NCBI RefSeq assembly: GCF_001570985.1
Contig: NZ_BCSS01000030.1
Span: forward strand, 1-41,671
Reading direction: 5' to 3'
From: Janibacter limosus NBRC 16128
GTDB taxonomy: Bacteria; Actinomycetota; Actinomycetes; Actinomycetales; Dermatophilaceae
Length of the DNA stretch: 41,671 nt
The first letter of the stretch is position 1; each line of letters opens with the position of its first letter. A model generated the notes under the pieces. It saw only the letters and a program-made list of their open reading frames with translations. It ran no database searches and had not been told where the DNA came from. Positions 1-41,671 of this stretch are shown here, piece after piece. A program made the translations under genes and the position numbers.

Positions 1-1
1 G

Positions 2-568
2 CTCCACGAGGCCCACGCCCTCGCCCGCCGCTCCCGGCAGATCGCCACCGCCTTGCTCGCGTGCGCGGGCGCGCTCGTCGTCGGGCTCCTCCTCGGACGT
101 CTCGCCGGGGCGGTGCTCGCCGCACTCGCCGTCTTCGCCGTCGCCCGCGCGGGCGCCGGCGGCTTGTCCACGTGGCTCACCACGCCCGGCCTGCGTCGTG
201 CCCTGCCCGCTCACCCGGCTGCCGTGGCTGCGGTCCTGGCGGTACCCCCCTTCGCCATGACGGTCGTGGGGTCGGCCATCGCCGTGGGCGCTCTCGGCTT
301 GTCATGGTGGGCCCCTCTCGGCTTCGCCTTCGCCGCTATGGCCGGGGCCATGCGCGCCTGCGACCCGCCGCCGGAGCTCGGGGCCGCGCTGGCCACCCCG
401 GGCGGGGCCATGCACGTTGGGCTCGTCCGGCGACTCGTGCTCGGCCCGGACCTGGTGCTCGTGGGAGCGGCGGTCGTGCTCATCGGGGATGCGCTCGCCC
501 AGGGGCCGCTCGCCCTGATCGTGTGCGCGGGGCTGGCGGCCTGGCAGGTCGCGCGCCCGAGGGACTGA
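2..568 (+). CDS. Membrane protein, C-terminal part (possibly DUF6297 family)
   Basis: The frame is open from the left edge of the window, so this is the 3' part of a gene that starts outside it. About 188 residues are visible, rich in Ala, Val and Leu. There are several hydrophobic stretches that look like membrane segments: two early ones, a pair in the middle and one near the end. Between the last segments is a short polar part reading ATPGGAMHVGLVRR. That pattern, followed by a GPD motif, recalls the actinobacterial DUF6297 membrane proteins, but this is from memory and not certain. The gene ends 171 bases before lysS. No catalytic motif is visible, and I assign no function. Confidence 0.5.
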   Translation, partial: LHEAHALARRSRQIATALLACAGALVVGLLLGRLAGAVLAALAVFAVARAGAGGLSTWLTTPGLRRALPAHPAAVAAVLAVPPFAMTVVGSAIAVGALGLSWWAPLGFAFAAMAGAMRACDPPPELGAALATPGGAMHVGLVRRLVLGPDLVLVGAAVVLIGDALAQGPLALIVCAGLAAWQVARPRD

Positions 569-603
569 GCGAGGCACGACGGTCCGCCCGGGCGCCTCCG
601 GTC

Positions 604-655
604 GTGACTCGTGTGCTGGATCGTGATGCGCCACGTGAGTCACCGCCGGAGGCGG
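604..655 (+). terminator. Structured RNA between the membrane protein gene and lysS
   Basis: GTGACTC (604-610) pairs with GAGTCAC (637-643). It is followed at once by a tight hairpin, CCGCC-GGA-GGCGG (643-655). The pair lies about 36 bases after the upstream stop and about 85 bases before the lysS start. It could end the upstream transcript or fold in the lysS leader. There is no T-tract and no recognisable T-box. Confidence 0.3.
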
Positions 656-739
656 CGGAGACGATGTCGGACCGCTCGTGGCCAGCGCGACAGCGTGCGG
701 ATTCGGGGTCGGAGAGGCTCGCGGATATCGTGGTGTCCC

Positions 740-2242
740 GTGAGTGACACCCCCATCGAGCCCCCTGCCGACGACGAGCTGCCCGAGCAGATGCGCTTCC
801 GTCGCGCCAAGCGCGACCGCCTGCTCGCCGAGGGCAAGCAGGCCTACCCGGTCACGGTGGGCCGCACCCACTCCCTCGAGCAGGTCAACGACGGCTGGCA
901 GCAGCTCGAGACCGGCGAGGAGACCCAGGACGTCGTCACCGTCGCCGGCCGGGTGATGTTCGTGCGCAACACCGGCAAGCTGGCCTTCGCGGCACTGCAG
1001 GAGGGCATCGGGACCCGCCTGCAGGTGATGCTCTCCCTCGCCGAGGTCGGCGAGGACTCCCTGGCCGCATGGAAGGCCGATGTCGACCTCGGGGACCACG
1101 TCGCGGTCACCGGTCGGGTCATCCGCTCCCGCCGCGGTGAGCTCTCCGTCATGGCGACCTCCTGGACTATGGCCTCCAAGGCGCTGCGTCCCCTGCCAGT
1201 CCTCCACAAGGACCTGTCGGAGGAGGCCCGCGTGCGTCAGCGCTACGCCGACCTCGTCGTGCGTCAGGAGGCGCGCGACATGGTGCGCCTGCGCGCCGGG
1301 ATCGTGCGCGCCATCCGCGAGACCCTGCACGAGCGCTCCTTCATCGAGATCGAGACCCCCGTGCTGCAGCTCGTGCACGGTGGCGCGGCCGCACGTCCCT
1401 TTGACACGCACATGAATGCCTTTGACCAAGAGATGTCACTGCGCATCGCCTTGGAGCTGCCGCTGAAGAAGGCCGTTGTCGGGGGTGTCGACCGGGTCTA
1501 CGAGATGGGTCGCCTATTCCGCAACGAAGGCGTCGACTCGACCCACTCCCCCGAATTCACCTCGCTCGAGGTCTATGAGGCCTGGGGTGACCAGTTCACG
1601 ATGGCCGAGCTCATCAAGGAATTGCACTTGGCCGCGGCCAAGGTCGCCGGAACCACGGTGGTGAGCACCCCCGCCGGGGAGGCCGACCTCAGCGGCGAAT
1701 GGCGCTGGCTCTCCTTCTACGACGGTTTGAGCGAGGCCGTGGGCGAGAGCGTCGACGTCGATACTCCGCTGGAGCGACTGCGCGAGATCGCCGACGCCAA
1801 GGGGGTCCAGCTCGACCCTGCGTGGGATGCCGGCAAGGCCGCCATGGAGCTCGTCGCCGAGCTCGTCGAGCCGACCTGCGTGCAGCCGACCTTCATCTGC
1901 GACTACCCGGCCATCGCCCAGCCGCTGGCCCGTCCCCACCGGGACAAGCCCGGCCAGATCGAGGCCTGGGACCTCTTCATCGGCGGCGTGGAGCGCGGTA
2001 CCGCCTTCTCCGAGCTGATCGACCCGGTCATCCAGCGAGAGGTCCTCGAGGACCAGTCGCGACGTGCGGCCGCTGGTGACGACGAGGCGATGCAGCTGGA
2101 CGAGGACTTCTTGCGTGCCCTGGAGTTCGGCGCGCCGCCCATGGGCGGCCTGGGCCTGGGGATCGACCGGCTCATCATGCTCTTCACCGGTGCGGGCATC
2201 CGAGAGACCATTCTCTTTCCGCACCTGAAGCCCGAGGCCTGA
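740..2242 (+). CDS. lysS: Lysyl-tRNA synthetase, class II
   Basis: Charges tRNA-Lys with lysine in the cytosol. The 500-residue product has the full class II layout. An N-terminal OB-fold anticodon-binding domain carries the VAGRVMFVRNTGKLAF stretch. The catalytic domain holds motif 2 (RVYEMGRLFRNEG) and the C-terminal motif 3 (GGLGLGIDRLIMLF). Length is normal for bacterial LysRS. The GTG at 740 gives the expected N-terminus (MSDTPIEPP); upstream in-frame starts would add an unconserved Arg-rich extension. A small membrane protein gene and lsr2 follow closely, which is the usual actinobacterial lysS-lsr2 neighbourhood. Confidence 0.97.
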   Translation: MSDTPIEPPADDELPEQMRFRRAKRDRLLAEGKQAYPVTVGRTHSLEQVNDGWQQLETGEETQDVVTVAGRVMFVRNTGKLAFAALQEGIGTRLQVMLSLAEVGEDSLAAWKADVDLGDHVAVTGRVIRSRRGELSVMATSWTMASKALRPLPVLHKDLSEEARVRQRYADLVVRQEARDMVRLRAGIVRAIRETLHERSFIEIETPVLQLVHGGAAARPFDTHMNAFDQEMSLRIALELPLKKAVVGGVDRVYEMGRLFRNEGVDSTHSPEFTSLEVYEAWGDQFTMAELIKELHLAAAKVAGTTVVSTPAGEADLSGEWRWLSFYDGLSEAVGESVDVDTPLERLREIADAKGVQLDPAWDAGKAAMELVAELVEPTCVQPTFICDYPAIAQPLARPHRDKPGQIEAWDLFIGGVERGTAFSELIDPVIQREVLEDQSRRAAAGDDEAMQLDEDFLRALEFGAPPMGGLGLGIDRLIMLFTGAGIRETILFPHLKPEA

Positions 2243-2243
2243 G

Positions 2244-2450
2244 ATGGACCTCGTCAATGAGTACTGGGCTTATGCGGCGGCATTGCTGCCCACGGTCGGT
2301 GTCGCATTCCTCTTCTACTGGATCATCCGATACATGATCGAGGCAGATCGCAGTGAGCGAAAGGCGCTCGCGAAGTGGAATGCCGACCAGAAGGCAAAGT
2401 CCGAAGACGGGGCTTCTGGGGACAACTCGGGAGATTCTCCGAATACCTGA
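2244..2450 (+). CDS. Small single-span membrane protein of unknown function
   Basis: A 68-residue protein that starts one base after the lysS stop, so it is probably co-transcribed. One hydrophobic segment (about residues 8-29, AAALLPTVGVAFLFYWIIRY) is followed by a charged cytosolic-looking tail rich in Lys, Glu, Asp and Ser. Small one-span proteins of this kind are common between lysS and lsr2 in related actinobacteria; this is recalled and was not searched. No function can be given. The compact spacing and sensible membrane topology argue that it is a real gene. Confidence 0.75.
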   Translation: MDLVNEYWAYAAALLPTVGVAFLFYWIIRYMIEADRSERKALAKWNADQKAKSEDGASGDNSGDSPNT

Positions 2451-2475
2451 CTATGGTGGGGGGCGCGAAACATCA

Positions 2476-2489
2476 ATTCACCAATGAAT
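2476..2489. promoter_or_regulatory. AT-rich inverted repeat before lsr2
   Basis: ATTCA-CCAA-TGAAT forms a perfect short palindrome ending 9 bases before the chosen lsr2 start. It sits in an unusually AT-rich patch for this chromosome. Lsr2 binds AT-rich DNA, so autoregulation here is conceivable, but nothing proves it. Confidence 0.25.
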
Positions 2490-2498
2490 GGAATGACT

Positions 2499-2828
2499 AT
2501 GGCGCAGCGTGTCCAGATCATCCTCGAGGACGACCTCGACGGTGGCGACGCCACCGAGACCATCACCTTCGGGCTTGACGGCGTGACCTACGAGATCGAC
2601 CTCAACGACAAGAACGCAGCGGCACTGCGTGACGCACTCGCCGGTTATGTCGGTGCCGGTCGTCGTGTCTCCGGACGCAAGAGCAGCGGATCTTCCTCCA
2701 GCGCCCGCTCCAACAGCGGTGAGCTGACCAAGATCCGCGAGTGGGCTCGGGCCAACGGCCACGACGTCTCCGACCGCGGGCGCATCAGCCAGAAGGTGCG
2801 CGACGCCTACGCCAAGGCCAACGGCTGA
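2499..2828 (+). CDS. lsr2: Nucleoid-associated protein Lsr2
   Basis: A 109-residue H-NS-like silencer that binds and bridges AT-rich DNA. The N-terminal dimerisation part has the family signature MAQRVQIILEDDLDGG, followed by the TITFGLDG and YEIDL strands. The Ser-rich linker and the C-terminal DNA-binding domain follow, with the AT-hook-like RGR (SDRGRISQKVRDAY). I chose the ATG at 2499 because it gives the conserved MAQ start and has GGAATGA just upstream. The ATG at 2484 would add MNGMT and has no ribosome site. Because Lsr2 silences foreign DNA, its place beside a large accessory block is worth noting. Confidence 0.95.
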   Translation: MAQRVQIILEDDLDGGDATETITFGLDGVTYEIDLNDKNAAALRDALAGYVGAGRRVSGRKSSGSSSSARSNSGELTKIREWARANGHDVSDRGRISQKVRDAYAKANG

Positions 2829-2839
2829 GTCACCCACCC

Positions 2840-3454
2840 GTGAGTGCCGAGCTGCGCGATGTCATCTCGCAGCTCGGCCGCTCTCTTGCCGTGCTGCAGG
2901 TCCGGGTCGCCGATGACGGCGACCCGGACCTCGGCATACCCCTGGCCAGGGCGCACGAGATCGCCCCGGGGTGGATCGACACCTATCGCGAGCTGACGAT
3001 CGAGCAGTGGGGCACGGCCCCACCCGGCATGCCCTCCGCCTTCGTCCTGCAGTACCTCGTCGACCCGCTGGCCACGGTCATCTCCGCGGCCGCGACCCGG
3101 ACCCCCTTCGCGCTGTCGGCGGACCCCTCGCTCTGGTCGATCGGCCTCGAGCCGACCTACCTCTATCCCGTCGCGGCGCAGGTGCGCGCGGGTGACCACC
3201 GCCGCGTCGACGACGACACCGAGCGGCTCGACCTCGCCTACGAGGGATATCGCGCCACGGCCGACCAGATCGCGACCGCGCTGCCCTCGCCCACGAGGAT
3301 GAGCTCCCGCCAGCGCCTCGGCATGGTCGAGGACATGTGGGAGATGTCCCTCGCCCGGCTGGCCGGCGCGCCACCGCCCGAGCGGCTCTCGTGCTGCCTG
3401 ATCTACTCGCTGCCGGACTGCCAGCCGTGCGCTGGGTGCCCTAGACGTCCCTGA
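2840..3454 (+). CDS. FhuF-like [2Fe-2S] protein, probable ferric-siderophore reductase
   Basis: A 204-residue soluble protein. Its C-terminus carries CCLIYSLPDCQPCAGCPR, which fits the FhuF cluster motif Cys-Cys-x10-Cys-x2-Cys exactly. FhuF-type proteins bind an unusual [2Fe-2S] centre and reduce siderophore-bound iron in the cytosol. The rest of the protein resembles the ferric-iron-reductase fold only loosely. The GTG at 2840 is 11 bases after the lsr2 stop. Its last 14 bases overlap the end of the convergent VOC gene. The product could also be a maturation factor that shares only the cluster domain. mhuD, another iron-related gene, lies on the clpC side of the accessory block. Confidence 0.75.
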   Translation: MSAELRDVISQLGRSLAVLQVRVADDGDPDLGIPLARAHEIAPGWIDTYRELTIEQWGTAPPGMPSAFVLQYLVDPLATVISAAATRTPFALSADPSLWSIGLEPTYLYPVAAQVRAGDHRRVDDDTERLDLAYEGYRATADQIATALPSPTRMSSRQRLGMVEDMWEMSLARLAGAPPPERLSCCLIYSLPDCQPCAGCPRRP

Positions 3455-3815
3455 CGGGCGTCGTGAGCAGCCACTGCGTGCCCCACGGGTCGACGAGACG
3501 CCCCGCGCGGGCCCCGTAGGGCTGGTCGGACACCGGGATCAGCACCGCCGCGCCGTGAGCGATCGCCCGCTGGGCGAGGGAGTCCGGGCTGGCGCACGTC
3601 ACCTCCACGATGGCGCCGGGCGTCGGCACAGGGTCGTGCGCATCGGCGTCCTTGAGGCTGAAGGCCCGACCGGCCACGGTCACGCTGGCGTGCTGGACGG
3701 CGCCACCGCTGCGGTGGACCGGTCCCGGGAGCGCGTCGAGCACGTCGACCATGAAGGCCATGGCTGCGGTGGCGTCGCTGACCACCAGCTTGGATGAGAC
3801 CTGGATGTCGTCCAT
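3441..3815 (-). CDS. VOC-fold protein (PhnB/glyoxalase-like)
   Basis: A 124-residue single vicinal-oxygen-chelate domain protein. It begins with KLVVSDATAAMAFMVDVLDA, the usual first strand and helix. It ends with GRLVDPWGTQWLLTTP, the typical strand-turn of PhnB-like members (DPWG.W). Such proteins include antibiotic-binding and lyase or dioxygenase enzymes as well as non-catalytic binders. The metal-binding positions are not all His or Glu here, so catalysis is unclear. It converges on the FhuF-like gene with a 14-base overlap and precedes the DNA repair genes on the same strand. Confidence 0.75.
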   Translation of the reverse strand: MDDIQVSSKLVVSDATAAMAFMVDVLDALPGPVHRSGGAVQHASVTVAGRAFSLKDADAHDPVPTPGAIVEVTCASPDSLAQRAIAHGAAVLIPVSDQPYGARAGRLVDPWGTQWLLTTPVRDV

Positions 3816-3891
3816 GTCGTCCAGCCTGCCCTCGGGGGCGCCGGGAGTCTTGGACGAATCGGAGCTGCGCGCGGTGGTCGCCGCCCGACGC

Positions 3892-4776
3892 TCAGTCGGC
3901 GATCAGCGGGGCGAGCAGGTCGCCGTCGCTCTCGAGCCGCTGCAGCACCTGCTCGAAGTCCAGCTGGGTGAGCGCGTCCGCGTCCTCGCCGCCCGCCTCG
4001 ACCTCCTCCCAGGTCCGCGGAGCCGCGACCCACGGGTCCTCACGCCCCCGCATCGAGTAGGGGCACACGGTCGTCTTGGCGGCGACATTTTGGCTCCAGT
4101 CGATGAAGACCTTGCCGGGGCGCAGCGTCTTGGTCATCTTCCACAGCACGAGCTCGGGGTGCTTGTGCGTCATCTCCTGCGCGAGCTGCTGAGCGAGGTC
4201 ACGGACCTGGTCGCTCGTGAGGTCGCCCCCGAGCCGGGCGTAGAGCTGCATCCCCTTGCTGCCGGAGGTCACCGGGTGCAGGTCGAGACCGAGCCCGCCG
4301 AGGCGCTCCCGCAGCAGGAGCGCGACGCGGGCGCACTCGTGCAGGCCTGCCGGCTTGCCCGGGTCGAGGTCGATGACGAGCCGGTCGGGGTTGAGCCGCT
4401 CGCCGTCCTCGACCCGCCACTGGGGTACGTGCAGCTCGATGCTGTTGAGGTTCACGAGGTAGGTCAGCTGCGCGAGGTCCTCGACGAGGGGATAGGTGAC
4501 GTCGGAGATCTCGACCCTGGGCAGCCAGCTCGGCGCGCCGGAGGGCAGGTTCTTCTCGAAGAAGCTCATGTCCTCCACGCCGTGAGGGAAGCGCACCCGC
4601 GTCACCGGTCGGCCGGCCAGATGCGCCAGGACCGTCTCGCCTGCCCGGGCGTAATAGGAGAGGACCTCTCCCTTGGTCGTCTCGGTCGCGGGATACATGA
4701 CCTTGTCCAGCGAGGTCAGGCGCATCGTGCGGCCGGCGACCTCGACCCGGGTGGCCGTCCCTCTGGAGTCAGCCAT
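3892..4776 (-). CDS. NHEJ polymerase (LigD POL domain protein)
   Basis: A 294-residue stand-alone version of the LigD polymerase domain, an archaeo-eukaryotic primase-type enzyme. It fills gaps, preferring ribonucleotides, at double-strand breaks held by Ku. The catalytic aspartates are in VIDLDPG (D136 and D138), and the family motif TSGSKGMQLYARLGG follows. Early motifs (RFPHGVEDMSFFEKNLPSGAP) also match. The start overlaps the stop of the upstream ligase gene by eight bases, so the two are translated together. In mycobacteria POL and ligase form one LigD polypeptide; here they are separate, and no phosphoesterase domain is present in the window. Confidence 0.92.
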   Translation of the reverse strand: MADSRGTATRVEVAGRTMRLTSLDKVMYPATETTKGEVLSYYARAGETVLAHLAGRPVTRVRFPHGVEDMSFFEKNLPSGAPSWLPRVEISDVTYPLVEDLAQLTYLVNLNSIELHVPQWRVEDGERLNPDRLVIDLDPGKPAGLHECARVALLLRERLGGLGLDLHPVTSGSKGMQLYARLGGDLTSDQVRDLAQQLAQEMTHKHPELVLWKMTKTLRPGKVFIDWSQNVAAKTTVCPYSMRGREDPWVAAPRTWEEVEAGGEDADALTQLDFEQVLQRLESDGDLLAPLIAD

Positions 4777-5704
4777 CGGTGGCCTCCCGCAGGTCGGCGG
4801 CGGTCAGGTCCGAGCGCATCCGTTGATAGGACGGCTGCCGTAGCCGTCCGCCACCGCTGCGGCCCAGACTCGCGACATCGAGCACGACCTCCGGCTCGAC
4901 CCACGTCGTCCCGACGGCGTCCTCACGCGGCACCTGCGTGACGAAGGGGGACCCCGCTCGCTCCAGCGGACGCAGCCGCGTGAGGAGGGTCGCCCCCGCG
5001 CGTCCGGCGAGCCCGGCGCCGACGCGCCCCACGAACTCCCAGCCGTCCGGGCCGGGCCGGCCCACGAGCACGGAGCCCAGCCGGTTGCCTCCGGCCTCGG
5101 GGCGCCAGCCCCCGACGACCACCGAGAGGGTGTCGCGGTGGGGCCGCTTGAGCCAGTCAGACGAGCGACGCCCGGGGGAGTAGGGGGAGCTGCGGCGCTT
5201 GGAGACGATGCCTTCGAGGCCCTGCTCCGCGGTCGCCGCGAGCAGCCCCTCACCGTCCTCATGGGTCGGTGGCACCTGCCACCGCGGACCGTCGAGCTCG
5301 AGCTGCTCGAGCAGGGCACGTCGCGTCGCCCACGGCTGTGTCGTGAGGTCCTGGCCCAGCAGCCGCACCACGTCGAAGACGACGAAGGTCACCGGACGGG
5401 CGACGGCGGCCCGGGCCGCCTTGCGCGCGTCGGCCACGTGCATCCGGTCGGCGAGCGCGGCGAAGGAGGGGCGCCCGTCGACGAAGGAGACCACCTCGCC
5501 GTCGAGGAGCATGTCGTCGTAGAGGTCGGCCAGCGGGACCAGCTCGGGGAAGGCGACGGTGACGTCCCGCCCCGAGCGACTCGTCAGGGTCAGGCCGCCT
5601 CCCTTCGCCTCGGCCAGGATGCGCATGCCGTCCCACTTGACCTCGTGCACCCACTCCGGCCCTGCCGGGACCGTCTCGGTGAGGGTGGCGAGCATCGGGC
5701 GCAT
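4769..5704 (-). CDS. ATP-dependent DNA ligase (LigD-type ligase domain)
   Basis: A 311-residue ATP-dependent ligase with an adenylation domain followed by an OB domain. Motif I is EVKWDGMR with the adenylated lysine at K23. DGEVVSF (motif III), EGIVSKR (motif IV) and DWLKRP (motif V) follow in order. It seals breaks in the non-homologous end-joining pathway together with the POL protein encoded directly downstream and Ku at 7.7 kb. The gene is divergent from the large membrane protein at 5809. The size fits the stand-alone ligase domain of split LigD systems. Confidence 0.92.
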   Translation of the reverse strand: MRPMLATLTETVPAGPEWVHEVKWDGMRILAEAKGGGLTLTSRSGRDVTVAFPELVPLADLYDDMLLDGEVVSFVDGRPSFAALADRMHVADARKAARAAVARPVTFVVFDVVRLLGQDLTTQPWATRRALLEQLELDGPRWQVPPTHEDGEGLLAATAEQGLEGIVSKRRSSPYSPGRRSSDWLKRPHRDTLSVVVGGWRPEAGGNRLGSVLVGRPGPDGWEFVGRVGAGLAGRAGATLLTRLRPLERAGSPFVTQVPREDAVGTTWVEPEVVLDVASLGRSGGGRLRQPSYQRMRSDLTAADLREATDG

Positions 5705-5808
5705 GGAGCCATCCTGCCGTCGTCAGCCGCCAGCAGGGATATCGTGACCGCAGTGATGGGGCCGTGGGGACCCCACCGGATCAGTTGTCACGCCAGTGAG
5801 GGGACGTC

Positions 5809-7656
5809 GTGGGTCAGGGCCAGAGCGCCGAGCGCACCATCGTGGTCATCGGCGAGGGATCGATCGCGACCACGACCGCGACCATGCTGGCGGCAGCAGC
5901 CATCCGCCGCGAGGGGTACTCGCTGCTCACCACGAGCGGACCAGCGGCGCCCAGCGGCCCCGGTCTCGTCATGGTGCACCGCTTGTCCCGCGGTACCCAC
6001 TCGCTGGTGATCGCGACCGCGACCTACCCCCTGCACTGGTCCCAGATCGTCGAGCGCGCCGACCAGGTCGTCGTCGCCTCGACCACTGCCGAGGTCACCT
6101 CGGCGGCCGCCAAGCTGCAGGTGCTGCATGGGTGGGGCGGGGCGGCATCGTCCCTCGCCGCCCGGACCGTCGTCGTGCTCGCCAGGGCCGACGCGAGCCA
6201 CCCGGCGCCCAGCGAGGTGACCAGCAGGTTTGCGAGCCTGGCCCGCGCCACGCTCGTCGTCCCCCACGACTCGCGCATGCACGCCGATCCGCTGCAGCAG
6301 GGAACTCTCCCGCAGGCCTCGCGTACGGCGTGGGACGGCGTCATGCGGGTCGTCGGTGAGGACGAGCTGTCCGAGGACGAGATGGACACCCAGCCACGCA
6401 TCGACGTGCGTGATCTCTTTGCCGGTACTCCCGGTGGCGCGCCCGCCCCTGGAGCGCCGGCCAACACCTGGGGTGGGCCTCGACCGACGCCGCGACGGGG
6501 TCGCTGGGCTCTCGTCGCGGTCGCCGTGGCCGTCGTGGTGGCCCTGGGGGTCACTCCCTTCGTCATCGCAGGAGGGTTGCCGTGGGATGGCGACTCGGCG
6601 GGTGGCACGCCCGGCCTGTCGCCGGTGGACCCGGTCCACGGCTGGACGAGTCAGGCCGAGTGGACCTCGCCGGAGATCGCCGCGGGCGACAGCGCCCCGA
6701 CGGTGCTCGTCGCCGAGGGCGCCGCGATCACCACGACAGGCGATCCCGCGGCCCCCGACCTCACGGCGCTGAGCACCTCGGACGGAGCCGAGCTCTGGTC
6801 CAGCCCGATCGCCGGCGCGCTCACTGGTCCACCTCAGCTGATCAGGTGGCAGGACGAGCCGGCCGTCGTGGCGGCGACGGCCAACGAGCTCTACCTGTGG
6901 CGGCACCTCGGCGTCGAGGACGAGACGCCGACGCCGCAGACGTGGAGCTTCACCGAGGCCGATGTCACCCTCGTGGCCGGCAGCCCGGTCCCGCTGCTCG
7001 CCAACGAGGAGACCCTCACCGCTCTCGTCCTGCACGACGGCGCCCTGCGCCGCCGGGCGCTGCCCTCGGGCGGCCAGCCGCTGGCCGCGGACCTCGACGG
7101 ACGGGTGCTGTCCGTCGGGTCGACCGGTCACTGGTGGTCCAGCGGGGACAACGGCGAGGTCTCTGACGGCACCCTGCTCGCGCCCCCCGCCTATGGCGCG
7201 CTCCCGGGCGCGGTGCTCGGTGTCGGGGGCACGACCCTCGTCGTCAACTGGACCCGCAACAACCGCACGACCCACCTCGCGGGCTACGACGTCACCGACC
7301 AGATGGAGCCGACGTGGACGACGACCGTCCCCGGTCGGGTCGCGGTCGGTGACTTCGCCGTCGCCCCCAACGGATCGTGGGCGACGGCGGGCACCGTGGC
7401 GGTCGATCTGGGCACCGGCGCCAAGGAGCCCCTGGGCCAGCAGTGGGCGACCATCCGGATCACCGACGACCGGGCCTGGTCGCGCGATGCGGCAGCGACG
7501 AGGAAGGGAGCCAGCACCACACCGCTCCCTGGGCCCATCAATGCCGCTGACGGTGTGCCGATCGCCGTGACCGGTACCGGGCTGGGGTTGATCGTCGCCT
7601 CGGAGGGCGATGGCCCCTCTCGGATCTACGCTCTGCAGCCGGACCCCGACGCGTAG
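5809..7656 (+). CDS. Membrane-anchored protein: degenerate MinD-like domain plus extracytoplasmic propeller-like domain
   Basis: A 615-residue protein with three parts. Residues 9-185 resemble a MinD/ParA-type fold: a strand-loop-helix opening, then LVIATATYPLHW, ADQVVVASTTAEV and RTVVVLARAD in the expected order. The P-loop, however, reads GEGSIATTTAT, without the usual lysines, so ATP hydrolysis is unlikely. A Pro- and Gly-rich linker leads to one membrane segment at about 232-254. The outer part (about 255-615) has repeated Trp/Ser/Thr-rich strands (LSTSDGAELWSSPI, TVPGRVAVGDFAV) like a PQQ-type beta-propeller. The GTG at 5809 is preceded by GAGGGGAC. MinD-like domains of this sort occur near actinobacterial secretion systems, but nothing else here supports that role. 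Confidence 0.6.
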   Translation: MGQGQSAERTIVVIGEGSIATTTATMLAAAAIRREGYSLLTTSGPAAPSGPGLVMVHRLSRGTHSLVIATATYPLHWSQIVERADQVVVASTTAEVTSAAAKLQVLHGWGGAASSLAARTVVVLARADASHPAPSEVTSRFASLARATLVVPHDSRMHADPLQQGTLPQASRTAWDGVMRVVGEDELSEDEMDTQPRIDVRDLFAGTPGGAPAPGAPANTWGGPRPTPRRGRWALVAVAVAVVVALGVTPFVIAGGLPWDGDSAGGTPGLSPVDPVHGWTSQAEWTSPEIAAGDSAPTVLVAEGAAITTTGDPAAPDLTALSTSDGAELWSSPIAGALTGPPQLIRWQDEPAVVAATANELYLWRHLGVEDETPTPQTWSFTEADVTLVAGSPVPLLANEETLTALVLHDGALRRRALPSGGQPLAADLDGRVLSVGSTGHWWSSGDNGEVSDGTLLAPPAYGALPGAVLGVGGTTLVVNWTRNNRTTHLAGYDVTDQMEPTWTTTVPGRVAVGDFAVAPNGSWATAGTVAVDLGTGAKEPLGQQWATIRITDDRAWSRDAAATRKGASTTPLPGPINAADGVPIAVTGTGLGLIVASEGDGPSRIYALQPDPDA

Positions 7657-7689
7657 GCTTCGACCGACCCACACCTGCGGGAGGACAAC

Positions 7690-8655
7690 ATGCGTGCAAT
7701 CTGGAAGGGCGCCGTCTCCTTCGGCCTCGTCAACGTCCCGGTGCGTCTGTACTCGGCGACCGAAAACCACGATGTCCAGTTCCGTCAGGTGCACCGCACC
7801 GACGGGGGCCGGATCAAGTACAAGCGCTTTTGCAGCAAGGACGGCGACGAGGTCGCCTATGACGACATCGCCAAGGGGTACGAGACCGAGGACGGCAGCA
7901 TGATCGTCCTGACGGACGAGGACATGGCCGATCTCCCGACGCGCTCCAGCAAGGAGATCAGCGTCGAAAAGTTTGTCCCCGAGGACCAGATCGACCCGAT
8001 GCTCCTCGACAAGAGCTATTACCTCGAGCCCGACAAGTCCGCGACCAAGCCCTATGTGCTGCTGCGTGAGGCGCTCGAGGTCCAGGGGCGCATGGCGATC
8101 GTCACCGTGTCCATCCGCACCCGGATGACGATGGCCGTCCTGCGGGTCCGCGACGGCGTCATCGTCATGCAGACCATGCTCTGGCCCGACGAGATCCGCG
8201 CTGCGGACTTCGCGACGATCGAGGACCAGGAGGTCAGCGACAAGGAGATGTCGATGGCCCGCATGCTCATCGACGAGCTGGCCGGCGACTACGACCCCGA
8301 CGAGTACGAGGACGACTACGCGCTCGCCGTCGAGGCGCTCGTCAAGGCCAAGCTCGAAGGGGGCGAGGTCCAGCAGCCTGAGCCCGACGAGGAGGAGTCC
8401 GGCGAGGTCGTCGACCTGCTCGCTGCGCTCGCTCGGTCCGTGGAGAAGGCGAAGGCCTCTCGCGGCGAGAGCACGTCGAGCGCTCCGGCCACGAAGCCCA
8501 CGGCGTCTGCAGCGAAGAAGAGCGCGGCCAAGAAGTCGACGACGACGAAGAAGGCCGCCGCGAAGAAGACTCCGGCCAAGAAGGCCGCAGCCAAGACGTC
8601 GACGGCGAAGAAGACCGCAGCGAAGAAATCGTCCCCGAAGAAGAAGGCGAGCTGA
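7690..8655 (+). CDS. ku: Ku protein, NHEJ DNA-end binding
   Basis: A 321-residue bacterial Ku. It forms a homodimeric ring that threads onto double-strand break ends and recruits the LigD-type polymerase and ligase. The Ku core covers about residues 1-255 and starts MRAIWKGAVSFGLVNVPVRL, a hallmark N-terminus. The C-terminal tail (about 270-321) is a run of AAKK, SAKK and TAKK repeats. Such Lys-rich extensions in actinobacterial Ku proteins bind DNA without needing an end. A GGGAGGA ribosome site precedes the ATG. The polymerase and ligase genes lie 2-4 kb upstream on the other strand. Confidence 0.97.
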   Translation: MRAIWKGAVSFGLVNVPVRLYSATENHDVQFRQVHRTDGGRIKYKRFCSKDGDEVAYDDIAKGYETEDGSMIVLTDEDMADLPTRSSKEISVEKFVPEDQIDPMLLDKSYYLEPDKSATKPYVLLREALEVQGRMAIVTVSIRTRMTMAVLRVRDGVIVMQTMLWPDEIRAADFATIEDQEVSDKEMSMARMLIDELAGDYDPDEYEDDYALAVEALVKAKLEGGEVQQPEPDEEESGEVVDLLAALARSVEKAKASRGESTSSAPATKPTASAAKKSAAKKSTTTKKAAAKKTPAKKAAAKTSTAKKTAAKKSSPKKKAS

Positions 8656-8667
8656 CCTCCCTTCGTC

Positions 8668-9492
8668 ATGCCTGAAGGCCACACGCTCCACCGTCTCGCT
8701 CGCGACCTGCACGGCACCTTTGCCGGGCAGGTCGTCGAGGTATCTTCTCCCCAGGGCCGATTCGGCGCCGGCGCAGCGCTGCTCACCGACCACGAGCTGA
8801 TCGAGGCGCGGGCCCACGGCAAGCACCTCTTCGTGGAGTTCGCGGGGGAGCGGGTGCTGCACGTGCACCTCGGGCTCATCGGGACCTTCACCATCGACGC
8901 CACGGCCTATGTCGGAGAGCAGCCGGTCGTCGGGCAGGTCCGCTGCCGGATCGCGACGGACGAGCACGTCGCCGACCTGCGCGGACCGATGACCTGCGCC
9001 GTCATCACGCCTGAGCAGGAGGACGCGGTCCACGCCAAGCTCGGTCCGGATCCCTTACGGGACACCGATGGTGGGCCGGCGTGGGAGCGGATCCACCGCT
9101 CACGCAAGTCGGTCGCGGCGCTGCTCATGGAGCAGGACGTGCTCGCCGGCGTCGGCAATGTCTATCGCTGCGAGGTCCTCTTCAGGCATCGGATCAACCC
9201 AATGACGCCGGGGGAGCGGCTCAAGCGCGCGTCGTGGGACCTCGTCTGGACCGACCTGCGCCGGCTGCTGCCGCTCGGTGTCGCGACGAGTCGGATCGTC
9301 ACGGTCGACGAGGAGATCGAGCAGGTCGAGTCCGCCCTGGCGAAGGGGGAGGACGTGCACCTCGACGAGCGCACGAGCTATGTCTACAAGCGCACCGGTG
9401 AGCACTGCGTGCGGTGCGGCTCCGTCGTGCGGGCCAAGGACGTCGCCGGGCGCATTCTGTACTGGTGCGCCAACTGCCAGCGGCGCAGCTGA
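8668..9492 (+). CDS. nei: Formamidopyrimidine-DNA glycosylase / endonuclease VIII family (Nei-type)
   Basis: A 274-residue base-excision DNA glycosylase and AP lyase. It starts MPEGHT, so the catalytic Pro2 and Glu3 are present, and the PEGH form points to the Nei rather than the Fpg branch. The helix-two-turn-helix region contains the VLAGVGNVYRCEVLF stretch. A C-terminal zinc finger (CVRCGS...YWCANCQRRS) is complete with four cysteines. It removes oxidised pyrimidines or purines. The gene starts 12 bases after ku, so ku and nei probably share a transcript. It is the last gene before the catabolic block. Confidence 0.93.
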   Translation: MPEGHTLHRLARDLHGTFAGQVVEVSSPQGRFGAGAALLTDHELIEARAHGKHLFVEFAGERVLHVHLGLIGTFTIDATAYVGEQPVVGQVRCRIATDEHVADLRGPMTCAVITPEQEDAVHAKLGPDPLRDTDGGPAWERIHRSRKSVAALLMEQDVLAGVGNVYRCEVLFRHRINPMTPGERLKRASWDLVWTDLRRLLPLGVATSRIVTVDEEIEQVESALAKGEDVHLDERTSYVYKRTGEHCVRCGSVVRAKDVAGRILYWCANCQRRS

Positions 9493-9549
9493 CGCCACGC
9501 AGGCTAGGTGTGCCTCGGTCCACATCGCGGACCTGCATCCAACCGGTCC

Positions 9550-9578
9550 TTGACACTTCGTGACCGGGGTCCCACACT
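9550..9578 (+). promoter_or_regulatory. Predicted promoter of the catabolic block (P1)
   Basis: A perfect TTGACA (9550-9555) is followed after 17 bases by CACACT (9573-9578), a weak -10 that keeps the important A at position 2 and T at position 6. Transcription would start near 9585, so the palindrome at 9587-9608 would begin almost at +1. The region 9493-9626 holds no gene. Confidence 0.5.
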
Positions 9579-9586
9579 TCATCAAA

Positions 9587-9608
9587 GTGTATGCAAAGGT
9601 GCGTACAC
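9587..9608. promoter_or_regulatory. Candidate GntR operator O1
   Basis: GTGTATGC-N6-GCGTACAC is an inverted repeat with 8-base arms and one mismatch. It lies at the predicted transcription start and just upstream of the permease ribosome site. The left arm with its spacer contains TGTATGCAAA, found exactly again at 20152-20161. GntR/FCD regulators commonly bind short GT/AC palindromes of this type. The regulator at 24290 is the obvious candidate. Confidence 0.55.
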
Positions 9609-9626
9609 CTGAAGAAAGGTCCTCAG

Positions 9627-11222
9627 ATGGGTGTTGCCCCCAGGGAGTCGCAGGCAGAGCTCACGCCACGAGCTGTGCGTGAGCTGGAGCTGTCCGGCTC
9701 GGACGACCCGCGCGTCGTCGACGACCAGCACCACGACGACTACGCCAACCACGTCGTCCCGATCTCGATGCGGCTCGGCAGGTGGCAGCTGGCCATGTCC
9801 TTCTGGTCGCTGCTGTCCGCGATGGTCTGGCTCTTCTACGGAGCCCTCGCCTCGAGCCTCTTCGGTAGCGCCAACGCGATCATCGCGATGGTCCTCGCCG
9901 TGGTCACCTACTCCGTCGGCAATGCGGTGATCGCCCGCTGGACGATCCGCACCGGCCTCAACGCGACCCTGCTGTCGCGCCAGACCTTCGGCATCTTCGG
10001 TGCGATCTTCGCTGCCGCGATGCTCACCGCCAACACCGTGTACTACGCCGTCTTCGAGTCGAGCACCCTGGCCGTCGCCTTCGCGCACTACACGCCGTCC
10101 TGGCGCATCGAGGTCTGGTACGCCGTCGTCGCCCTCATCATGCTGCCGCTGATGCTCGGCGGGGTGCAGACCTTCATGGCCAAGCTCAACGGCGCCCTCC
10201 TGCCCTTCTACTACGTCGGGCTCATCGCAGCGGTCGTCGTCACGGCGGTCCGCTTCCCGGTCGGCTCCGCCTGGCTGGACTTCGAGGGCATCGTCCCGCC
10301 GGAGGCGCGTGCGTACCCGGGGTGGGTCCTCGCCTTCATGCTCTACATGGGCCTGTTCATCCTCATGCCGACGACGGCGGACTTCGCCCGCTTCGGCAAG
10401 GTCGAGGACGAGAAGTTCCACACCAACGTCAGCTTCGGCTGGGTCTTCCAGACCCTGCTCTTCCTCGTCAACGGCGTCGTGGGCATCTTCCTCGTCCGCT
10501 CGGTCATCCCCAACGAGCCCGCCGCGGAGACGGGCGTGGTCACGGCTCTGCTGTCCAGCCTGGGCGTCTTCGGTCTCATCCTCATCGTCGTCTCGCAGAC
10601 CCGGATCAACACGCTCAACTACTACGAGTCCTCGGCCAATGCCTCCCGTGTCATCACCTCGCTGACCGGCCGACGGGTCCCGCGGCTGGGTCTCGTCGCG
10701 GGGCTCACCGCGGTGGTCTTCCTCCTCATGCTCACCGATGTCTTCAGCTACATCCAGCGGATGCTCGGCTGGCAGGCCGCCTTCATGGTCGGCTGGGTCG
10801 GCATCCTCCTGGCCCACTACGCGCTGTCGAAGGGGTGGAGGGCCACCGAGTTCCGCGCGCAGCGGGCCCCCCGGGTGACGTGGGGCCTGGCCGCGTGGTT
10901 GATCTCCGCCGCCGTCGCGATCTGGCTCGAGGAGTCCAGCGCGGCCCCGGCCAAGCTGGCCGCCATCGCCCCGGTCGCCGCGCTCGTCATCGCCGTCGTG
11001 CTCTACACGATCGGGTATCTCGTCATGGCCGCTCGCCGGGCCGAGCTGCCCGTGAGCGACATCCGTCTCGAGGTCGACGACGTCTGGCGCACCTACGTCC
11101 GGTGCGACGAGTGTACGAAGTCCTACGTCGCCTACGAGATGGACCGGGACGTCCACTCCGACGACCACCGACCGCTGTGCGACGCCTGCGCCATCGGCAG
11201 TCGCGCCACGAACTTCGCCTGA
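9627..11222 (+). CDS. NCS1-family permease with a C-terminal four-cysteine tail
   Basis: A 531-residue membrane transporter of the nucleobase:cation symporter-1 family, with about 12 membrane segments (for example SLLSAMVWLFYGALASSLFG and VWYAVVALIMLPLMLGGVQ). NCS1 members import purines, pyrimidines, hydantoins, allantoin, thiamine and pyridine vitamins, so an N-heterocycle is the likely cargo. The ATG at 9627 has AAGAAAGG upstream; the ATG at 9591 lies inside the operator palindrome and lacks a ribosome site. Unusually, a hydrophilic tail after the last membrane segment carries CDEC (493-496) and CDAC (518-521). This looks like a small zinc ribbon, which I do not know from this family. Confidence 0.9.
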   Translation: MGVAPRESQAELTPRAVRELELSGSDDPRVVDDQHHDDYANHVVPISMRLGRWQLAMSFWSLLSAMVWLFYGALASSLFGSANAIIAMVLAVVTYSVGNAVIARWTIRTGLNATLLSRQTFGIFGAIFAAAMLTANTVYYAVFESSTLAVAFAHYTPSWRIEVWYAVVALIMLPLMLGGVQTFMAKLNGALLPFYYVGLIAAVVVTAVRFPVGSAWLDFEGIVPPEARAYPGWVLAFMLYMGLFILMPTTADFARFGKVEDEKFHTNVSFGWVFQTLLFLVNGVVGIFLVRSVIPNEPAAETGVVTALLSSLGVFGLILIVVSQTRINTLNYYESSANASRVITSLTGRRVPRLGLVAGLTAVVFLLMLTDVFSYIQRMLGWQAAFMVGWVGILLAHYALSKGWRATEFRAQRAPRVTWGLAAWLISAAVAIWLEESSAAPAKLAAIAPVAALVIAVVLYTIGYLVMAARRAELPVSDIRLEVDDVWRTYVRCDECTKSYVAYEMDRDVHSDDHRPLCDACAIGSRATNFA

Positions 11223-11234
11223 GAGAGGACGACC

Positions 11235-12185
11235 ATGTCGACCGCAGTGGACGCTGCCCCCTTCGCCAGCCTGGCCCGCCCGGGACACATCGGCCGGCTC
11301 GAGCTGCGCAACCGCGCCGTGAAGTCGCCGCAGGCGACCGCCACGGCCAACCAGGACGGGACGGTCACCCAGCGCACCGTCGACCACTACCGGCGCCTGG
11401 GCGAAGGGGGTACCGGCCTGGTCATGGTCGAGTACACCCATGTGGACGATGACGCCTCCAAGGCGATCCACAACCAGATCGGTCTGTCCCGGCGGGAGCA
11501 CGTCGCCGGCCTGGGGTGGCTCGCTGACGTGGTGCGTTCCACCGGGGCGAAGGTGGGCATCCAGCTGGCCCACGGCGGTCGCCAGAAGTTCCTCGGCACG
11601 CGTCCGCTGAAGTCCGCCTCGACCTCCTCCTGGAGCGAGGTCGAGGCGGTCGAGGGCAATGTCCCCGTGCCGATGACGGCCGTCGAGATCCATCGGGATG
11701 CCGACCTGGACGTCGCGGCCGGGGTGACGACGAGGACGCCAGCGACGGTGCGCCCCGAGGACGTCGGGTCCTGCGTCGTCGTCGTCGGTGGCGGGTTCCA
11801 GGGGTGCGAGTGCGCCCTGCGGATCGCCCGGGAGGTGCCCAGTGCCACGGTCACCCTGGTCGAGCAGCACGAGTCACTCCAGCAGGGTGATGAGGTCTTC
11901 ACCGACCTCATGGCCCTGCCGAGGCTCCTCGCCGAGGCCGGGGTCGACGTGCGCACCGGGACCCGCGCCACAGGCGTGACGGTTGACGGCGTCTCGCTGG
12001 CCGACGGCGAGCTGCTCGAGGCCGACACCGTCGTCCTCGCGAGCGGGCGCCGGGAGGCGAGGGACCCCCTTCGCCAGGCACTGGCCGAGCGGGGGCAGCA
12101 GGTCGTCACCATCGGCTCGGCCGACCGATCGGGGCGCGTCTTCGATGCCGTCCACAGTGCCTTCTTCACGGGGAGGCAGCTGTGA
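11235..12185 (+). CDS. Old-yellow-enzyme/dienoyl-CoA-reductase-like flavoprotein with a large internal deletion
   Basis: A 316-residue protein joining two ends of a normally 640-690-residue family. Residues 1-153 match the start of the FMN barrel: NRAVKSPQATA, then QLAHGGRQ at 110-117 (the flavin-contact HxGR). They stop in the middle of the barrel, at MTAVEIH. From about residue 178 the sequence is the C-terminal dinucleotide-binding domain: VVVVGGGFQGCECA, then TLVEQHES, VVLASGRRE and the IGSADRSGRVFDA end. The second half of the barrel, the active-site Tyr/His region and the 4Fe-4S cysteines are absent. The frame is intact and the ribosome site is good. It may be an eroded enzyme or one with a new role. 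It lies between the permease and the dioxygenase genes. Confidence 0.7.
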   Translation: MSTAVDAAPFASLARPGHIGRLELRNRAVKSPQATATANQDGTVTQRTVDHYRRLGEGGTGLVMVEYTHVDDDASKAIHNQIGLSRREHVAGLGWLADVVRSTGAKVGIQLAHGGRQKFLGTRPLKSASTSSWSEVEAVEGNVPVPMTAVEIHRDADLDVAAGVTTRTPATVRPEDVGSCVVVVGGGFQGCECALRIAREVPSATVTLVEQHESLQQGDEVFTDLMALPRLLAEAGVDVRTGTRATGVTVDGVSLADGELLEADTVVLASGRREARDPLRQALAERGQQVVTIGSADRSGRVFDAVHSAFFTGRQL

Positions 12186-12232
12186 CTGCCGATGCACCCG
12201 TGACCGACCACCCACCTCGAGAGGGAGCAGAG

Positions 12233-12757
12233 ATGACCAACCGACCCTTGAGCTCGACCAGCCCGGAGCACACCGCCGCGGTCGACTTCCTCATGCTGGA
12301 GGCCGAGCTGCTCGACGACCTCGAGGAGCGTCGCTGGCTCGTCGAGATGGTCAGCCGCGACGTGATCTACCAGCTGCCGCTGCGCCAGACCGTCGAGCGC
12401 TCACGCGGCAACGGGGTCGCGCCCGGGATGTACCACCTCAACGAGGACTACGGCTCGCTGGGTTCGAAGGTCAAGCGCAACGAGACGGCCTATGCCTGGG
12501 CGGAGGACCCGCCGTCGCGGGTGCGTCACTTCGTGACGAACGTCCGCGTCCGCCACGGGGAGCGTCCCGGCGAGCTCGCCGTCCGCTCCAACATCCTCAT
12601 CTACCGCACCCGCCAGGACCAGACCACGCCGCAGCTGCTCGCCGGCGAACGGCACGACGTCCTGCGTGACGAAGGGGAGGGCCTGCGACTGCTGCGCCGC
12701 TCCGTTGTCCTCGACCTCACCGTCATCGGTACCCACAACCTCTCGATCTTCTTCTGA
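12233..12757 (+). CDS. Ring-hydroxylating dioxygenase, beta subunit
   Basis: A 174-residue small subunit of a Rieske aromatic-ring dioxygenase, with the NTF2/SnoaL-type cone fold. Family signs are VDFLMLEAELLDDLEERRWLVEMV at the N-terminus, the SRVRHFVTNVRV strand, and a C-terminal LLRRSVVLDLTVIG followed by NLSIFF. It has a structural role in the alpha3beta3 hexamer. I chose the ATG at 12233 (GAGGGAG five bases upstream). A GTG at 12182, overlapping the previous stop and preceded by GGGGAGG, is also possible and would add 17 residues. Beta comes before alpha, the reverse of the usual gene order. Confidence 0.9.
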   Translation: MTNRPLSSTSPEHTAAVDFLMLEAELLDDLEERRWLVEMVSRDVIYQLPLRQTVERSRGNGVAPGMYHLNEDYGSLGSKVKRNETAYAWAEDPPSRVRHFVTNVRVRHGERPGELAVRSNILIYRTRQDQTTPQLLAGERHDVLRDEGEGLRLLRRSVVLDLTVIGTHNLSIFF

Positions 12758-12787
12758 CCGGCGACGGACCAACGAAAGAGACATGCC

Positions 12788-14191
12788 ATGACCCAGGACG
12801 TCAACGAATCCCTCAAGGTGCGCCCACCGCTCACCGCGCGTGCGACCGAGCTCCTCGACGAGCTCGACGCCAACCTGCCCGACGGCTACATCCCGGCCTC
12901 GATCTTCGGTGACCCCGCGATCTACCAGGCCGAGCTGCGCCGCGTCTTCGGGCGCGCGTGGGTCTTCCTGGCCCACGAGTCGGAGATCGCCGCCAACGGC
13001 GACTACGTGGTCCGGGCCATCGGCGAGGACAACTTCATCGTCTCCCGCGACGAGCAGGGCGAGATCCACGTCCTCCTGGACGCCTGCCGCCACCGCGGCG
13101 TCCAGGTGTGCCGGTCCGACGCCGGCAACTCCAGCCACTTCCGGTGCCCGTACCACGGGTGGACCTACGCCTCCGACGGCAAGCTCATCGGGGCACCGCT
13201 GTGGAAGCACGCCCTCGAGGGCATGGACAAGGAGTCCAACGGTCTGCTCAAGGCTCCGAAGGTCGAGAGCTTCCTCGGGCTCGTCTTCGCCAGCCTCGAC
13301 CCGACCGCGCCGCCGCTCGAGGAGTACCTCGGCGGGATGGGCTGGTACCTGTCGCTGCTCTTCGGCCTCGACAAGGACGGCGTCGAGGTGCTCGGCCCGC
13401 CGCAGCGTTTCATCGTGCAGGCCAACTGGAAGTCGGGGGCGGACAACTTCTCCGGTGACGACTACCACCTGGGCACTCTGCACCGCTCGGTGTGGGACAT
13501 CGGGGCCTTCCCCGTGGCCTTCCAGGACAACATGATGGGCTACCACGTCCAGGCGGCGCCCGGACACTCGTTGTCCTTCTCCATGGCCGAGGACCCGGAC
13601 GAGCCGGGACCCAACTTCTTCGGTTTCCCCGACACCCTCGCCGAGCACTTCGACACGACGAACATCTCCGAGCACCAGCTCGAGATCGCGCGCCGCGCAC
13701 GGGTCTTCGTCGGCAATGTCTTCCCCAACTTCTCGGTGCTGGCGCTGCCCATGAGCGAGGACGGCGACAAGCACGCCCCCACGGGCATCCTCACCATGCG
13801 CACCTGGCAGCCCAAGGGCCCGGGCGAGATCGAGATCTGGAACTGGTTCCTCGCGTACAAGAACCTCAGCGACGAGCAGAAGGAGCGCACGTACAAGGCG
13901 GGCCTCGGGACCTTCTCCGTCGGCGGCTCCTTCGAGATGGACGACACCGAGCCGTGGATCACCGTGGGCCGCACCGGTCGGTCCGTCGCCGCGGAGCTGA
14001 TGCACATGCAGCTCAACTACAAGATGGGCATGCCCGGTGTCGGCATCGCCCGCGAGGTCGACGACTGGCCCGGGCCCGGCAAGGCCTACTGGTCGCGTTA
14101 CGAGGAGGGCGTCCAGCGCAACCTCTACCGCTACTACTCCGCGCTCATGCGCGCCGGTGACGGCGAGTGGCCCGTCACCTCGCTGGAGTGA
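12788..14191 (+). CDS. Ring-hydroxylating dioxygenase, alpha (catalytic) subunit
   Basis: A 467-residue Rieske non-heme iron oxygenase large subunit. The Rieske [2Fe-2S] site is C100-x-H102 and C120-x2-H123. The mononuclear iron site is D224-x2-H227-x4-H232 in NFSGDDYHLGTLH, with the third ligand probably D385 or D386 in SFEMDDTEPW. All ligands are present, so it should be active. It resembles the actinobacterial polycyclic-arene/naphthalene dioxygenase branch more than phthalate-type monomeric oxygenases. It adds O2 across an aromatic bond to give a cis-dihydrodiol. Electrons probably come from the ferredoxin (16133) and the NuoF-like protein (14832), as no classical reductase gene is present. 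The substrate is unknown. Confidence 0.93.
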   Translation: MTQDVNESLKVRPPLTARATELLDELDANLPDGYIPASIFGDPAIYQAELRRVFGRAWVFLAHESEIAANGDYVVRAIGEDNFIVSRDEQGEIHVLLDACRHRGVQVCRSDAGNSSHFRCPYHGWTYASDGKLIGAPLWKHALEGMDKESNGLLKAPKVESFLGLVFASLDPTAPPLEEYLGGMGWYLSLLFGLDKDGVEVLGPPQRFIVQANWKSGADNFSGDDYHLGTLHRSVWDIGAFPVAFQDNMMGYHVQAAPGHSLSFSMAEDPDEPGPNFFGFPDTLAEHFDTTNISEHQLEIARRARVFVGNVFPNFSVLALPMSEDGDKHAPTGILTMRTWQPKGPGEIEIWNWFLAYKNLSDEQKERTYKAGLGTFSVGGSFEMDDTEPWITVGRTGRSVAAELMHMQLNYKMGMPGVGIAREVDDWPGPGKAYWSRYEEGVQRNLYRYYSALMRAGDGEWPVTSLE

Positions 14192-14196
14192 GCGCC

Positions 14197-14835
14197 GTGA
14201 CGACCTCCACCGACCGCGACGCGGTCCTCACCCGGTACGCCGAAGGGGGCCTGGCCGGCGCCCTGTCGCCGGGTCACCGACCCGCCCTGCTCGTCGTCGA
14301 CCTGCAACGGGGCTTCACCGACCCGGCCTGCGGCCCCGGCTTCGAGATGCCGACCGTCGTCACCGAGACGGCCCGGCTCGTGGCAGCCGCCCATGCGGCC
14401 GACGTGCCGGTCCTCTTCACGACGATCGCCTTCGCCTCGGACGACGAGCCGGTGTGGTTGACGAAGATGCCCGCGATGCTCGAGCTGCGGGACGGTTCCC
14501 CCTGGGTCGACATCGACCCGGCCGCCGGGATCGCCGACGGAGACCACGTCGTCGTCAAACAGGCGGCCTCGGCCTTCAGCGGGACCGACCTGGCGAGCCG
14601 GCTGGAGGAGGCCGGCGTCGACACGGTCGTCGTCTGCGGCGCCACGACCTCCGGGTGCGTGCGCGCCACCGCGGTCGACGCGATCTCCGTGGGGCTGCGG
14701 CCCTTCGTCGTCGCCTCCGCCGTCGGCGACCGTGAGCAGTCGCCCCACGACGCCGCGCTGATCGACATCCAGGCCAAGTACGGAGAGGTCGTCCCCATCG
14801 AGACGGCCCTGTCCATCATCGAGGAGCACCGATGA
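14197..14835 (+). CDS. nicF: Isochorismatase-fold amidohydrolase, probably maleamate amidase
   Basis: A 212-residue cysteine hydrolase with a complete catalytic triad: D35 (VVDLQRGF), K121 (VVVKQAASAF) and C154 (TTSGCVRATAVDA). The ASAF stretch after the lysine and the SGCVRATAVDA nucleophile region match Pseudomonas NicF as I remember it. NicF converts maleamate to maleate and ammonia. The presence of NicX-like and maleate isomerase genes in the same block supports this over N-carbamoylsarcosine or nicotinamide amidase. The GTG at 14197 has GGAG eight bases upstream. An earlier GTG at 14188, overlapping the dioxygenase stop, would put that site too close. It overlaps the next gene by an ATGA. 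Confidence 0.8.
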   Translation: MTTSTDRDAVLTRYAEGGLAGALSPGHRPALLVVDLQRGFTDPACGPGFEMPTVVTETARLVAAAHAADVPVLFTTIAFASDDEPVWLTKMPAMLELRDGSPWVDIDPAAGIADGDHVVVKQAASAFSGTDLASRLEEAGVDTVVVCGATTSGCVRATAVDAISVGLRPFVVASAVGDREQSPHDAALIDIQAKYGEVVPIETALSIIEEHR

Positions 14836-16136
14836 CCACCTTCCCCTTGCTGCGTCGGGTCCCCGATCGTCTGCCGACCGCTCGCGTCGCGCCCTGCATG
14901 GAGCCGCGCCTCGTGCGCACCCGACCTGACGGCGCACCGCTCGGGCTGGCCGGCGAGCAGGAGGCGGGGTACCTGCAGGAGACACCGACGCCCGCGTCAG
15001 CCGCCGGACTCATCGACGAGCTGACCCGTGCCCGGGTCCAGGGCCGCGGCGGGGCCGGCTTCCCGGCCCACGTCAAGTGGCGCTCGGTCGCCGCGGCCGA
15101 CGGGCGGCGTGTCGTCGTGGCCAACGGCCACGAGGGCGAGCCGGCGTCCGGCAAGGACCGTTGGCTGCTGCTCCACCGTCCCCACCTCGTCCTGGAGGGA
15201 CTGCTGCTGGCAGGCGCCGCCCTTGGAGCCGACCGGACCATCGTCTGCGTCAGCCGTCCGGACACACGCGCCTCCGTCGAGGCGGCCATCGGTGACCTCG
15301 CGGCGGCGGGACTGGTGCAGGAGTCGGTGGACATCGAGGTCGTCTCGCTCGACCACCGGTACGTCACGGGGGAGGAGAGCGCCCTCGTGCAAGGCATCAA
15401 CGGCAAGCAGCCGCTGCCGACCTTCAAGCCTCCCCGGCCCTTCGAGGAGGGCGTCGGCGGCCAGCCGACCCTCATCCAGAACGTCGAGACGCTGGCCCAC
15501 GTCGCCTGGATCCACCGCCACGGAGCGGAGGCCTTCGCCCAGCTCGGCACCCGGACCTCGCCCGGCAGCGCGCTCTTCACGATCATGGGCGGACCGGAGG
15601 ACTGCGCGATCATCGAGGCGCCGCTCGGCATCGAGATCCACGAGCTGCTGTCCTTCGTCGGCGTGCAGCCCGAGGCCGTCTCGCGCCTCTTCCTCGGCGG
15701 GTGGTTCGGAGGCGTGCACGCCTCGGAGGTCCTCGGCCTCGAGTGCGACTACACGACCCTGCGTCTCGCCGGGAGCGGACTCGGCTGCGCCTCGCTCACC
15801 GTCATCGGTCCCGACGAGGACGTCGCCGGCATCGTTGCCGAGCTCGGTGCCTGGTATGCCTCCGAGAGCGCCCAGCAGTGCGGGGTCTGCCGCAACGGCA
15901 CCCGAGCCATCGGCAAGGCGCTCGGCAAGAACGCGGAGGGACTCGCCGACGACGAGGACCTGGCCAACCTCTCCCGGTGGGGCGTGGACCTGCCCGGCCG
16001 CGGGGCCTGCGCCTTCCTCGACGGGGCGGCGACCCTGGCCCGCACCACCGTCTCGGTCATTAGCGCCAAGGAGTTCGTGGGCGCCCGAGCACGCGCTGGG
16101 AACGGCGCCACCACCACCCTCGAGGAGCAGTCATGA
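14832..16136 (+). CDS. NuoF-like FMN/NADH flavoprotein, probable dioxygenase reductase
   Basis: A 434-residue homologue of complex I subunit NuoF. It has the FMN/NADH site (GRGGAGFP at 71-78, K82, then NGHEGEP), the SLBB-type middle domain and the PTLIQNVETLAHV motif. In the C-terminal cluster region NuoF has ESCGxCxxCREG; here it reads ESAQQCGVCRNG. The first cysteine is therefore replaced (A347), while C350, C353 and C393 (GACAFLDG) remain. No other nuo gene is near. Wedged between the dioxygenase, amidase and ferredoxin genes, with overlaps on both sides, it most likely takes electrons from NADH and hands them to the ferredoxin. A hydrogenase- or formate-dehydrogenase-type diaphorase role has no partner here. 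Confidence 0.85.
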   Translation: MTTFPLLRRVPDRLPTARVAPCMEPRLVRTRPDGAPLGLAGEQEAGYLQETPTPASAAGLIDELTRARVQGRGGAGFPAHVKWRSVAAADGRRVVVANGHEGEPASGKDRWLLLHRPHLVLEGLLLAGAALGADRTIVCVSRPDTRASVEAAIGDLAAAGLVQESVDIEVVSLDHRYVTGEESALVQGINGKQPLPTFKPPRPFEEGVGGQPTLIQNVETLAHVAWIHRHGAEAFAQLGTRTSPGSALFTIMGGPEDCAIIEAPLGIEIHELLSFVGVQPEAVSRLFLGGWFGGVHASEVLGLECDYTTLRLAGSGLGCASLTVIGPDEDVAGIVAELGAWYASESAQQCGVCRNGTRAIGKALGKNAEGLADDEDLANLSRWGVDLPGRGACAFLDGAATLARTTVSVISAKEFVGARARAGNGATTTLEEQS

Positions 16137-16327
16137 AGGCACGCATCGACGCGATCAGGTGTCAGGGCTACGGGACCTGCGTGGACCGGTGCCCGGAGCT
16201 CTTCGAGCTCGACGAGTGGGGATTCGCCGCCGTCATCGGCGATGGCGACGTCCCCGAGGCGCTCGAGGAGGCAGCGCGCTCGGCGCAGCGAGCCTGCCCC
16301 GAGGACGCCGTCCATCTCGGCTTCTGA
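16133..16327 (+). CDS. Single-cluster ferredoxin ([3Fe-4S] type)
   Basis: A 64-residue acidic ferredoxin. The motif is C10-x5-C16-x3-C20-P with C55-P near the end. Tyr13 stands where the second cysteine of a [4Fe-4S] motif would be, so a [3Fe-4S] cluster held by C10, C16 and C55 is likely. Actinobacterial ferredoxins of this type serve P450s and Rieske oxygenases. Its start overlaps the NuoF-like stop (ATGA), so the two are translationally coupled. It probably carries electrons from that flavoprotein to the dioxygenase alpha subunit. Confidence 0.92.
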   Translation: MKARIDAIRCQGYGTCVDRCPELFELDEWGFAAVIGDGDVPEALEEAARSAQRACPEDAVHLGF

Positions 16328-16335
16328 AACCCACC

Positions 16336-16352
16336 TGCACTTCACTCGTGCA
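16336..16352 (+). promoter_or_regulatory. Short hairpin between ferredoxin and ABC permease genes
   Basis: TGCAC-N7-GTGCA lies 8 bases after the ferredoxin stop and 23 bases before the permease start. With five base pairs it is a weak structure. It could reduce read-through into the transporter genes, and it marks the 5' edge of the segment with different codon use. Confidence 0.25.
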
Positions 16353-16375
16353 CCTCGAACAGACAAGGACTCATC

Positions 16376-17431
16376 ATGGCGCGGCGTCGATCCGTTGAAC
16401 TGTCAACCTTCGCACCGAAATTCGGTCTTATCGGCGTGTGGCTCTGCGTGGGCGCCGCCTTCTCCGTCCTGCGTCCTGAGCGTTTTCTCACCTGGTCCAA
16501 TGTCCAGACGATCTTCGGCAGTCAGACGGTGATCCTCTTCTTGGCGCTGGCCTTGTGCGTGGCGCTCAGTGCTGGAGAGGTGGATCTGTCCATCACCGGT
16601 GTGCTGGGCGTGAGCTCCGTCCTCGGCGGCTTCCTCAACGTCGAGCTCGGGTGGCCCATCGTGCCAACCATCATGGTGATGTTGTTGTGTGGCGCTCTCA
16701 TCGGGGCTCTGAACGCCGTCTTCGTCGTCGGGTTGGGAATCAACGCGATGGTGGTGACCCTGGGGTCGGGGACCTTCTTCGGGGGGATTGCCGTGGCCAT
16801 CAACCAAGAGACGGCATTCGGCATCAGCGACGGCTTGGTTAGCGCCATGCGGGCCCAGGTGATCGGTCTACCGCTCGCGTTCTGGTACGGGGTGGCTCTG
16901 ACGGCAATCCTCTGGTGGGTGTTCCGATACACGATCGTTGGCACTCATCTCCGGTTCGTCGGGTCGAATCACAACGCATCCCGGCTGAGTGGCGTACCGG
17001 TCGACCGGCTCCGGACGGGTTCTCTGATCATCACCAGCACGCTGGCGGCGACCGCCGGAGTAGTCATGATCGGAACGCTCGGATCGGTGAACCCTGCGAT
17101 GAGTCCGCCCTATCTCTTGCCAGCTTTCGCCGCGGCCTTCTTGGGCTCCACTGCGATCAACCCAGGGCGCTTCAACTCCGTAGGAACATTCGTCGCCGTC
17201 TACTTCCTGACAACCGGCATCACGGGGATCCAGCTCATCGGAGCTTCAGGCTGGGCGGCCAACGTCTTCTATGGCGGGGCTCTGGTTCTCGCAGTCGCGG
17301 CTTCACAGGTCGTCGGTCGATTCAAGCGCAAGGCCGACATCCAAGACCTCATCGACGACGCGACCACGGAATCAACGTCCCACCACGATGCGGCACTGGA
17401 CAGCATGTCCGCAAAGTCCGTGCGTCTCTGA
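16376..17431 (+). CDS. ABC transporter permease, CUT2 (ribose/xylose) type
   Basis: A 351-residue integral membrane protein of the BPD_transp_2 family, with 8-10 hydrophobic segments. GEVDLSITGVLGVSSVLGG early on and ALIGALNAVFVVGLGINAMV in the middle are typical of RbsC/XylH-like permeases. PAFAAAFLGSTAINPGRFNSVGTF is the conserved late region. It forms the channel, probably as a homodimer. AAGGA sits seven bases before the ATG. Codons are less G/C-rich at third positions than in the neighbouring genes (many TTG, GCA, GGA, GCT). This suggests that the three transporter genes joined the block from elsewhere. The cargo is unknown, despite the sugar-type family. Confidence 0.9.
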   Translation: MARRRSVELSTFAPKFGLIGVWLCVGAAFSVLRPERFLTWSNVQTIFGSQTVILFLALALCVALSAGEVDLSITGVLGVSSVLGGFLNVELGWPIVPTIMVMLLCGALIGALNAVFVVGLGINAMVVTLGSGTFFGGIAVAINQETAFGISDGLVSAMRAQVIGLPLAFWYGVALTAILWWVFRYTIVGTHLRFVGSNHNASRLSGVPVDRLRTGSLIITSTLAATAGVVMIGTLGSVNPAMSPPYLLPAFAAAFLGSTAINPGRFNSVGTFVAVYFLTTGITGIQLIGASGWAANVFYGGALVLAVAASQVVGRFKRKADIQDLIDDATTESTSHHDAALDSMSAKSVRL

Positions 17432-17455
17432 CCTTCATACTCGTAGGAGAACCCC

Positions 17456-18601
17456 ATGCCTTCTCGTCTCAAGTTCACCGTTGCTCTCCTGGCATCCGCC
17501 GTGGTGCTTCCGCTCGTTGCGTGTTCCGCCGCAGCAGGACCCGAAGGCGAGGTGAACCAAGGAGCGGTCGACGCCGCCAACAAGATCGCGGATGACTACC
17601 GCAAGCCGATCGCGTGGGAACCGCCCGGACCGGCATTCGACGTCACACCAGCCAAAGGGAAGAGGTACTTGTACATAGCCAACGGCCTCAACCTGCCGTA
17701 TGTGAAGGCACAGGCGGACACCATCAAGCGTGAGATGCCCAAGTACGGCGTCGACGTCACGATCCTCGACGGCAAGGGCAATGCCGACGACACGTCGAAG
17801 GCGATCACGCAGGGGATTGGTATGGACGTCGACTTGATCGCGGTGGCTACGGTGCCTCCAACCCAGATCCAGCCGGCGATCAAGCAGGCGCATAAGGCTG
17901 GCATCGAGTTCGTGATGAGCGGAACCCACGGTGATCCGGAGTGGCCGACCAAGGAGGAGCAGGCCATCGGGATCGTGGCTCAGCAGGAGCTGTGCCAGAC
18001 CTGCATCGGCGAGGCCATGGCGGCGTGGGCCGTCGAGCACACGGGAGGGCGTGCCCATGCGGTCGCCTACGGGGTGAACAACGACCTTGGGTCCAAGGTT
18101 CAGCAGGCCGCCGAGAAGCGCGTGCTGGAGGAGACCTGCGAAGACACTTGCTCGTTCACCCCCGTCACCTTTCCTGGGTACGACGAGTTCTTCAACAATG
18201 TCGGCACCCAGTCGGCTACGGACATCCAAGACGGTAAGACCAACGTGCTGATGCCGGACTACGACACCTTCTCGCAACCGATCATGTCGTCCTTGGCCCA
18301 GCAGAATGCTGAAGAGCGCGTCTCCGTTGTCTCGAGCAACGGCACGCCGGAGGTGCTCCAGAACCTTCTTGGGTCGTCGCCCCTCCGAGCCGATGTGGCC
18401 TTCCCATACACGTGGCAGGGCTGGTCGCACATTGACCTTGCCCTGCGGATTTTGTCCGGCGAGGGCCCCATCGAGAAGGCGGGTGTTCCCGTACGCCTGC
18501 TCGACGAGACCAATGTCGGCGACATCGACCTTGCCGGGAGTGATGAGGCAATCTTCGGTGTCGACCCGGCCAAGAAGTTCCCGACGCTGTGGAAGAACTG
18601 A
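17456..18601 (+). CDS. ABC transporter substrate-binding lipoprotein (periplasmic-binding type 1)
   Basis: A 381-residue extracellular binding protein. The signal peptide ends in a lipobox, LVAC, so Cys23 would be lipidated. The mature part is a type 1 (RbsB-like) two-lobed fold: YIANGLNLPYVKAQADTIKR is the first strand-helix, and FPYTWQGWSHIDLALRIL is the late hinge region. Four cysteines stand out, CQTC and CEDTC, and could form disulfides, which is unusual for this family. A good TAGGAGA ribosome site precedes it. Its stop overlaps the ATPase start (TGATG). Codon use matches the permease rather than the upstream genes. Confidence 0.88.
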   Translation: MPSRLKFTVALLASAVVLPLVACSAAAGPEGEVNQGAVDAANKIADDYRKPIAWEPPGPAFDVTPAKGKRYLYIANGLNLPYVKAQADTIKREMPKYGVDVTILDGKGNADDTSKAITQGIGMDVDLIAVATVPPTQIQPAIKQAHKAGIEFVMSGTHGDPEWPTKEEQAIGIVAQQELCQTCIGEAMAAWAVEHTGGRAHAVAYGVNNDLGSKVQQAAEKRVLEETCEDTCSFTPVTFPGYDEFFNNVGTQSATDIQDGKTNVLMPDYDTFSQPIMSSLAQQNAEERVSVVSSNGTPEVLQNLLGSSPLRADVAFPYTWQGWSHIDLALRILSGEGPIEKAGVPVRLLDETNVGDIDLAGSDEAIFGVDPAKKFPTLWKN

Positions 18602-20118
18602 TGGGCATGGGAGTACAGCAAGTGGTGCATCCCGAGATCTGTGCCCTTGAGGTGTCGGGCTTGTCGAAGACCTTCGGCGCAACACGCGTTCTCACGGATC
18701 TGGATTTGACCATCCGTTCGGGTGAGGTGCACGCGCTCGTAGGTCAAAACGGGTCTGGCAAAAGCACCTTCATCAAGATTTTGTCTGGCTACCAGCCGGC
18801 GGACAAAGGTGGCGAGGTCTACGTTGCTGGTGAGGCGGAAGGATGGTCGGACAAAATCGCCTTCGTCCACCAAGACCTTGGCTTCGTCGACTCGTTGAGC
18901 ATCGTCGAAAACCTAGCCGGCGCCTTCCATAGCCGTTCCCTGGGCACCTTGAACTGGCGTGCCGAACGCATCCGGGCGGAACGAATCACCGAACTCGCTG
19001 GGCTGTCGTTGTCCGTGGACACTCCCATGCGATCACTTCAACAGGTGGACAAGGCATTGTTGGCCCTTGCCCGTGCGCGGGATGAAGTCGTGGATGCGCG
19101 TGGGTCCCTCTTGGTCCTCGACGAACCGACCGCCTATTTGCCGAATGACCGTGTCAGGGAGCTGCTGAGTCAGATCGTCCAGACAGCACGATCTGGGGTC
19201 GGCGTGCTGCTCGTGACGCACCGCCTCCAAGAGGTCATGGCCGTCGCTGACCGTGTGACGGTGCTGCGGGACGGGAAGGTCGTTGCGACCAAGGAGGTCC
19301 CCGAGACGACAGAGGCCGAAATCATCGAGGCCATGATCGGGACGACGCCAGATGCGACGTATCCCGATAGACCGGACTCCTTGGAGACCGCTGCCTTTCT
19401 CAGGATCAGGGGGCTGTCTGCCGATCTTCTCGGTCCGGTGGATCTTGCCGTCGCGCCTGGCGAGATCGTCGGATTGGCAGGCCTCGTCGCCTCCGGATGG
19501 GAGCAAGTTCCGTACGCGATCATGGGTGCCCTTGACAACGTCAATGGTTCCCTCGCTGTAGGCGAGGCGGAGCCGATCGAGTTCGCGCGGATGACACCAC
19601 AGCGGGCTGTGGCCATGGGGATCGCTCTTGTGCCAGCCGATCGGGTCCGAGACAGCGCTGTCGGCGAGCTATCAGTCGAGGAAAACGCCACTATCGCCAC
19701 GCTCCCCAGACTGGTCAGTCACGGAAAGCTCGACTTGGCCGGTCGACGACGCCTGACGAATGCCCTCCTGAAGCAGTTCGATGTTCGGCCGGCAGTGCCG
19801 GACGTCGCGATGAGCACCCTCAGCGGTGGTAACCAGCAAAAGGTGCTCATGGCCAAGTGGCTGAACATCAGTCCGCGGATCCTTGTCCTGCATGAGCCGA
19901 CGCAGGGAGTGGACGTCGGCGCTCGTTACCAGATCTTGCGCCATGTCATGGAGGCCGCAGCTCAAGGCGCGGCGGTGGTCATCGCCAGTGCGGAACACGA
20001 GGACCTCGCCAACATCTGTCATCGGGTCCACGTCTTCGAGCGAGGAGTGATCTTCCGGACGCTCGAAGGCGGTGATCTGACCGAGGCGGCGCTCTTGAGC
20101 GCGGCGCAAGGAATTTAG
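18601..20118 (+). CDS. ABC transporter ATPase, tandem-domain CUT2 type
   Basis: About 505 residues with two ATP-binding cassettes, as in RbsA/XylG. The first domain has Walker A GQNGSGKST, Walker B LLVLDEP and the switch THRLQE. Its signature region (SLQQVDKALLALARAR) is degenerate. The second has a degenerate P-loop (GLAGLVASGWEQ), the signature LSGGNQQKV and ILVLHEPTQGVDVGAR. Such asymmetry is normal for this family. The ATG at 18601 overlaps the binding-protein stop; a GTG at 18589 would add four residues. No terminator is visible before the next promoter-like region at 20140. Confidence 0.92.
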   Translation: MGMGVQQVVHPEICALEVSGLSKTFGATRVLTDLDLTIRSGEVHALVGQNGSGKSTFIKILSGYQPADKGGEVYVAGEAEGWSDKIAFVHQDLGFVDSLSIVENLAGAFHSRSLGTLNWRAERIRAERITELAGLSLSVDTPMRSLQQVDKALLALARARDEVVDARGSLLVLDEPTAYLPNDRVRELLSQIVQTARSGVGVLLVTHRLQEVMAVADRVTVLRDGKVVATKEVPETTEAEIIEAMIGTTPDATYPDRPDSLETAAFLRIRGLSADLLGPVDLAVAPGEIVGLAGLVASGWEQVPYAIMGALDNVNGSLAVGEAEPIEFARMTPQRAVAMGIALVPADRVRDSAVGELSVEENATIATLPRLVSHGKLDLAGRRRLTNALLKQFDVRPAVPDVAMSTLSGGNQQKVLMAKWLNISPRILVLHEPTQGVDVGARYQILRHVMEAAAQGAAVVIASAEHEDLANICHRVHVFERGVIFRTLEGGDLTEAALLSAAQGI

Positions 20119-20143
20119 TGTTCCGAGTGATGAGATGACGACG

Positions 20144-20177
20144 TGCAAAAATGTATGCAAACATGTATGCATAGTAT
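20144..20177. promoter_or_regulatory. Candidate GntR operator O2: 12-base tandem repeat, with a possible -10
   Basis: Two copies of TGCAAA(A/C)ATGTA (20144-20155 and 20156-20167) are followed by a partial third copy starting TGCA. Inside, TGTATGCAAA (20152-20161) is identical to the core of O1 at 9588-9597, and TGTATGCA recurs at 20164-20171. TAGTAT (20172-20177) fits a -10 element for a second promoter; no clear -35 is seen. The element is directly upstream of the SDR that opens the second half of the block. Confidence 0.55.
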
Positions 20178-20211
20178 GTCGGTTATTCAGCGAACAAGAA
20201 CAAGGAAGCAC

Positions 20212-20985
20212 ATGGATCTGGCACTGAACGGCAAGGTCGCCCTCGTCACCGCGGCATCACGCGGAATCGGTCGAGCGGCGGCCGAGCGACTGGCGAGCGA
20301 GGGTGCGACCGTCATCGCGGCGGCGCGCTCGCAGGACCGCGAGACCGAGGAGGTCGGGCGCGGGGGGATCGTGCCCGTGGTGGCCGATCTCGGTGAGGCC
20401 GGTGCGGGGAGCGCCCTCGTCGAGCAGGTGCGTGAGGAGCACGGGCGGCTCGACGTGCTCGTGGCCAACACCCCCGGTCCGAAGCTCTCGCCGGCGCTGG
20501 AGCTCACCTGGGAGGACTGGACAGGCGCCCACGACGCGATGTTGCGACCGGTGGTCGAGCTGATGACCGCGGCGGGTCGCGTCATGGTCGGCCAGGGGAG
20601 CGGGGCGATGGTGCTCGTCTCCTCGTCGTGGGTGCGCCAGCCCGCCCCGGCCGGCGTCCTGTCGGCCGCCTACCGCTCCGCCCAGTCCTCCTTCGTCAAG
20701 TCGCTCGCCGGCGAGATCGCTCCGCGCGGGGTCCGGGTCAACCAGGTCCTCGTCGGGGCCACCGGCACCGAGCGGATGGAGAACATCCTGCGCAGCAAGG
20801 CCGAGACCAACGGCACCGACCGCGACACCGAGCTCGACCGCGTCGTCGCCGACATCCCGCTCGGCCGGTGGGGCGAGGCGCACGAGATCGGCGACCTCAT
20901 CGCCTTCGTCGCCTCCGACCTCCCCGGCTTCTCCACCGGTTCCTCCTTCGTCATCGACGGCGGAGCGATCCGCTCCGCCCACTGA
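20212..20985 (+). CDS. SDR-family protein lacking the catalytic lysine
   Basis: A 257-residue short-chain dehydrogenase fold. The dinucleotide site TAASRGIG is at 13-20, ANTPGP replaces the usual NNAG, and serines at 137-139 and Y154 are in place. The Y-x3-K motif reads YRSAQ, so the proton-relay lysine is Gln158. That usually lowers or abolishes redox activity, though some SDR branches tolerate change. AAGGAAG precedes the ATG at 20212; earlier in-frame starts fall within the operator. As first gene behind O2 it probably heads a second transcript with the ring-cleavage genes. It may be a binding or isomerase-like member rather than a dehydrogenase. Confidence 0.85.
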   Translation: MDLALNGKVALVTAASRGIGRAAAERLASEGATVIAAARSQDRETEEVGRGGIVPVVADLGEAGAGSALVEQVREEHGRLDVLVANTPGPKLSPALELTWEDWTGAHDAMLRPVVELMTAAGRVMVGQGSGAMVLVSSSWVRQPAPAGVLSAAYRSAQSSFVKSLAGEIAPRGVRVNQVLVGATGTERMENILRSKAETNGTDRDTELDRVVADIPLGRWGEAHEIGDLIAFVASDLPGFSTGSSFVIDGGAIRSAH

Positions 20986-21010
20986 TCCGCACCCGAAAGG
21001 AAGCATTCAC

Positions 21011-22015
21011 ATGCCCCGCTCACTGACCGAGAACTTCGTCAAGCAGTTCGAACTGTGCAAGGTGACCTCAGGCGAGGTCGTCGCCGTCATCGCCGAGCTC
21101 GGCCACAAGGAGGAGTACGTCGCCGCCTCCGTGGCCGCGGCCCGCCAGCTCGGCGCCAGCGCGCTGGTCCTGCACGCCTCCAGCCTGTCGAGCCCGATGC
21201 TCCCGCCCTACGAGCCCGACGGCCGTGAGGTCGCGGCGCTGCTCGCGGCGGCGGGCGAGGCCGACTTCGTCGTCGACTGCACCGTCGGCGGACTCATCCA
21301 CTCCGACGTGCGCACCCGCATCACCGGCAACGGCAAGCGGATGCTCTTCGTCGCCGAGCCCAACGACGTCCTTGAGCGCCTCATGGGTGGCGAGGACCTC
21401 AAGGCCGACGTCTCGGCTGCCGGCGACGTCCTGCGCGACGGCAACACGCTGCACGTCGTGAGCGCTGCCGGGACCGACCTCACGGCCGACGTGTCCGGCG
21501 AGGACCTGCCCATCACCATGCAGTGGGGGTACGTCGACGTCCCCGGTCGCTGGGACCACTGGCCGAGCGGTTTCGCCGCCTGCTTCCCGAAGGACCGCAC
21601 GGCCCAGGGGCAGATCGTCCTGCAGCCGGGCGACGCGCTCATCCCGTGGCAGCGCTACGTCCGTGACGAGGTGACGATCGCCGTCGAGGACGGCTTCATC
21701 ACCTCCATCACCGGCGGCGCCGACGCGCACGTGCTCAACGACTACTTCGAGTCCTGGGACGACCCCGAGGTCTGGGCGCTCAGCCACATGGGCTGGGGCC
21801 TGCTGCCCCAGGCGCGCTGGTCGGCCTTCGACGTCTACGACCCACGCACCCTCTACGGCCAGGAGCTGCGCTCCACCGCGGGCAACTTCATGTGGTCCAC
21901 GGGCTCCAACCGGTTCGCCGACCGCGAGACCCCGGCCCACCTCGACGTCCCGATGCGCGGCTGCACGGTGAGCGTCGACGACCGGGTCGTCGTGCGCGAC
22001 GGGAAGCTGGTCTGA
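21011..22015 (+). CDS. nicX: 2,5-dihydroxypyridine 5,6-dioxygenase-like ring-cleavage enzyme
   Basis: A 334-residue protein that closely matches Pseudomonas putida NicX as I remember it. Shared stretches are GRWDHWPSGF (179-188), DGFITSITGG, SHMGWGL (258-264), GNFMWSTGSN and AHLDVPMRGC (309-318). H259, H310 and D312 align with the proposed Fe(II) ligands of NicX. NicX opens 2,5-dihydroxypyridine with O2 to N-formylmaleamate and is related to leucyl aminopeptidases (M29), not to classical extradiol enzymes. An AAAGGAAG site precedes the ATG. Maleate isomerase and maleamate-amidase-like genes in the same block fit its product. The true substrate may carry another ring substituent. Confidence 0.85.
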   Translation: MPRSLTENFVKQFELCKVTSGEVVAVIAELGHKEEYVAASVAAARQLGASALVLHASSLSSPMLPPYEPDGREVAALLAAAGEADFVVDCTVGGLIHSDVRTRITGNGKRMLFVAEPNDVLERLMGGEDLKADVSAAGDVLRDGNTLHVVSAAGTDLTADVSGEDLPITMQWGYVDVPGRWDHWPSGFAACFPKDRTAQGQIVLQPGDALIPWQRYVRDEVTIAVEDGFITSITGGADAHVLNDYFESWDDPEVWALSHMGWGLLPQARWSAFDVYDPRTLYGQELRSTAGNFMWSTGSNRFADRETPAHLDVPMRGCTVSVDDRVVVRDGKLV

Positions 22016-22016
22016 C

Positions 22017-23114
22017 ATGTCCGATGGTTCCCTCGAGGGCGCCATCCTCGCGATGGCCCGCGACCGAGACCTGCTCGAGCGGGTCCGCCAGGACCCGGCG
22101 GCCGGTGCCACCGAGCTCGGGATCACGCAGGAGTGGGTCGAGGTCATCGTCTCCGGCGATCGCGACCGGCTCCGCTCGGCCGGGGTCAACGACGGCATCA
22201 CGATCCTCGTCAGCCGCTGGTTCCGGGACGACATCGGTGACAGCGCGAGCGAGGGCCGCCTGCACGTGGACACGACGACGCCGCTGCCGCCGAAGGACCT
22301 GCCCGAGGGCCTGGTCTTCGCCGGCGGGGCATCGCACGTCCCCGACCTGCTGGCCCGTCCCGAGATCGACCCCGAGGAGGGGGTGCAGCGACTCCTCGCC
22401 GGGTACGAGCGGATGGCGGCGGACTTGCGGGCCGCCGACCCCGACGTCATCCTCGTGACGGCCGACTGCCACTTCCAGAGCTTCGAGACGCAGCACTACG
22501 TCGTCGGCACGGCCGCGACGCACGGCGGCTCGATGGAGTTCTTCAAGCGTCCCGACCTCGACCTCGAGCTCACCGGCAGCCCGCAGATGGCCGAGCACAT
22601 CGCGACGGCCGTGCGCGCGGCGGGCCTGGAGGTGGAGGAGGCGTCCCGCGTCGACCTCGATCACGGGCTGATCGTCCCCCTTCGCCTCATGCTGCCTCGG
22701 CCCGACGTCCCGGTCGTGCCGATCATCACCCAGCCGCACCGCAGCTTCTCGCCGTTCGGGGCCAGGGCCTTCGGTGCCGCGATGCGGGCCGCGGTCGAGC
22801 GCTCCGGGCTGCGCGTGGCGATGCTCGCCACAGGGGGCCTGAGCCACTGGCTCGACCCGGGCAAGTTCGGCGGCGTGGACGTCGAGTTCGACACCTACCT
22901 GCTCGAGATGCTCCGGGCAGGGCGGGGCAACGACATCGCCAACCTCGAGCCGTACCCCCTGCTCGACCACGGGCAGTACGAGTTCCCGAACTGGCTGATC
23001 ATGCTCGGGCTCGTCGGGCCGGGTGTCCGCGGTGAGGTCTACACCTACGAGCCCATGGAGGCATCCGGTGGCGGCTGGACCGTCGTGCGGATGCAGATCG
23101 AGGAGGAGTCATGA
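22017..23114 (+). CDS. LigAB-type (class III) extradiol ring-cleavage dioxygenase
   Basis: A 365-residue fusion of a small LigA-like N-terminal domain (about 1-75, LEGAILAMARDRDLLERVRQ) with a LigB catalytic domain (about 98-350). Likely Fe(II) ligands are H107 (ASHVPD), H152 (TADCHFQSF) and E290 (VEFDTYLL). H216 in DLDHGLIVPL matches the catalytic base of LigB. Family members cleave protocatechuate, gallate derivatives and related diols next to a hydroxyl. The gene starts one base after the NicX-like stop and overlaps the nitrilase gene (ATGA). A role on a dihydroxylated or trihydroxylated heterocycle is inferred only from context. Confidence 0.88.
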   Translation: MSDGSLEGAILAMARDRDLLERVRQDPAAGATELGITQEWVEVIVSGDRDRLRSAGVNDGITILVSRWFRDDIGDSASEGRLHVDTTTPLPPKDLPEGLVFAGGASHVPDLLARPEIDPEEGVQRLLAGYERMAADLRAADPDVILVTADCHFQSFETQHYVVGTAATHGGSMEFFKRPDLDLELTGSPQMAEHIATAVRAAGLEVEEASRVDLDHGLIVPLRLMLPRPDVPVVPIITQPHRSFSPFGARAFGAAMRAAVERSGLRVAMLATGGLSHWLDPGKFGGVDVEFDTYLLEMLRAGRGNDIANLEPYPLLDHGQYEFPNWLIMLGLVGPGVRGEVYTYEPMEASGGGWTVVRMQIEEES

Positions 23115-23983
23115 CGGACACGAGGAGCCTACGGGTCGGTCTGACCCAGTGGCACGCGACGCGGGATGTCGCGGCGAACGTCGAGCTGGCCCTGCGGGCC
23201 GTCCGCGACTGCGCGGCCGCGGGAGCGCAGCTGGTCGTCCTCCCGGAGAACGGACTGATGCTCGGCAGCAACACCGAGATGAGGGAGGCGGCCTTCAGCG
23301 AAGGGGGCGACCCTCACCTCGACCGCATCGCCGAGGCGGCGCGTGACAAGGACGTCGTGGTCGTCGTCGGTGGACTGAAGAACCGCACCGACGGCGGAAC
23401 CTTCAACTCCGCCCTCGTCTACGACCGGTCGGGACACCTGGCCGGGCGTTACGACAAGATCCACCTCTTCGATGCACGCATCGGCGGTCAGTCCTTCGAG
23501 GCGAGCTCGGTCGAGCAACGTGGCACGCACCCGGTAATCGTCGACGTCGACGGTGTCGCCGTCGGTCTGACGATCTGCTACGACGTCCGCTTCCCCGAGC
23601 TCTACCGCACCCTCGCGCTGGGCGGGGCCGAGGTGATCCTCGTGCCCGCTGCCTTCACCCGCATCACGGGCGACGCCCACTGGGAGGTCCTGCTGCGGTC
23701 CCGGGCCATCGAGTCCGGGGCCTACGTCCTCGCCAGTGCCACCGTCCACGGCGACGGCGAGACGCCCGACGCCTTCGAGACCTACGGGCACGCCCTCGCG
23801 GTGGGCCCCTGGGGCGAGGTCCTCGCCGACCTCGGGGAGGCGACCTTCGCCACGAAGGTCCTCGACCTCGACCTCGACCAGGTGGACGCGGTGCGTGACC
23901 GGCTGCCGGCCCTGCGCGGCGTGCAGCCGGAGACATACGGTGCACAGATCCGACGAGTCACGACCTCAGGAGCGATGACATGA
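23111..23983 (+). CDS. Nitrilase-superfamily amidohydrolase (Nit2/omega-amidase-like)
   Basis: A 290-residue carbon-nitrogen hydrolase with a complete Glu-Lys-Cys triad: E46 (VLPENGL), K116 (RYDKIHLF) and C156 (TICYDVRFPELYR). The YDVRFPELYR stretch is typical of the Nit/omega-amidase branch, which hydrolyses amides such as alpha-ketoglutaramate rather than nitriles. Two roles suit the context. One is hydrolysis of an alpha-ketoglutaramate-like product after extradiol cleavage of a hydroxypyridine. The other is a deamidation or deformylation step after the NicX-like enzyme, since no NicD-type alpha/beta hydrolase is present. The gene overlaps both neighbours by ATGA. Confidence 0.9.
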   Translation: MTDTRSLRVGLTQWHATRDVAANVELALRAVRDCAAAGAQLVVLPENGLMLGSNTEMREAAFSEGGDPHLDRIAEAARDKDVVVVVGGLKNRTDGGTFNSALVYDRSGHLAGRYDKIHLFDARIGGQSFEASSVEQRGTHPVIVDVDGVAVGLTICYDVRFPELYRTLALGGAEVILVPAAFTRITGDAHWEVLLRSRAIESGAYVLASATVHGDGETPDAFETYGHALAVGPWGEVLADLGEATFATKVLDLDLDQVDAVRDRLPALRGVQPETYGAQIRRVTTSGAMT

Positions 23984-24297
23984 GCGAGCACAAGATCCAC
24001 CCCGACCTCGGGGACGCCCAGCCGGGCCCGGACGCCAAGGACGAGCCGGACCCCGTGCCGGGTGTCGTGAGCGCCGAGGAGTGGCAGGGCATCGGCAACG
24101 AGTTCACCGGTGTCCACTTCCGCAAGGTGCGCACCAAGAACGGCGAACGCCTACAGCTCTTCGTCCCGCGACGAGGTCACAGCGTCGTCCTCGACCCGAT
24201 GCAGCTGGAGATCGTCGCTGCGCAGGACCCGACCTTCTTCAGCCGCCTGCATGCCCGCGAGCTGGGTGCCGGGTCCGAGGAGCCGACGGATGCCTGA
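23980..24297 (+). CDS. Small conserved-type protein of unknown function
   Basis: A 105-residue protein with an acidic, disordered-looking N-terminus (about 1-35). A compact domain follows: GNEFTGVHFRKVRTKNGERL, then SVVLDPMQLEIVAAQDPTFF. The pattern of a strand pair with a KNGERL turn recalls small actinobacterial proteins often labelled dihydrodiol dehydrogenase in arene-degradation clusters. That label has no visible catalytic basis here, as there is no dinucleotide-binding motif. It overlaps the nitrilase stop (ATGA), and its end overlaps the GntR start. It may be an accessory or assembly factor of the dioxygenase system; this is inference from position. Confidence 0.7.
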   Translation: MSEHKIHPDLGDAQPGPDAKDEPDPVPGVVSAEEWQGIGNEFTGVHFRKVRTKNGERLQLFVPRRGHSVVLDPMQLEIVAAQDPTFFSRLHARELGAGSEEPTDA

Positions 24298-25117
24298 CCA
24301 CGCCGTCGGCAGCGGTGAACGACGCTCGGGGAACGTCGTCGAGGCGGTCGCCGATGCGCTGCGCGAGCAGATCGTCTCGGGGGCACTCGCCCCCGGTCTG
24401 CGTCTCAGCCAGGCGGACGTGGCGCGCGAGCTCGATGTCTCACGCACGCCGTTGCGGGAGGCGCTGCACAAACTCGAGGCGGAGGGTCTCGTCGTCACCC
24501 AGGCCAACCGCGGAATGTCCGTGGCCCCGGCGCCCCTCCACCAGGTCGAGGACGCCTACTGCCTGCGCCTGATGACCGAGCCACCCATGGTGCGGGCCAT
24601 CGTCTCGACCATCGAGGACGACGCGCTCGACGCCATGCGCGAGCGGCTCGAGGCCATGGAGCGCGACCACACGAGCACGCGTGACTTCCAGGACGCGCAC
24701 TTCGCCTTCCACGAGATCATCACCGGGAAGTACCCGAAGGCCGTCTCACGGCTGGTCGACGCACAGATGATGCTCATCCAGCGCCACCAGCGGCTCTATT
24801 TCGCCCGCCCGCGGGCCCTGTCCAACTTCACCGACGTCGACCGCGCCTTCCTCGAGGCGGTCGGGACTCGCGAGGGCGCGGCGGCAGCCCGGATGATGGA
24901 GTTCCATCTCCTCGACGCCGCGATCGGCATGATCCGCGAGGTCGACCCGGACTACGTCCTCGATCCGCTGCTCGTCACCTGTGACGCCCTCGACATCGTC
25001 CTCGACGAGCGCGCCGACGGACGCCTCGACGTCCTGTGGCGCCACGACTACTACGACATCGGTCTCACCGAGACCGTCAACCTCGTCCCTCTCAAGGCAC
25101 CCCGGCAGACCCGGTGA
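24290..25117 (+). CDS. GntR-family regulator with FCD ligand-binding domain
   Basis: A 275-residue transcription factor. The N-terminal winged helix is at about 15-80, with recognition helix QADVARELDVSRTPLREAL. An all-helical FCD domain fills the rest. FCD sites usually bind a metal and a carboxylate; D135 and H141 (DAHFAFHEII) and H206 (MEFHLLDA) are probable ligands. The ATG at 24290 overlaps the previous stop and gives a normal GntR length; the longer open frame upstream is in the wrong frame for the preceding gene. It most likely controls the catabolic block through the TGTATGCAAA elements at 9.59 and 20.15 kb, released by a pathway acid such as maleate. Confidence 0.9.
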   Translation: MPDHAVGSGERRSGNVVEAVADALREQIVSGALAPGLRLSQADVARELDVSRTPLREALHKLEAEGLVVTQANRGMSVAPAPLHQVEDAYCLRLMTEPPMVRAIVSTIEDDALDAMRERLEAMERDHTSTRDFQDAHFAFHEIITGKYPKAVSRLVDAQMMLIQRHQRLYFARPRALSNFTDVDRAFLEAVGTREGAAAARMMEFHLLDAAIGMIREVDPDYVLDPLLVTCDALDIVLDERADGRLDVLWRHDYYDIGLTETVNLVPLKAPRQTR

Positions 25118-25148
25118 GCCCGTGACCCCCTTCGACAGGAGCCCACCC

Positions 25149-25922
25149 ATGCACACCCCCATCCGCGTCGGCCTCATCGTGCCGAGCAGCAACGTGACGA
25201 TGGAGACCGAGATCCCGGCCATGCTGCGCGCTCGGGAGCAGGTCGCGCCAGAGCGCTTCACCTTCCACTCCGCGCGCATGCGGATGAAGCAGGTGACGCC
25301 GGAGGAGCTGGCCGCGATGGACGCGGACTCCGAGCGAGCCGCCGCCGAGCTGGCCGACGCCCGGGTCGACGTCATGGGGTATGCCTGCCTCGTCGCGATC
25401 ATGTCCCAGGGCCACGGGTACCACAGGACCTCCGAGGAGCGTCTGGGTCGCGTGGCGCGCGAAGAGACCGGTGGCGACCTGCCGATCGTGTCCTCGGCCG
25501 GTGCGCTCGTCGAGGCGCTGGAGCACCTGGGCGCCCGCAGGGTCGCGGTCCTGACCCCCTACATGGAGCCACTCACCGCCACCGTGTGCAGCTACATCGA
25601 GAACGAGGACATCGAGGTCGTCGACTCCATCAGCAGGGAGGAGCCCGACAACCTCAAGGTCGGTCAGCTCGACCAGGACGAGCTCATCCGGCTTGCGGGT
25701 GAGGTGGACACCACCGGCGCGGACGCGCTCGTCATCAGCGCGTGCGTGCAGATGCCCTCCCTCAGGGCGCTCGCCGAGGTGCAGCGGCGCTCGCCGATCC
25801 CCGTCGTCAGCGCCGCGTCGGCCACCGTGTGGAAGATGCTGCGCGAGCTCGACCTCGACCCGGTGGTGCCCGAGGCCGGCGCGCTCCTGGGGCAGCCCCT
25901 CGCTCAGGCGGTCTCCCGATGA
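25149..25922 (+). CDS. maiA: Maleate cis-trans isomerase
   Basis: A 257-residue member of the Asp/Glu racemase superfamily that converts maleate to fumarate. It is very close to P. putida NicE as I remember it: GLIVPSSNVTMETEIPAML, RFTFHSARMRMKQV, MGYACLVAIM and VISACVQMPSL. Both catalytic cysteines are present (C80 and C199), as is N15 of the SSN loop. This is one of the clearest indicators of the maleamate pathway in the window, because it feeds the ring carbons into the citric acid cycle. The ATG at 25149 starts 32 bases after the regulator gene. Its stop overlaps the VOC gene. Confidence 0.93.
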   Translation: MHTPIRVGLIVPSSNVTMETEIPAMLRAREQVAPERFTFHSARMRMKQVTPEELAAMDADSERAAAELADARVDVMGYACLVAIMSQGHGYHRTSEERLGRVAREETGGDLPIVSSAGALVEALEHLGARRVAVLTPYMEPLTATVCSYIENEDIEVVDSISREEPDNLKVGQLDQDELIRLAGEVDTTGADALVISACVQMPSLRALAEVQRRSPIPVVSAASATVWKMLRELDLDPVVPEAGALLGQPLAQAVSR

Positions 25923-26755
25923 AGGTGCACGGGCTGGCCTGGCTCGGGTCGAGCAGTCCTGCCCTCGAGGAGATGACGGCCTTCATCCGCGACGGGCTCG
26001 GCCTCGAGGTGCAGCAGGAGCAGGAGGGCGCCCGGGTCTTCGGGTTCCCCGACGGCAGTGCCTTCGAGATCTTCAAGCCGAGCGACGACGCGCACGACTT
26101 CTTCGAGCACCCGGTCGCCGGCTTCCTCGTCGACGACGTGGCGGAGGTGCGGGCCCATCTGGAGTCCCGGGGCGTGGAGTTCGTCGGGGAGATCCACGAG
26201 GGGGTCGAGGACTCGTGGTCGCCGCGCTGGACCCACTTCCGCGGGCCGGACGGTTACCTCTACGGGCTGGTCACCAGCTGGCCGGAGCAGCGGGTCTCGC
26301 GTGACCGCGGCTTCGACGAGCTGCGCTTCTGCCTGCGCGTCGACGACTTCGACACCGCACTGGCCCAGTACCGCGACGGGCTCGGGATGCAGGTCGTCGA
26401 CGAGTGGACCCACCCCGACGGGCAGCGGGGTGCGCTCTTCGGCGTCGTGCCCGCGGCCCTGGAGATCTTCGACGGGCCCCAGGCAGACCTCGTCGACGCC
26501 GTCGAGGCGGGGGAGCCGCTCGGGCGTGACCACGGGTTGCGCGTCGAGGTCGCCGACCTGCCCGCCCTCGAACGACTGGCCGGTGTCCTCGAGGCATCGG
26601 GGGCCACCCGCCACGCCACGGGCGTCGTCGAGACACCGTGGGAGCAGACCTGCCAGCGGATGGACCTGCCGGACGGTGAGCAGCTGACCATCTCCATCCT
26701 GCCCGCAAGCGAACGCGCCGAGCGGACCATCGCCCGAGCGCGGATCAACCTATGA
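25919..26755 (+). CDS. Two-domain VOC protein (glyoxalase/type I extradiol fold)
   Basis: A 278-residue protein made of two vicinal-oxygen-chelate modules. The first (about 1-125) has VHGLAWLG, SAFEIFKPS, HPVAGFLVDDV and PDGYLYGL. The second (about 138-265) has LRFCLRVDDFDTALAQYRDG, AALEIFDG, GLRVEVADL and PDGEQLTI. Type I extradiol dioxygenases and glyoxalases share this layout, but the metal-binding His/His/Glu set is not clearly complete. It could be a hydrolytic, epimerase-type or binding member. It overlaps maleate isomerase by ATGA upstream, so it is probably part of the pathway. Its step cannot be named. Confidence 0.75.
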   Translation: MKVHGLAWLGSSSPALEEMTAFIRDGLGLEVQQEQEGARVFGFPDGSAFEIFKPSDDAHDFFEHPVAGFLVDDVAEVRAHLESRGVEFVGEIHEGVEDSWSPRWTHFRGPDGYLYGLVTSWPEQRVSRDRGFDELRFCLRVDDFDTALAQYRDGLGMQVVDEWTHPDGQRGALFGVVPAALEIFDGPQADLVDAVEAGEPLGRDHGLRVEVADLPALERLAGVLEASGATRHATGVVETPWEQTCQRMDLPDGEQLTISILPASERAERTIARARINL

Positions 26756-26769
26756 CCCAGGAGACACCC

Positions 26770-27579
26770 ATGAGCACATCCACCGGTCGCCTCGACGGCA
26801 AGGTCGTCGTCTTCACCGGAGCCGGCGGAGGCATCGGCCTGTCCGCCGTGCGCCGCTTCGTCGCCGAGGGGGCGCGGATCGTCGCCGTCGACATCTCCGA
26901 CCGGGTGGAGCAGGCGACTGCCGACCTGGGGGATGCCGTCATCCCTGTCGTCGCCGACGTGTCGACCTGGGAGGGCAACCGGGCGGCCGTCGAGGCGGCT
27001 GTCGCGGCCTGGGGTCGGTTGGACCTCTTCGTCGGCAACGCCGGGATCACCGATGCAGCCCGTCCGCTCGAGGAGATCCCCGGTGAGGACCTCACGCAGG
27101 CCTTCCACGAGCTCTTCGACGTCAACGTCCTCGCCCTCATGCTGGGAGCGCGTGCGGCACTGCCAGAGCTCATCAGCAGCAGGGGGTCGATCATCCTCAC
27201 CGGCTCCTTCGCCAGCTCCCACGCGGCCGGAGGAGGCGCGCTCTACACGGCGTCCAAGCACGCGGTCCTCGGGCTCGTGCGCCAGCTGGCCTACGAGCTC
27301 GCGCCCGACGTCCGGGTCAACGGCATCGCCCCCGGAGTGGCCCCGACCCGGCTCAAGGGGCTCTCCGCCCTGGGGCAGGAGGCGACGGACTCGGTCCTCG
27401 ACGGGACGGCGGCGATCCTGCCCCTGCAGCGGGTGCCCGAGCTGAGCGACTTCGACGGGGCCTTCGTCATGCTCGCCTCCGACGACGCGGCGATCATGAC
27501 CGGCGCGATGATCAGCGTCGACAGCGGGCTGTCCGTGCGCGGCCTGAACCGCCCCGGTGGCCGCGTCGGGGTGCGATGA
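26770..27579 (+). CDS. SDR, cis-dihydrodiol dehydrogenase-like (BphB/NarB type)
   Basis: A 269-residue NAD-dependent dehydrogenase. TGAGGGIG is the dinucleotide site, D41 after the second strand favours NAD, and N119, S146, Y159 and K163 complete the catalytic set. FVGNAGI, GGGALYTASKHAVLGLVRQL and ELAPDVRVNGIAPG match biphenyl and naphthalene dihydrodiol dehydrogenases rather than FabG. Such enzymes re-aromatise the cis-dihydrodiol made by a Rieske dioxygenase, so this is a natural partner of the enzyme at 12.2-14.2 kb. The ATG at 26770 has CAGGAGA five bases upstream; an ATG at 26752 overlapping the previous stop would add six residues. Confidence 0.88.
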   Translation: MSTSTGRLDGKVVVFTGAGGGIGLSAVRRFVAEGARIVAVDISDRVEQATADLGDAVIPVVADVSTWEGNRAAVEAAVAAWGRLDLFVGNAGITDAARPLEEIPGEDLTQAFHELFDVNVLALMLGARAALPELISSRGSIILTGSFASSHAAGGGALYTASKHAVLGLVRQLAYELAPDVRVNGIAPGVAPTRLKGLSALGQEATDSVLDGTAAILPLQRVPELSDFDGAFVMLASDDAAIMTGAMISVDSGLSVRGLNRPGGRVGVR

Positions 27580-28307
27580 CGCCCCGGCCCACCCGGGTGG
27601 CCCTGGTCACCGGTGCGCGGCGGGGCATCGGCGCCGCGACGGTGACGGCTCTCGCCGAGGCCGGGCTGCAGGTCGTCGCTGCCGTCCGGTCACCGACGTC
27701 GACGCCGGGAGCCGACCTGACGATCACGGGGGACGTCACCGATGCCGGAGACGTCCACCGGATGCTCGCAGAGGTGGCCGACCGGCTCGGACCGGTCGAC
27801 GTCCTCGTCAACAACGCTGGCGGTTTCCTGCGGCCGGGGACCACGCTCGACACCACGAAGGAGGAGTGGGAGCAACAGCTCGCGCTCAACCTCACCGCCC
27901 CCTTCGTCATGACGCAGGCGGTGCTGCCCGGGATGATCGCCCGCGGGTGGGGCCGCATCGTGACGATCGGTTCGGTCGTCGCGCGCGCACCTGCGCTCGG
28001 CAACGCCACTGCATACGTCGCAGCCAAGGCCGGGGTCGTGGGATGGACGCGGCAGCTGGCGCTGGAGACGGCTGGGACCGGGGTGACGGCCAATGTCGTC
28101 AACCCCGGCACGACCCGCACGGAGCACCTCGACGACTACCTGCGCGACAGCGACCGGGCGGGAGCAGACCTTGCCGCGTCCATCCCGATGGGACGACTCG
28201 GCGACCCTGCCGAGGTCGCGGCTGCCGTGCGGTACCTCGTGGGGGAGGACGCCGGCTTCACCACCGGCATCTCGATCGACGTCAACGGTGGCGTCGCGAT
28301 GAGCTGA
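27576..28307 (+). CDS. SDR, FabG-like dehydrogenase
   Basis: A 243-residue classical SDR with VTGARRGIG (11-19), LVNNAGG (77-83), N105, S133, Y147 and K151, all catalytic positions present. The ending GFTTGISIDVNGG is the usual C-terminal signature. It is closer to FabG and secondary-alcohol dehydrogenases than to the BphB-like members on each side. No Asp follows the second strand, and the VAAVRS sequence suggests NADP use. Its ATG overlaps the previous stop. It may oxidise a ring-opened or hydroxylated intermediate; the substrate cannot be told from sequence. Confidence 0.87.
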   Translation: MTPRPTRVALVTGARRGIGAATVTALAEAGLQVVAAVRSPTSTPGADLTITGDVTDAGDVHRMLAEVADRLGPVDVLVNNAGGFLRPGTTLDTTKEEWEQQLALNLTAPFVMTQAVLPGMIARGWGRIVTIGSVVARAPALGNATAYVAAKAGVVGWTRQLALETAGTGVTANVVNPGTTRTEHLDDYLRDSDRAGADLAASIPMGRLGDPAEVAAAVRYLVGEDAGFTTGISIDVNGGVAMS

Positions 28308-28326
28308 CCCGGGCACGGTGCCCGGG
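28308..28326. terminator. Palindrome between two SDR genes
   Basis: CCCGGGCAC-G-GTGCCCGGG has perfect 9-base arms and begins one base after the upstream stop codon. As RNA it folds into a 7-base-pair GC stem with a 5-base loop. With no T-tract it is more likely an attenuator or mRNA-stability element than a full terminator. Operator use is also possible. Confidence 0.45.
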
Positions 28327-28343
28327 CACGAAAGGACAGACTG

Positions 28344-29165
28344 ATGTTTTCCATGGACGGCAAGATCGCCCTCGTGACTGGCGGCGCCGGTGGTATCGGC
28401 GAGGCCGTGGTTCGCGCCTACGTCGAGGCAGGCGCCCGCGTGGGCATCCTCGACCGGGACGCGGAGAGGCTGGATGCCGTGGCCCGCGACCTCGGGGACG
28501 CGGTCGTCGGGGTCCACGGGAGCGTGGAGCGGATGGCGGACAACGTGCGCGCCGTGCAGACGACGGTCGACGCCTTCGGTGGCCTGACCACCTTCGTCGG
28601 CAACGCCGGTGTGGGTGCCGGCAACCTCACACTCGCCCAGATGCCGGTGGACAAGCTCGAGGAGGCCATCGACGAGATCTTTGCGATCAACGTGCGCGGC
28701 TACCTCTTGGGTGCTCGGGCCGCGCTGCCCGAAGTGCTGCGCGCCCACGGGTCGATGATCTTCTCGACCTCCATCGCCGGCTACCGGGCCGTCGACGATG
28801 GCGTGCTGTACGTGGCGAGCAAGCACGCTGACGTAGGCATCGTGCGGCAACTGGCGTGGGAGTTTGCCCCTCGGGTCCGCGTCAACGGTGTGGCGATCGG
28901 AGTGGCCCGGACCAACATGGAAGGTCTGCAGTGCCTCGACCAGCCAACCGTCGACGCGGTCCTGCCGGGGGCAGAGCAGGTCATACCCCTGGAGGTGATC
29001 CCCGAGGCGTCCGACCATGCGGGCGCTTTCGTCTACCTCGCGTCAGACCGGGCGTCGGTCGCGACGGGCGAGTGCATCTGGACCGACAGCGGTTTCGGGA
29101 TCCGGGGTATCGGATCACCGCGCGGAGGCGCGGAGCTCGACCCGGATGCCCTCGACGTCACCTGA
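28344..29165 (+). CDS. SDR, second cis-dihydrodiol dehydrogenase-like enzyme
   Basis: A 273-residue SDR with TGGAGGIG (12-19), D37 and D39 in ILDRD (NAD preference), FVGNAGV, N116, S143, Y156 and K160. DEIFAINVRGYLLGARAALP and VLYVASKHADVGIVRQLAWEFAPRVRVNG place it with the dihydrodiol dehydrogenases, a paralogue of the gene at 26770 but clearly diverged. AAAGGA precedes the ATG by seven bases. It is the last gene of the run. Its stop lies two bases from that of the convergent flavin reductase gene. Two such enzymes suggest two dihydrodiols, or one with a shifted specificity. Confidence 0.88.
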   Translation: MFSMDGKIALVTGGAGGIGEAVVRAYVEAGARVGILDRDAERLDAVARDLGDAVVGVHGSVERMADNVRAVQTTVDAFGGLTTFVGNAGVGAGNLTLAQMPVDKLEEAIDEIFAINVRGYLLGARAALPEVLRAHGSMIFSTSIAGYRAVDDGVLYVASKHADVGIVRQLAWEFAPRVRVNGVAIGVARTNMEGLQCLDQPTVDAVLPGAEQVIPLEVIPEASDHAGAFVYLASDRASVATGECIWTDSGFGIRGIGSPRGGAELDPDALDVT

Positions 29166-29172
29166 GCTCAGG
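29161..29172. other. Palindrome spanning two convergent stop codons
   Basis: CCTGAGCTCAGG is a perfect 12-base palindrome that contains the TGA of the last SDR (29163-29165) and, symmetrically, the TGA of the flavin reductase on the other strand (29168-29170). It may act as a minimal bidirectional stop signal or may simply result from symmetry of the junction. Confidence 0.4.
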
Positions 29173-29755
29173 GGCCCTCTGGTCGCGTCAGGTGGACAAC
29201 CTCCGGCGGCCGGCCCCACTCGTCGCGTCCGAGCCTGGACATCGGGCGCAGCGCCTCCATGCTCGGGTGGCCGTCGACGAGGGCGTCATCGGAGACGGTG
29301 ATCGCCAGGACGTCGCCGAGCACGAGGTGGCTGTTGCCCAGCTTGATGCTTGAGTGCAGGCGACACTCGATGGAGACGGGCGAGTCCGCGACGCGCGGGA
29401 CCGGGACGAGCTCGCTGGGCTCGAGCGTGATCCCGAGCGCGTCCGCCTCGTCCACCTCCGGGTCGAAGGGAGCGCTGCTCGCGTTGGCGAGGTCCGCGAG
29501 CTGCTCGCTCACGAGGTTGATGACGAAGTGCTGGGTGGCGAGGACATTGCGCAGTGTGTCCTTGCGCCCGACCGAGGTGAAGCTGACGATCGGCGGCCGC
29601 GCGCACGCCACGTTGAAGAAGGAGTGGGGCGCGAGGTTGCCGACCCCGTCCGACCCGACGCTCGTGACCCAGGCGATCGGCCGTGGCACGACCACCGAGG
29701 TGAGCAGGGCGTAGGCGTTGGTGTCGGGATCACTGACGTCGAAGACGGTGCGCAT
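29168..29755 (-). CDS. Flavin reductase-like protein (FMN split-barrel)
   Basis: A 195-residue protein of the flavin-reductase-domain family. Signs are SVVVPRPIAWVTSVGSDG, NLAPHSFFNVACARPP, VSFTSVGRKDTLRNVLAT and FVINLVSE, which bind FMN in a split beta-barrel. Members either supply reduced flavin to two-component monooxygenases or bind flavin for other redox work. No flavin monooxygenase gene lies in the window, so a partner would be elsewhere. Its location end-to-end with the last catabolic SDR suggests that it belongs to the accessory block, though it could be an ordinary neighbour. Confidence 0.85.
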   Translation of the reverse strand: MRTVFDVSDPDTNAYALLTSVVVPRPIAWVTSVGSDGVGNLAPHSFFNVACARPPIVSFTSVGRKDTLRNVLATQHFVINLVSEQLADLANASSAPFDPEVDEADALGITLEPSELVPVPRVADSPVSIECRLHSSIKLGNSHLVLGDVLAITVSDDALVDGHPSMEALRPMSRLGRDEWGRPPEVVHLTRPEGP

Positions 29756-29801
29756 GCCGTGAGCCTAGGTTGTCCACAGCCGAGGAGATCTCGGCGCGCA
29801 G

Positions 29802-30281
29802 GTGCCGCGGCCCGACCCCGATATCGCCTTCTTCTTCGTCGTCGACGCCCTCGCGTCGTTGTCGGTCCTCGTGCAGCTTCTCGCTTTCATCATCGCCGGG
29901 CTCTGGTTGTACTTCTTCGTCGAGGCAGCCCGTCAGCTCAATCCGGAGGCCCGGCACGAGCGTGAGGCTTACTGGAGCTTCGTGGGCTGGATCGCGCCCG
30001 TCGTCAACCTCTGGTTCCCCTATCAGGTGGTGCGCGACGCAGCAGCCGCCGTGGGAGCTCGCACCCGGGTGTTGCCCTGGTGGTGGGCCGGCTGGATCGT
30101 CACCGGCGTCCTTGCTGCCGCGGAGTCCGTCGCGCTCGCCTTGTCGCCCGACGACCTGACTCCGTGGCTCATCGTCTCCGCTGTCCTCGCCGTGGCGACC
30201 TTGGTCACCGGTGTTCTGTGGATCCGGGTCGTGTCGGCCATGACTGCCGCAGCGAGGGCCTCCATTACGGTCGAGCCATGA
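29802..30281 (+). CDS. DUF4328-family membrane protein
   Basis: A 159-residue protein with four predicted membrane segments, near residues 10-38, 58-75, 90-112 and 120-145. WSFVGWIAPVVNLWFPYQVVRD is the signature region of DUF4328 proteins, which occur widely in actinobacteria without a known role. The GTG at 29802 has GAGGAGA about 13 bases upstream, a poor spacing, so the true start is uncertain. The stop overlaps the start of mhuD by ATGA, so the two are translated together. Confidence 0.75.
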   Translation: MPRPDPDIAFFFVVDALASLSVLVQLLAFIIAGLWLYFFVEAARQLNPEARHEREAYWSFVGWIAPVVNLWFPYQVVRDAAAAVGARTRVLPWWWAGWIVTGVLAAAESVALALSPDDLTPWLIVSAVLAVATLVTGVLWIRVVSAMTAAARASITVEP

Positions 30282-30592
30282 GCATCGTCAAGATCAACGC
30301 CATCAGCGTCCCCGAGCAGGCCCGCGAGGAGCTGGAGCGCCGCTTCGCTGCCCGTCAGGGAGCCGTCGACCAGTCGCCCGGCTTCGAGGGGTTCCAGCTA
30401 CTGCGTCCGACCGAGGGTGGCGACCGCTACTTCGTCGTCACGCGCTGGGCCGACGAGGAGTCCTTCGCCGCCTGGCGTGACGGGGACGCTCGGGCCGCCC
30501 ACTCCGGCGAGGCCAAGAAGCCGGTGGCCACGGGTGCAGAGCTGCTCGGCTTCGACATCGTCATCGATGTCCCGGCGCCCACGGCCGAGTGA
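30278..30592 (+). CDS. mhuD: Heme-degrading monooxygenase, MhuD-type
   Basis: A 104-residue ABM-fold protein very similar to mycobacterial MhuD as I remember it: VKINAISVPEQA at the start, SPGFEGFQLLRP and RYFVVTRWADEESF in the middle, and PVATGAELL near the end. The heme-site residues N7, W66 and H75 of MhuD have counterparts here (INAI, a Trp in FAAW, and AAHSG). MhuD opens heme without releasing CO and frees iron in the cytosol. In M. tuberculosis mhuD lies near clpC1, lsr2 and lysS, so this gene marks the conserved side of the accessory block. Confidence 0.9.
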   Translation: MSIVKINAISVPEQAREELERRFAARQGAVDQSPGFEGFQLLRPTEGGDRYFVVTRWADEESFAAWRDGDARAAHSGEAKKPVATGAELLGFDIVIDVPAPTAE

Positions 30593-30600
30593 TCGCGATC

Positions 30601-30611
30601 CGCTGAGAGCG
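30601..30611. promoter_or_regulatory. ClgR-type binding site upstream of clpC
   Basis: CGCTGAGAGCG, followed by AAC, matches the CGC-YNANR-GCG-WWS core of the ClgR box of corynebacteria and related actinobacteria. Two A/T positions on the left flank differ. ClgR activates clp protease genes under proteotoxic stress. The site lies about 60-65 bases upstream of the predicted transcription start of clpC, a reasonable place for an activator. Confidence 0.6.
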
Positions 30612-30638
30612 AACAAGGGGTGACCCTCTCCGTGTCAT

Positions 30639-30664
30639 GGAACAGGGTTGGGGGTACCTGCGTT
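30639..30664 (+). promoter_or_regulatory. ECF-sigma-type promoter for clpC
   Basis: GGAAC (30639-30643), an 18-base spacer and GTT (30662-30664, preceded by C) fit the consensus GGAAC/T-N18-cGTT of actinobacterial sigma-R, sigma-H and sigma-E. These sigma factors respond to thiol, heat and envelope stress and are known to control Clp functions. A separate TAGCAT at 30713-30718 may be the -10 of a housekeeping promoter. Confidence 0.5.
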
Positions 30665-30751
30665 GTGACCCCGTGAGAGGCTCGCCGCCCCGGCTCAGGC
30701 AGCGGGCACGGTTAGCATCGAGGTCAGAGCACCACGTGAAGGGGAGATCCC

Positions 30752-33274
30752 ATGTTCGAACGGTTCACCGACCGGGCCCGCCGGGTCGTCGTCCTCGCCC
30801 AGGAGGAGGCACGCCTCCTCAACCACAACTACATCGGGACCGAGCACATCCTGCTCGGCCTGATCCACGAGGGTGAGGGCGTGGCCAGCAAGGCGCTCGA
30901 GTCGCTCGGCATCTCTCTGGATGCCGTCCGTGAGCAGGTCCAGGACATCATCGGTCCCGGCCAGCAGGCTCCGTCGGGGCACATCCCCTTCACCCCGCGT
31001 GCCAAGAAGGTCCTCGAGCTCTCCCTTCGTGAGGCGCTGCAGCTCGGCCACAACTACATCGGGACCGAGCACATCCTGCTCGGCCTGATCCGCGAGGGCG
31101 AGGGTGTCGCCACCCAGGTCCTCGTCAAGCTCGGGGCAGACCTCGGCCGCGTGCGCCAGACCGTCATCCAGCTCATCTCGGGCTATCAGGGTGGCAAGGA
31201 GGGGCAGGCCGCTGGCGTCGGCGCCGGTGCGGGTCCCGCCGAGGGCCAGCCCGCAGGCTCCCTCGTGCTCGACCAGTTCGGTCGCAACCTGACCCAGGCT
31301 GCCCGAGAGGGCCAGCTCGACCCGGTCATCGGGCGCTCGCAGGAGATCGAGCGCGTCATGCAGGTGCTCTCGCGACGCACCAAGAACAACCCTGTCCTGA
31401 TCGGTGAGCCCGGCGTCGGCAAGTCGGCCGTCGTCGAGGGCCTGGCCCAGGACATCGTCGACGACAACGTGCCCGAGACGCTGAAGGACAAGCAGCTCTA
31501 CACGCTCGACCTCGGCTCCCTCGTCGCCGGCAGCCGCTACCGCGGTGACTTCGAGGAGCGCTTGAAGAAGGTGCTCAAGGAGATCAAGACGCGCGGCGAC
31601 ATCATCCTCTTCATCGACGAGATCCACACCCTCGTCGGTGCGGGTGCCGCCGAGGGCGCGATCGACGCCGCGAGCATCCTGAAGCCGATGCTCGCCCGTG
31701 GTGAGCTGCAGACGATCGGTGCGACGACGCTCGACGAGTACCGCAAGCACATCGAGAAGGACTCGGCCCTGGAGCGTCGCTTCCAGCCGATTCAGGTCGC
31801 CGAGCCGTCGCTGCCGCACGCCATCGAGATGCTCAAGGGCCTGCGCGACCGCTACGAGGCGCACCACAAGGTGACCATCACCGACCCGGCGATCGTTGCC
31901 GCCGTCACGATGGCCGACCGCTACATCAACGACCGCTTCCTCCCGGACAAGGCGATCGACCTCATCGACGAGGCGGGCGCGCGGCTGCGCATCCGTCGGA
32001 TGACGGCTCCGCCGGAGCTGAAGGAGTTCGACGACAAGGTCGCCAAGGTCCGCTTGGAAAAGGAGTCGGCCATCGACGGCCAGGACTTCGAGAAGGCGGC
32101 GAGCCTGCGCGACGACGAGAAGAACCTGCTCGCGGAGAAGGCCAAGCGCGAGGCGGAGTGGAAGGCCGGCGACATGGATGTCGTCGCCGAGGTCGACGAG
32201 GAGTTGATCGCTGAGGTGCTCGCTGCCTCCACCGGCATCCCCGTCTTCAAGCTCTCCGAGGAGGAGTCGAGCCGACTGCTCAACATGGAGGCCGAGTTGC
32301 ACAAGCGGGTCGTCGGCAACGACGAAGCCATCAAGGGCATCTCGCAGGCGATCCGTCGCACGCGCGCTGGCCTGAAGGACCCGCGTCGTCCCGGTGGCTC
32401 GTTCATCTTCGCCGGTCCGACGGGTGTCGGTAAGACCGAGCTGGCCAAGGCGCTGTCGGAGTTCCTCTTCGGCGACGAGGACAGCCTCATCACGCTCGAC
32501 ATGTCCGAGTACTCCGAGAAGCACACGGTCAGCCGGCTCTTCGGTTCGCCTCCCGGCTACGTCGGGTACGACGAGGGTGGTCAGCTGACGGAAAAGGTGC
32601 GCCGCAAGCCCTTCTCGGTGGTCCTCTTCGACGAGGTCGAGAAGGCGCACCCGGAGATCTTCAACTCGCTCCTGCAGGTGCTCGAGGACGGGCGTCTGAC
32701 CGACTCCCAGGGCCGGATGGTCGACTTCAAGAACACGATCATCATCATGACGACCAACCTCGGTACGCGTGACATCTCCAAGGGTTCCTTGGGCTTCACC
32801 TCGGGCGCCGACCAGACCTCGAGCTACCAGCGGATGAAGGACAAGGTCACCGACGAGCTGAAGCAGCACTTCCGCCCCGAGTTCCTCAACCGCGTGGACG
32901 ACACGATCGTCTTCCCGCAGCTGAGCCCGGAGGAGATCGTGCAGATCGTCGACCTCGAGGTCGCCAAGCTCGACCAGCGGCTCAAGGACAAGGACATGGG
33001 CCTGGAGCTCACGGGTGCGGCCAAGGAGCTGCTCGCCAAGCGCGGCTACGACCCCGTGCTCGGCGCGCGTCCGCTCAAGCGGACCATCCAGCGCGAGATC
33101 GAGGACGTGCTGTCCGAGAAGATCCTCTTCGGCGAGCTCACCGCTGGTGAGATCGTCGCGGTGGACGTCGAGGGCGAGGGCAAGTCGGCGATCTTCACCT
33201 TCAAAGGTGCACACAAGATCGGCGAGCTCGACGTCCCGCTCCTCGGAGCCGGTGACGGCGGCGCCGGGAGCTGA
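30752..33274 (+). CDS. clpC: ATP-dependent Clp protease ATP-binding subunit ClpC
   Basis: An 840-residue AAA+ unfoldase that feeds proteins to ClpP. Two Clp-N repeats come first (about 1-140), each with [14 protein letters not shown]. The first AAA domain has Walker [10 protein letters not shown] and Walker B IILFIDE. The middle region carries a UVR motif ([20 protein letters not shown]). The second AAA domain has [21 protein letters not shown] and the conserved [13 protein letters not shown]. Length and order match actinobacterial ClpC1. AGGGGAGA precedes the ATG. A probable ClgR box and an ECF-sigma promoter lie upstream, and a strong hairpin follows the stop. Confidence 0.98.
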
Positions 33275-33291
33275 TCCCGCACGCTGACGAC

Positions 33292-33331
33292 CGAAGGGAG
33301 GGCCCCACCAAGTGGTGAGGCCCTCCCTTCG
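33292..33331 (+). terminator. Strong hairpin after clpC
   Basis: CGAAGGGAGGGCC (33292-33304) pairs perfectly with GGCCCTCCCTTCG (33319-33331). An inner CACC/GGTG stem closes the loop. It starts 18 bases after the clpC stop. There is no T-tract, as is common for actinobacterial terminators. It may also stop transcription from the convergent AHSA1 gene. Confidence 0.8.
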
Positions 33332-33386
33332 TCGTGGTCCGGCGCCGCTGGCCGTTTGCTCGTCGAACTTCCTGATCGACGCCAGG

Positions 33387-33884
33387 TCAGGCAATCTCGC
33401 CGGCCGCGAGCATCCGGTCGAGCGCGGCGTAGCCCTCGTTGATGCCGACCTCCATGCCGGAGGCGAGCATGCCCTCGCGCGCCTCGAAGGTGGCCACGAG
33501 CGAGTGGCCGTGGACTCGGGTCCATCCGTCGCCGAGGTCCTCGAAGGTCATGGTCTCCAGCGAGACCCCGTCGGGGAAGCCCTCGAAGGTGAAGGTCTGC
33601 ACGATGCGCTCGGGGGAGACCTCGTGGAAGCTGCCGTGGAAGGCGTACTCCTCGTCGCCGCGAGTGTTGAGGAAGCGATAGCTGCCCCCGGTGCGCGCGT
33701 CCCAGTGGTCGATGACGGTGTCCACCGAGTCCGGGCCCACCCACCTCTTGTACAGCTCGGGGTCGGTGTGCGCGGCGAAGAGCTGGGCGGCGCTCGCCGG
33801 GAAGTCCCTGGTGATGCGGATGACGGGAACCTCGGGGTCGGCCTCGATGGTGGCCGTGGTGATGTGGTCGGTTGCCTGGGTCAT
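33387..33884 (-). CDS. SRPBCC/AHSA1-domain protein
   Basis: A 165-residue START-like (Bet v1-fold) protein. VIRITRDFPASAAQLFAAHTD, the KRWVGPDS motif, GGSYRFLNTRGDEEYAFHGS and RIVQTFTFEGFPDG are standard for the AHSA1 branch. These proteins bind hydrophobic ligands in a deep pocket; the native ligand is unknown. The ATG at 33884 overlaps the stop of the upstream ArsR gene (ATGA), so the two are made together. ArsR-AHSA1 pairs are frequent in actinobacteria and probably form a small ligand- or stress-responsive unit. Confidence 0.9.
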   Translation of the reverse strand: MTQATDHITTATIEADPEVPVIRITRDFPASAAQLFAAHTDPELYKRWVGPDSVDTVIDHWDARTGGSYRFLNTRGDEEYAFHGSFHEVSPERIVQTFTFEGFPDGVSLETMTFEDLGDGWTRVHGHSLVATFEAREGMLASGMEVGINEGYAALDRMLAAGEIA

Positions 33885-34255
33885 TGTCCTGCTCCGTGTG
33901 TGTCGGACGTGCCTGTGGTGTCGGACGAAGGGAGGTCCGCCAGGACCTCTCCGAGGCGGGCCATGCGCTGCTCTGCCCGCTGCTGGTGCCGCTCGATCCA
34001 ACCGGTCATCGCGGCCAGTGCCTGGCTCTCGAGATGGACCGGGCGGCGTTGGGCCTCCTTGCGCTGGCTGACGAGCCCGGCGTCGGCCAGGACCTTCACG
34101 TGCTTGCTCACGGCTTGGAGGCTGATGTCGTAGGGGACGGCGAGGTCGGAGACGGTGGCGTCACCGACGGTGAGGCGGGCGATGATGTCCCGCCGGACGG
34201 GGTCGGAGAGCGCGGCGAAGGACCGGGAGAGCCGCTCCTCCAGTGGGTCTGCCAC
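33881..34255 (-). CDS. ArsR-family transcriptional regulator
   Basis: A 124-residue winged-helix repressor. FAALSDPVRRDIIARLTVGD and the recognition helix region YDISLQAVSKHVKVLADAGLVSQ are typical of ArsR. No cysteine metal site is visible in the recognition helix, so it is probably not an arsenic or cadmium sensor. It is translationally coupled to the AHSA1 gene that follows. A palindrome just upstream of its start (34264-34287) is a likely operator for autoregulation. Confidence 0.92.
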   Translation of the reverse strand: MADPLEERLSRSFAALSDPVRRDIIARLTVGDATVSDLAVPYDISLQAVSKHVKVLADAGLVSQRKEAQRRPVHLESQALAAMTGWIERHQQRAEQRMARLGEVLADLPSSDTTGTSDTHGAGQ

Positions 34256-34263
34256 GCTGCTCC

Positions 34264-34287
34264 TTAATCAACCTTTGGGTTGAATAA
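34264..34287 (-). promoter_or_regulatory. Palindromic operator of the ArsR-AHSA1 operon
   Basis: TTAATCAACC and GGTTGAATAA flank TTTG, giving arms that match at nine of ten positions (TCAACC-TTTG-GGTTGA is perfect). The site lies 9 bases upstream of the ArsR start in an otherwise GC-rich sequence. Its size and place fit binding by a dimer of the ArsR protein. Confidence 0.6.
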
Positions 34288-34347
34288 GACGGTAGACCTC
34301 GGCGAGGGCATGGTCAAGGGGGGAGCGGACGAGCGGTGGCGCGGAGG

Positions 34348-35025
34348 TCAGAGCCGCTTGCGCATGGCCTTCATCTGGTCGATCTGCTTGCTCTGGGTGA
34401 CGTTGATGTCGTCACCGAGCTCGCTGGTGCGCTCGTCAGACCCCTTGTCACCCAAGGTGGTGCACATCGTCAGGGCGCCCTGGTGGTGCTTGGTCATCAG
34501 GTCGAGGTACAGACGGTCGACGTCCGCGCCCTTGGCCCGGGCCAGCTCGTCGAGCTGCTTCTGCGTCGCCATCCCGGGCATCTGTGCGTGCTGGGAGTGC
34601 CCGGCGCGGGATCCCAGGGTCGGGTTGGTCGCCTCGATCGGCACCTTTTCGCCCCAGGACTTCAAGGTGCTCGACATGGCCTTCATCTCCGGCTTCTGCT
34701 CATCCCGGATCCGGCTGGCGATGCCTCGCACCTGCTGGTCGGTCAGGCGGCCCTTGACCAGATCACCCATGACGACGGCCTGCGCGTGGTGGACGATCAT
34801 GTCCTGCAAGAAGGTGACATCGGCGTCGTTGTGGGTGACCTTGGGCGTTGCCACGGCCGAGGTCCCGCTCAGCGAGGTGTTGGGCTCGCCCGGGACGCCC
34901 GGCTGGAGCACGGGCGCGTCGGGGGAGGTCGCGGTCGGGGTCGCCGGCTCGTCGGAGGAGCAGGCGCCGAGTGCCAGAGCCAGAGCCGCGGAGGCGACGA
35001 GAGGGGCGAAGCGGTAGCGGGTCAC
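34348..35025 (-). CDS. DUF305-family lipoprotein
   Basis: A 225-residue secreted lipoprotein. The N-terminal signal ends in a lipobox, LGAC, so the cysteine would be lipidated. A Pro- and Thr-rich linker leads to two ferritin-like DUF305 halves, marked by FLQDMIVHHAQAVVMGDLV and YLDLMTKHHQGALTM. The paired His motifs suggest metal (often copper) binding. The GTG at 35025 gives a proper signal peptide; the longer open frame upstream would bury it. It is divergent from the LVIVD gene, sharing a 170-base region with two palindromes. Confidence 0.85.
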   Translation of the reverse strand: MTRYRFAPLVASAALALALGACSSDEPATPTATSPDAPVLQPGVPGEPNTSLSGTSAVATPKVTHNDADVTFLQDMIVHHAQAVVMGDLVKGRLTDQQVRGIASRIRDEQKPEMKAMSSTLKSWGEKVPIEATNPTLGSRAGHSQHAQMPGMATQKQLDELARAKGADVDRLYLDLMTKHHQGALTMCTTLGDKGSDERTSELGDDINVTQSKQIDQMKAMRKRL

Positions 35026-35059
35026 CGAGCCGACGTTAGCCCCCTTCGCCGCTCGCGGG

Positions 35060-35092
35060 ACCGCTGTCAGCGGTACTGACCATTTCCGGAAA
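35060..35092. promoter_or_regulatory. Two palindromes in a divergent promoter region
   Basis: ACCGCTG-T-CAGCGGT (35060-35074) has perfect 7-base arms, and TTTCCGGAAA (35083-35092) is a perfect 10-base palindrome. They stand nine bases apart between the divergent DUF305 and LVIVD genes. They look like operators shared by both genes. I do not recognise the regulator. Confidence 0.4.
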
Positions 35093-35195
35093 CAACCCGG
35101 AGGTTGCCGGGGGTGTGTGCCTGTGTGCCGGGGAGGAAGGTGTGGCGTACTCGCCGAACACACCCAGTCTCGGCGGACGCCACCGTGGAGGAAGC

Positions 35196-36623
35196 ATGCG
35201 CAAGAGACCAGCCCTGGCCGTCGCAGCCGTCGCAGCCATGATCGTCTCCGGAGTCGGGGTCGGGAGTGCCACCGCGGACGGACCCGACGATCGAGTCGGT
35301 GTCTCCGGGACGGATCTGCTGACCGATGAGATCGGCCGCAGTGCCAATGTGAAACATCTGGCCAACCTCGCACCGTCCGGAGCGCTTGCTGAAGGCCTCG
35401 GTACCGACATGGCCTTCCAGGACGACAAGGCCTTCGTCGGCAACTACGACGGCTTCTCGATCATCGATGTCCGCAATCCCAAGAAGCCGAAGACCCTCGT
35501 CCAGGTCAGCTGCCCCGGGAGCCAGAACGACATCTCCGTGTCGGGTGACCTCCTCTACCTGTCGACCGACTCCTCCCGCAGCGACGACTCGTGTGCCTCC
35601 ACCTCGCAGCCGGCGTCCCAGAAGGAGAGCTGGGAGGGGATCAAGATCTTCGACATCTCCGATGTGAAGAACCCGCGCTACCTGAAGTCCGTCGAGACCG
35701 CCTGCGGCTCGCACACCCACACCCTCGTCCCGGGCAAGGGCAAGACCAAGGGCAATGACTACCTCTACGTCTCGAGCTACTCGCCGCGCGCGGAGTACCC
35801 CGACTGCCAGACGCCGCACGACCTGATCTCGATCGTCAAGGTCGACAAGTCCGCGCCTGAGCAGTCCGCGGTCATCGCCACCCCCAACCTCTTCCCTGAC
35901 GGTGGCAACCCCGGTGGCCCCGGCCCGACGCCGATCGCCAACCGCTCCTCGACGACCGGTTGCCACGACCTCACGGCCCTGCCGCACAAGAATCTTGCGG
36001 CCGGCGCGTGCATGGGTGACGGCATCATCATGGACATCAAGGACCGGGAGAAGCCTCGCGTCATCGAGCGGGTGCAGGACAACGAAAACTTCGCCTTCTG
36101 GCACTCCGCCACCTTCAACGCCGATGCGACCAAGGTCGTCTTCACCGACGAGCTCGGTGGTGGCGGTGCAGCGACCTGTGACGCCGAGACCGGACCCAAC
36201 CGCGGGGCCAACGCGATCTACAGCCTCTCCAAGCTGGGGAAGCTGACCTTCACGTCGTACTACAAGATCCCGCGTCACCAGACCGAGACCGAGAACTGCG
36301 TGGCCCACAACGGCTCGCTCATCCCGGTGGCCGGCCGCGACATCATGGTCCAGTCCTGGTACCAGGGTGGGACGAGCGTCTGGGACTTCACCAACTCCAA
36401 GAAGCCCAAGGAGATCGGCTACTTCGAGCGCGGTCCGCTGCCGGAGTCCGAGGGGATCGGCGGTACGTGGTCGAGCTACTACTACAACGGTCACATCTTC
36501 TCCTCCGACATCGCACGCGGGTTCGACGTGCTGAAGTTCAAGAGCGCGATGACCAAGAAGGCTGACCGCGTCATCATGGACGAGCTCAACCCGCAGTCGC
36601 AGCCCAGGTACAAGGTGCGCTGA
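35196..36623 (+). CDS. Secreted LVIVD-repeat protein
   Basis: A 475-residue exported protein. A signal peptide with a cleavage site near SATA-D is followed by repeated beta-strand units of the LVIVD type (GFSIIDVRNPKKPKTL, GIKIFDISDVKNPRYL, GIIMDIKDREKPRVI, GTSVWDFTNSKKPKEI). Together they should form a beta-propeller on the cell surface or outside the cell. Several paired cysteines could form disulfides. The role of LVIVD proteins is unknown. GGAGGAAG precedes the ATG at 35196, which gives a normal signal peptide. A hairpin terminator follows at 36644. Confidence 0.88.
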   Translation: MRKRPALAVAAVAAMIVSGVGVGSATADGPDDRVGVSGTDLLTDEIGRSANVKHLANLAPSGALAEGLGTDMAFQDDKAFVGNYDGFSIIDVRNPKKPKTLVQVSCPGSQNDISVSGDLLYLSTDSSRSDDSCASTSQPASQKESWEGIKIFDISDVKNPRYLKSVETACGSHTHTLVPGKGKTKGNDYLYVSSYSPRAEYPDCQTPHDLISIVKVDKSAPEQSAVIATPNLFPDGGNPGGPGPTPIANRSSTTGCHDLTALPHKNLAAGACMGDGIIMDIKDREKPRVIERVQDNENFAFWHSATFNADATKVVFTDELGGGGAATCDAETGPNRGANAIYSLSKLGKLTFTSYYKIPRHQTETENCVAHNGSLIPVAGRDIMVQSWYQGGTSVWDFTNSKKPKEIGYFERGPLPESEGIGGTWSSYYYNGHIFSSDIARGFDVLKFKSAMTKKADRVIMDELNPQSQPRYKVR

Positions 36624-36643
36624 CCCCCCTCGTCGTGAGCCTG

Positions 36644-36668
36644 CGCCCCCGCCCTCGTGGTGGGGGCG
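36644..36668 (+). terminator. Hairpin terminator after the LVIVD gene
   Basis: CGCCCCCGCC pairs with GGTGGGGGCG through ten pairs (one G-T), with a 5-base loop. A moderately T-rich stretch (TAGGTTTGTCC) follows. It lies 20 bases after the stop and 13 bases before argA. Confidence 0.65.
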
Positions 36669-36681
36669 TAGGTTTGTCCGG

Positions 36682-37179
36682 GTGACCTTGACCATCCGAC
36701 GCGCGCGCACCAGCGATGTGCGCGAGATCCGTTCCCTCGTGGCGCCGCTCGCCGAGAGGCGGGTCCTCGTCAGCAAGGACACCGTCGCCTACTTCGAGGG
36801 GCTCCAAGAGTTCCGGGTCGCCGAGGTCGACGGGCAGGTCGTCGGCTGCGGTGCGCTGCACGTCATGTGGGACGACCTCGCCGAGATCCGCACCCTCGCC
36901 GTCGCGGAGGGTCAGCTGGGTCGTGGGGTGGGCGGCGCTCTCCTGGAGACCCTCGCGCAGGACGCGGAGGAGCTGGGCGTCGAGCGGCTCTTCTGCCTGA
37001 CCTTCGAGGTCGACTTCTTCACCCGTCACGGCTTCACCGAGATCGAGGGCCAGGCCGTCGACCCCGATGTCTATGTCGAGCTGCTGCGCTCCTACGACGA
37101 GGGCGTCGCGGAGTTCCTCGACCTCGAGCGCGTCAAGCCCAACACCCTCGGCAACACCCGGATGCTCCGCCAGCTCTGA
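36682..37179 (+). CDS. argA: Amino-acid N-acetyltransferase (short ArgA, GNAT type)
   Basis: A 165-residue GNAT-fold protein that matches the stand-alone N-acetylglutamate synthase of mycobacteria as I remember it: IRRARTSDVREIRSLV, QEFRVAEVDGQVVGCGALHV, AEIRTLAVAEGQLGRGVGGAL (acetyl-CoA loop) and DFFTRHGFTEIEGQAV. The ending VAEFLDLERVKPNTLGNTRML is also conserved. It acetylates glutamate for the first step of arginine synthesis. It lacks the amino-acid-kinase domain of the long ArgA. The start is a GTG. A terminator hairpin lies between it and the convergent mutY. Confidence 0.9.
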   Translation: MTLTIRRARTSDVREIRSLVAPLAERRVLVSKDTVAYFEGLQEFRVAEVDGQVVGCGALHVMWDDLAEIRTLAVAEGQLGRGVGGALLETLAQDAEELGVERLFCLTFEVDFFTRHGFTEIEGQAVDPDVYVELLRSYDEGVAEFLDLERVKPNTLGNTRMLRQL

Positions 37180-37190
37180 GCCAGCGGATC

Positions 37191-37220
37191 CTGAGCGGAC
37201 GAAGGGGGCGGACCGCTCAG
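37191..37220. terminator. Bidirectional hairpin between argA and mutY
   Basis: CTGAGCGG (37191-37198) pairs with CCGCTCAG (37213-37220), with a further C-G pair after one mismatch. The right arm overlaps the mutY stop codon (37217-37219). The loop contains CGAAGGGGG, the 9-mer repeated across the window. Confidence 0.6.
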
Positions 37221-38119
37221 CTCGGCAGCGCGAAGCGCCCGCTGTCGCGCGGCTCGACCAGCCCGTCGTCGACCAGCGCGGCGAGGCAACGCTCGAGTTT
37301 GCTCTCGTCGTCGGGCCACACTGCCGTGATGTCGCTCCGGGAGACGGGGTCAGGGCTCTCACGGAGCAGCTGCACGATGCGACCGCGCACCTGTCGGTCC
37401 GTCCCGTGCCAGGCCTGCCCGCGGCGGACCGGCCCCTCGTGGGCAGGCCGGCCGGCGAGCTGCCAGGCGCACAGATGGGCGACAGGGCACTCGCCGCATC
37501 GAGGGGTGCGCGCGGTGCAGACGAGCGCGCCGAGCTCCATCGACGCGGCATTCCACAGGTTGGCCCGGTCGCGGTCCGGCGGCATCGAGGCAGTGGCCAA
37601 GCGCATCTCGGCGGCGGTGAGCGCGGGCGCCGCGTGCTGGGTGCCGCTCACGGTCCGTGCCAGCACCCGGCGCACATTGGTGTCGACGACGGTGCGCGGA
37701 TCCTGGAAGGCGAAGGACGCGACGGCCGCTGCGGTGTAGGTCCCGACGCCGGGCAGTGCGAGCAGGTCCTCGTGGTCCCGGGGGACCTGGCCGTCGTGCC
37801 GCTCCACCATGGCCCGGGCCGACTCCCACAGGCGCAGGGCCCGTCGGGGATAGCCGAGTCGGTCCCACATGCGCACGGCCTCGCCGGGGGAGTCGGCAGC
37901 CAGCGCTGCCGGGGTGGGCCACCGCTCGAGCCACCGCTCCCAGACGGGCAGCACCCGAGCGACCGGAGTCTGCTGCGACATCACCTCGGACAGGTAGATG
38001 CCCCACGGGGTGCACTCGGGGTCGCGCCATGGCAGGTCGCGTCCGTGCTGGGCGTACCACTCGAGGACAGCGGAGTGCAGGACGGCACTGGCCACCCCGG
38101 TCGGGGGGAGGTCGCTCAC
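37217..38119 (-). CDS. mutY: A/G-specific adenine glycosylase
   Basis: A 300-residue base-excision enzyme that removes adenine paired with 8-oxoguanine. It has the catalytic Glu in YLSEVMSQQT, the helix-hairpin-helix LPGVGTYTAAAV and the catalytic Asp in VVDTNVRRVL. The [4Fe-4S] motif C-x6-C-x2-C-x5-C is CTARTPRCGECPVAHLC. The C-terminal NUDIX-like recognition domain is missing or reduced to about 60 residues, as in other short actinobacterial MutY proteins. The start overlaps the stop of the upstream secreted-protein gene by four bases. It is the last gene of the radA-disA operon. Confidence 0.95.
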   Translation of the reverse strand: MSDLPPTGVASAVLHSAVLEWYAQHGRDLPWRDPECTPWGIYLSEVMSQQTPVARVLPVWERWLERWPTPAALAADSPGEAVRMWDRLGYPRRALRLWESARAMVERHDGQVPRDHEDLLALPGVGTYTAAAVASFAFQDPRTVVDTNVRRVLARTVSGTQHAAPALTAAEMRLATASMPPDRDRANLWNAASMELGALVCTARTPRCGECPVAHLCAWQLAGRPAHEGPVRRGQAWHGTDRQVRGRIVQLLRESPDPVSRSDITAVWPDDESKLERCLAALVDDGLVEPRDSGRFALPS

Positions 38120-39303
38120 GGCAGGTCGATCTCCGCGAATCGCGGTCGGTACAGCTCAGGATGGGTGTAGAAGGGGCCGTGAGTCGTCGGGGACTCGCTC
38201 CACGAGATCAGCAGACGGCCCGAGGCGGTCGTGAAGTCGGGGTGGACCAGTGGCGCGTAGCGCCGGATCGTGGAGTCGTTGGCCAGAGGACGGACACGGT
38301 GCTTGGTCCAGGGGCCGGTCACCTCGGGTGCCTTCCAGACGCTCAGCCACACTCCGTGGTAATCGCCCTCCTTGCTGACGGCGTACCAGTTGCCGTCCTG
38401 CTCCATGACCCCGAGGACGTGCGAGACGCCGTTGTCCGGGCCGATGAGCTGTGCCGCCTCGCCCTGGGCGGCTGACGGGTCGCCGGTCACCCACGTGCTG
38501 CCGTCCCAGTACTGCCAGGCGTCGGGGTCGTCGAGGTCGTCGGGTGAGGTGCGCGCGACGTGGAGGGCCCATCCAGCGGTGGACTTGTCCGCGTTGCTGG
38601 CCGTGCCGAAGACATAGGTCCATGGACCCACGTCCCACATGGCAGCACCCCAGGTGGGGACGCGCGGGTCCGCGGTGCGGGGCCCGAGGGGCCGGTGGGA
38701 GACCAGGCGCGGCATGCGGTTGGTGGGGACTTCGAAGGTCGCGAGGTTGGACCCCGTGGTCGCGAAGGACTCGCTGCCCTTGACGGTCACGGTCGCGGTG
38801 ATCATCTGGACGATGGTCCCGCCCTTGACCGGGGTCGCGCGCAGTGACATCGGCCAGTAGCCCAGCTTGCCGTCGCTGGGGATCGCCGGCCCATGGTGGT
38901 CGACCTCCATGGGCTTGATGCAGTCGCCATTGGAGATGAGCACGGAGTTGCGCACCATGAAGGGCTTGACGACGTCCGTGTCACGGATGGTGTCGCCGAA
39001 GGCGTAGAGCCGCCGGCCGTCCGCGAGGGCCACGGAGCCGCCGTGGTCGGCGCCTTGGAGCGTGGGCTCCCCGTCGAGCTGGTCCATCAGAGCATCCATG
39101 CCCGTGGCATCCACAGGAGTAGGGCCTGAGCAGGCGCTGCCGAGCTCGGTGCCATCGGTCCGCAGTGCCTCGCCCTCAGGTGTCGGGCCCAGCTGGGCGG
39201 CGCTGGTCACGGCGGCATTGACCTGATCGGTGTACGTCCACCCGAACCATGCCCCGGCGACGACGAGGCTGCCGGCGAGCCATGAGACGAGGAACCGGGT
39301 CAT
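38116..39303 (-). CDS. Secreted or anchored DUF4185-like protein
   Basis: A 395-residue protein with an N-terminal hydrophobic segment (about 5-22) that could be a signal anchor. The rest has alternating beta-strand patterns: SVALADGRRLYAFGDTI, MVRNSVLISNGDC, VGPWTYVFGTASNAD and GPWTKHRVRPLA. These recall DUF4185 and five-bladed propeller glycosidase-like folds. No full catalytic motif can be named. It starts one base after the disA stop and overlaps mutY at its end, so it is expressed with DNA-integrity genes, although its function is probably on the cell surface. Confidence 0.7.
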   Translation of the reverse strand: MTRFLVSWLAGSLVVAGAWFGWTYTDQVNAAVTSAAQLGPTPEGEALRTDGTELGSACSGPTPVDATGMDALMDQLDGEPTLQGADHGGSVALADGRRLYAFGDTIRDTDVVKPFMVRNSVLISNGDCIKPMEVDHHGPAIPSDGKLGYWPMSLRATPVKGGTIVQMITATVTVKGSESFATTGSNLATFEVPTNRMPRLVSHRPLGPRTADPRVPTWGAAMWDVGPWTYVFGTASNADKSTAGWALHVARTSPDDLDDPDAWQYWDGSTWVTGDPSAAQGEAAQLIGPDNGVSHVLGVMEQDGNWYAVSKEGDYHGVWLSVWKAPEVTGPWTKHRVRPLANDSTIRRYAPLVHPDFTTASGRLLISWSESPTTHGPFYTHPELYRPRFAEIDLP

Positions 39304-39304
39304 G

Positions 39305-40381
39305 TCACACGTAGCGCTCGAGGATCGATGACTCGGCCAGCCGGGAGAGCCCCTCGCGGACCGTCCGCGCGCGCAGTTCGCCGACCCCGTCGACCGTCAT
39401 CAGGTCGTCGATGCCGGCTGCGAGCAGCCGCTGCAGCGAGCCGAAGTGCTCGACGAGGCGATCGACGATGGCACCCGGCAGGCGAGGGATCTTGCCCAGG
39501 ATGCGCAGTCCCCGAGGGCTGACCGACGCATCCAGGGACTCGCCCACGATGGCGAAACCCAAGGTCTTGGCCACGTGCCCCAGGTCGAGCAGCTCGGCGG
39601 CATCGAGGGCAGAGAGGTTGCTGAGCACCTGGTCGCTCGACCCCACGGGACCCTCGGGGTCGAGGTAGTCGAGGATCACGGCGTTGAGGTCGTCGTCGAG
39701 TCCGGCAGTCAGCTCCTCGAGCTGCAGCGTCAGCAGACGTCCGTCGACGCCGAGCTCGAGGACGTACTCGGCGATCTCGGCGTGGATGCGGCGGACCATC
39801 TCGAGACGCTGGAGGACGACCGCGATGTCCCGCACGGTGACGAGGTCCTCGATCTCGAGGGCGGAGAGCGTGCCCGTGACCTCGTTGAGCCGGTTGGTGT
39901 ACCGCTCGAGGGTCTGCATCGCCTGGTTGGCCTGGGAGATCAGCTCGGTCGTCGTGCGCAGCACGTGCCGTCGGCCGCCGACGTAGAGCGCGATGATGTG
40001 CATCGACTGGCTGACCGAGACGATCGGGTGCCCCGTCTGCTTGGCCACCCGCTCGGCGGTGCGGTGCCGAGTGCCACTCTCGATCGTCTCGATGCTCGAG
40101 TCGGGCACGAGCTGCACGGCGGCCTTGAGGATGCGCGAGACGCTCGAGTCGACGACGACGGCGCCATCCATCTTTGCCAGCTCGCGCAGCCGCGTCGCCG
40201 AGAACTCGATGTTGAGGTCGAAGCCGCCGGTGCAGAGGGACTCCACGAGCTTGTCGTGACCGAGCACGATGAGGGCGCCGGTGTTGCCTCGCAGGATGCG
40301 CTCGAGCCCGTCGCGCAGCACTGAGCCCGGCGCGACCGCGGCAAGGGTCGTCCGGAAGAGCTCGTCGTCAGTGTCGGCCAC
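39305..40381 (-). CDS. disA: DNA integrity scanning diadenylate cyclase DisA
   Basis: A 358-residue octameric enzyme that makes cyclic di-AMP from two ATP molecules and senses branched DNA. The N-terminal DAC domain has DGA (72-74) and RHRTAE (105-110), both essential for catalysis. A helical linker follows. The C-terminal helix-hairpin-helix domain (LLAAGIDDLMTVDGVGELRA) binds DNA. The start is a GTG. It lies nine bases after radA, as in other actinobacteria and in Bacillus, where RadA modulates DisA. Confidence 0.97.
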   Translation of the reverse strand: MADTDDELFRTTLAAVAPGSVLRDGLERILRGNTGALIVLGHDKLVESLCTGGFDLNIEFSATRLRELAKMDGAVVVDSSVSRILKAAVQLVPDSSIETIESGTRHRTAERVAKQTGHPIVSVSQSMHIIALYVGGRRHVLRTTTELISQANQAMQTLERYTNRLNEVTGTLSALEIEDLVTVRDIAVVLQRLEMVRRIHAEIAEYVLELGVDGRLLTLQLEELTAGLDDDLNAVILDYLDPEGPVGSSDQVLSNLSALDAAELLDLGHVAKTLGFAIVGESLDASVSPRGLRILGKIPRLPGAIVDRLVEHFGSLQRLLAAGIDDLMTVDGVGELRARTVREGLSRLAESSILERYV

Positions 40382-40390
40382 GCGGCGAGT

Positions 40391-41671
40391 CTATGGGGTG
40401 CGGCTGGGCACGAGGTGTGGCCGAGGGTGATGTCCTCGGGCCGCGGTGATCGCCGAGGCCACGTCGACGACCTCGATGACCTCCATGCCCTGCGGGGTCG
40501 GGGAGTCGGCGAGAGCGCCCTTGGGGACCAAGGCCGTGCGGAAGCCCAGCCGGGCCGCCTCGGTCAGGCGCCGCGCGACTCCGGCGGCGGGGCGGACCTC
40601 GCCGCTCAGGCCCACCTCGCCGAGGGCGAGGAGGTCGTGCGCGATGGGCTCGTCGAGGACGGCGCTCGCGATGGAGACCGCGACGGCCAGGTCGCTGGAC
40701 GGCTCGGTGATCTTGACCCCGCCGACGCTGGAGACGTAGGTGTCCTGGTTGCCGATCGGGGCGCCTGCCCGCTTGTCGAGGACGGCGATGATCATGGCCA
40801 GCCGGCCGCCGTCGAGCCCGACATTGGCCCGTCGTGGCGTCGGGATCTGCGAGGGGGAGACGAGCGACTGGACCTCGACGACCAACGGTCGGCGTCCCTC
40901 GAGCGTCACCGTCGCGCAGGTGCCCGGCACATTGATGTGGCGGCTGGACAGGAAGAGACCGCTGGGGTCGTCCAGGCCGATGATGCCGCTGTCGGACAGG
41001 TCGAAGCAGCCGACCTCGTCCGTCGGGCCGAAGCGGTTCTTCACCGCTCGCACCAGCCGCAGACGCGAGTGTCGGTCGCCGTCGAACTGGACGACGACGT
41101 CGACGAGGTGCTCGAGCACGCGTGGCCCGGCGATCGACCCGTCCTTGGTCACGTGCCCCACCAGGAGCATCGCGAAGCCCCCGGACTTGGCTGCCTGGAT
41201 GAGGGATCCGGCGACCTCACGCACCTGCCCGACATTGCCCGGCGCGCCGTCCACCTCGGTGGAGGCGATGGTCTGCACCGAGTCGATGACGACGAGGTCG
41301 GGTTGCACCTGCTCGATCTGTGCCAGGACGGTGGCCAGATCGGTCTCCGAGGCGAGATAGAGCCCGTCGGTGACGGCATCGATCCGCTCGGCCCGGCCAC
41401 GCACCTGGGCCGCCGACTCCTCGCCGCTGATGTAGAGGACGCGGCGCTGCTCGCCCACGCGTGCGGCGACGTCGAGGAGCAGCGTCGACTTGCCGATGCC
41501 GGGCTCGCCGGCCACGAGCACGACGGATCCGGGCACGAGGCCCCCGCCGAGCACGCGGTCGAACTCCGGCACCCCGGAGCTGCGGTGGGTCGCCGCCTCG
41601 GCGTCGACATCGCGGATCGGCACGGCGGGACGCTCCACCCTCGCGGCGGCGAGGGTGCGGACCGTCGGCCC
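40391..41671 (-). CDS. radA: DNA repair protein RadA, 5' end outside the window
   Basis: About 426 residues are visible, reading into the right edge. The missing N-terminus should carry the CxxC zinc finger. Present are Walker A (AGEPGIGKST), Walker B (DLVVIDSVQTI), the RadA motif KNRFGPTDE, and the C-terminal Lon-like domain (SDLAVAVSIASAVLDEP, LGEVGLSGEVRP). RadA is a branch-migrating helicase-like ATPase in recombination. The frame continues upstream of the first GTG in frame (41638) with GPTVRTLAAARVERP, typical RadA sequence, so that GTG is not the start. It heads the radA-disA-mutY operon. Confidence 0.95.
   Translation of the reverse strand, partial: GPTVRTLAAARVERPAVPIRDVDAEAATHRSSGVPEFDRVLGGGLVPGSVVLVAGEPGIGKSTLLLDVAARVGEQRRVLYISGEESAAQVRGRAERIDAVTDGLYLASETDLATVLAQIEQVQPDLVVIDSVQTIASTEVDGAPGNVGQVREVAGSLIQAAKSGGFAMLLVGHVTKDGSIAGPRVLEHLVDVVVQFDGDRHSRLRLVRAVKNRFGPTDEVGCFDLSDSGIIGLDDPSGLFLSSRHINVPGTCATVTLEGRRPLVVEVQSLVSPSQIPTPRRANVGLDGGRLAMIIAVLDKRAGAPIGNQDTYVSSVGGVKITEPSSDLAVAVSIASAVLDEPIAHDLLALGEVGLSGEVRPAAGVARRLTEAARLGFRTALVPKGALADSPTPQGMEVIEVVDVASAITAARGHHPRPHLVPSRTP

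Follow-up and report, generated by a model that had tools for sequence, protein, structure and literature searches.

A gene island of Janibacter limosus predicted to encode aerobic breakdown of 2-hydroxyquinoline or a close bicyclic relative

A 19,675-bp gene island (positions 9493 to 29167) in the analysed DNA of Janibacter limosus NBRC 16128 (41,671 nucleotides, hereafter the window) was interpreted as a horizontally acquired locus through which 2-hydroxyquinoline (2-quinolone) or a closely related bicyclic compound would be degraded aerobically, a joint reading to which a probability of about 0.6 was assigned. The island probably allows the strain to open both rings of quinoline-like compounds and to feed the products into normal metabolism. 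This reading brings together the observed gene content, conserved gene order, catalytic residues, insertion and the context of a related cluster in Rhodococcus pyridinivorans YF3. An earlier sequence-only reading had proposed an N-heterocycle block with a Rieske-type front and a maleamate-type lower end. Homology and conserved residues upheld that outline, but LigB and the YF3 cluster indicated that a simple pyridine is probably not the substrate.

The island is flanked by an Fpg-like gene and the clpC region and is missing from the congeners G011 and G009, in which base 9492 is joined straight to base 29168 at a clean junction. A search for repeats within the island yielded just short, chance-like families. 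Gene calls and HMM (Pfam, NCBIfam) and PDB searches, from which gene identities were derived, placed all island genes on the + strand. These searches agreed with the sequence-only reading that a complete Rieske pair, a NuoF-like protein, a ferredoxin, SDRs, NicX-, maleamate-amidase- and maleate-isomerase-like enzymes and a GntR/FCD regulator (about 24299 to 25117, Pfam, start codon uncertain) share one strand. Genes for a LigB-type dioxygenase, a CN_hydrolase, a small Rieske-associated protein, an ABC transporter, a VOC-family protein (25919 to 26755; Pfam; in 5 of 32 related loci) and a deleted OYE-type enzyme were additional to its list. The recurrence of the core order in other loci and the discrete nature of the insertion confirm the gene block as real and not a chance arrangement. 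The absence of molybdenum hydroxylase, NicC and NicD genes was also borne out: no molybdenum hydroxylase was found in Pfam scans of the window's called genes, and Azospirillum NicD and NicC queries gave no match in the window and one marginal NicD match (L011) among 33 sources.

Conservation was counted, with the window included, over stop-free sequences retained after filtering by identity and length (26 for the Rieske alpha subunit, 29 each for the amidase and isomerase, 24 for the NuoF-like protein, 31 for SDR1, 19 for SDR2, 32 each for LigB and the CN-hydrolase, and 33 for NicX). In all 26 alpha sequences (window gene at 12788 to 14191), the 2Cys-2His Rieske site, the 2His-1Asp iron site and a bridging Asp are kept, with the iron-site and bridging aspartates being those that we take to be such. 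These metal sites, together with a beta subunit (12182 to 12757; PF00866, E 3.5e-35), place the pair in the Rieske alpha/beta class. The closest solved structure was that of a naphthalene dioxygenase. A tree of 16 of the 26 alpha sequences and 10 references put the alpha subunits in a clade of their own (support 100/100), away from the included references of naphthalene and phthalate type. The outcome named in the sequence-only reading as counting against it, an alpha subunit inside a clade of carbocyclic-only dioxygenases, was thus not observed with these references; the substrates of the clade's own members are themselves predictions. From homology, tree and catalytic residues, the pair is proposed to dihydroxylate an aromatic ring, as a putative 2-hydroxyquinoline 5,6-dioxygenase. 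Catalytic residues were intact in the enzymes checked, including the NuoF-like flavoprotein (14832 to 16136; HMM and PDB matches), which may serve as the NADH-ferredoxin reductase of the dioxygenase. The 64-aa ferredoxin is encoded at 16133 to 16327 and is present in 28/32 loci; the open reading frame at 23980 to 24297 was rejected as a ferredoxin and, by sequence comparison, corresponds to the small Rieske-associated protein.

Two different ring-opening dioxygenases are encoded side by side. The product of 21011 to 22015 matches NicX (7cn3, E 1.3e-67), and the iron ligands of its clade, H265, H318 and D320, occur in 33/33 sequences and S302 in 32/33, the exception being locus L030, in which the genes are split between frames. 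Of the NicX contact residues, H105 and H189 are kept, while L104I and E177Q were found in all 33 sequences, as were the further changes V175T and E308F. Because of L104I and E177Q, the protein was not filed as NicX proper and is regarded as a predicted NicX homologue that may open a 6-substituted 2,5-dihydroxypyridine. An Embleya NicX homologue likewise has I104 and Q177, yet no LigB gene occurs in the 13 kb examined there. NicX C76 was dropped as a diagnostic site: E or Q mostly lay opposite it in pairwise mapping, but a gap did in the multiple alignment. The LigB-type protein (22017 to 23114; PF02900), which has a helical N-terminal extension, retains H107, H152 and H277 in 32/32 sequences and E290 in 30/32. 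A model built on 21 of 33 LigB sequences matched the folds of 2-aminophenol, gallate and protocatechuate dioxygenases, placing the protein among class III extradiol enzymes. The presence of two ring-opening dioxygenases suggests a two-ring substrate, and a bicyclic compound such as 2-hydroxyquinoline therefore fits better.

Among the lower-pathway enzymes, the maleate isomerase homologue (25146 to 25922) matches 4fq7 (E 7e-86) and retains its catalytic residues. The isochorismatase-fold amidase (about 14203 to 14835), a putative maleamate amidase by HMM, PDB and catalytic-residue evidence, has N-carbamoylsarcosine amidohydrolase as its best PDB match, and genes of that name also occur in phthalate-type Rieske clusters; its predicted role is for these reasons less secure than that of the isomerase. 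The CN-hydrolase (23111 to 23983) is closest to Nit/NIT2 proteins of the nitrilase superfamily and, from its HMM match and catalytic residues, is proposed to act as an N-acylmaleamate amidase instead of NicD. Of the four SDRs, SDR2 (26752 to 27579; 19/32 loci) and SDR4 (28344 to 29165; HMM) are of the BphB/HcaB type, the former being the proposed dihydrodiol dehydrogenase, and SDR3 (27576 to 28307; HMM) is FabG-like. SDR1 (about 20215 to 20985), which is common to all loci (32/32), has no assigned step in the proposed pathway; the YxxxK active site of classical SDRs is absent in 31/31 of its sequences.

In the proposed pathway, the substrates and products of which are predicted at every step, the Rieske alpha/beta pair would receive electrons from NADH through the NuoF-like protein and ferredoxin and convert 2-hydroxyquinoline to its 5,6-cis-dihydrodiol, which SDR2 or SDR4 would oxidize to 5,6-dihydroxy-2-quinolone. 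Opening of the benzo ring by LigB would then yield a 2,5-dihydroxypyridine that carries a carboxy-oxopropenyl side chain on C6. Cleavage of the remaining ring between C5 and C6 by the NicX-clade enzyme would give an N-acylmaleamate, from which the CN-hydrolase, replacing the NicD deformylase, would free maleamate. Maleamate would be converted to maleate by the amidase and maleate to fumarate by the isomerase. The other five carbons would leave as 2-oxoglutaconate; its reduction to 2-oxoglutarate could be catalysed by the OYE that relatives carry, and all nine carbons would then be recovered as four plus five. Because NicD is absent from the window and no further family occurs in at least four loci, NicX probably encounters a ring that still bears its side chain.

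Related loci occur in Actinomycetota and Pseudomonadota and are widespread in Streptomyces, Nocardia and other genera; SDR1, NicX, LigB and CN-hydrolase genes are found together in 32/32 loci, with LigB as the query. In a search of neighbouring ORFs (at least 110 aa, GC3 >0.7, those overlapping known matches dropped), no further family was common to at least four loci except an antisense ORF, and conserved aldolase, aldehyde-dehydrogenase or decarboxylase neighbours were rejected on that basis. A three-subunit molybdenum hydroxylase is within reach in 7/32 loci. On a plasmid of R. pyridinivorans YF3, the cluster has the same gene order and adjoins such an enzyme, whose closest PDB match is quinoline 2-oxidoreductase (1t3q; 467 bits versus 425 for the next). 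According to the excerpted published account, YF3 originates from a quinoline bioreactor and degrades quinoline via 2-hydroxyquinoline, stopping there under oxygen shortage. This combination of the candidate cluster with a Qor-like hydroxylase points the same way, to a bicyclic substrate. Other quinoline routes have been assigned to a related Rhodococcus.

Transporters vary from locus to locus. The putative permease (9627 to 11222), present in 12/32 loci and possibly involved in substrate uptake, had been read as an NCS1 permease; the gene is there, but its likeness to cytosine permeases is weak (NCBIfam, 34 bits versus a cut-off of 326) and no Pfam match was found. The ribose-type ABC transporter (permease, binding protein and ATPase; 16376 to 20118) has a low GC content, appears to be a later insertion and was rejected as a core part for lack of a close match in the 32 loci; weaker ATPase matches (28-37%) occur in five (L008, L013, L026, L027 and L034). 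The OYE-type (ene-reductase) gene (11235 to 12185) has lost about 330 aa in frame relative to a 645-aa homologue (L032, 2872-4809). The L032/G010 locus keeps the lower genes and is without alpha, beta, NuoF-like, ferredoxin and small-protein genes, and alpha was not found anywhere in that genome (90% complete). A close Qor-type large subunit was not found in the genome of the window strain (best 36% among five MoCoBD_1 genes). Points against the 2-hydroxyquinoline reading are this missing close Qor, the deleted OYE, the oxygenase-free L032/G010, the atypical SDR1, the best matches of the amidase (N-carbamoylsarcosine amidohydrolase) and of the CN-hydrolase (Nit/NIT2 proteins, which do not point to N-acylmaleamate), the Embleya homologue and the quinoline routes of the other Rhodococcus.

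Three other explanations were weighed. The Rieske oxygenase and an SDR might convert 2-hydroxypyridine or another pyridine to a di- or trihydroxypyridine that NicX opens and the lower enzymes take to fumarate, with LigB catalysing a side reaction. NicX-, NicF- and isomerase-like enzymes do make up the known 2,5-dihydroxypyridine route, and the excerpted literature describes a 2-hydroxypyridine pathway in Rhodococcus. A side activity is, however, hard to reconcile with a LigB gene that accompanies NicX in all 32 loci found with LigB as the query and keeps its metal-site residues; the missing NicD, the altered NicX contacts and the quinoline context of YF3 further make a monocyclic substrate quite unlikely.

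Alternatively, the true substrate may be another bicyclic or larger N-heteroaromatic, for example an alkaloid, a 2-quinolone bearing substituents or a fused pyridone whose C3 and C4 are free, 2-hydroxyquinoline being attacked by accident. The wide distribution of the loci, their differing transporters and the small share with a Qor-like hydroxylase within reach are compatible with this explanation, which is nevertheless unlikely in view of YF3, a quinoline-bioreactor strain that, in the excerpted account, grows through 2-hydroxyquinoline. Gene decay in the window strain, leaving a neutral remnant, could be read from the OYE deletion, the ABC transporter inserted in the operon and the genome's lack of a close Qor-type hydroxylase; with core enzymes in open frames, catalytic residues intact and a NicX 95% identical to its J. 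terrae counterpart, this is very improbable.

Breakdown via 5,6-dihydroxy-2-quinolone is one of two common quinoline routes and is known as metabolites and purified enzymes; 2-oxo-1,2-dihydroquinoline 5,6-dioxygenase activity was reportedly described for Comamonas testosteroni 63 in 1995. The island shares with this pathway the ring dihydroxylase, dihydrodiol dehydrogenase and extradiol dioxygenase types, and differs in that a NicX-clade enzyme is proposed to cleave the second ring and a CN-hydrolase to act on the product; the Qor-like hydroxylase that adjoins some loci is absent from the window. The island's NicX-, NicF- and isomerase-like enzymes keep the catalytic residues of the aerobic nicotinate (nic) lower pathway, but a plain nicotinate cluster was rejected: the window is without NicD and NicC, NicX contacts are changed, and LigB, CN-hydrolase and Rieske oxygenase are added. 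The hpo locus of Rhodococcus rhodochrous PY11 is said to encode a multi-component Rieske oxygenase, which the island would share along with an amidase. This comparison, drawn in the sequence-only reading, proved weak and an hpo-type pathway was rejected, since the excerpted hpo report describes a lower route through HpoH and a 2-ketoglutaramate amidase, with no maleamate branch. HpoH is a ring-opening enzyme of polyketide-cyclase-like type, and Pfam scans of the island's called proteins gave no cyclase-type match. Actinobacterial nar and pad/pht clusters have in common with the island the alpha/beta pair and small Rieske-associated protein, and nar-type and pRHL2 clusters the BphB-type dehydrogenase. 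The pad/pht clusters examined have an FAD-dependent reductase, whereas that of the island is NuoF-like and its alpha subunit falls in a separate clade.

Among the open-licence literature matches listed, no report of genes for a 2-hydroxyquinoline route through both rings was recognised. Tentatively, and with slightly less than an even chance, the island may represent the first gene set for complete aerobic 2-hydroxyquinoline catabolism in which both rings are opened, with a NuoF-driven 5,6-dioxygenase, LigB, a NicX subclass and a nitrilase-family amidase leading to fumarate and a C5 keto acid without loss of carbon. The proposed order of both ring openings is directly testable with a few purified enzymes. 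If correct, the 2-hydroxyquinoline reading would provide candidate genes for 2-oxo-1,2-dihydroquinoline 5,6-dioxygenase activity and the steps after it, reactions known so far mainly as chemistry. It would also supply a marker operon by which quinoline degradation in soil and wastewater could be recognised, and would widen the NicX family to substrates other than plain 2,5-dihydroxypyridine.

The run of genes on the + strand that spans the permease at 9627 through the SDR ending at 29165 was described in the sequence-only reading as a Rieske dioxygenase front end joined to a maleamate-type lower pathway. Its gene inventory was correct except for the permease call, as the protein was only weakly cytosine-permease-like, and it lacked a LigB-type extradiol dioxygenase (22017–23114, + strand), a CN-hydrolase (23111–23983, + strand), an ABC transporter, a VOC protein, and an OYE-type remnant. 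The C-terminal tail of the permease (window 11100–11195) contained two Cys-x-x-Cys pairs, which look unusual for such a transporter.

Within the window, which comprises an entire contig, the island (9493–29167) is an insertion, flanked on the left by lysS, Ku, and an Fpg-like gene and on the right by a DUF4328 gene, clpC, disA, and radA. When the Fpg-like and ClpC proteins were used as queries against 16 genomes of the genus, the corresponding genes were found 0.5–3.2 kb apart in 13 genomes. In the window genome and Janibacter terrae NBRC 107853, approximately 21 and 22 kb separated them, whereas they lay on different contigs in the Candidatus Janibacter merdipullorum MAG (G010). In two genomes (G009 and G011), window base 9492 was directly joined to base 29168, so that the inserted stretch measures 19,675 bp; another genome (G014) carried approximately 470 other bases at this site. 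Strong LigB matches occurred in three of the 16 genomes (100, 93, and 89%), and class-wide in two of 394 genomes at an E-value of 1e-100 or better, the window's own included.

An alignment scan with LigB yielded 31 distinct loci, to which the YF3 plasmid of Rhodococcus pyridinivorans was added (32 in total). Hosts included Nocardia, Rhodococcus, Gordonia, Streptomyces, Amycolatopsis, Pseudonocardia, Actinomadura, Thermomonospora, Acidimicrobiaceae, one Sphingomonadales bacterium, and Pusillimonas, and the module is rare yet widespread. Gene presence was scored by tblastn with gene-specific identity limits and coverage of at least half of the query. LigB, as the query, was present in all loci by construction; NicX, CN-hydrolase, and SDR1 were each found in 32/32, GntR in 30, the isomerase and a small protein each in 29, and Rieske alpha and beta, amidase, NuoF-like protein, and ferredoxin each in 28. 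OYE (20/32), SDR2 (19/32), permease (12/32), molybdenum hydroxylase subunits (7/32), and VOC protein (5/32) were less frequent. The ribose-type ABC transporter stretch (16328–20200) has a GC content of 61.4% versus 70.3% in the remaining island; since no close match to it was found in the 32 loci at the same thresholds, it was probably a later insertion within the operon.

Alpha was missing from four loci, three of which (L007, L017, and L023) were truncated by contig ends. In the fourth, that of the Candidatus J. merdipullorum MAG, alpha, beta, NuoF-like protein, ferredoxin, and small protein were not found inside an otherwise continuous cluster, and a search of this genome (90% complete) returned no alpha, an empty result that is not proof alone. 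The MAG retained the lower genes, with the front-end set either lost or never gained together.

Two unrelated ring-opening dioxygenases, NicX and LigB, were adjacent in every locus. Relatives of LigB open catechols. Since a single pyridine ring requires just one of the two enzymes, their pairing argues for a bicyclic substrate. The predicted LigB model (mean pLDDT 85.7) matched class III extradiol dioxygenases and has a helical N-terminal extension. In the 5,6-dihydroxy-2-quinolinone route, ring cleavage gives a 2-pyridone that carries a hydroxyl at position 5 and, at C6, a carboxy-oxopropenyl chain; this compound is equivalent to a 6-substituted 2,5-dihydroxypyridine. A modified NicX could accept such a compound after ring opening by LigB. 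NicX is reported to cleave 2,5-dihydroxypyridine between C5 and C6.

NicX residues were mapped on the alignment with the solved structure 7cn3 and verified in a multiple alignment. Iron ligands H265, H318, and D320 were conserved in 33/33 sequences, H105 and H189 were kept, and S302 was present in 32/33, the exception (L030) being a locus with split frames in several genes. All 33 sequences showed Gln at E177, described as a substrate-contacting residue, as well as Ile at L104, Thr at V175, and Phe at E308; the NicX of the Azospirillum nic cluster retained the original residue at all four positions. This pattern suggests an altered specificity. A 42% identical homolog from Embleya sp. NBC_00888, encoded near a molybdenum hydroxylase, also had I104 and Q177, and no LigB was found within the 13 kb examined, which speaks against a special meaning of those two changes. 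It may be a relative of the clade that acts on monocyclic substrates.

Catalytic residues of the lower pathway were conserved: the amidase D-K-C triad in 29/29 sequences, both isomerase cysteines in 29/29, and CN-hydrolase E-K-C in 32/32. The isomerase is well placed: it matched a maleate cis-trans isomerase of solved structure at an E-value of 7e-86 and shared 59% identity with the Azospirillum nic cluster isomerase. The amidase assignment is less secure: identity to the Azospirillum NicF-like protein was 42%, but its best PDB match was N-carbamoylsarcosine amidohydrolase, a name also borne by genes within phthalate-type Rieske clusters. If maleamate and maleate are intermediates, C3 and C4 of the heterocycle would be unsubstituted. 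NicD and NicC queries gave no match in the window; across the loci, NicD gave one marginal match, in L011. Whereas the Azospirillum nic cluster has an alpha/beta hydrolase, the present module has a CN-hydrolase, for which the closest relatives of solved structure are Nit/NIT2 proteins. Action of NicX on a 6-substituted ring would yield an N-acylmaleamate rather than N-formylmaleamate, which would explain this exchange. The C5 remainder would be 2-oxoglutaconate, requiring an ene-reductase. Both OYE-type ends were found at full-length-compatible spacing in 19/32 loci; the one copy of these that was translated, from the MAG (L032 2872–4809), encoded 645 aa. The window OYE (11235–12185) has lost approximately 330 residues in frame, and in J. 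terrae (L004 2849–3973) only the OYE end and the permease start remain.

In the front end, Rieske and iron-site residues of alpha were kept in 26/26 sequences, and its nearest solved relative was naphthalene dioxygenase 2b1x. In a tree that combined 16 sequences from the cluster with 10 references, the former made up a single clade (100/100 support); the program flagged long branches among the references. Unlike the pad/pht clusters examined, which contained FAD-dependent oxidoreductases, the module has a NuoF-like reductase (14832–16136), absent by tblastn from both proteobacterial loci (L028 and L034). In the alignment, the NuoF-like protein lacked the initial Cys of the CxxCxxC motif normally present. 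C319, C350, C353, and C393 were invariant in 24/24 sequences, a pattern hinting at a changed cluster ligand. The pairing with a Rieske protein is not unique, because Rhodococcus opacus 1CP has a NuoF-like gene (39% identity) near Rieske alpha and tpdB. Its plasmid pR1CP1 carries Rieske alpha, a cytosine permease, the NuoF-like protein, and TpdB together, perhaps as another NuoF-linked N-heterocycle oxygenase locus. Small ORFs that follow the Rieske beta gene in two further clusters, of naphthalene and phthalate type, are related to the small protein (23980–24297), with matches of 42% across 59 aa and 44% across 63 aa.

Rhodococcus pyridinivorans YF3 is reported to degrade quinoline via 2-hydroxyquinoline, which stays untouched when oxygen is short; such a halt would be expected if oxygenases act next. 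A molybdenum hydroxylase adjoins its cluster, and among solved structures the large subunit was closest to quinoline 2-oxidoreductase (467 bits), followed by a CoxL-type protein (425 bits). In J. terrae, a molybdenum hydroxylase also follows the cluster. As the five MoCoBD_1 genes in the window genome reached at most 36% identity to the large subunit of YF3, the window strain may start from 2-hydroxyquinoline rather than quinoline. The GntR gene inside the YF3 cluster (L003 27686–28551) has been annotated in two overlapping parts; a second GntR gene lies directly downstream on the opposite strand.

Several observations count against this quinolinone reading, among them the lack of a close match to the YF3 hydroxylase large subunit in the window genome. 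The YF3 phenotype could rest on genes outside the cluster, and a related Rhodococcus has been assigned 8-hydroxycoumarin and anthranilate routes. SDR1 (20215–20985) occurred in every locus, yet lacked YxxxK in 31/31 sequences, carrying LSxxxR instead; this conserved putative step lies outside the proposed scheme. SDR2, which kept YxxxK in 19/19 and is therefore the better candidate for the dihydrodiol dehydrogenase, was within reach in just 19/32 loci.

According to the literature, the 5,6-dihydroxy-2-quinolinone pathway is among the two common routes of quinoline degradation, and the chemistry of its first steps is already known. No report of a gene set for it was found in the open-licence literature, which omits most subscription papers. 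Both the proposed cleavage of a side-chain-bearing ring by NicX and the proposed CN-hydrolase reaction have a fair chance of being new.
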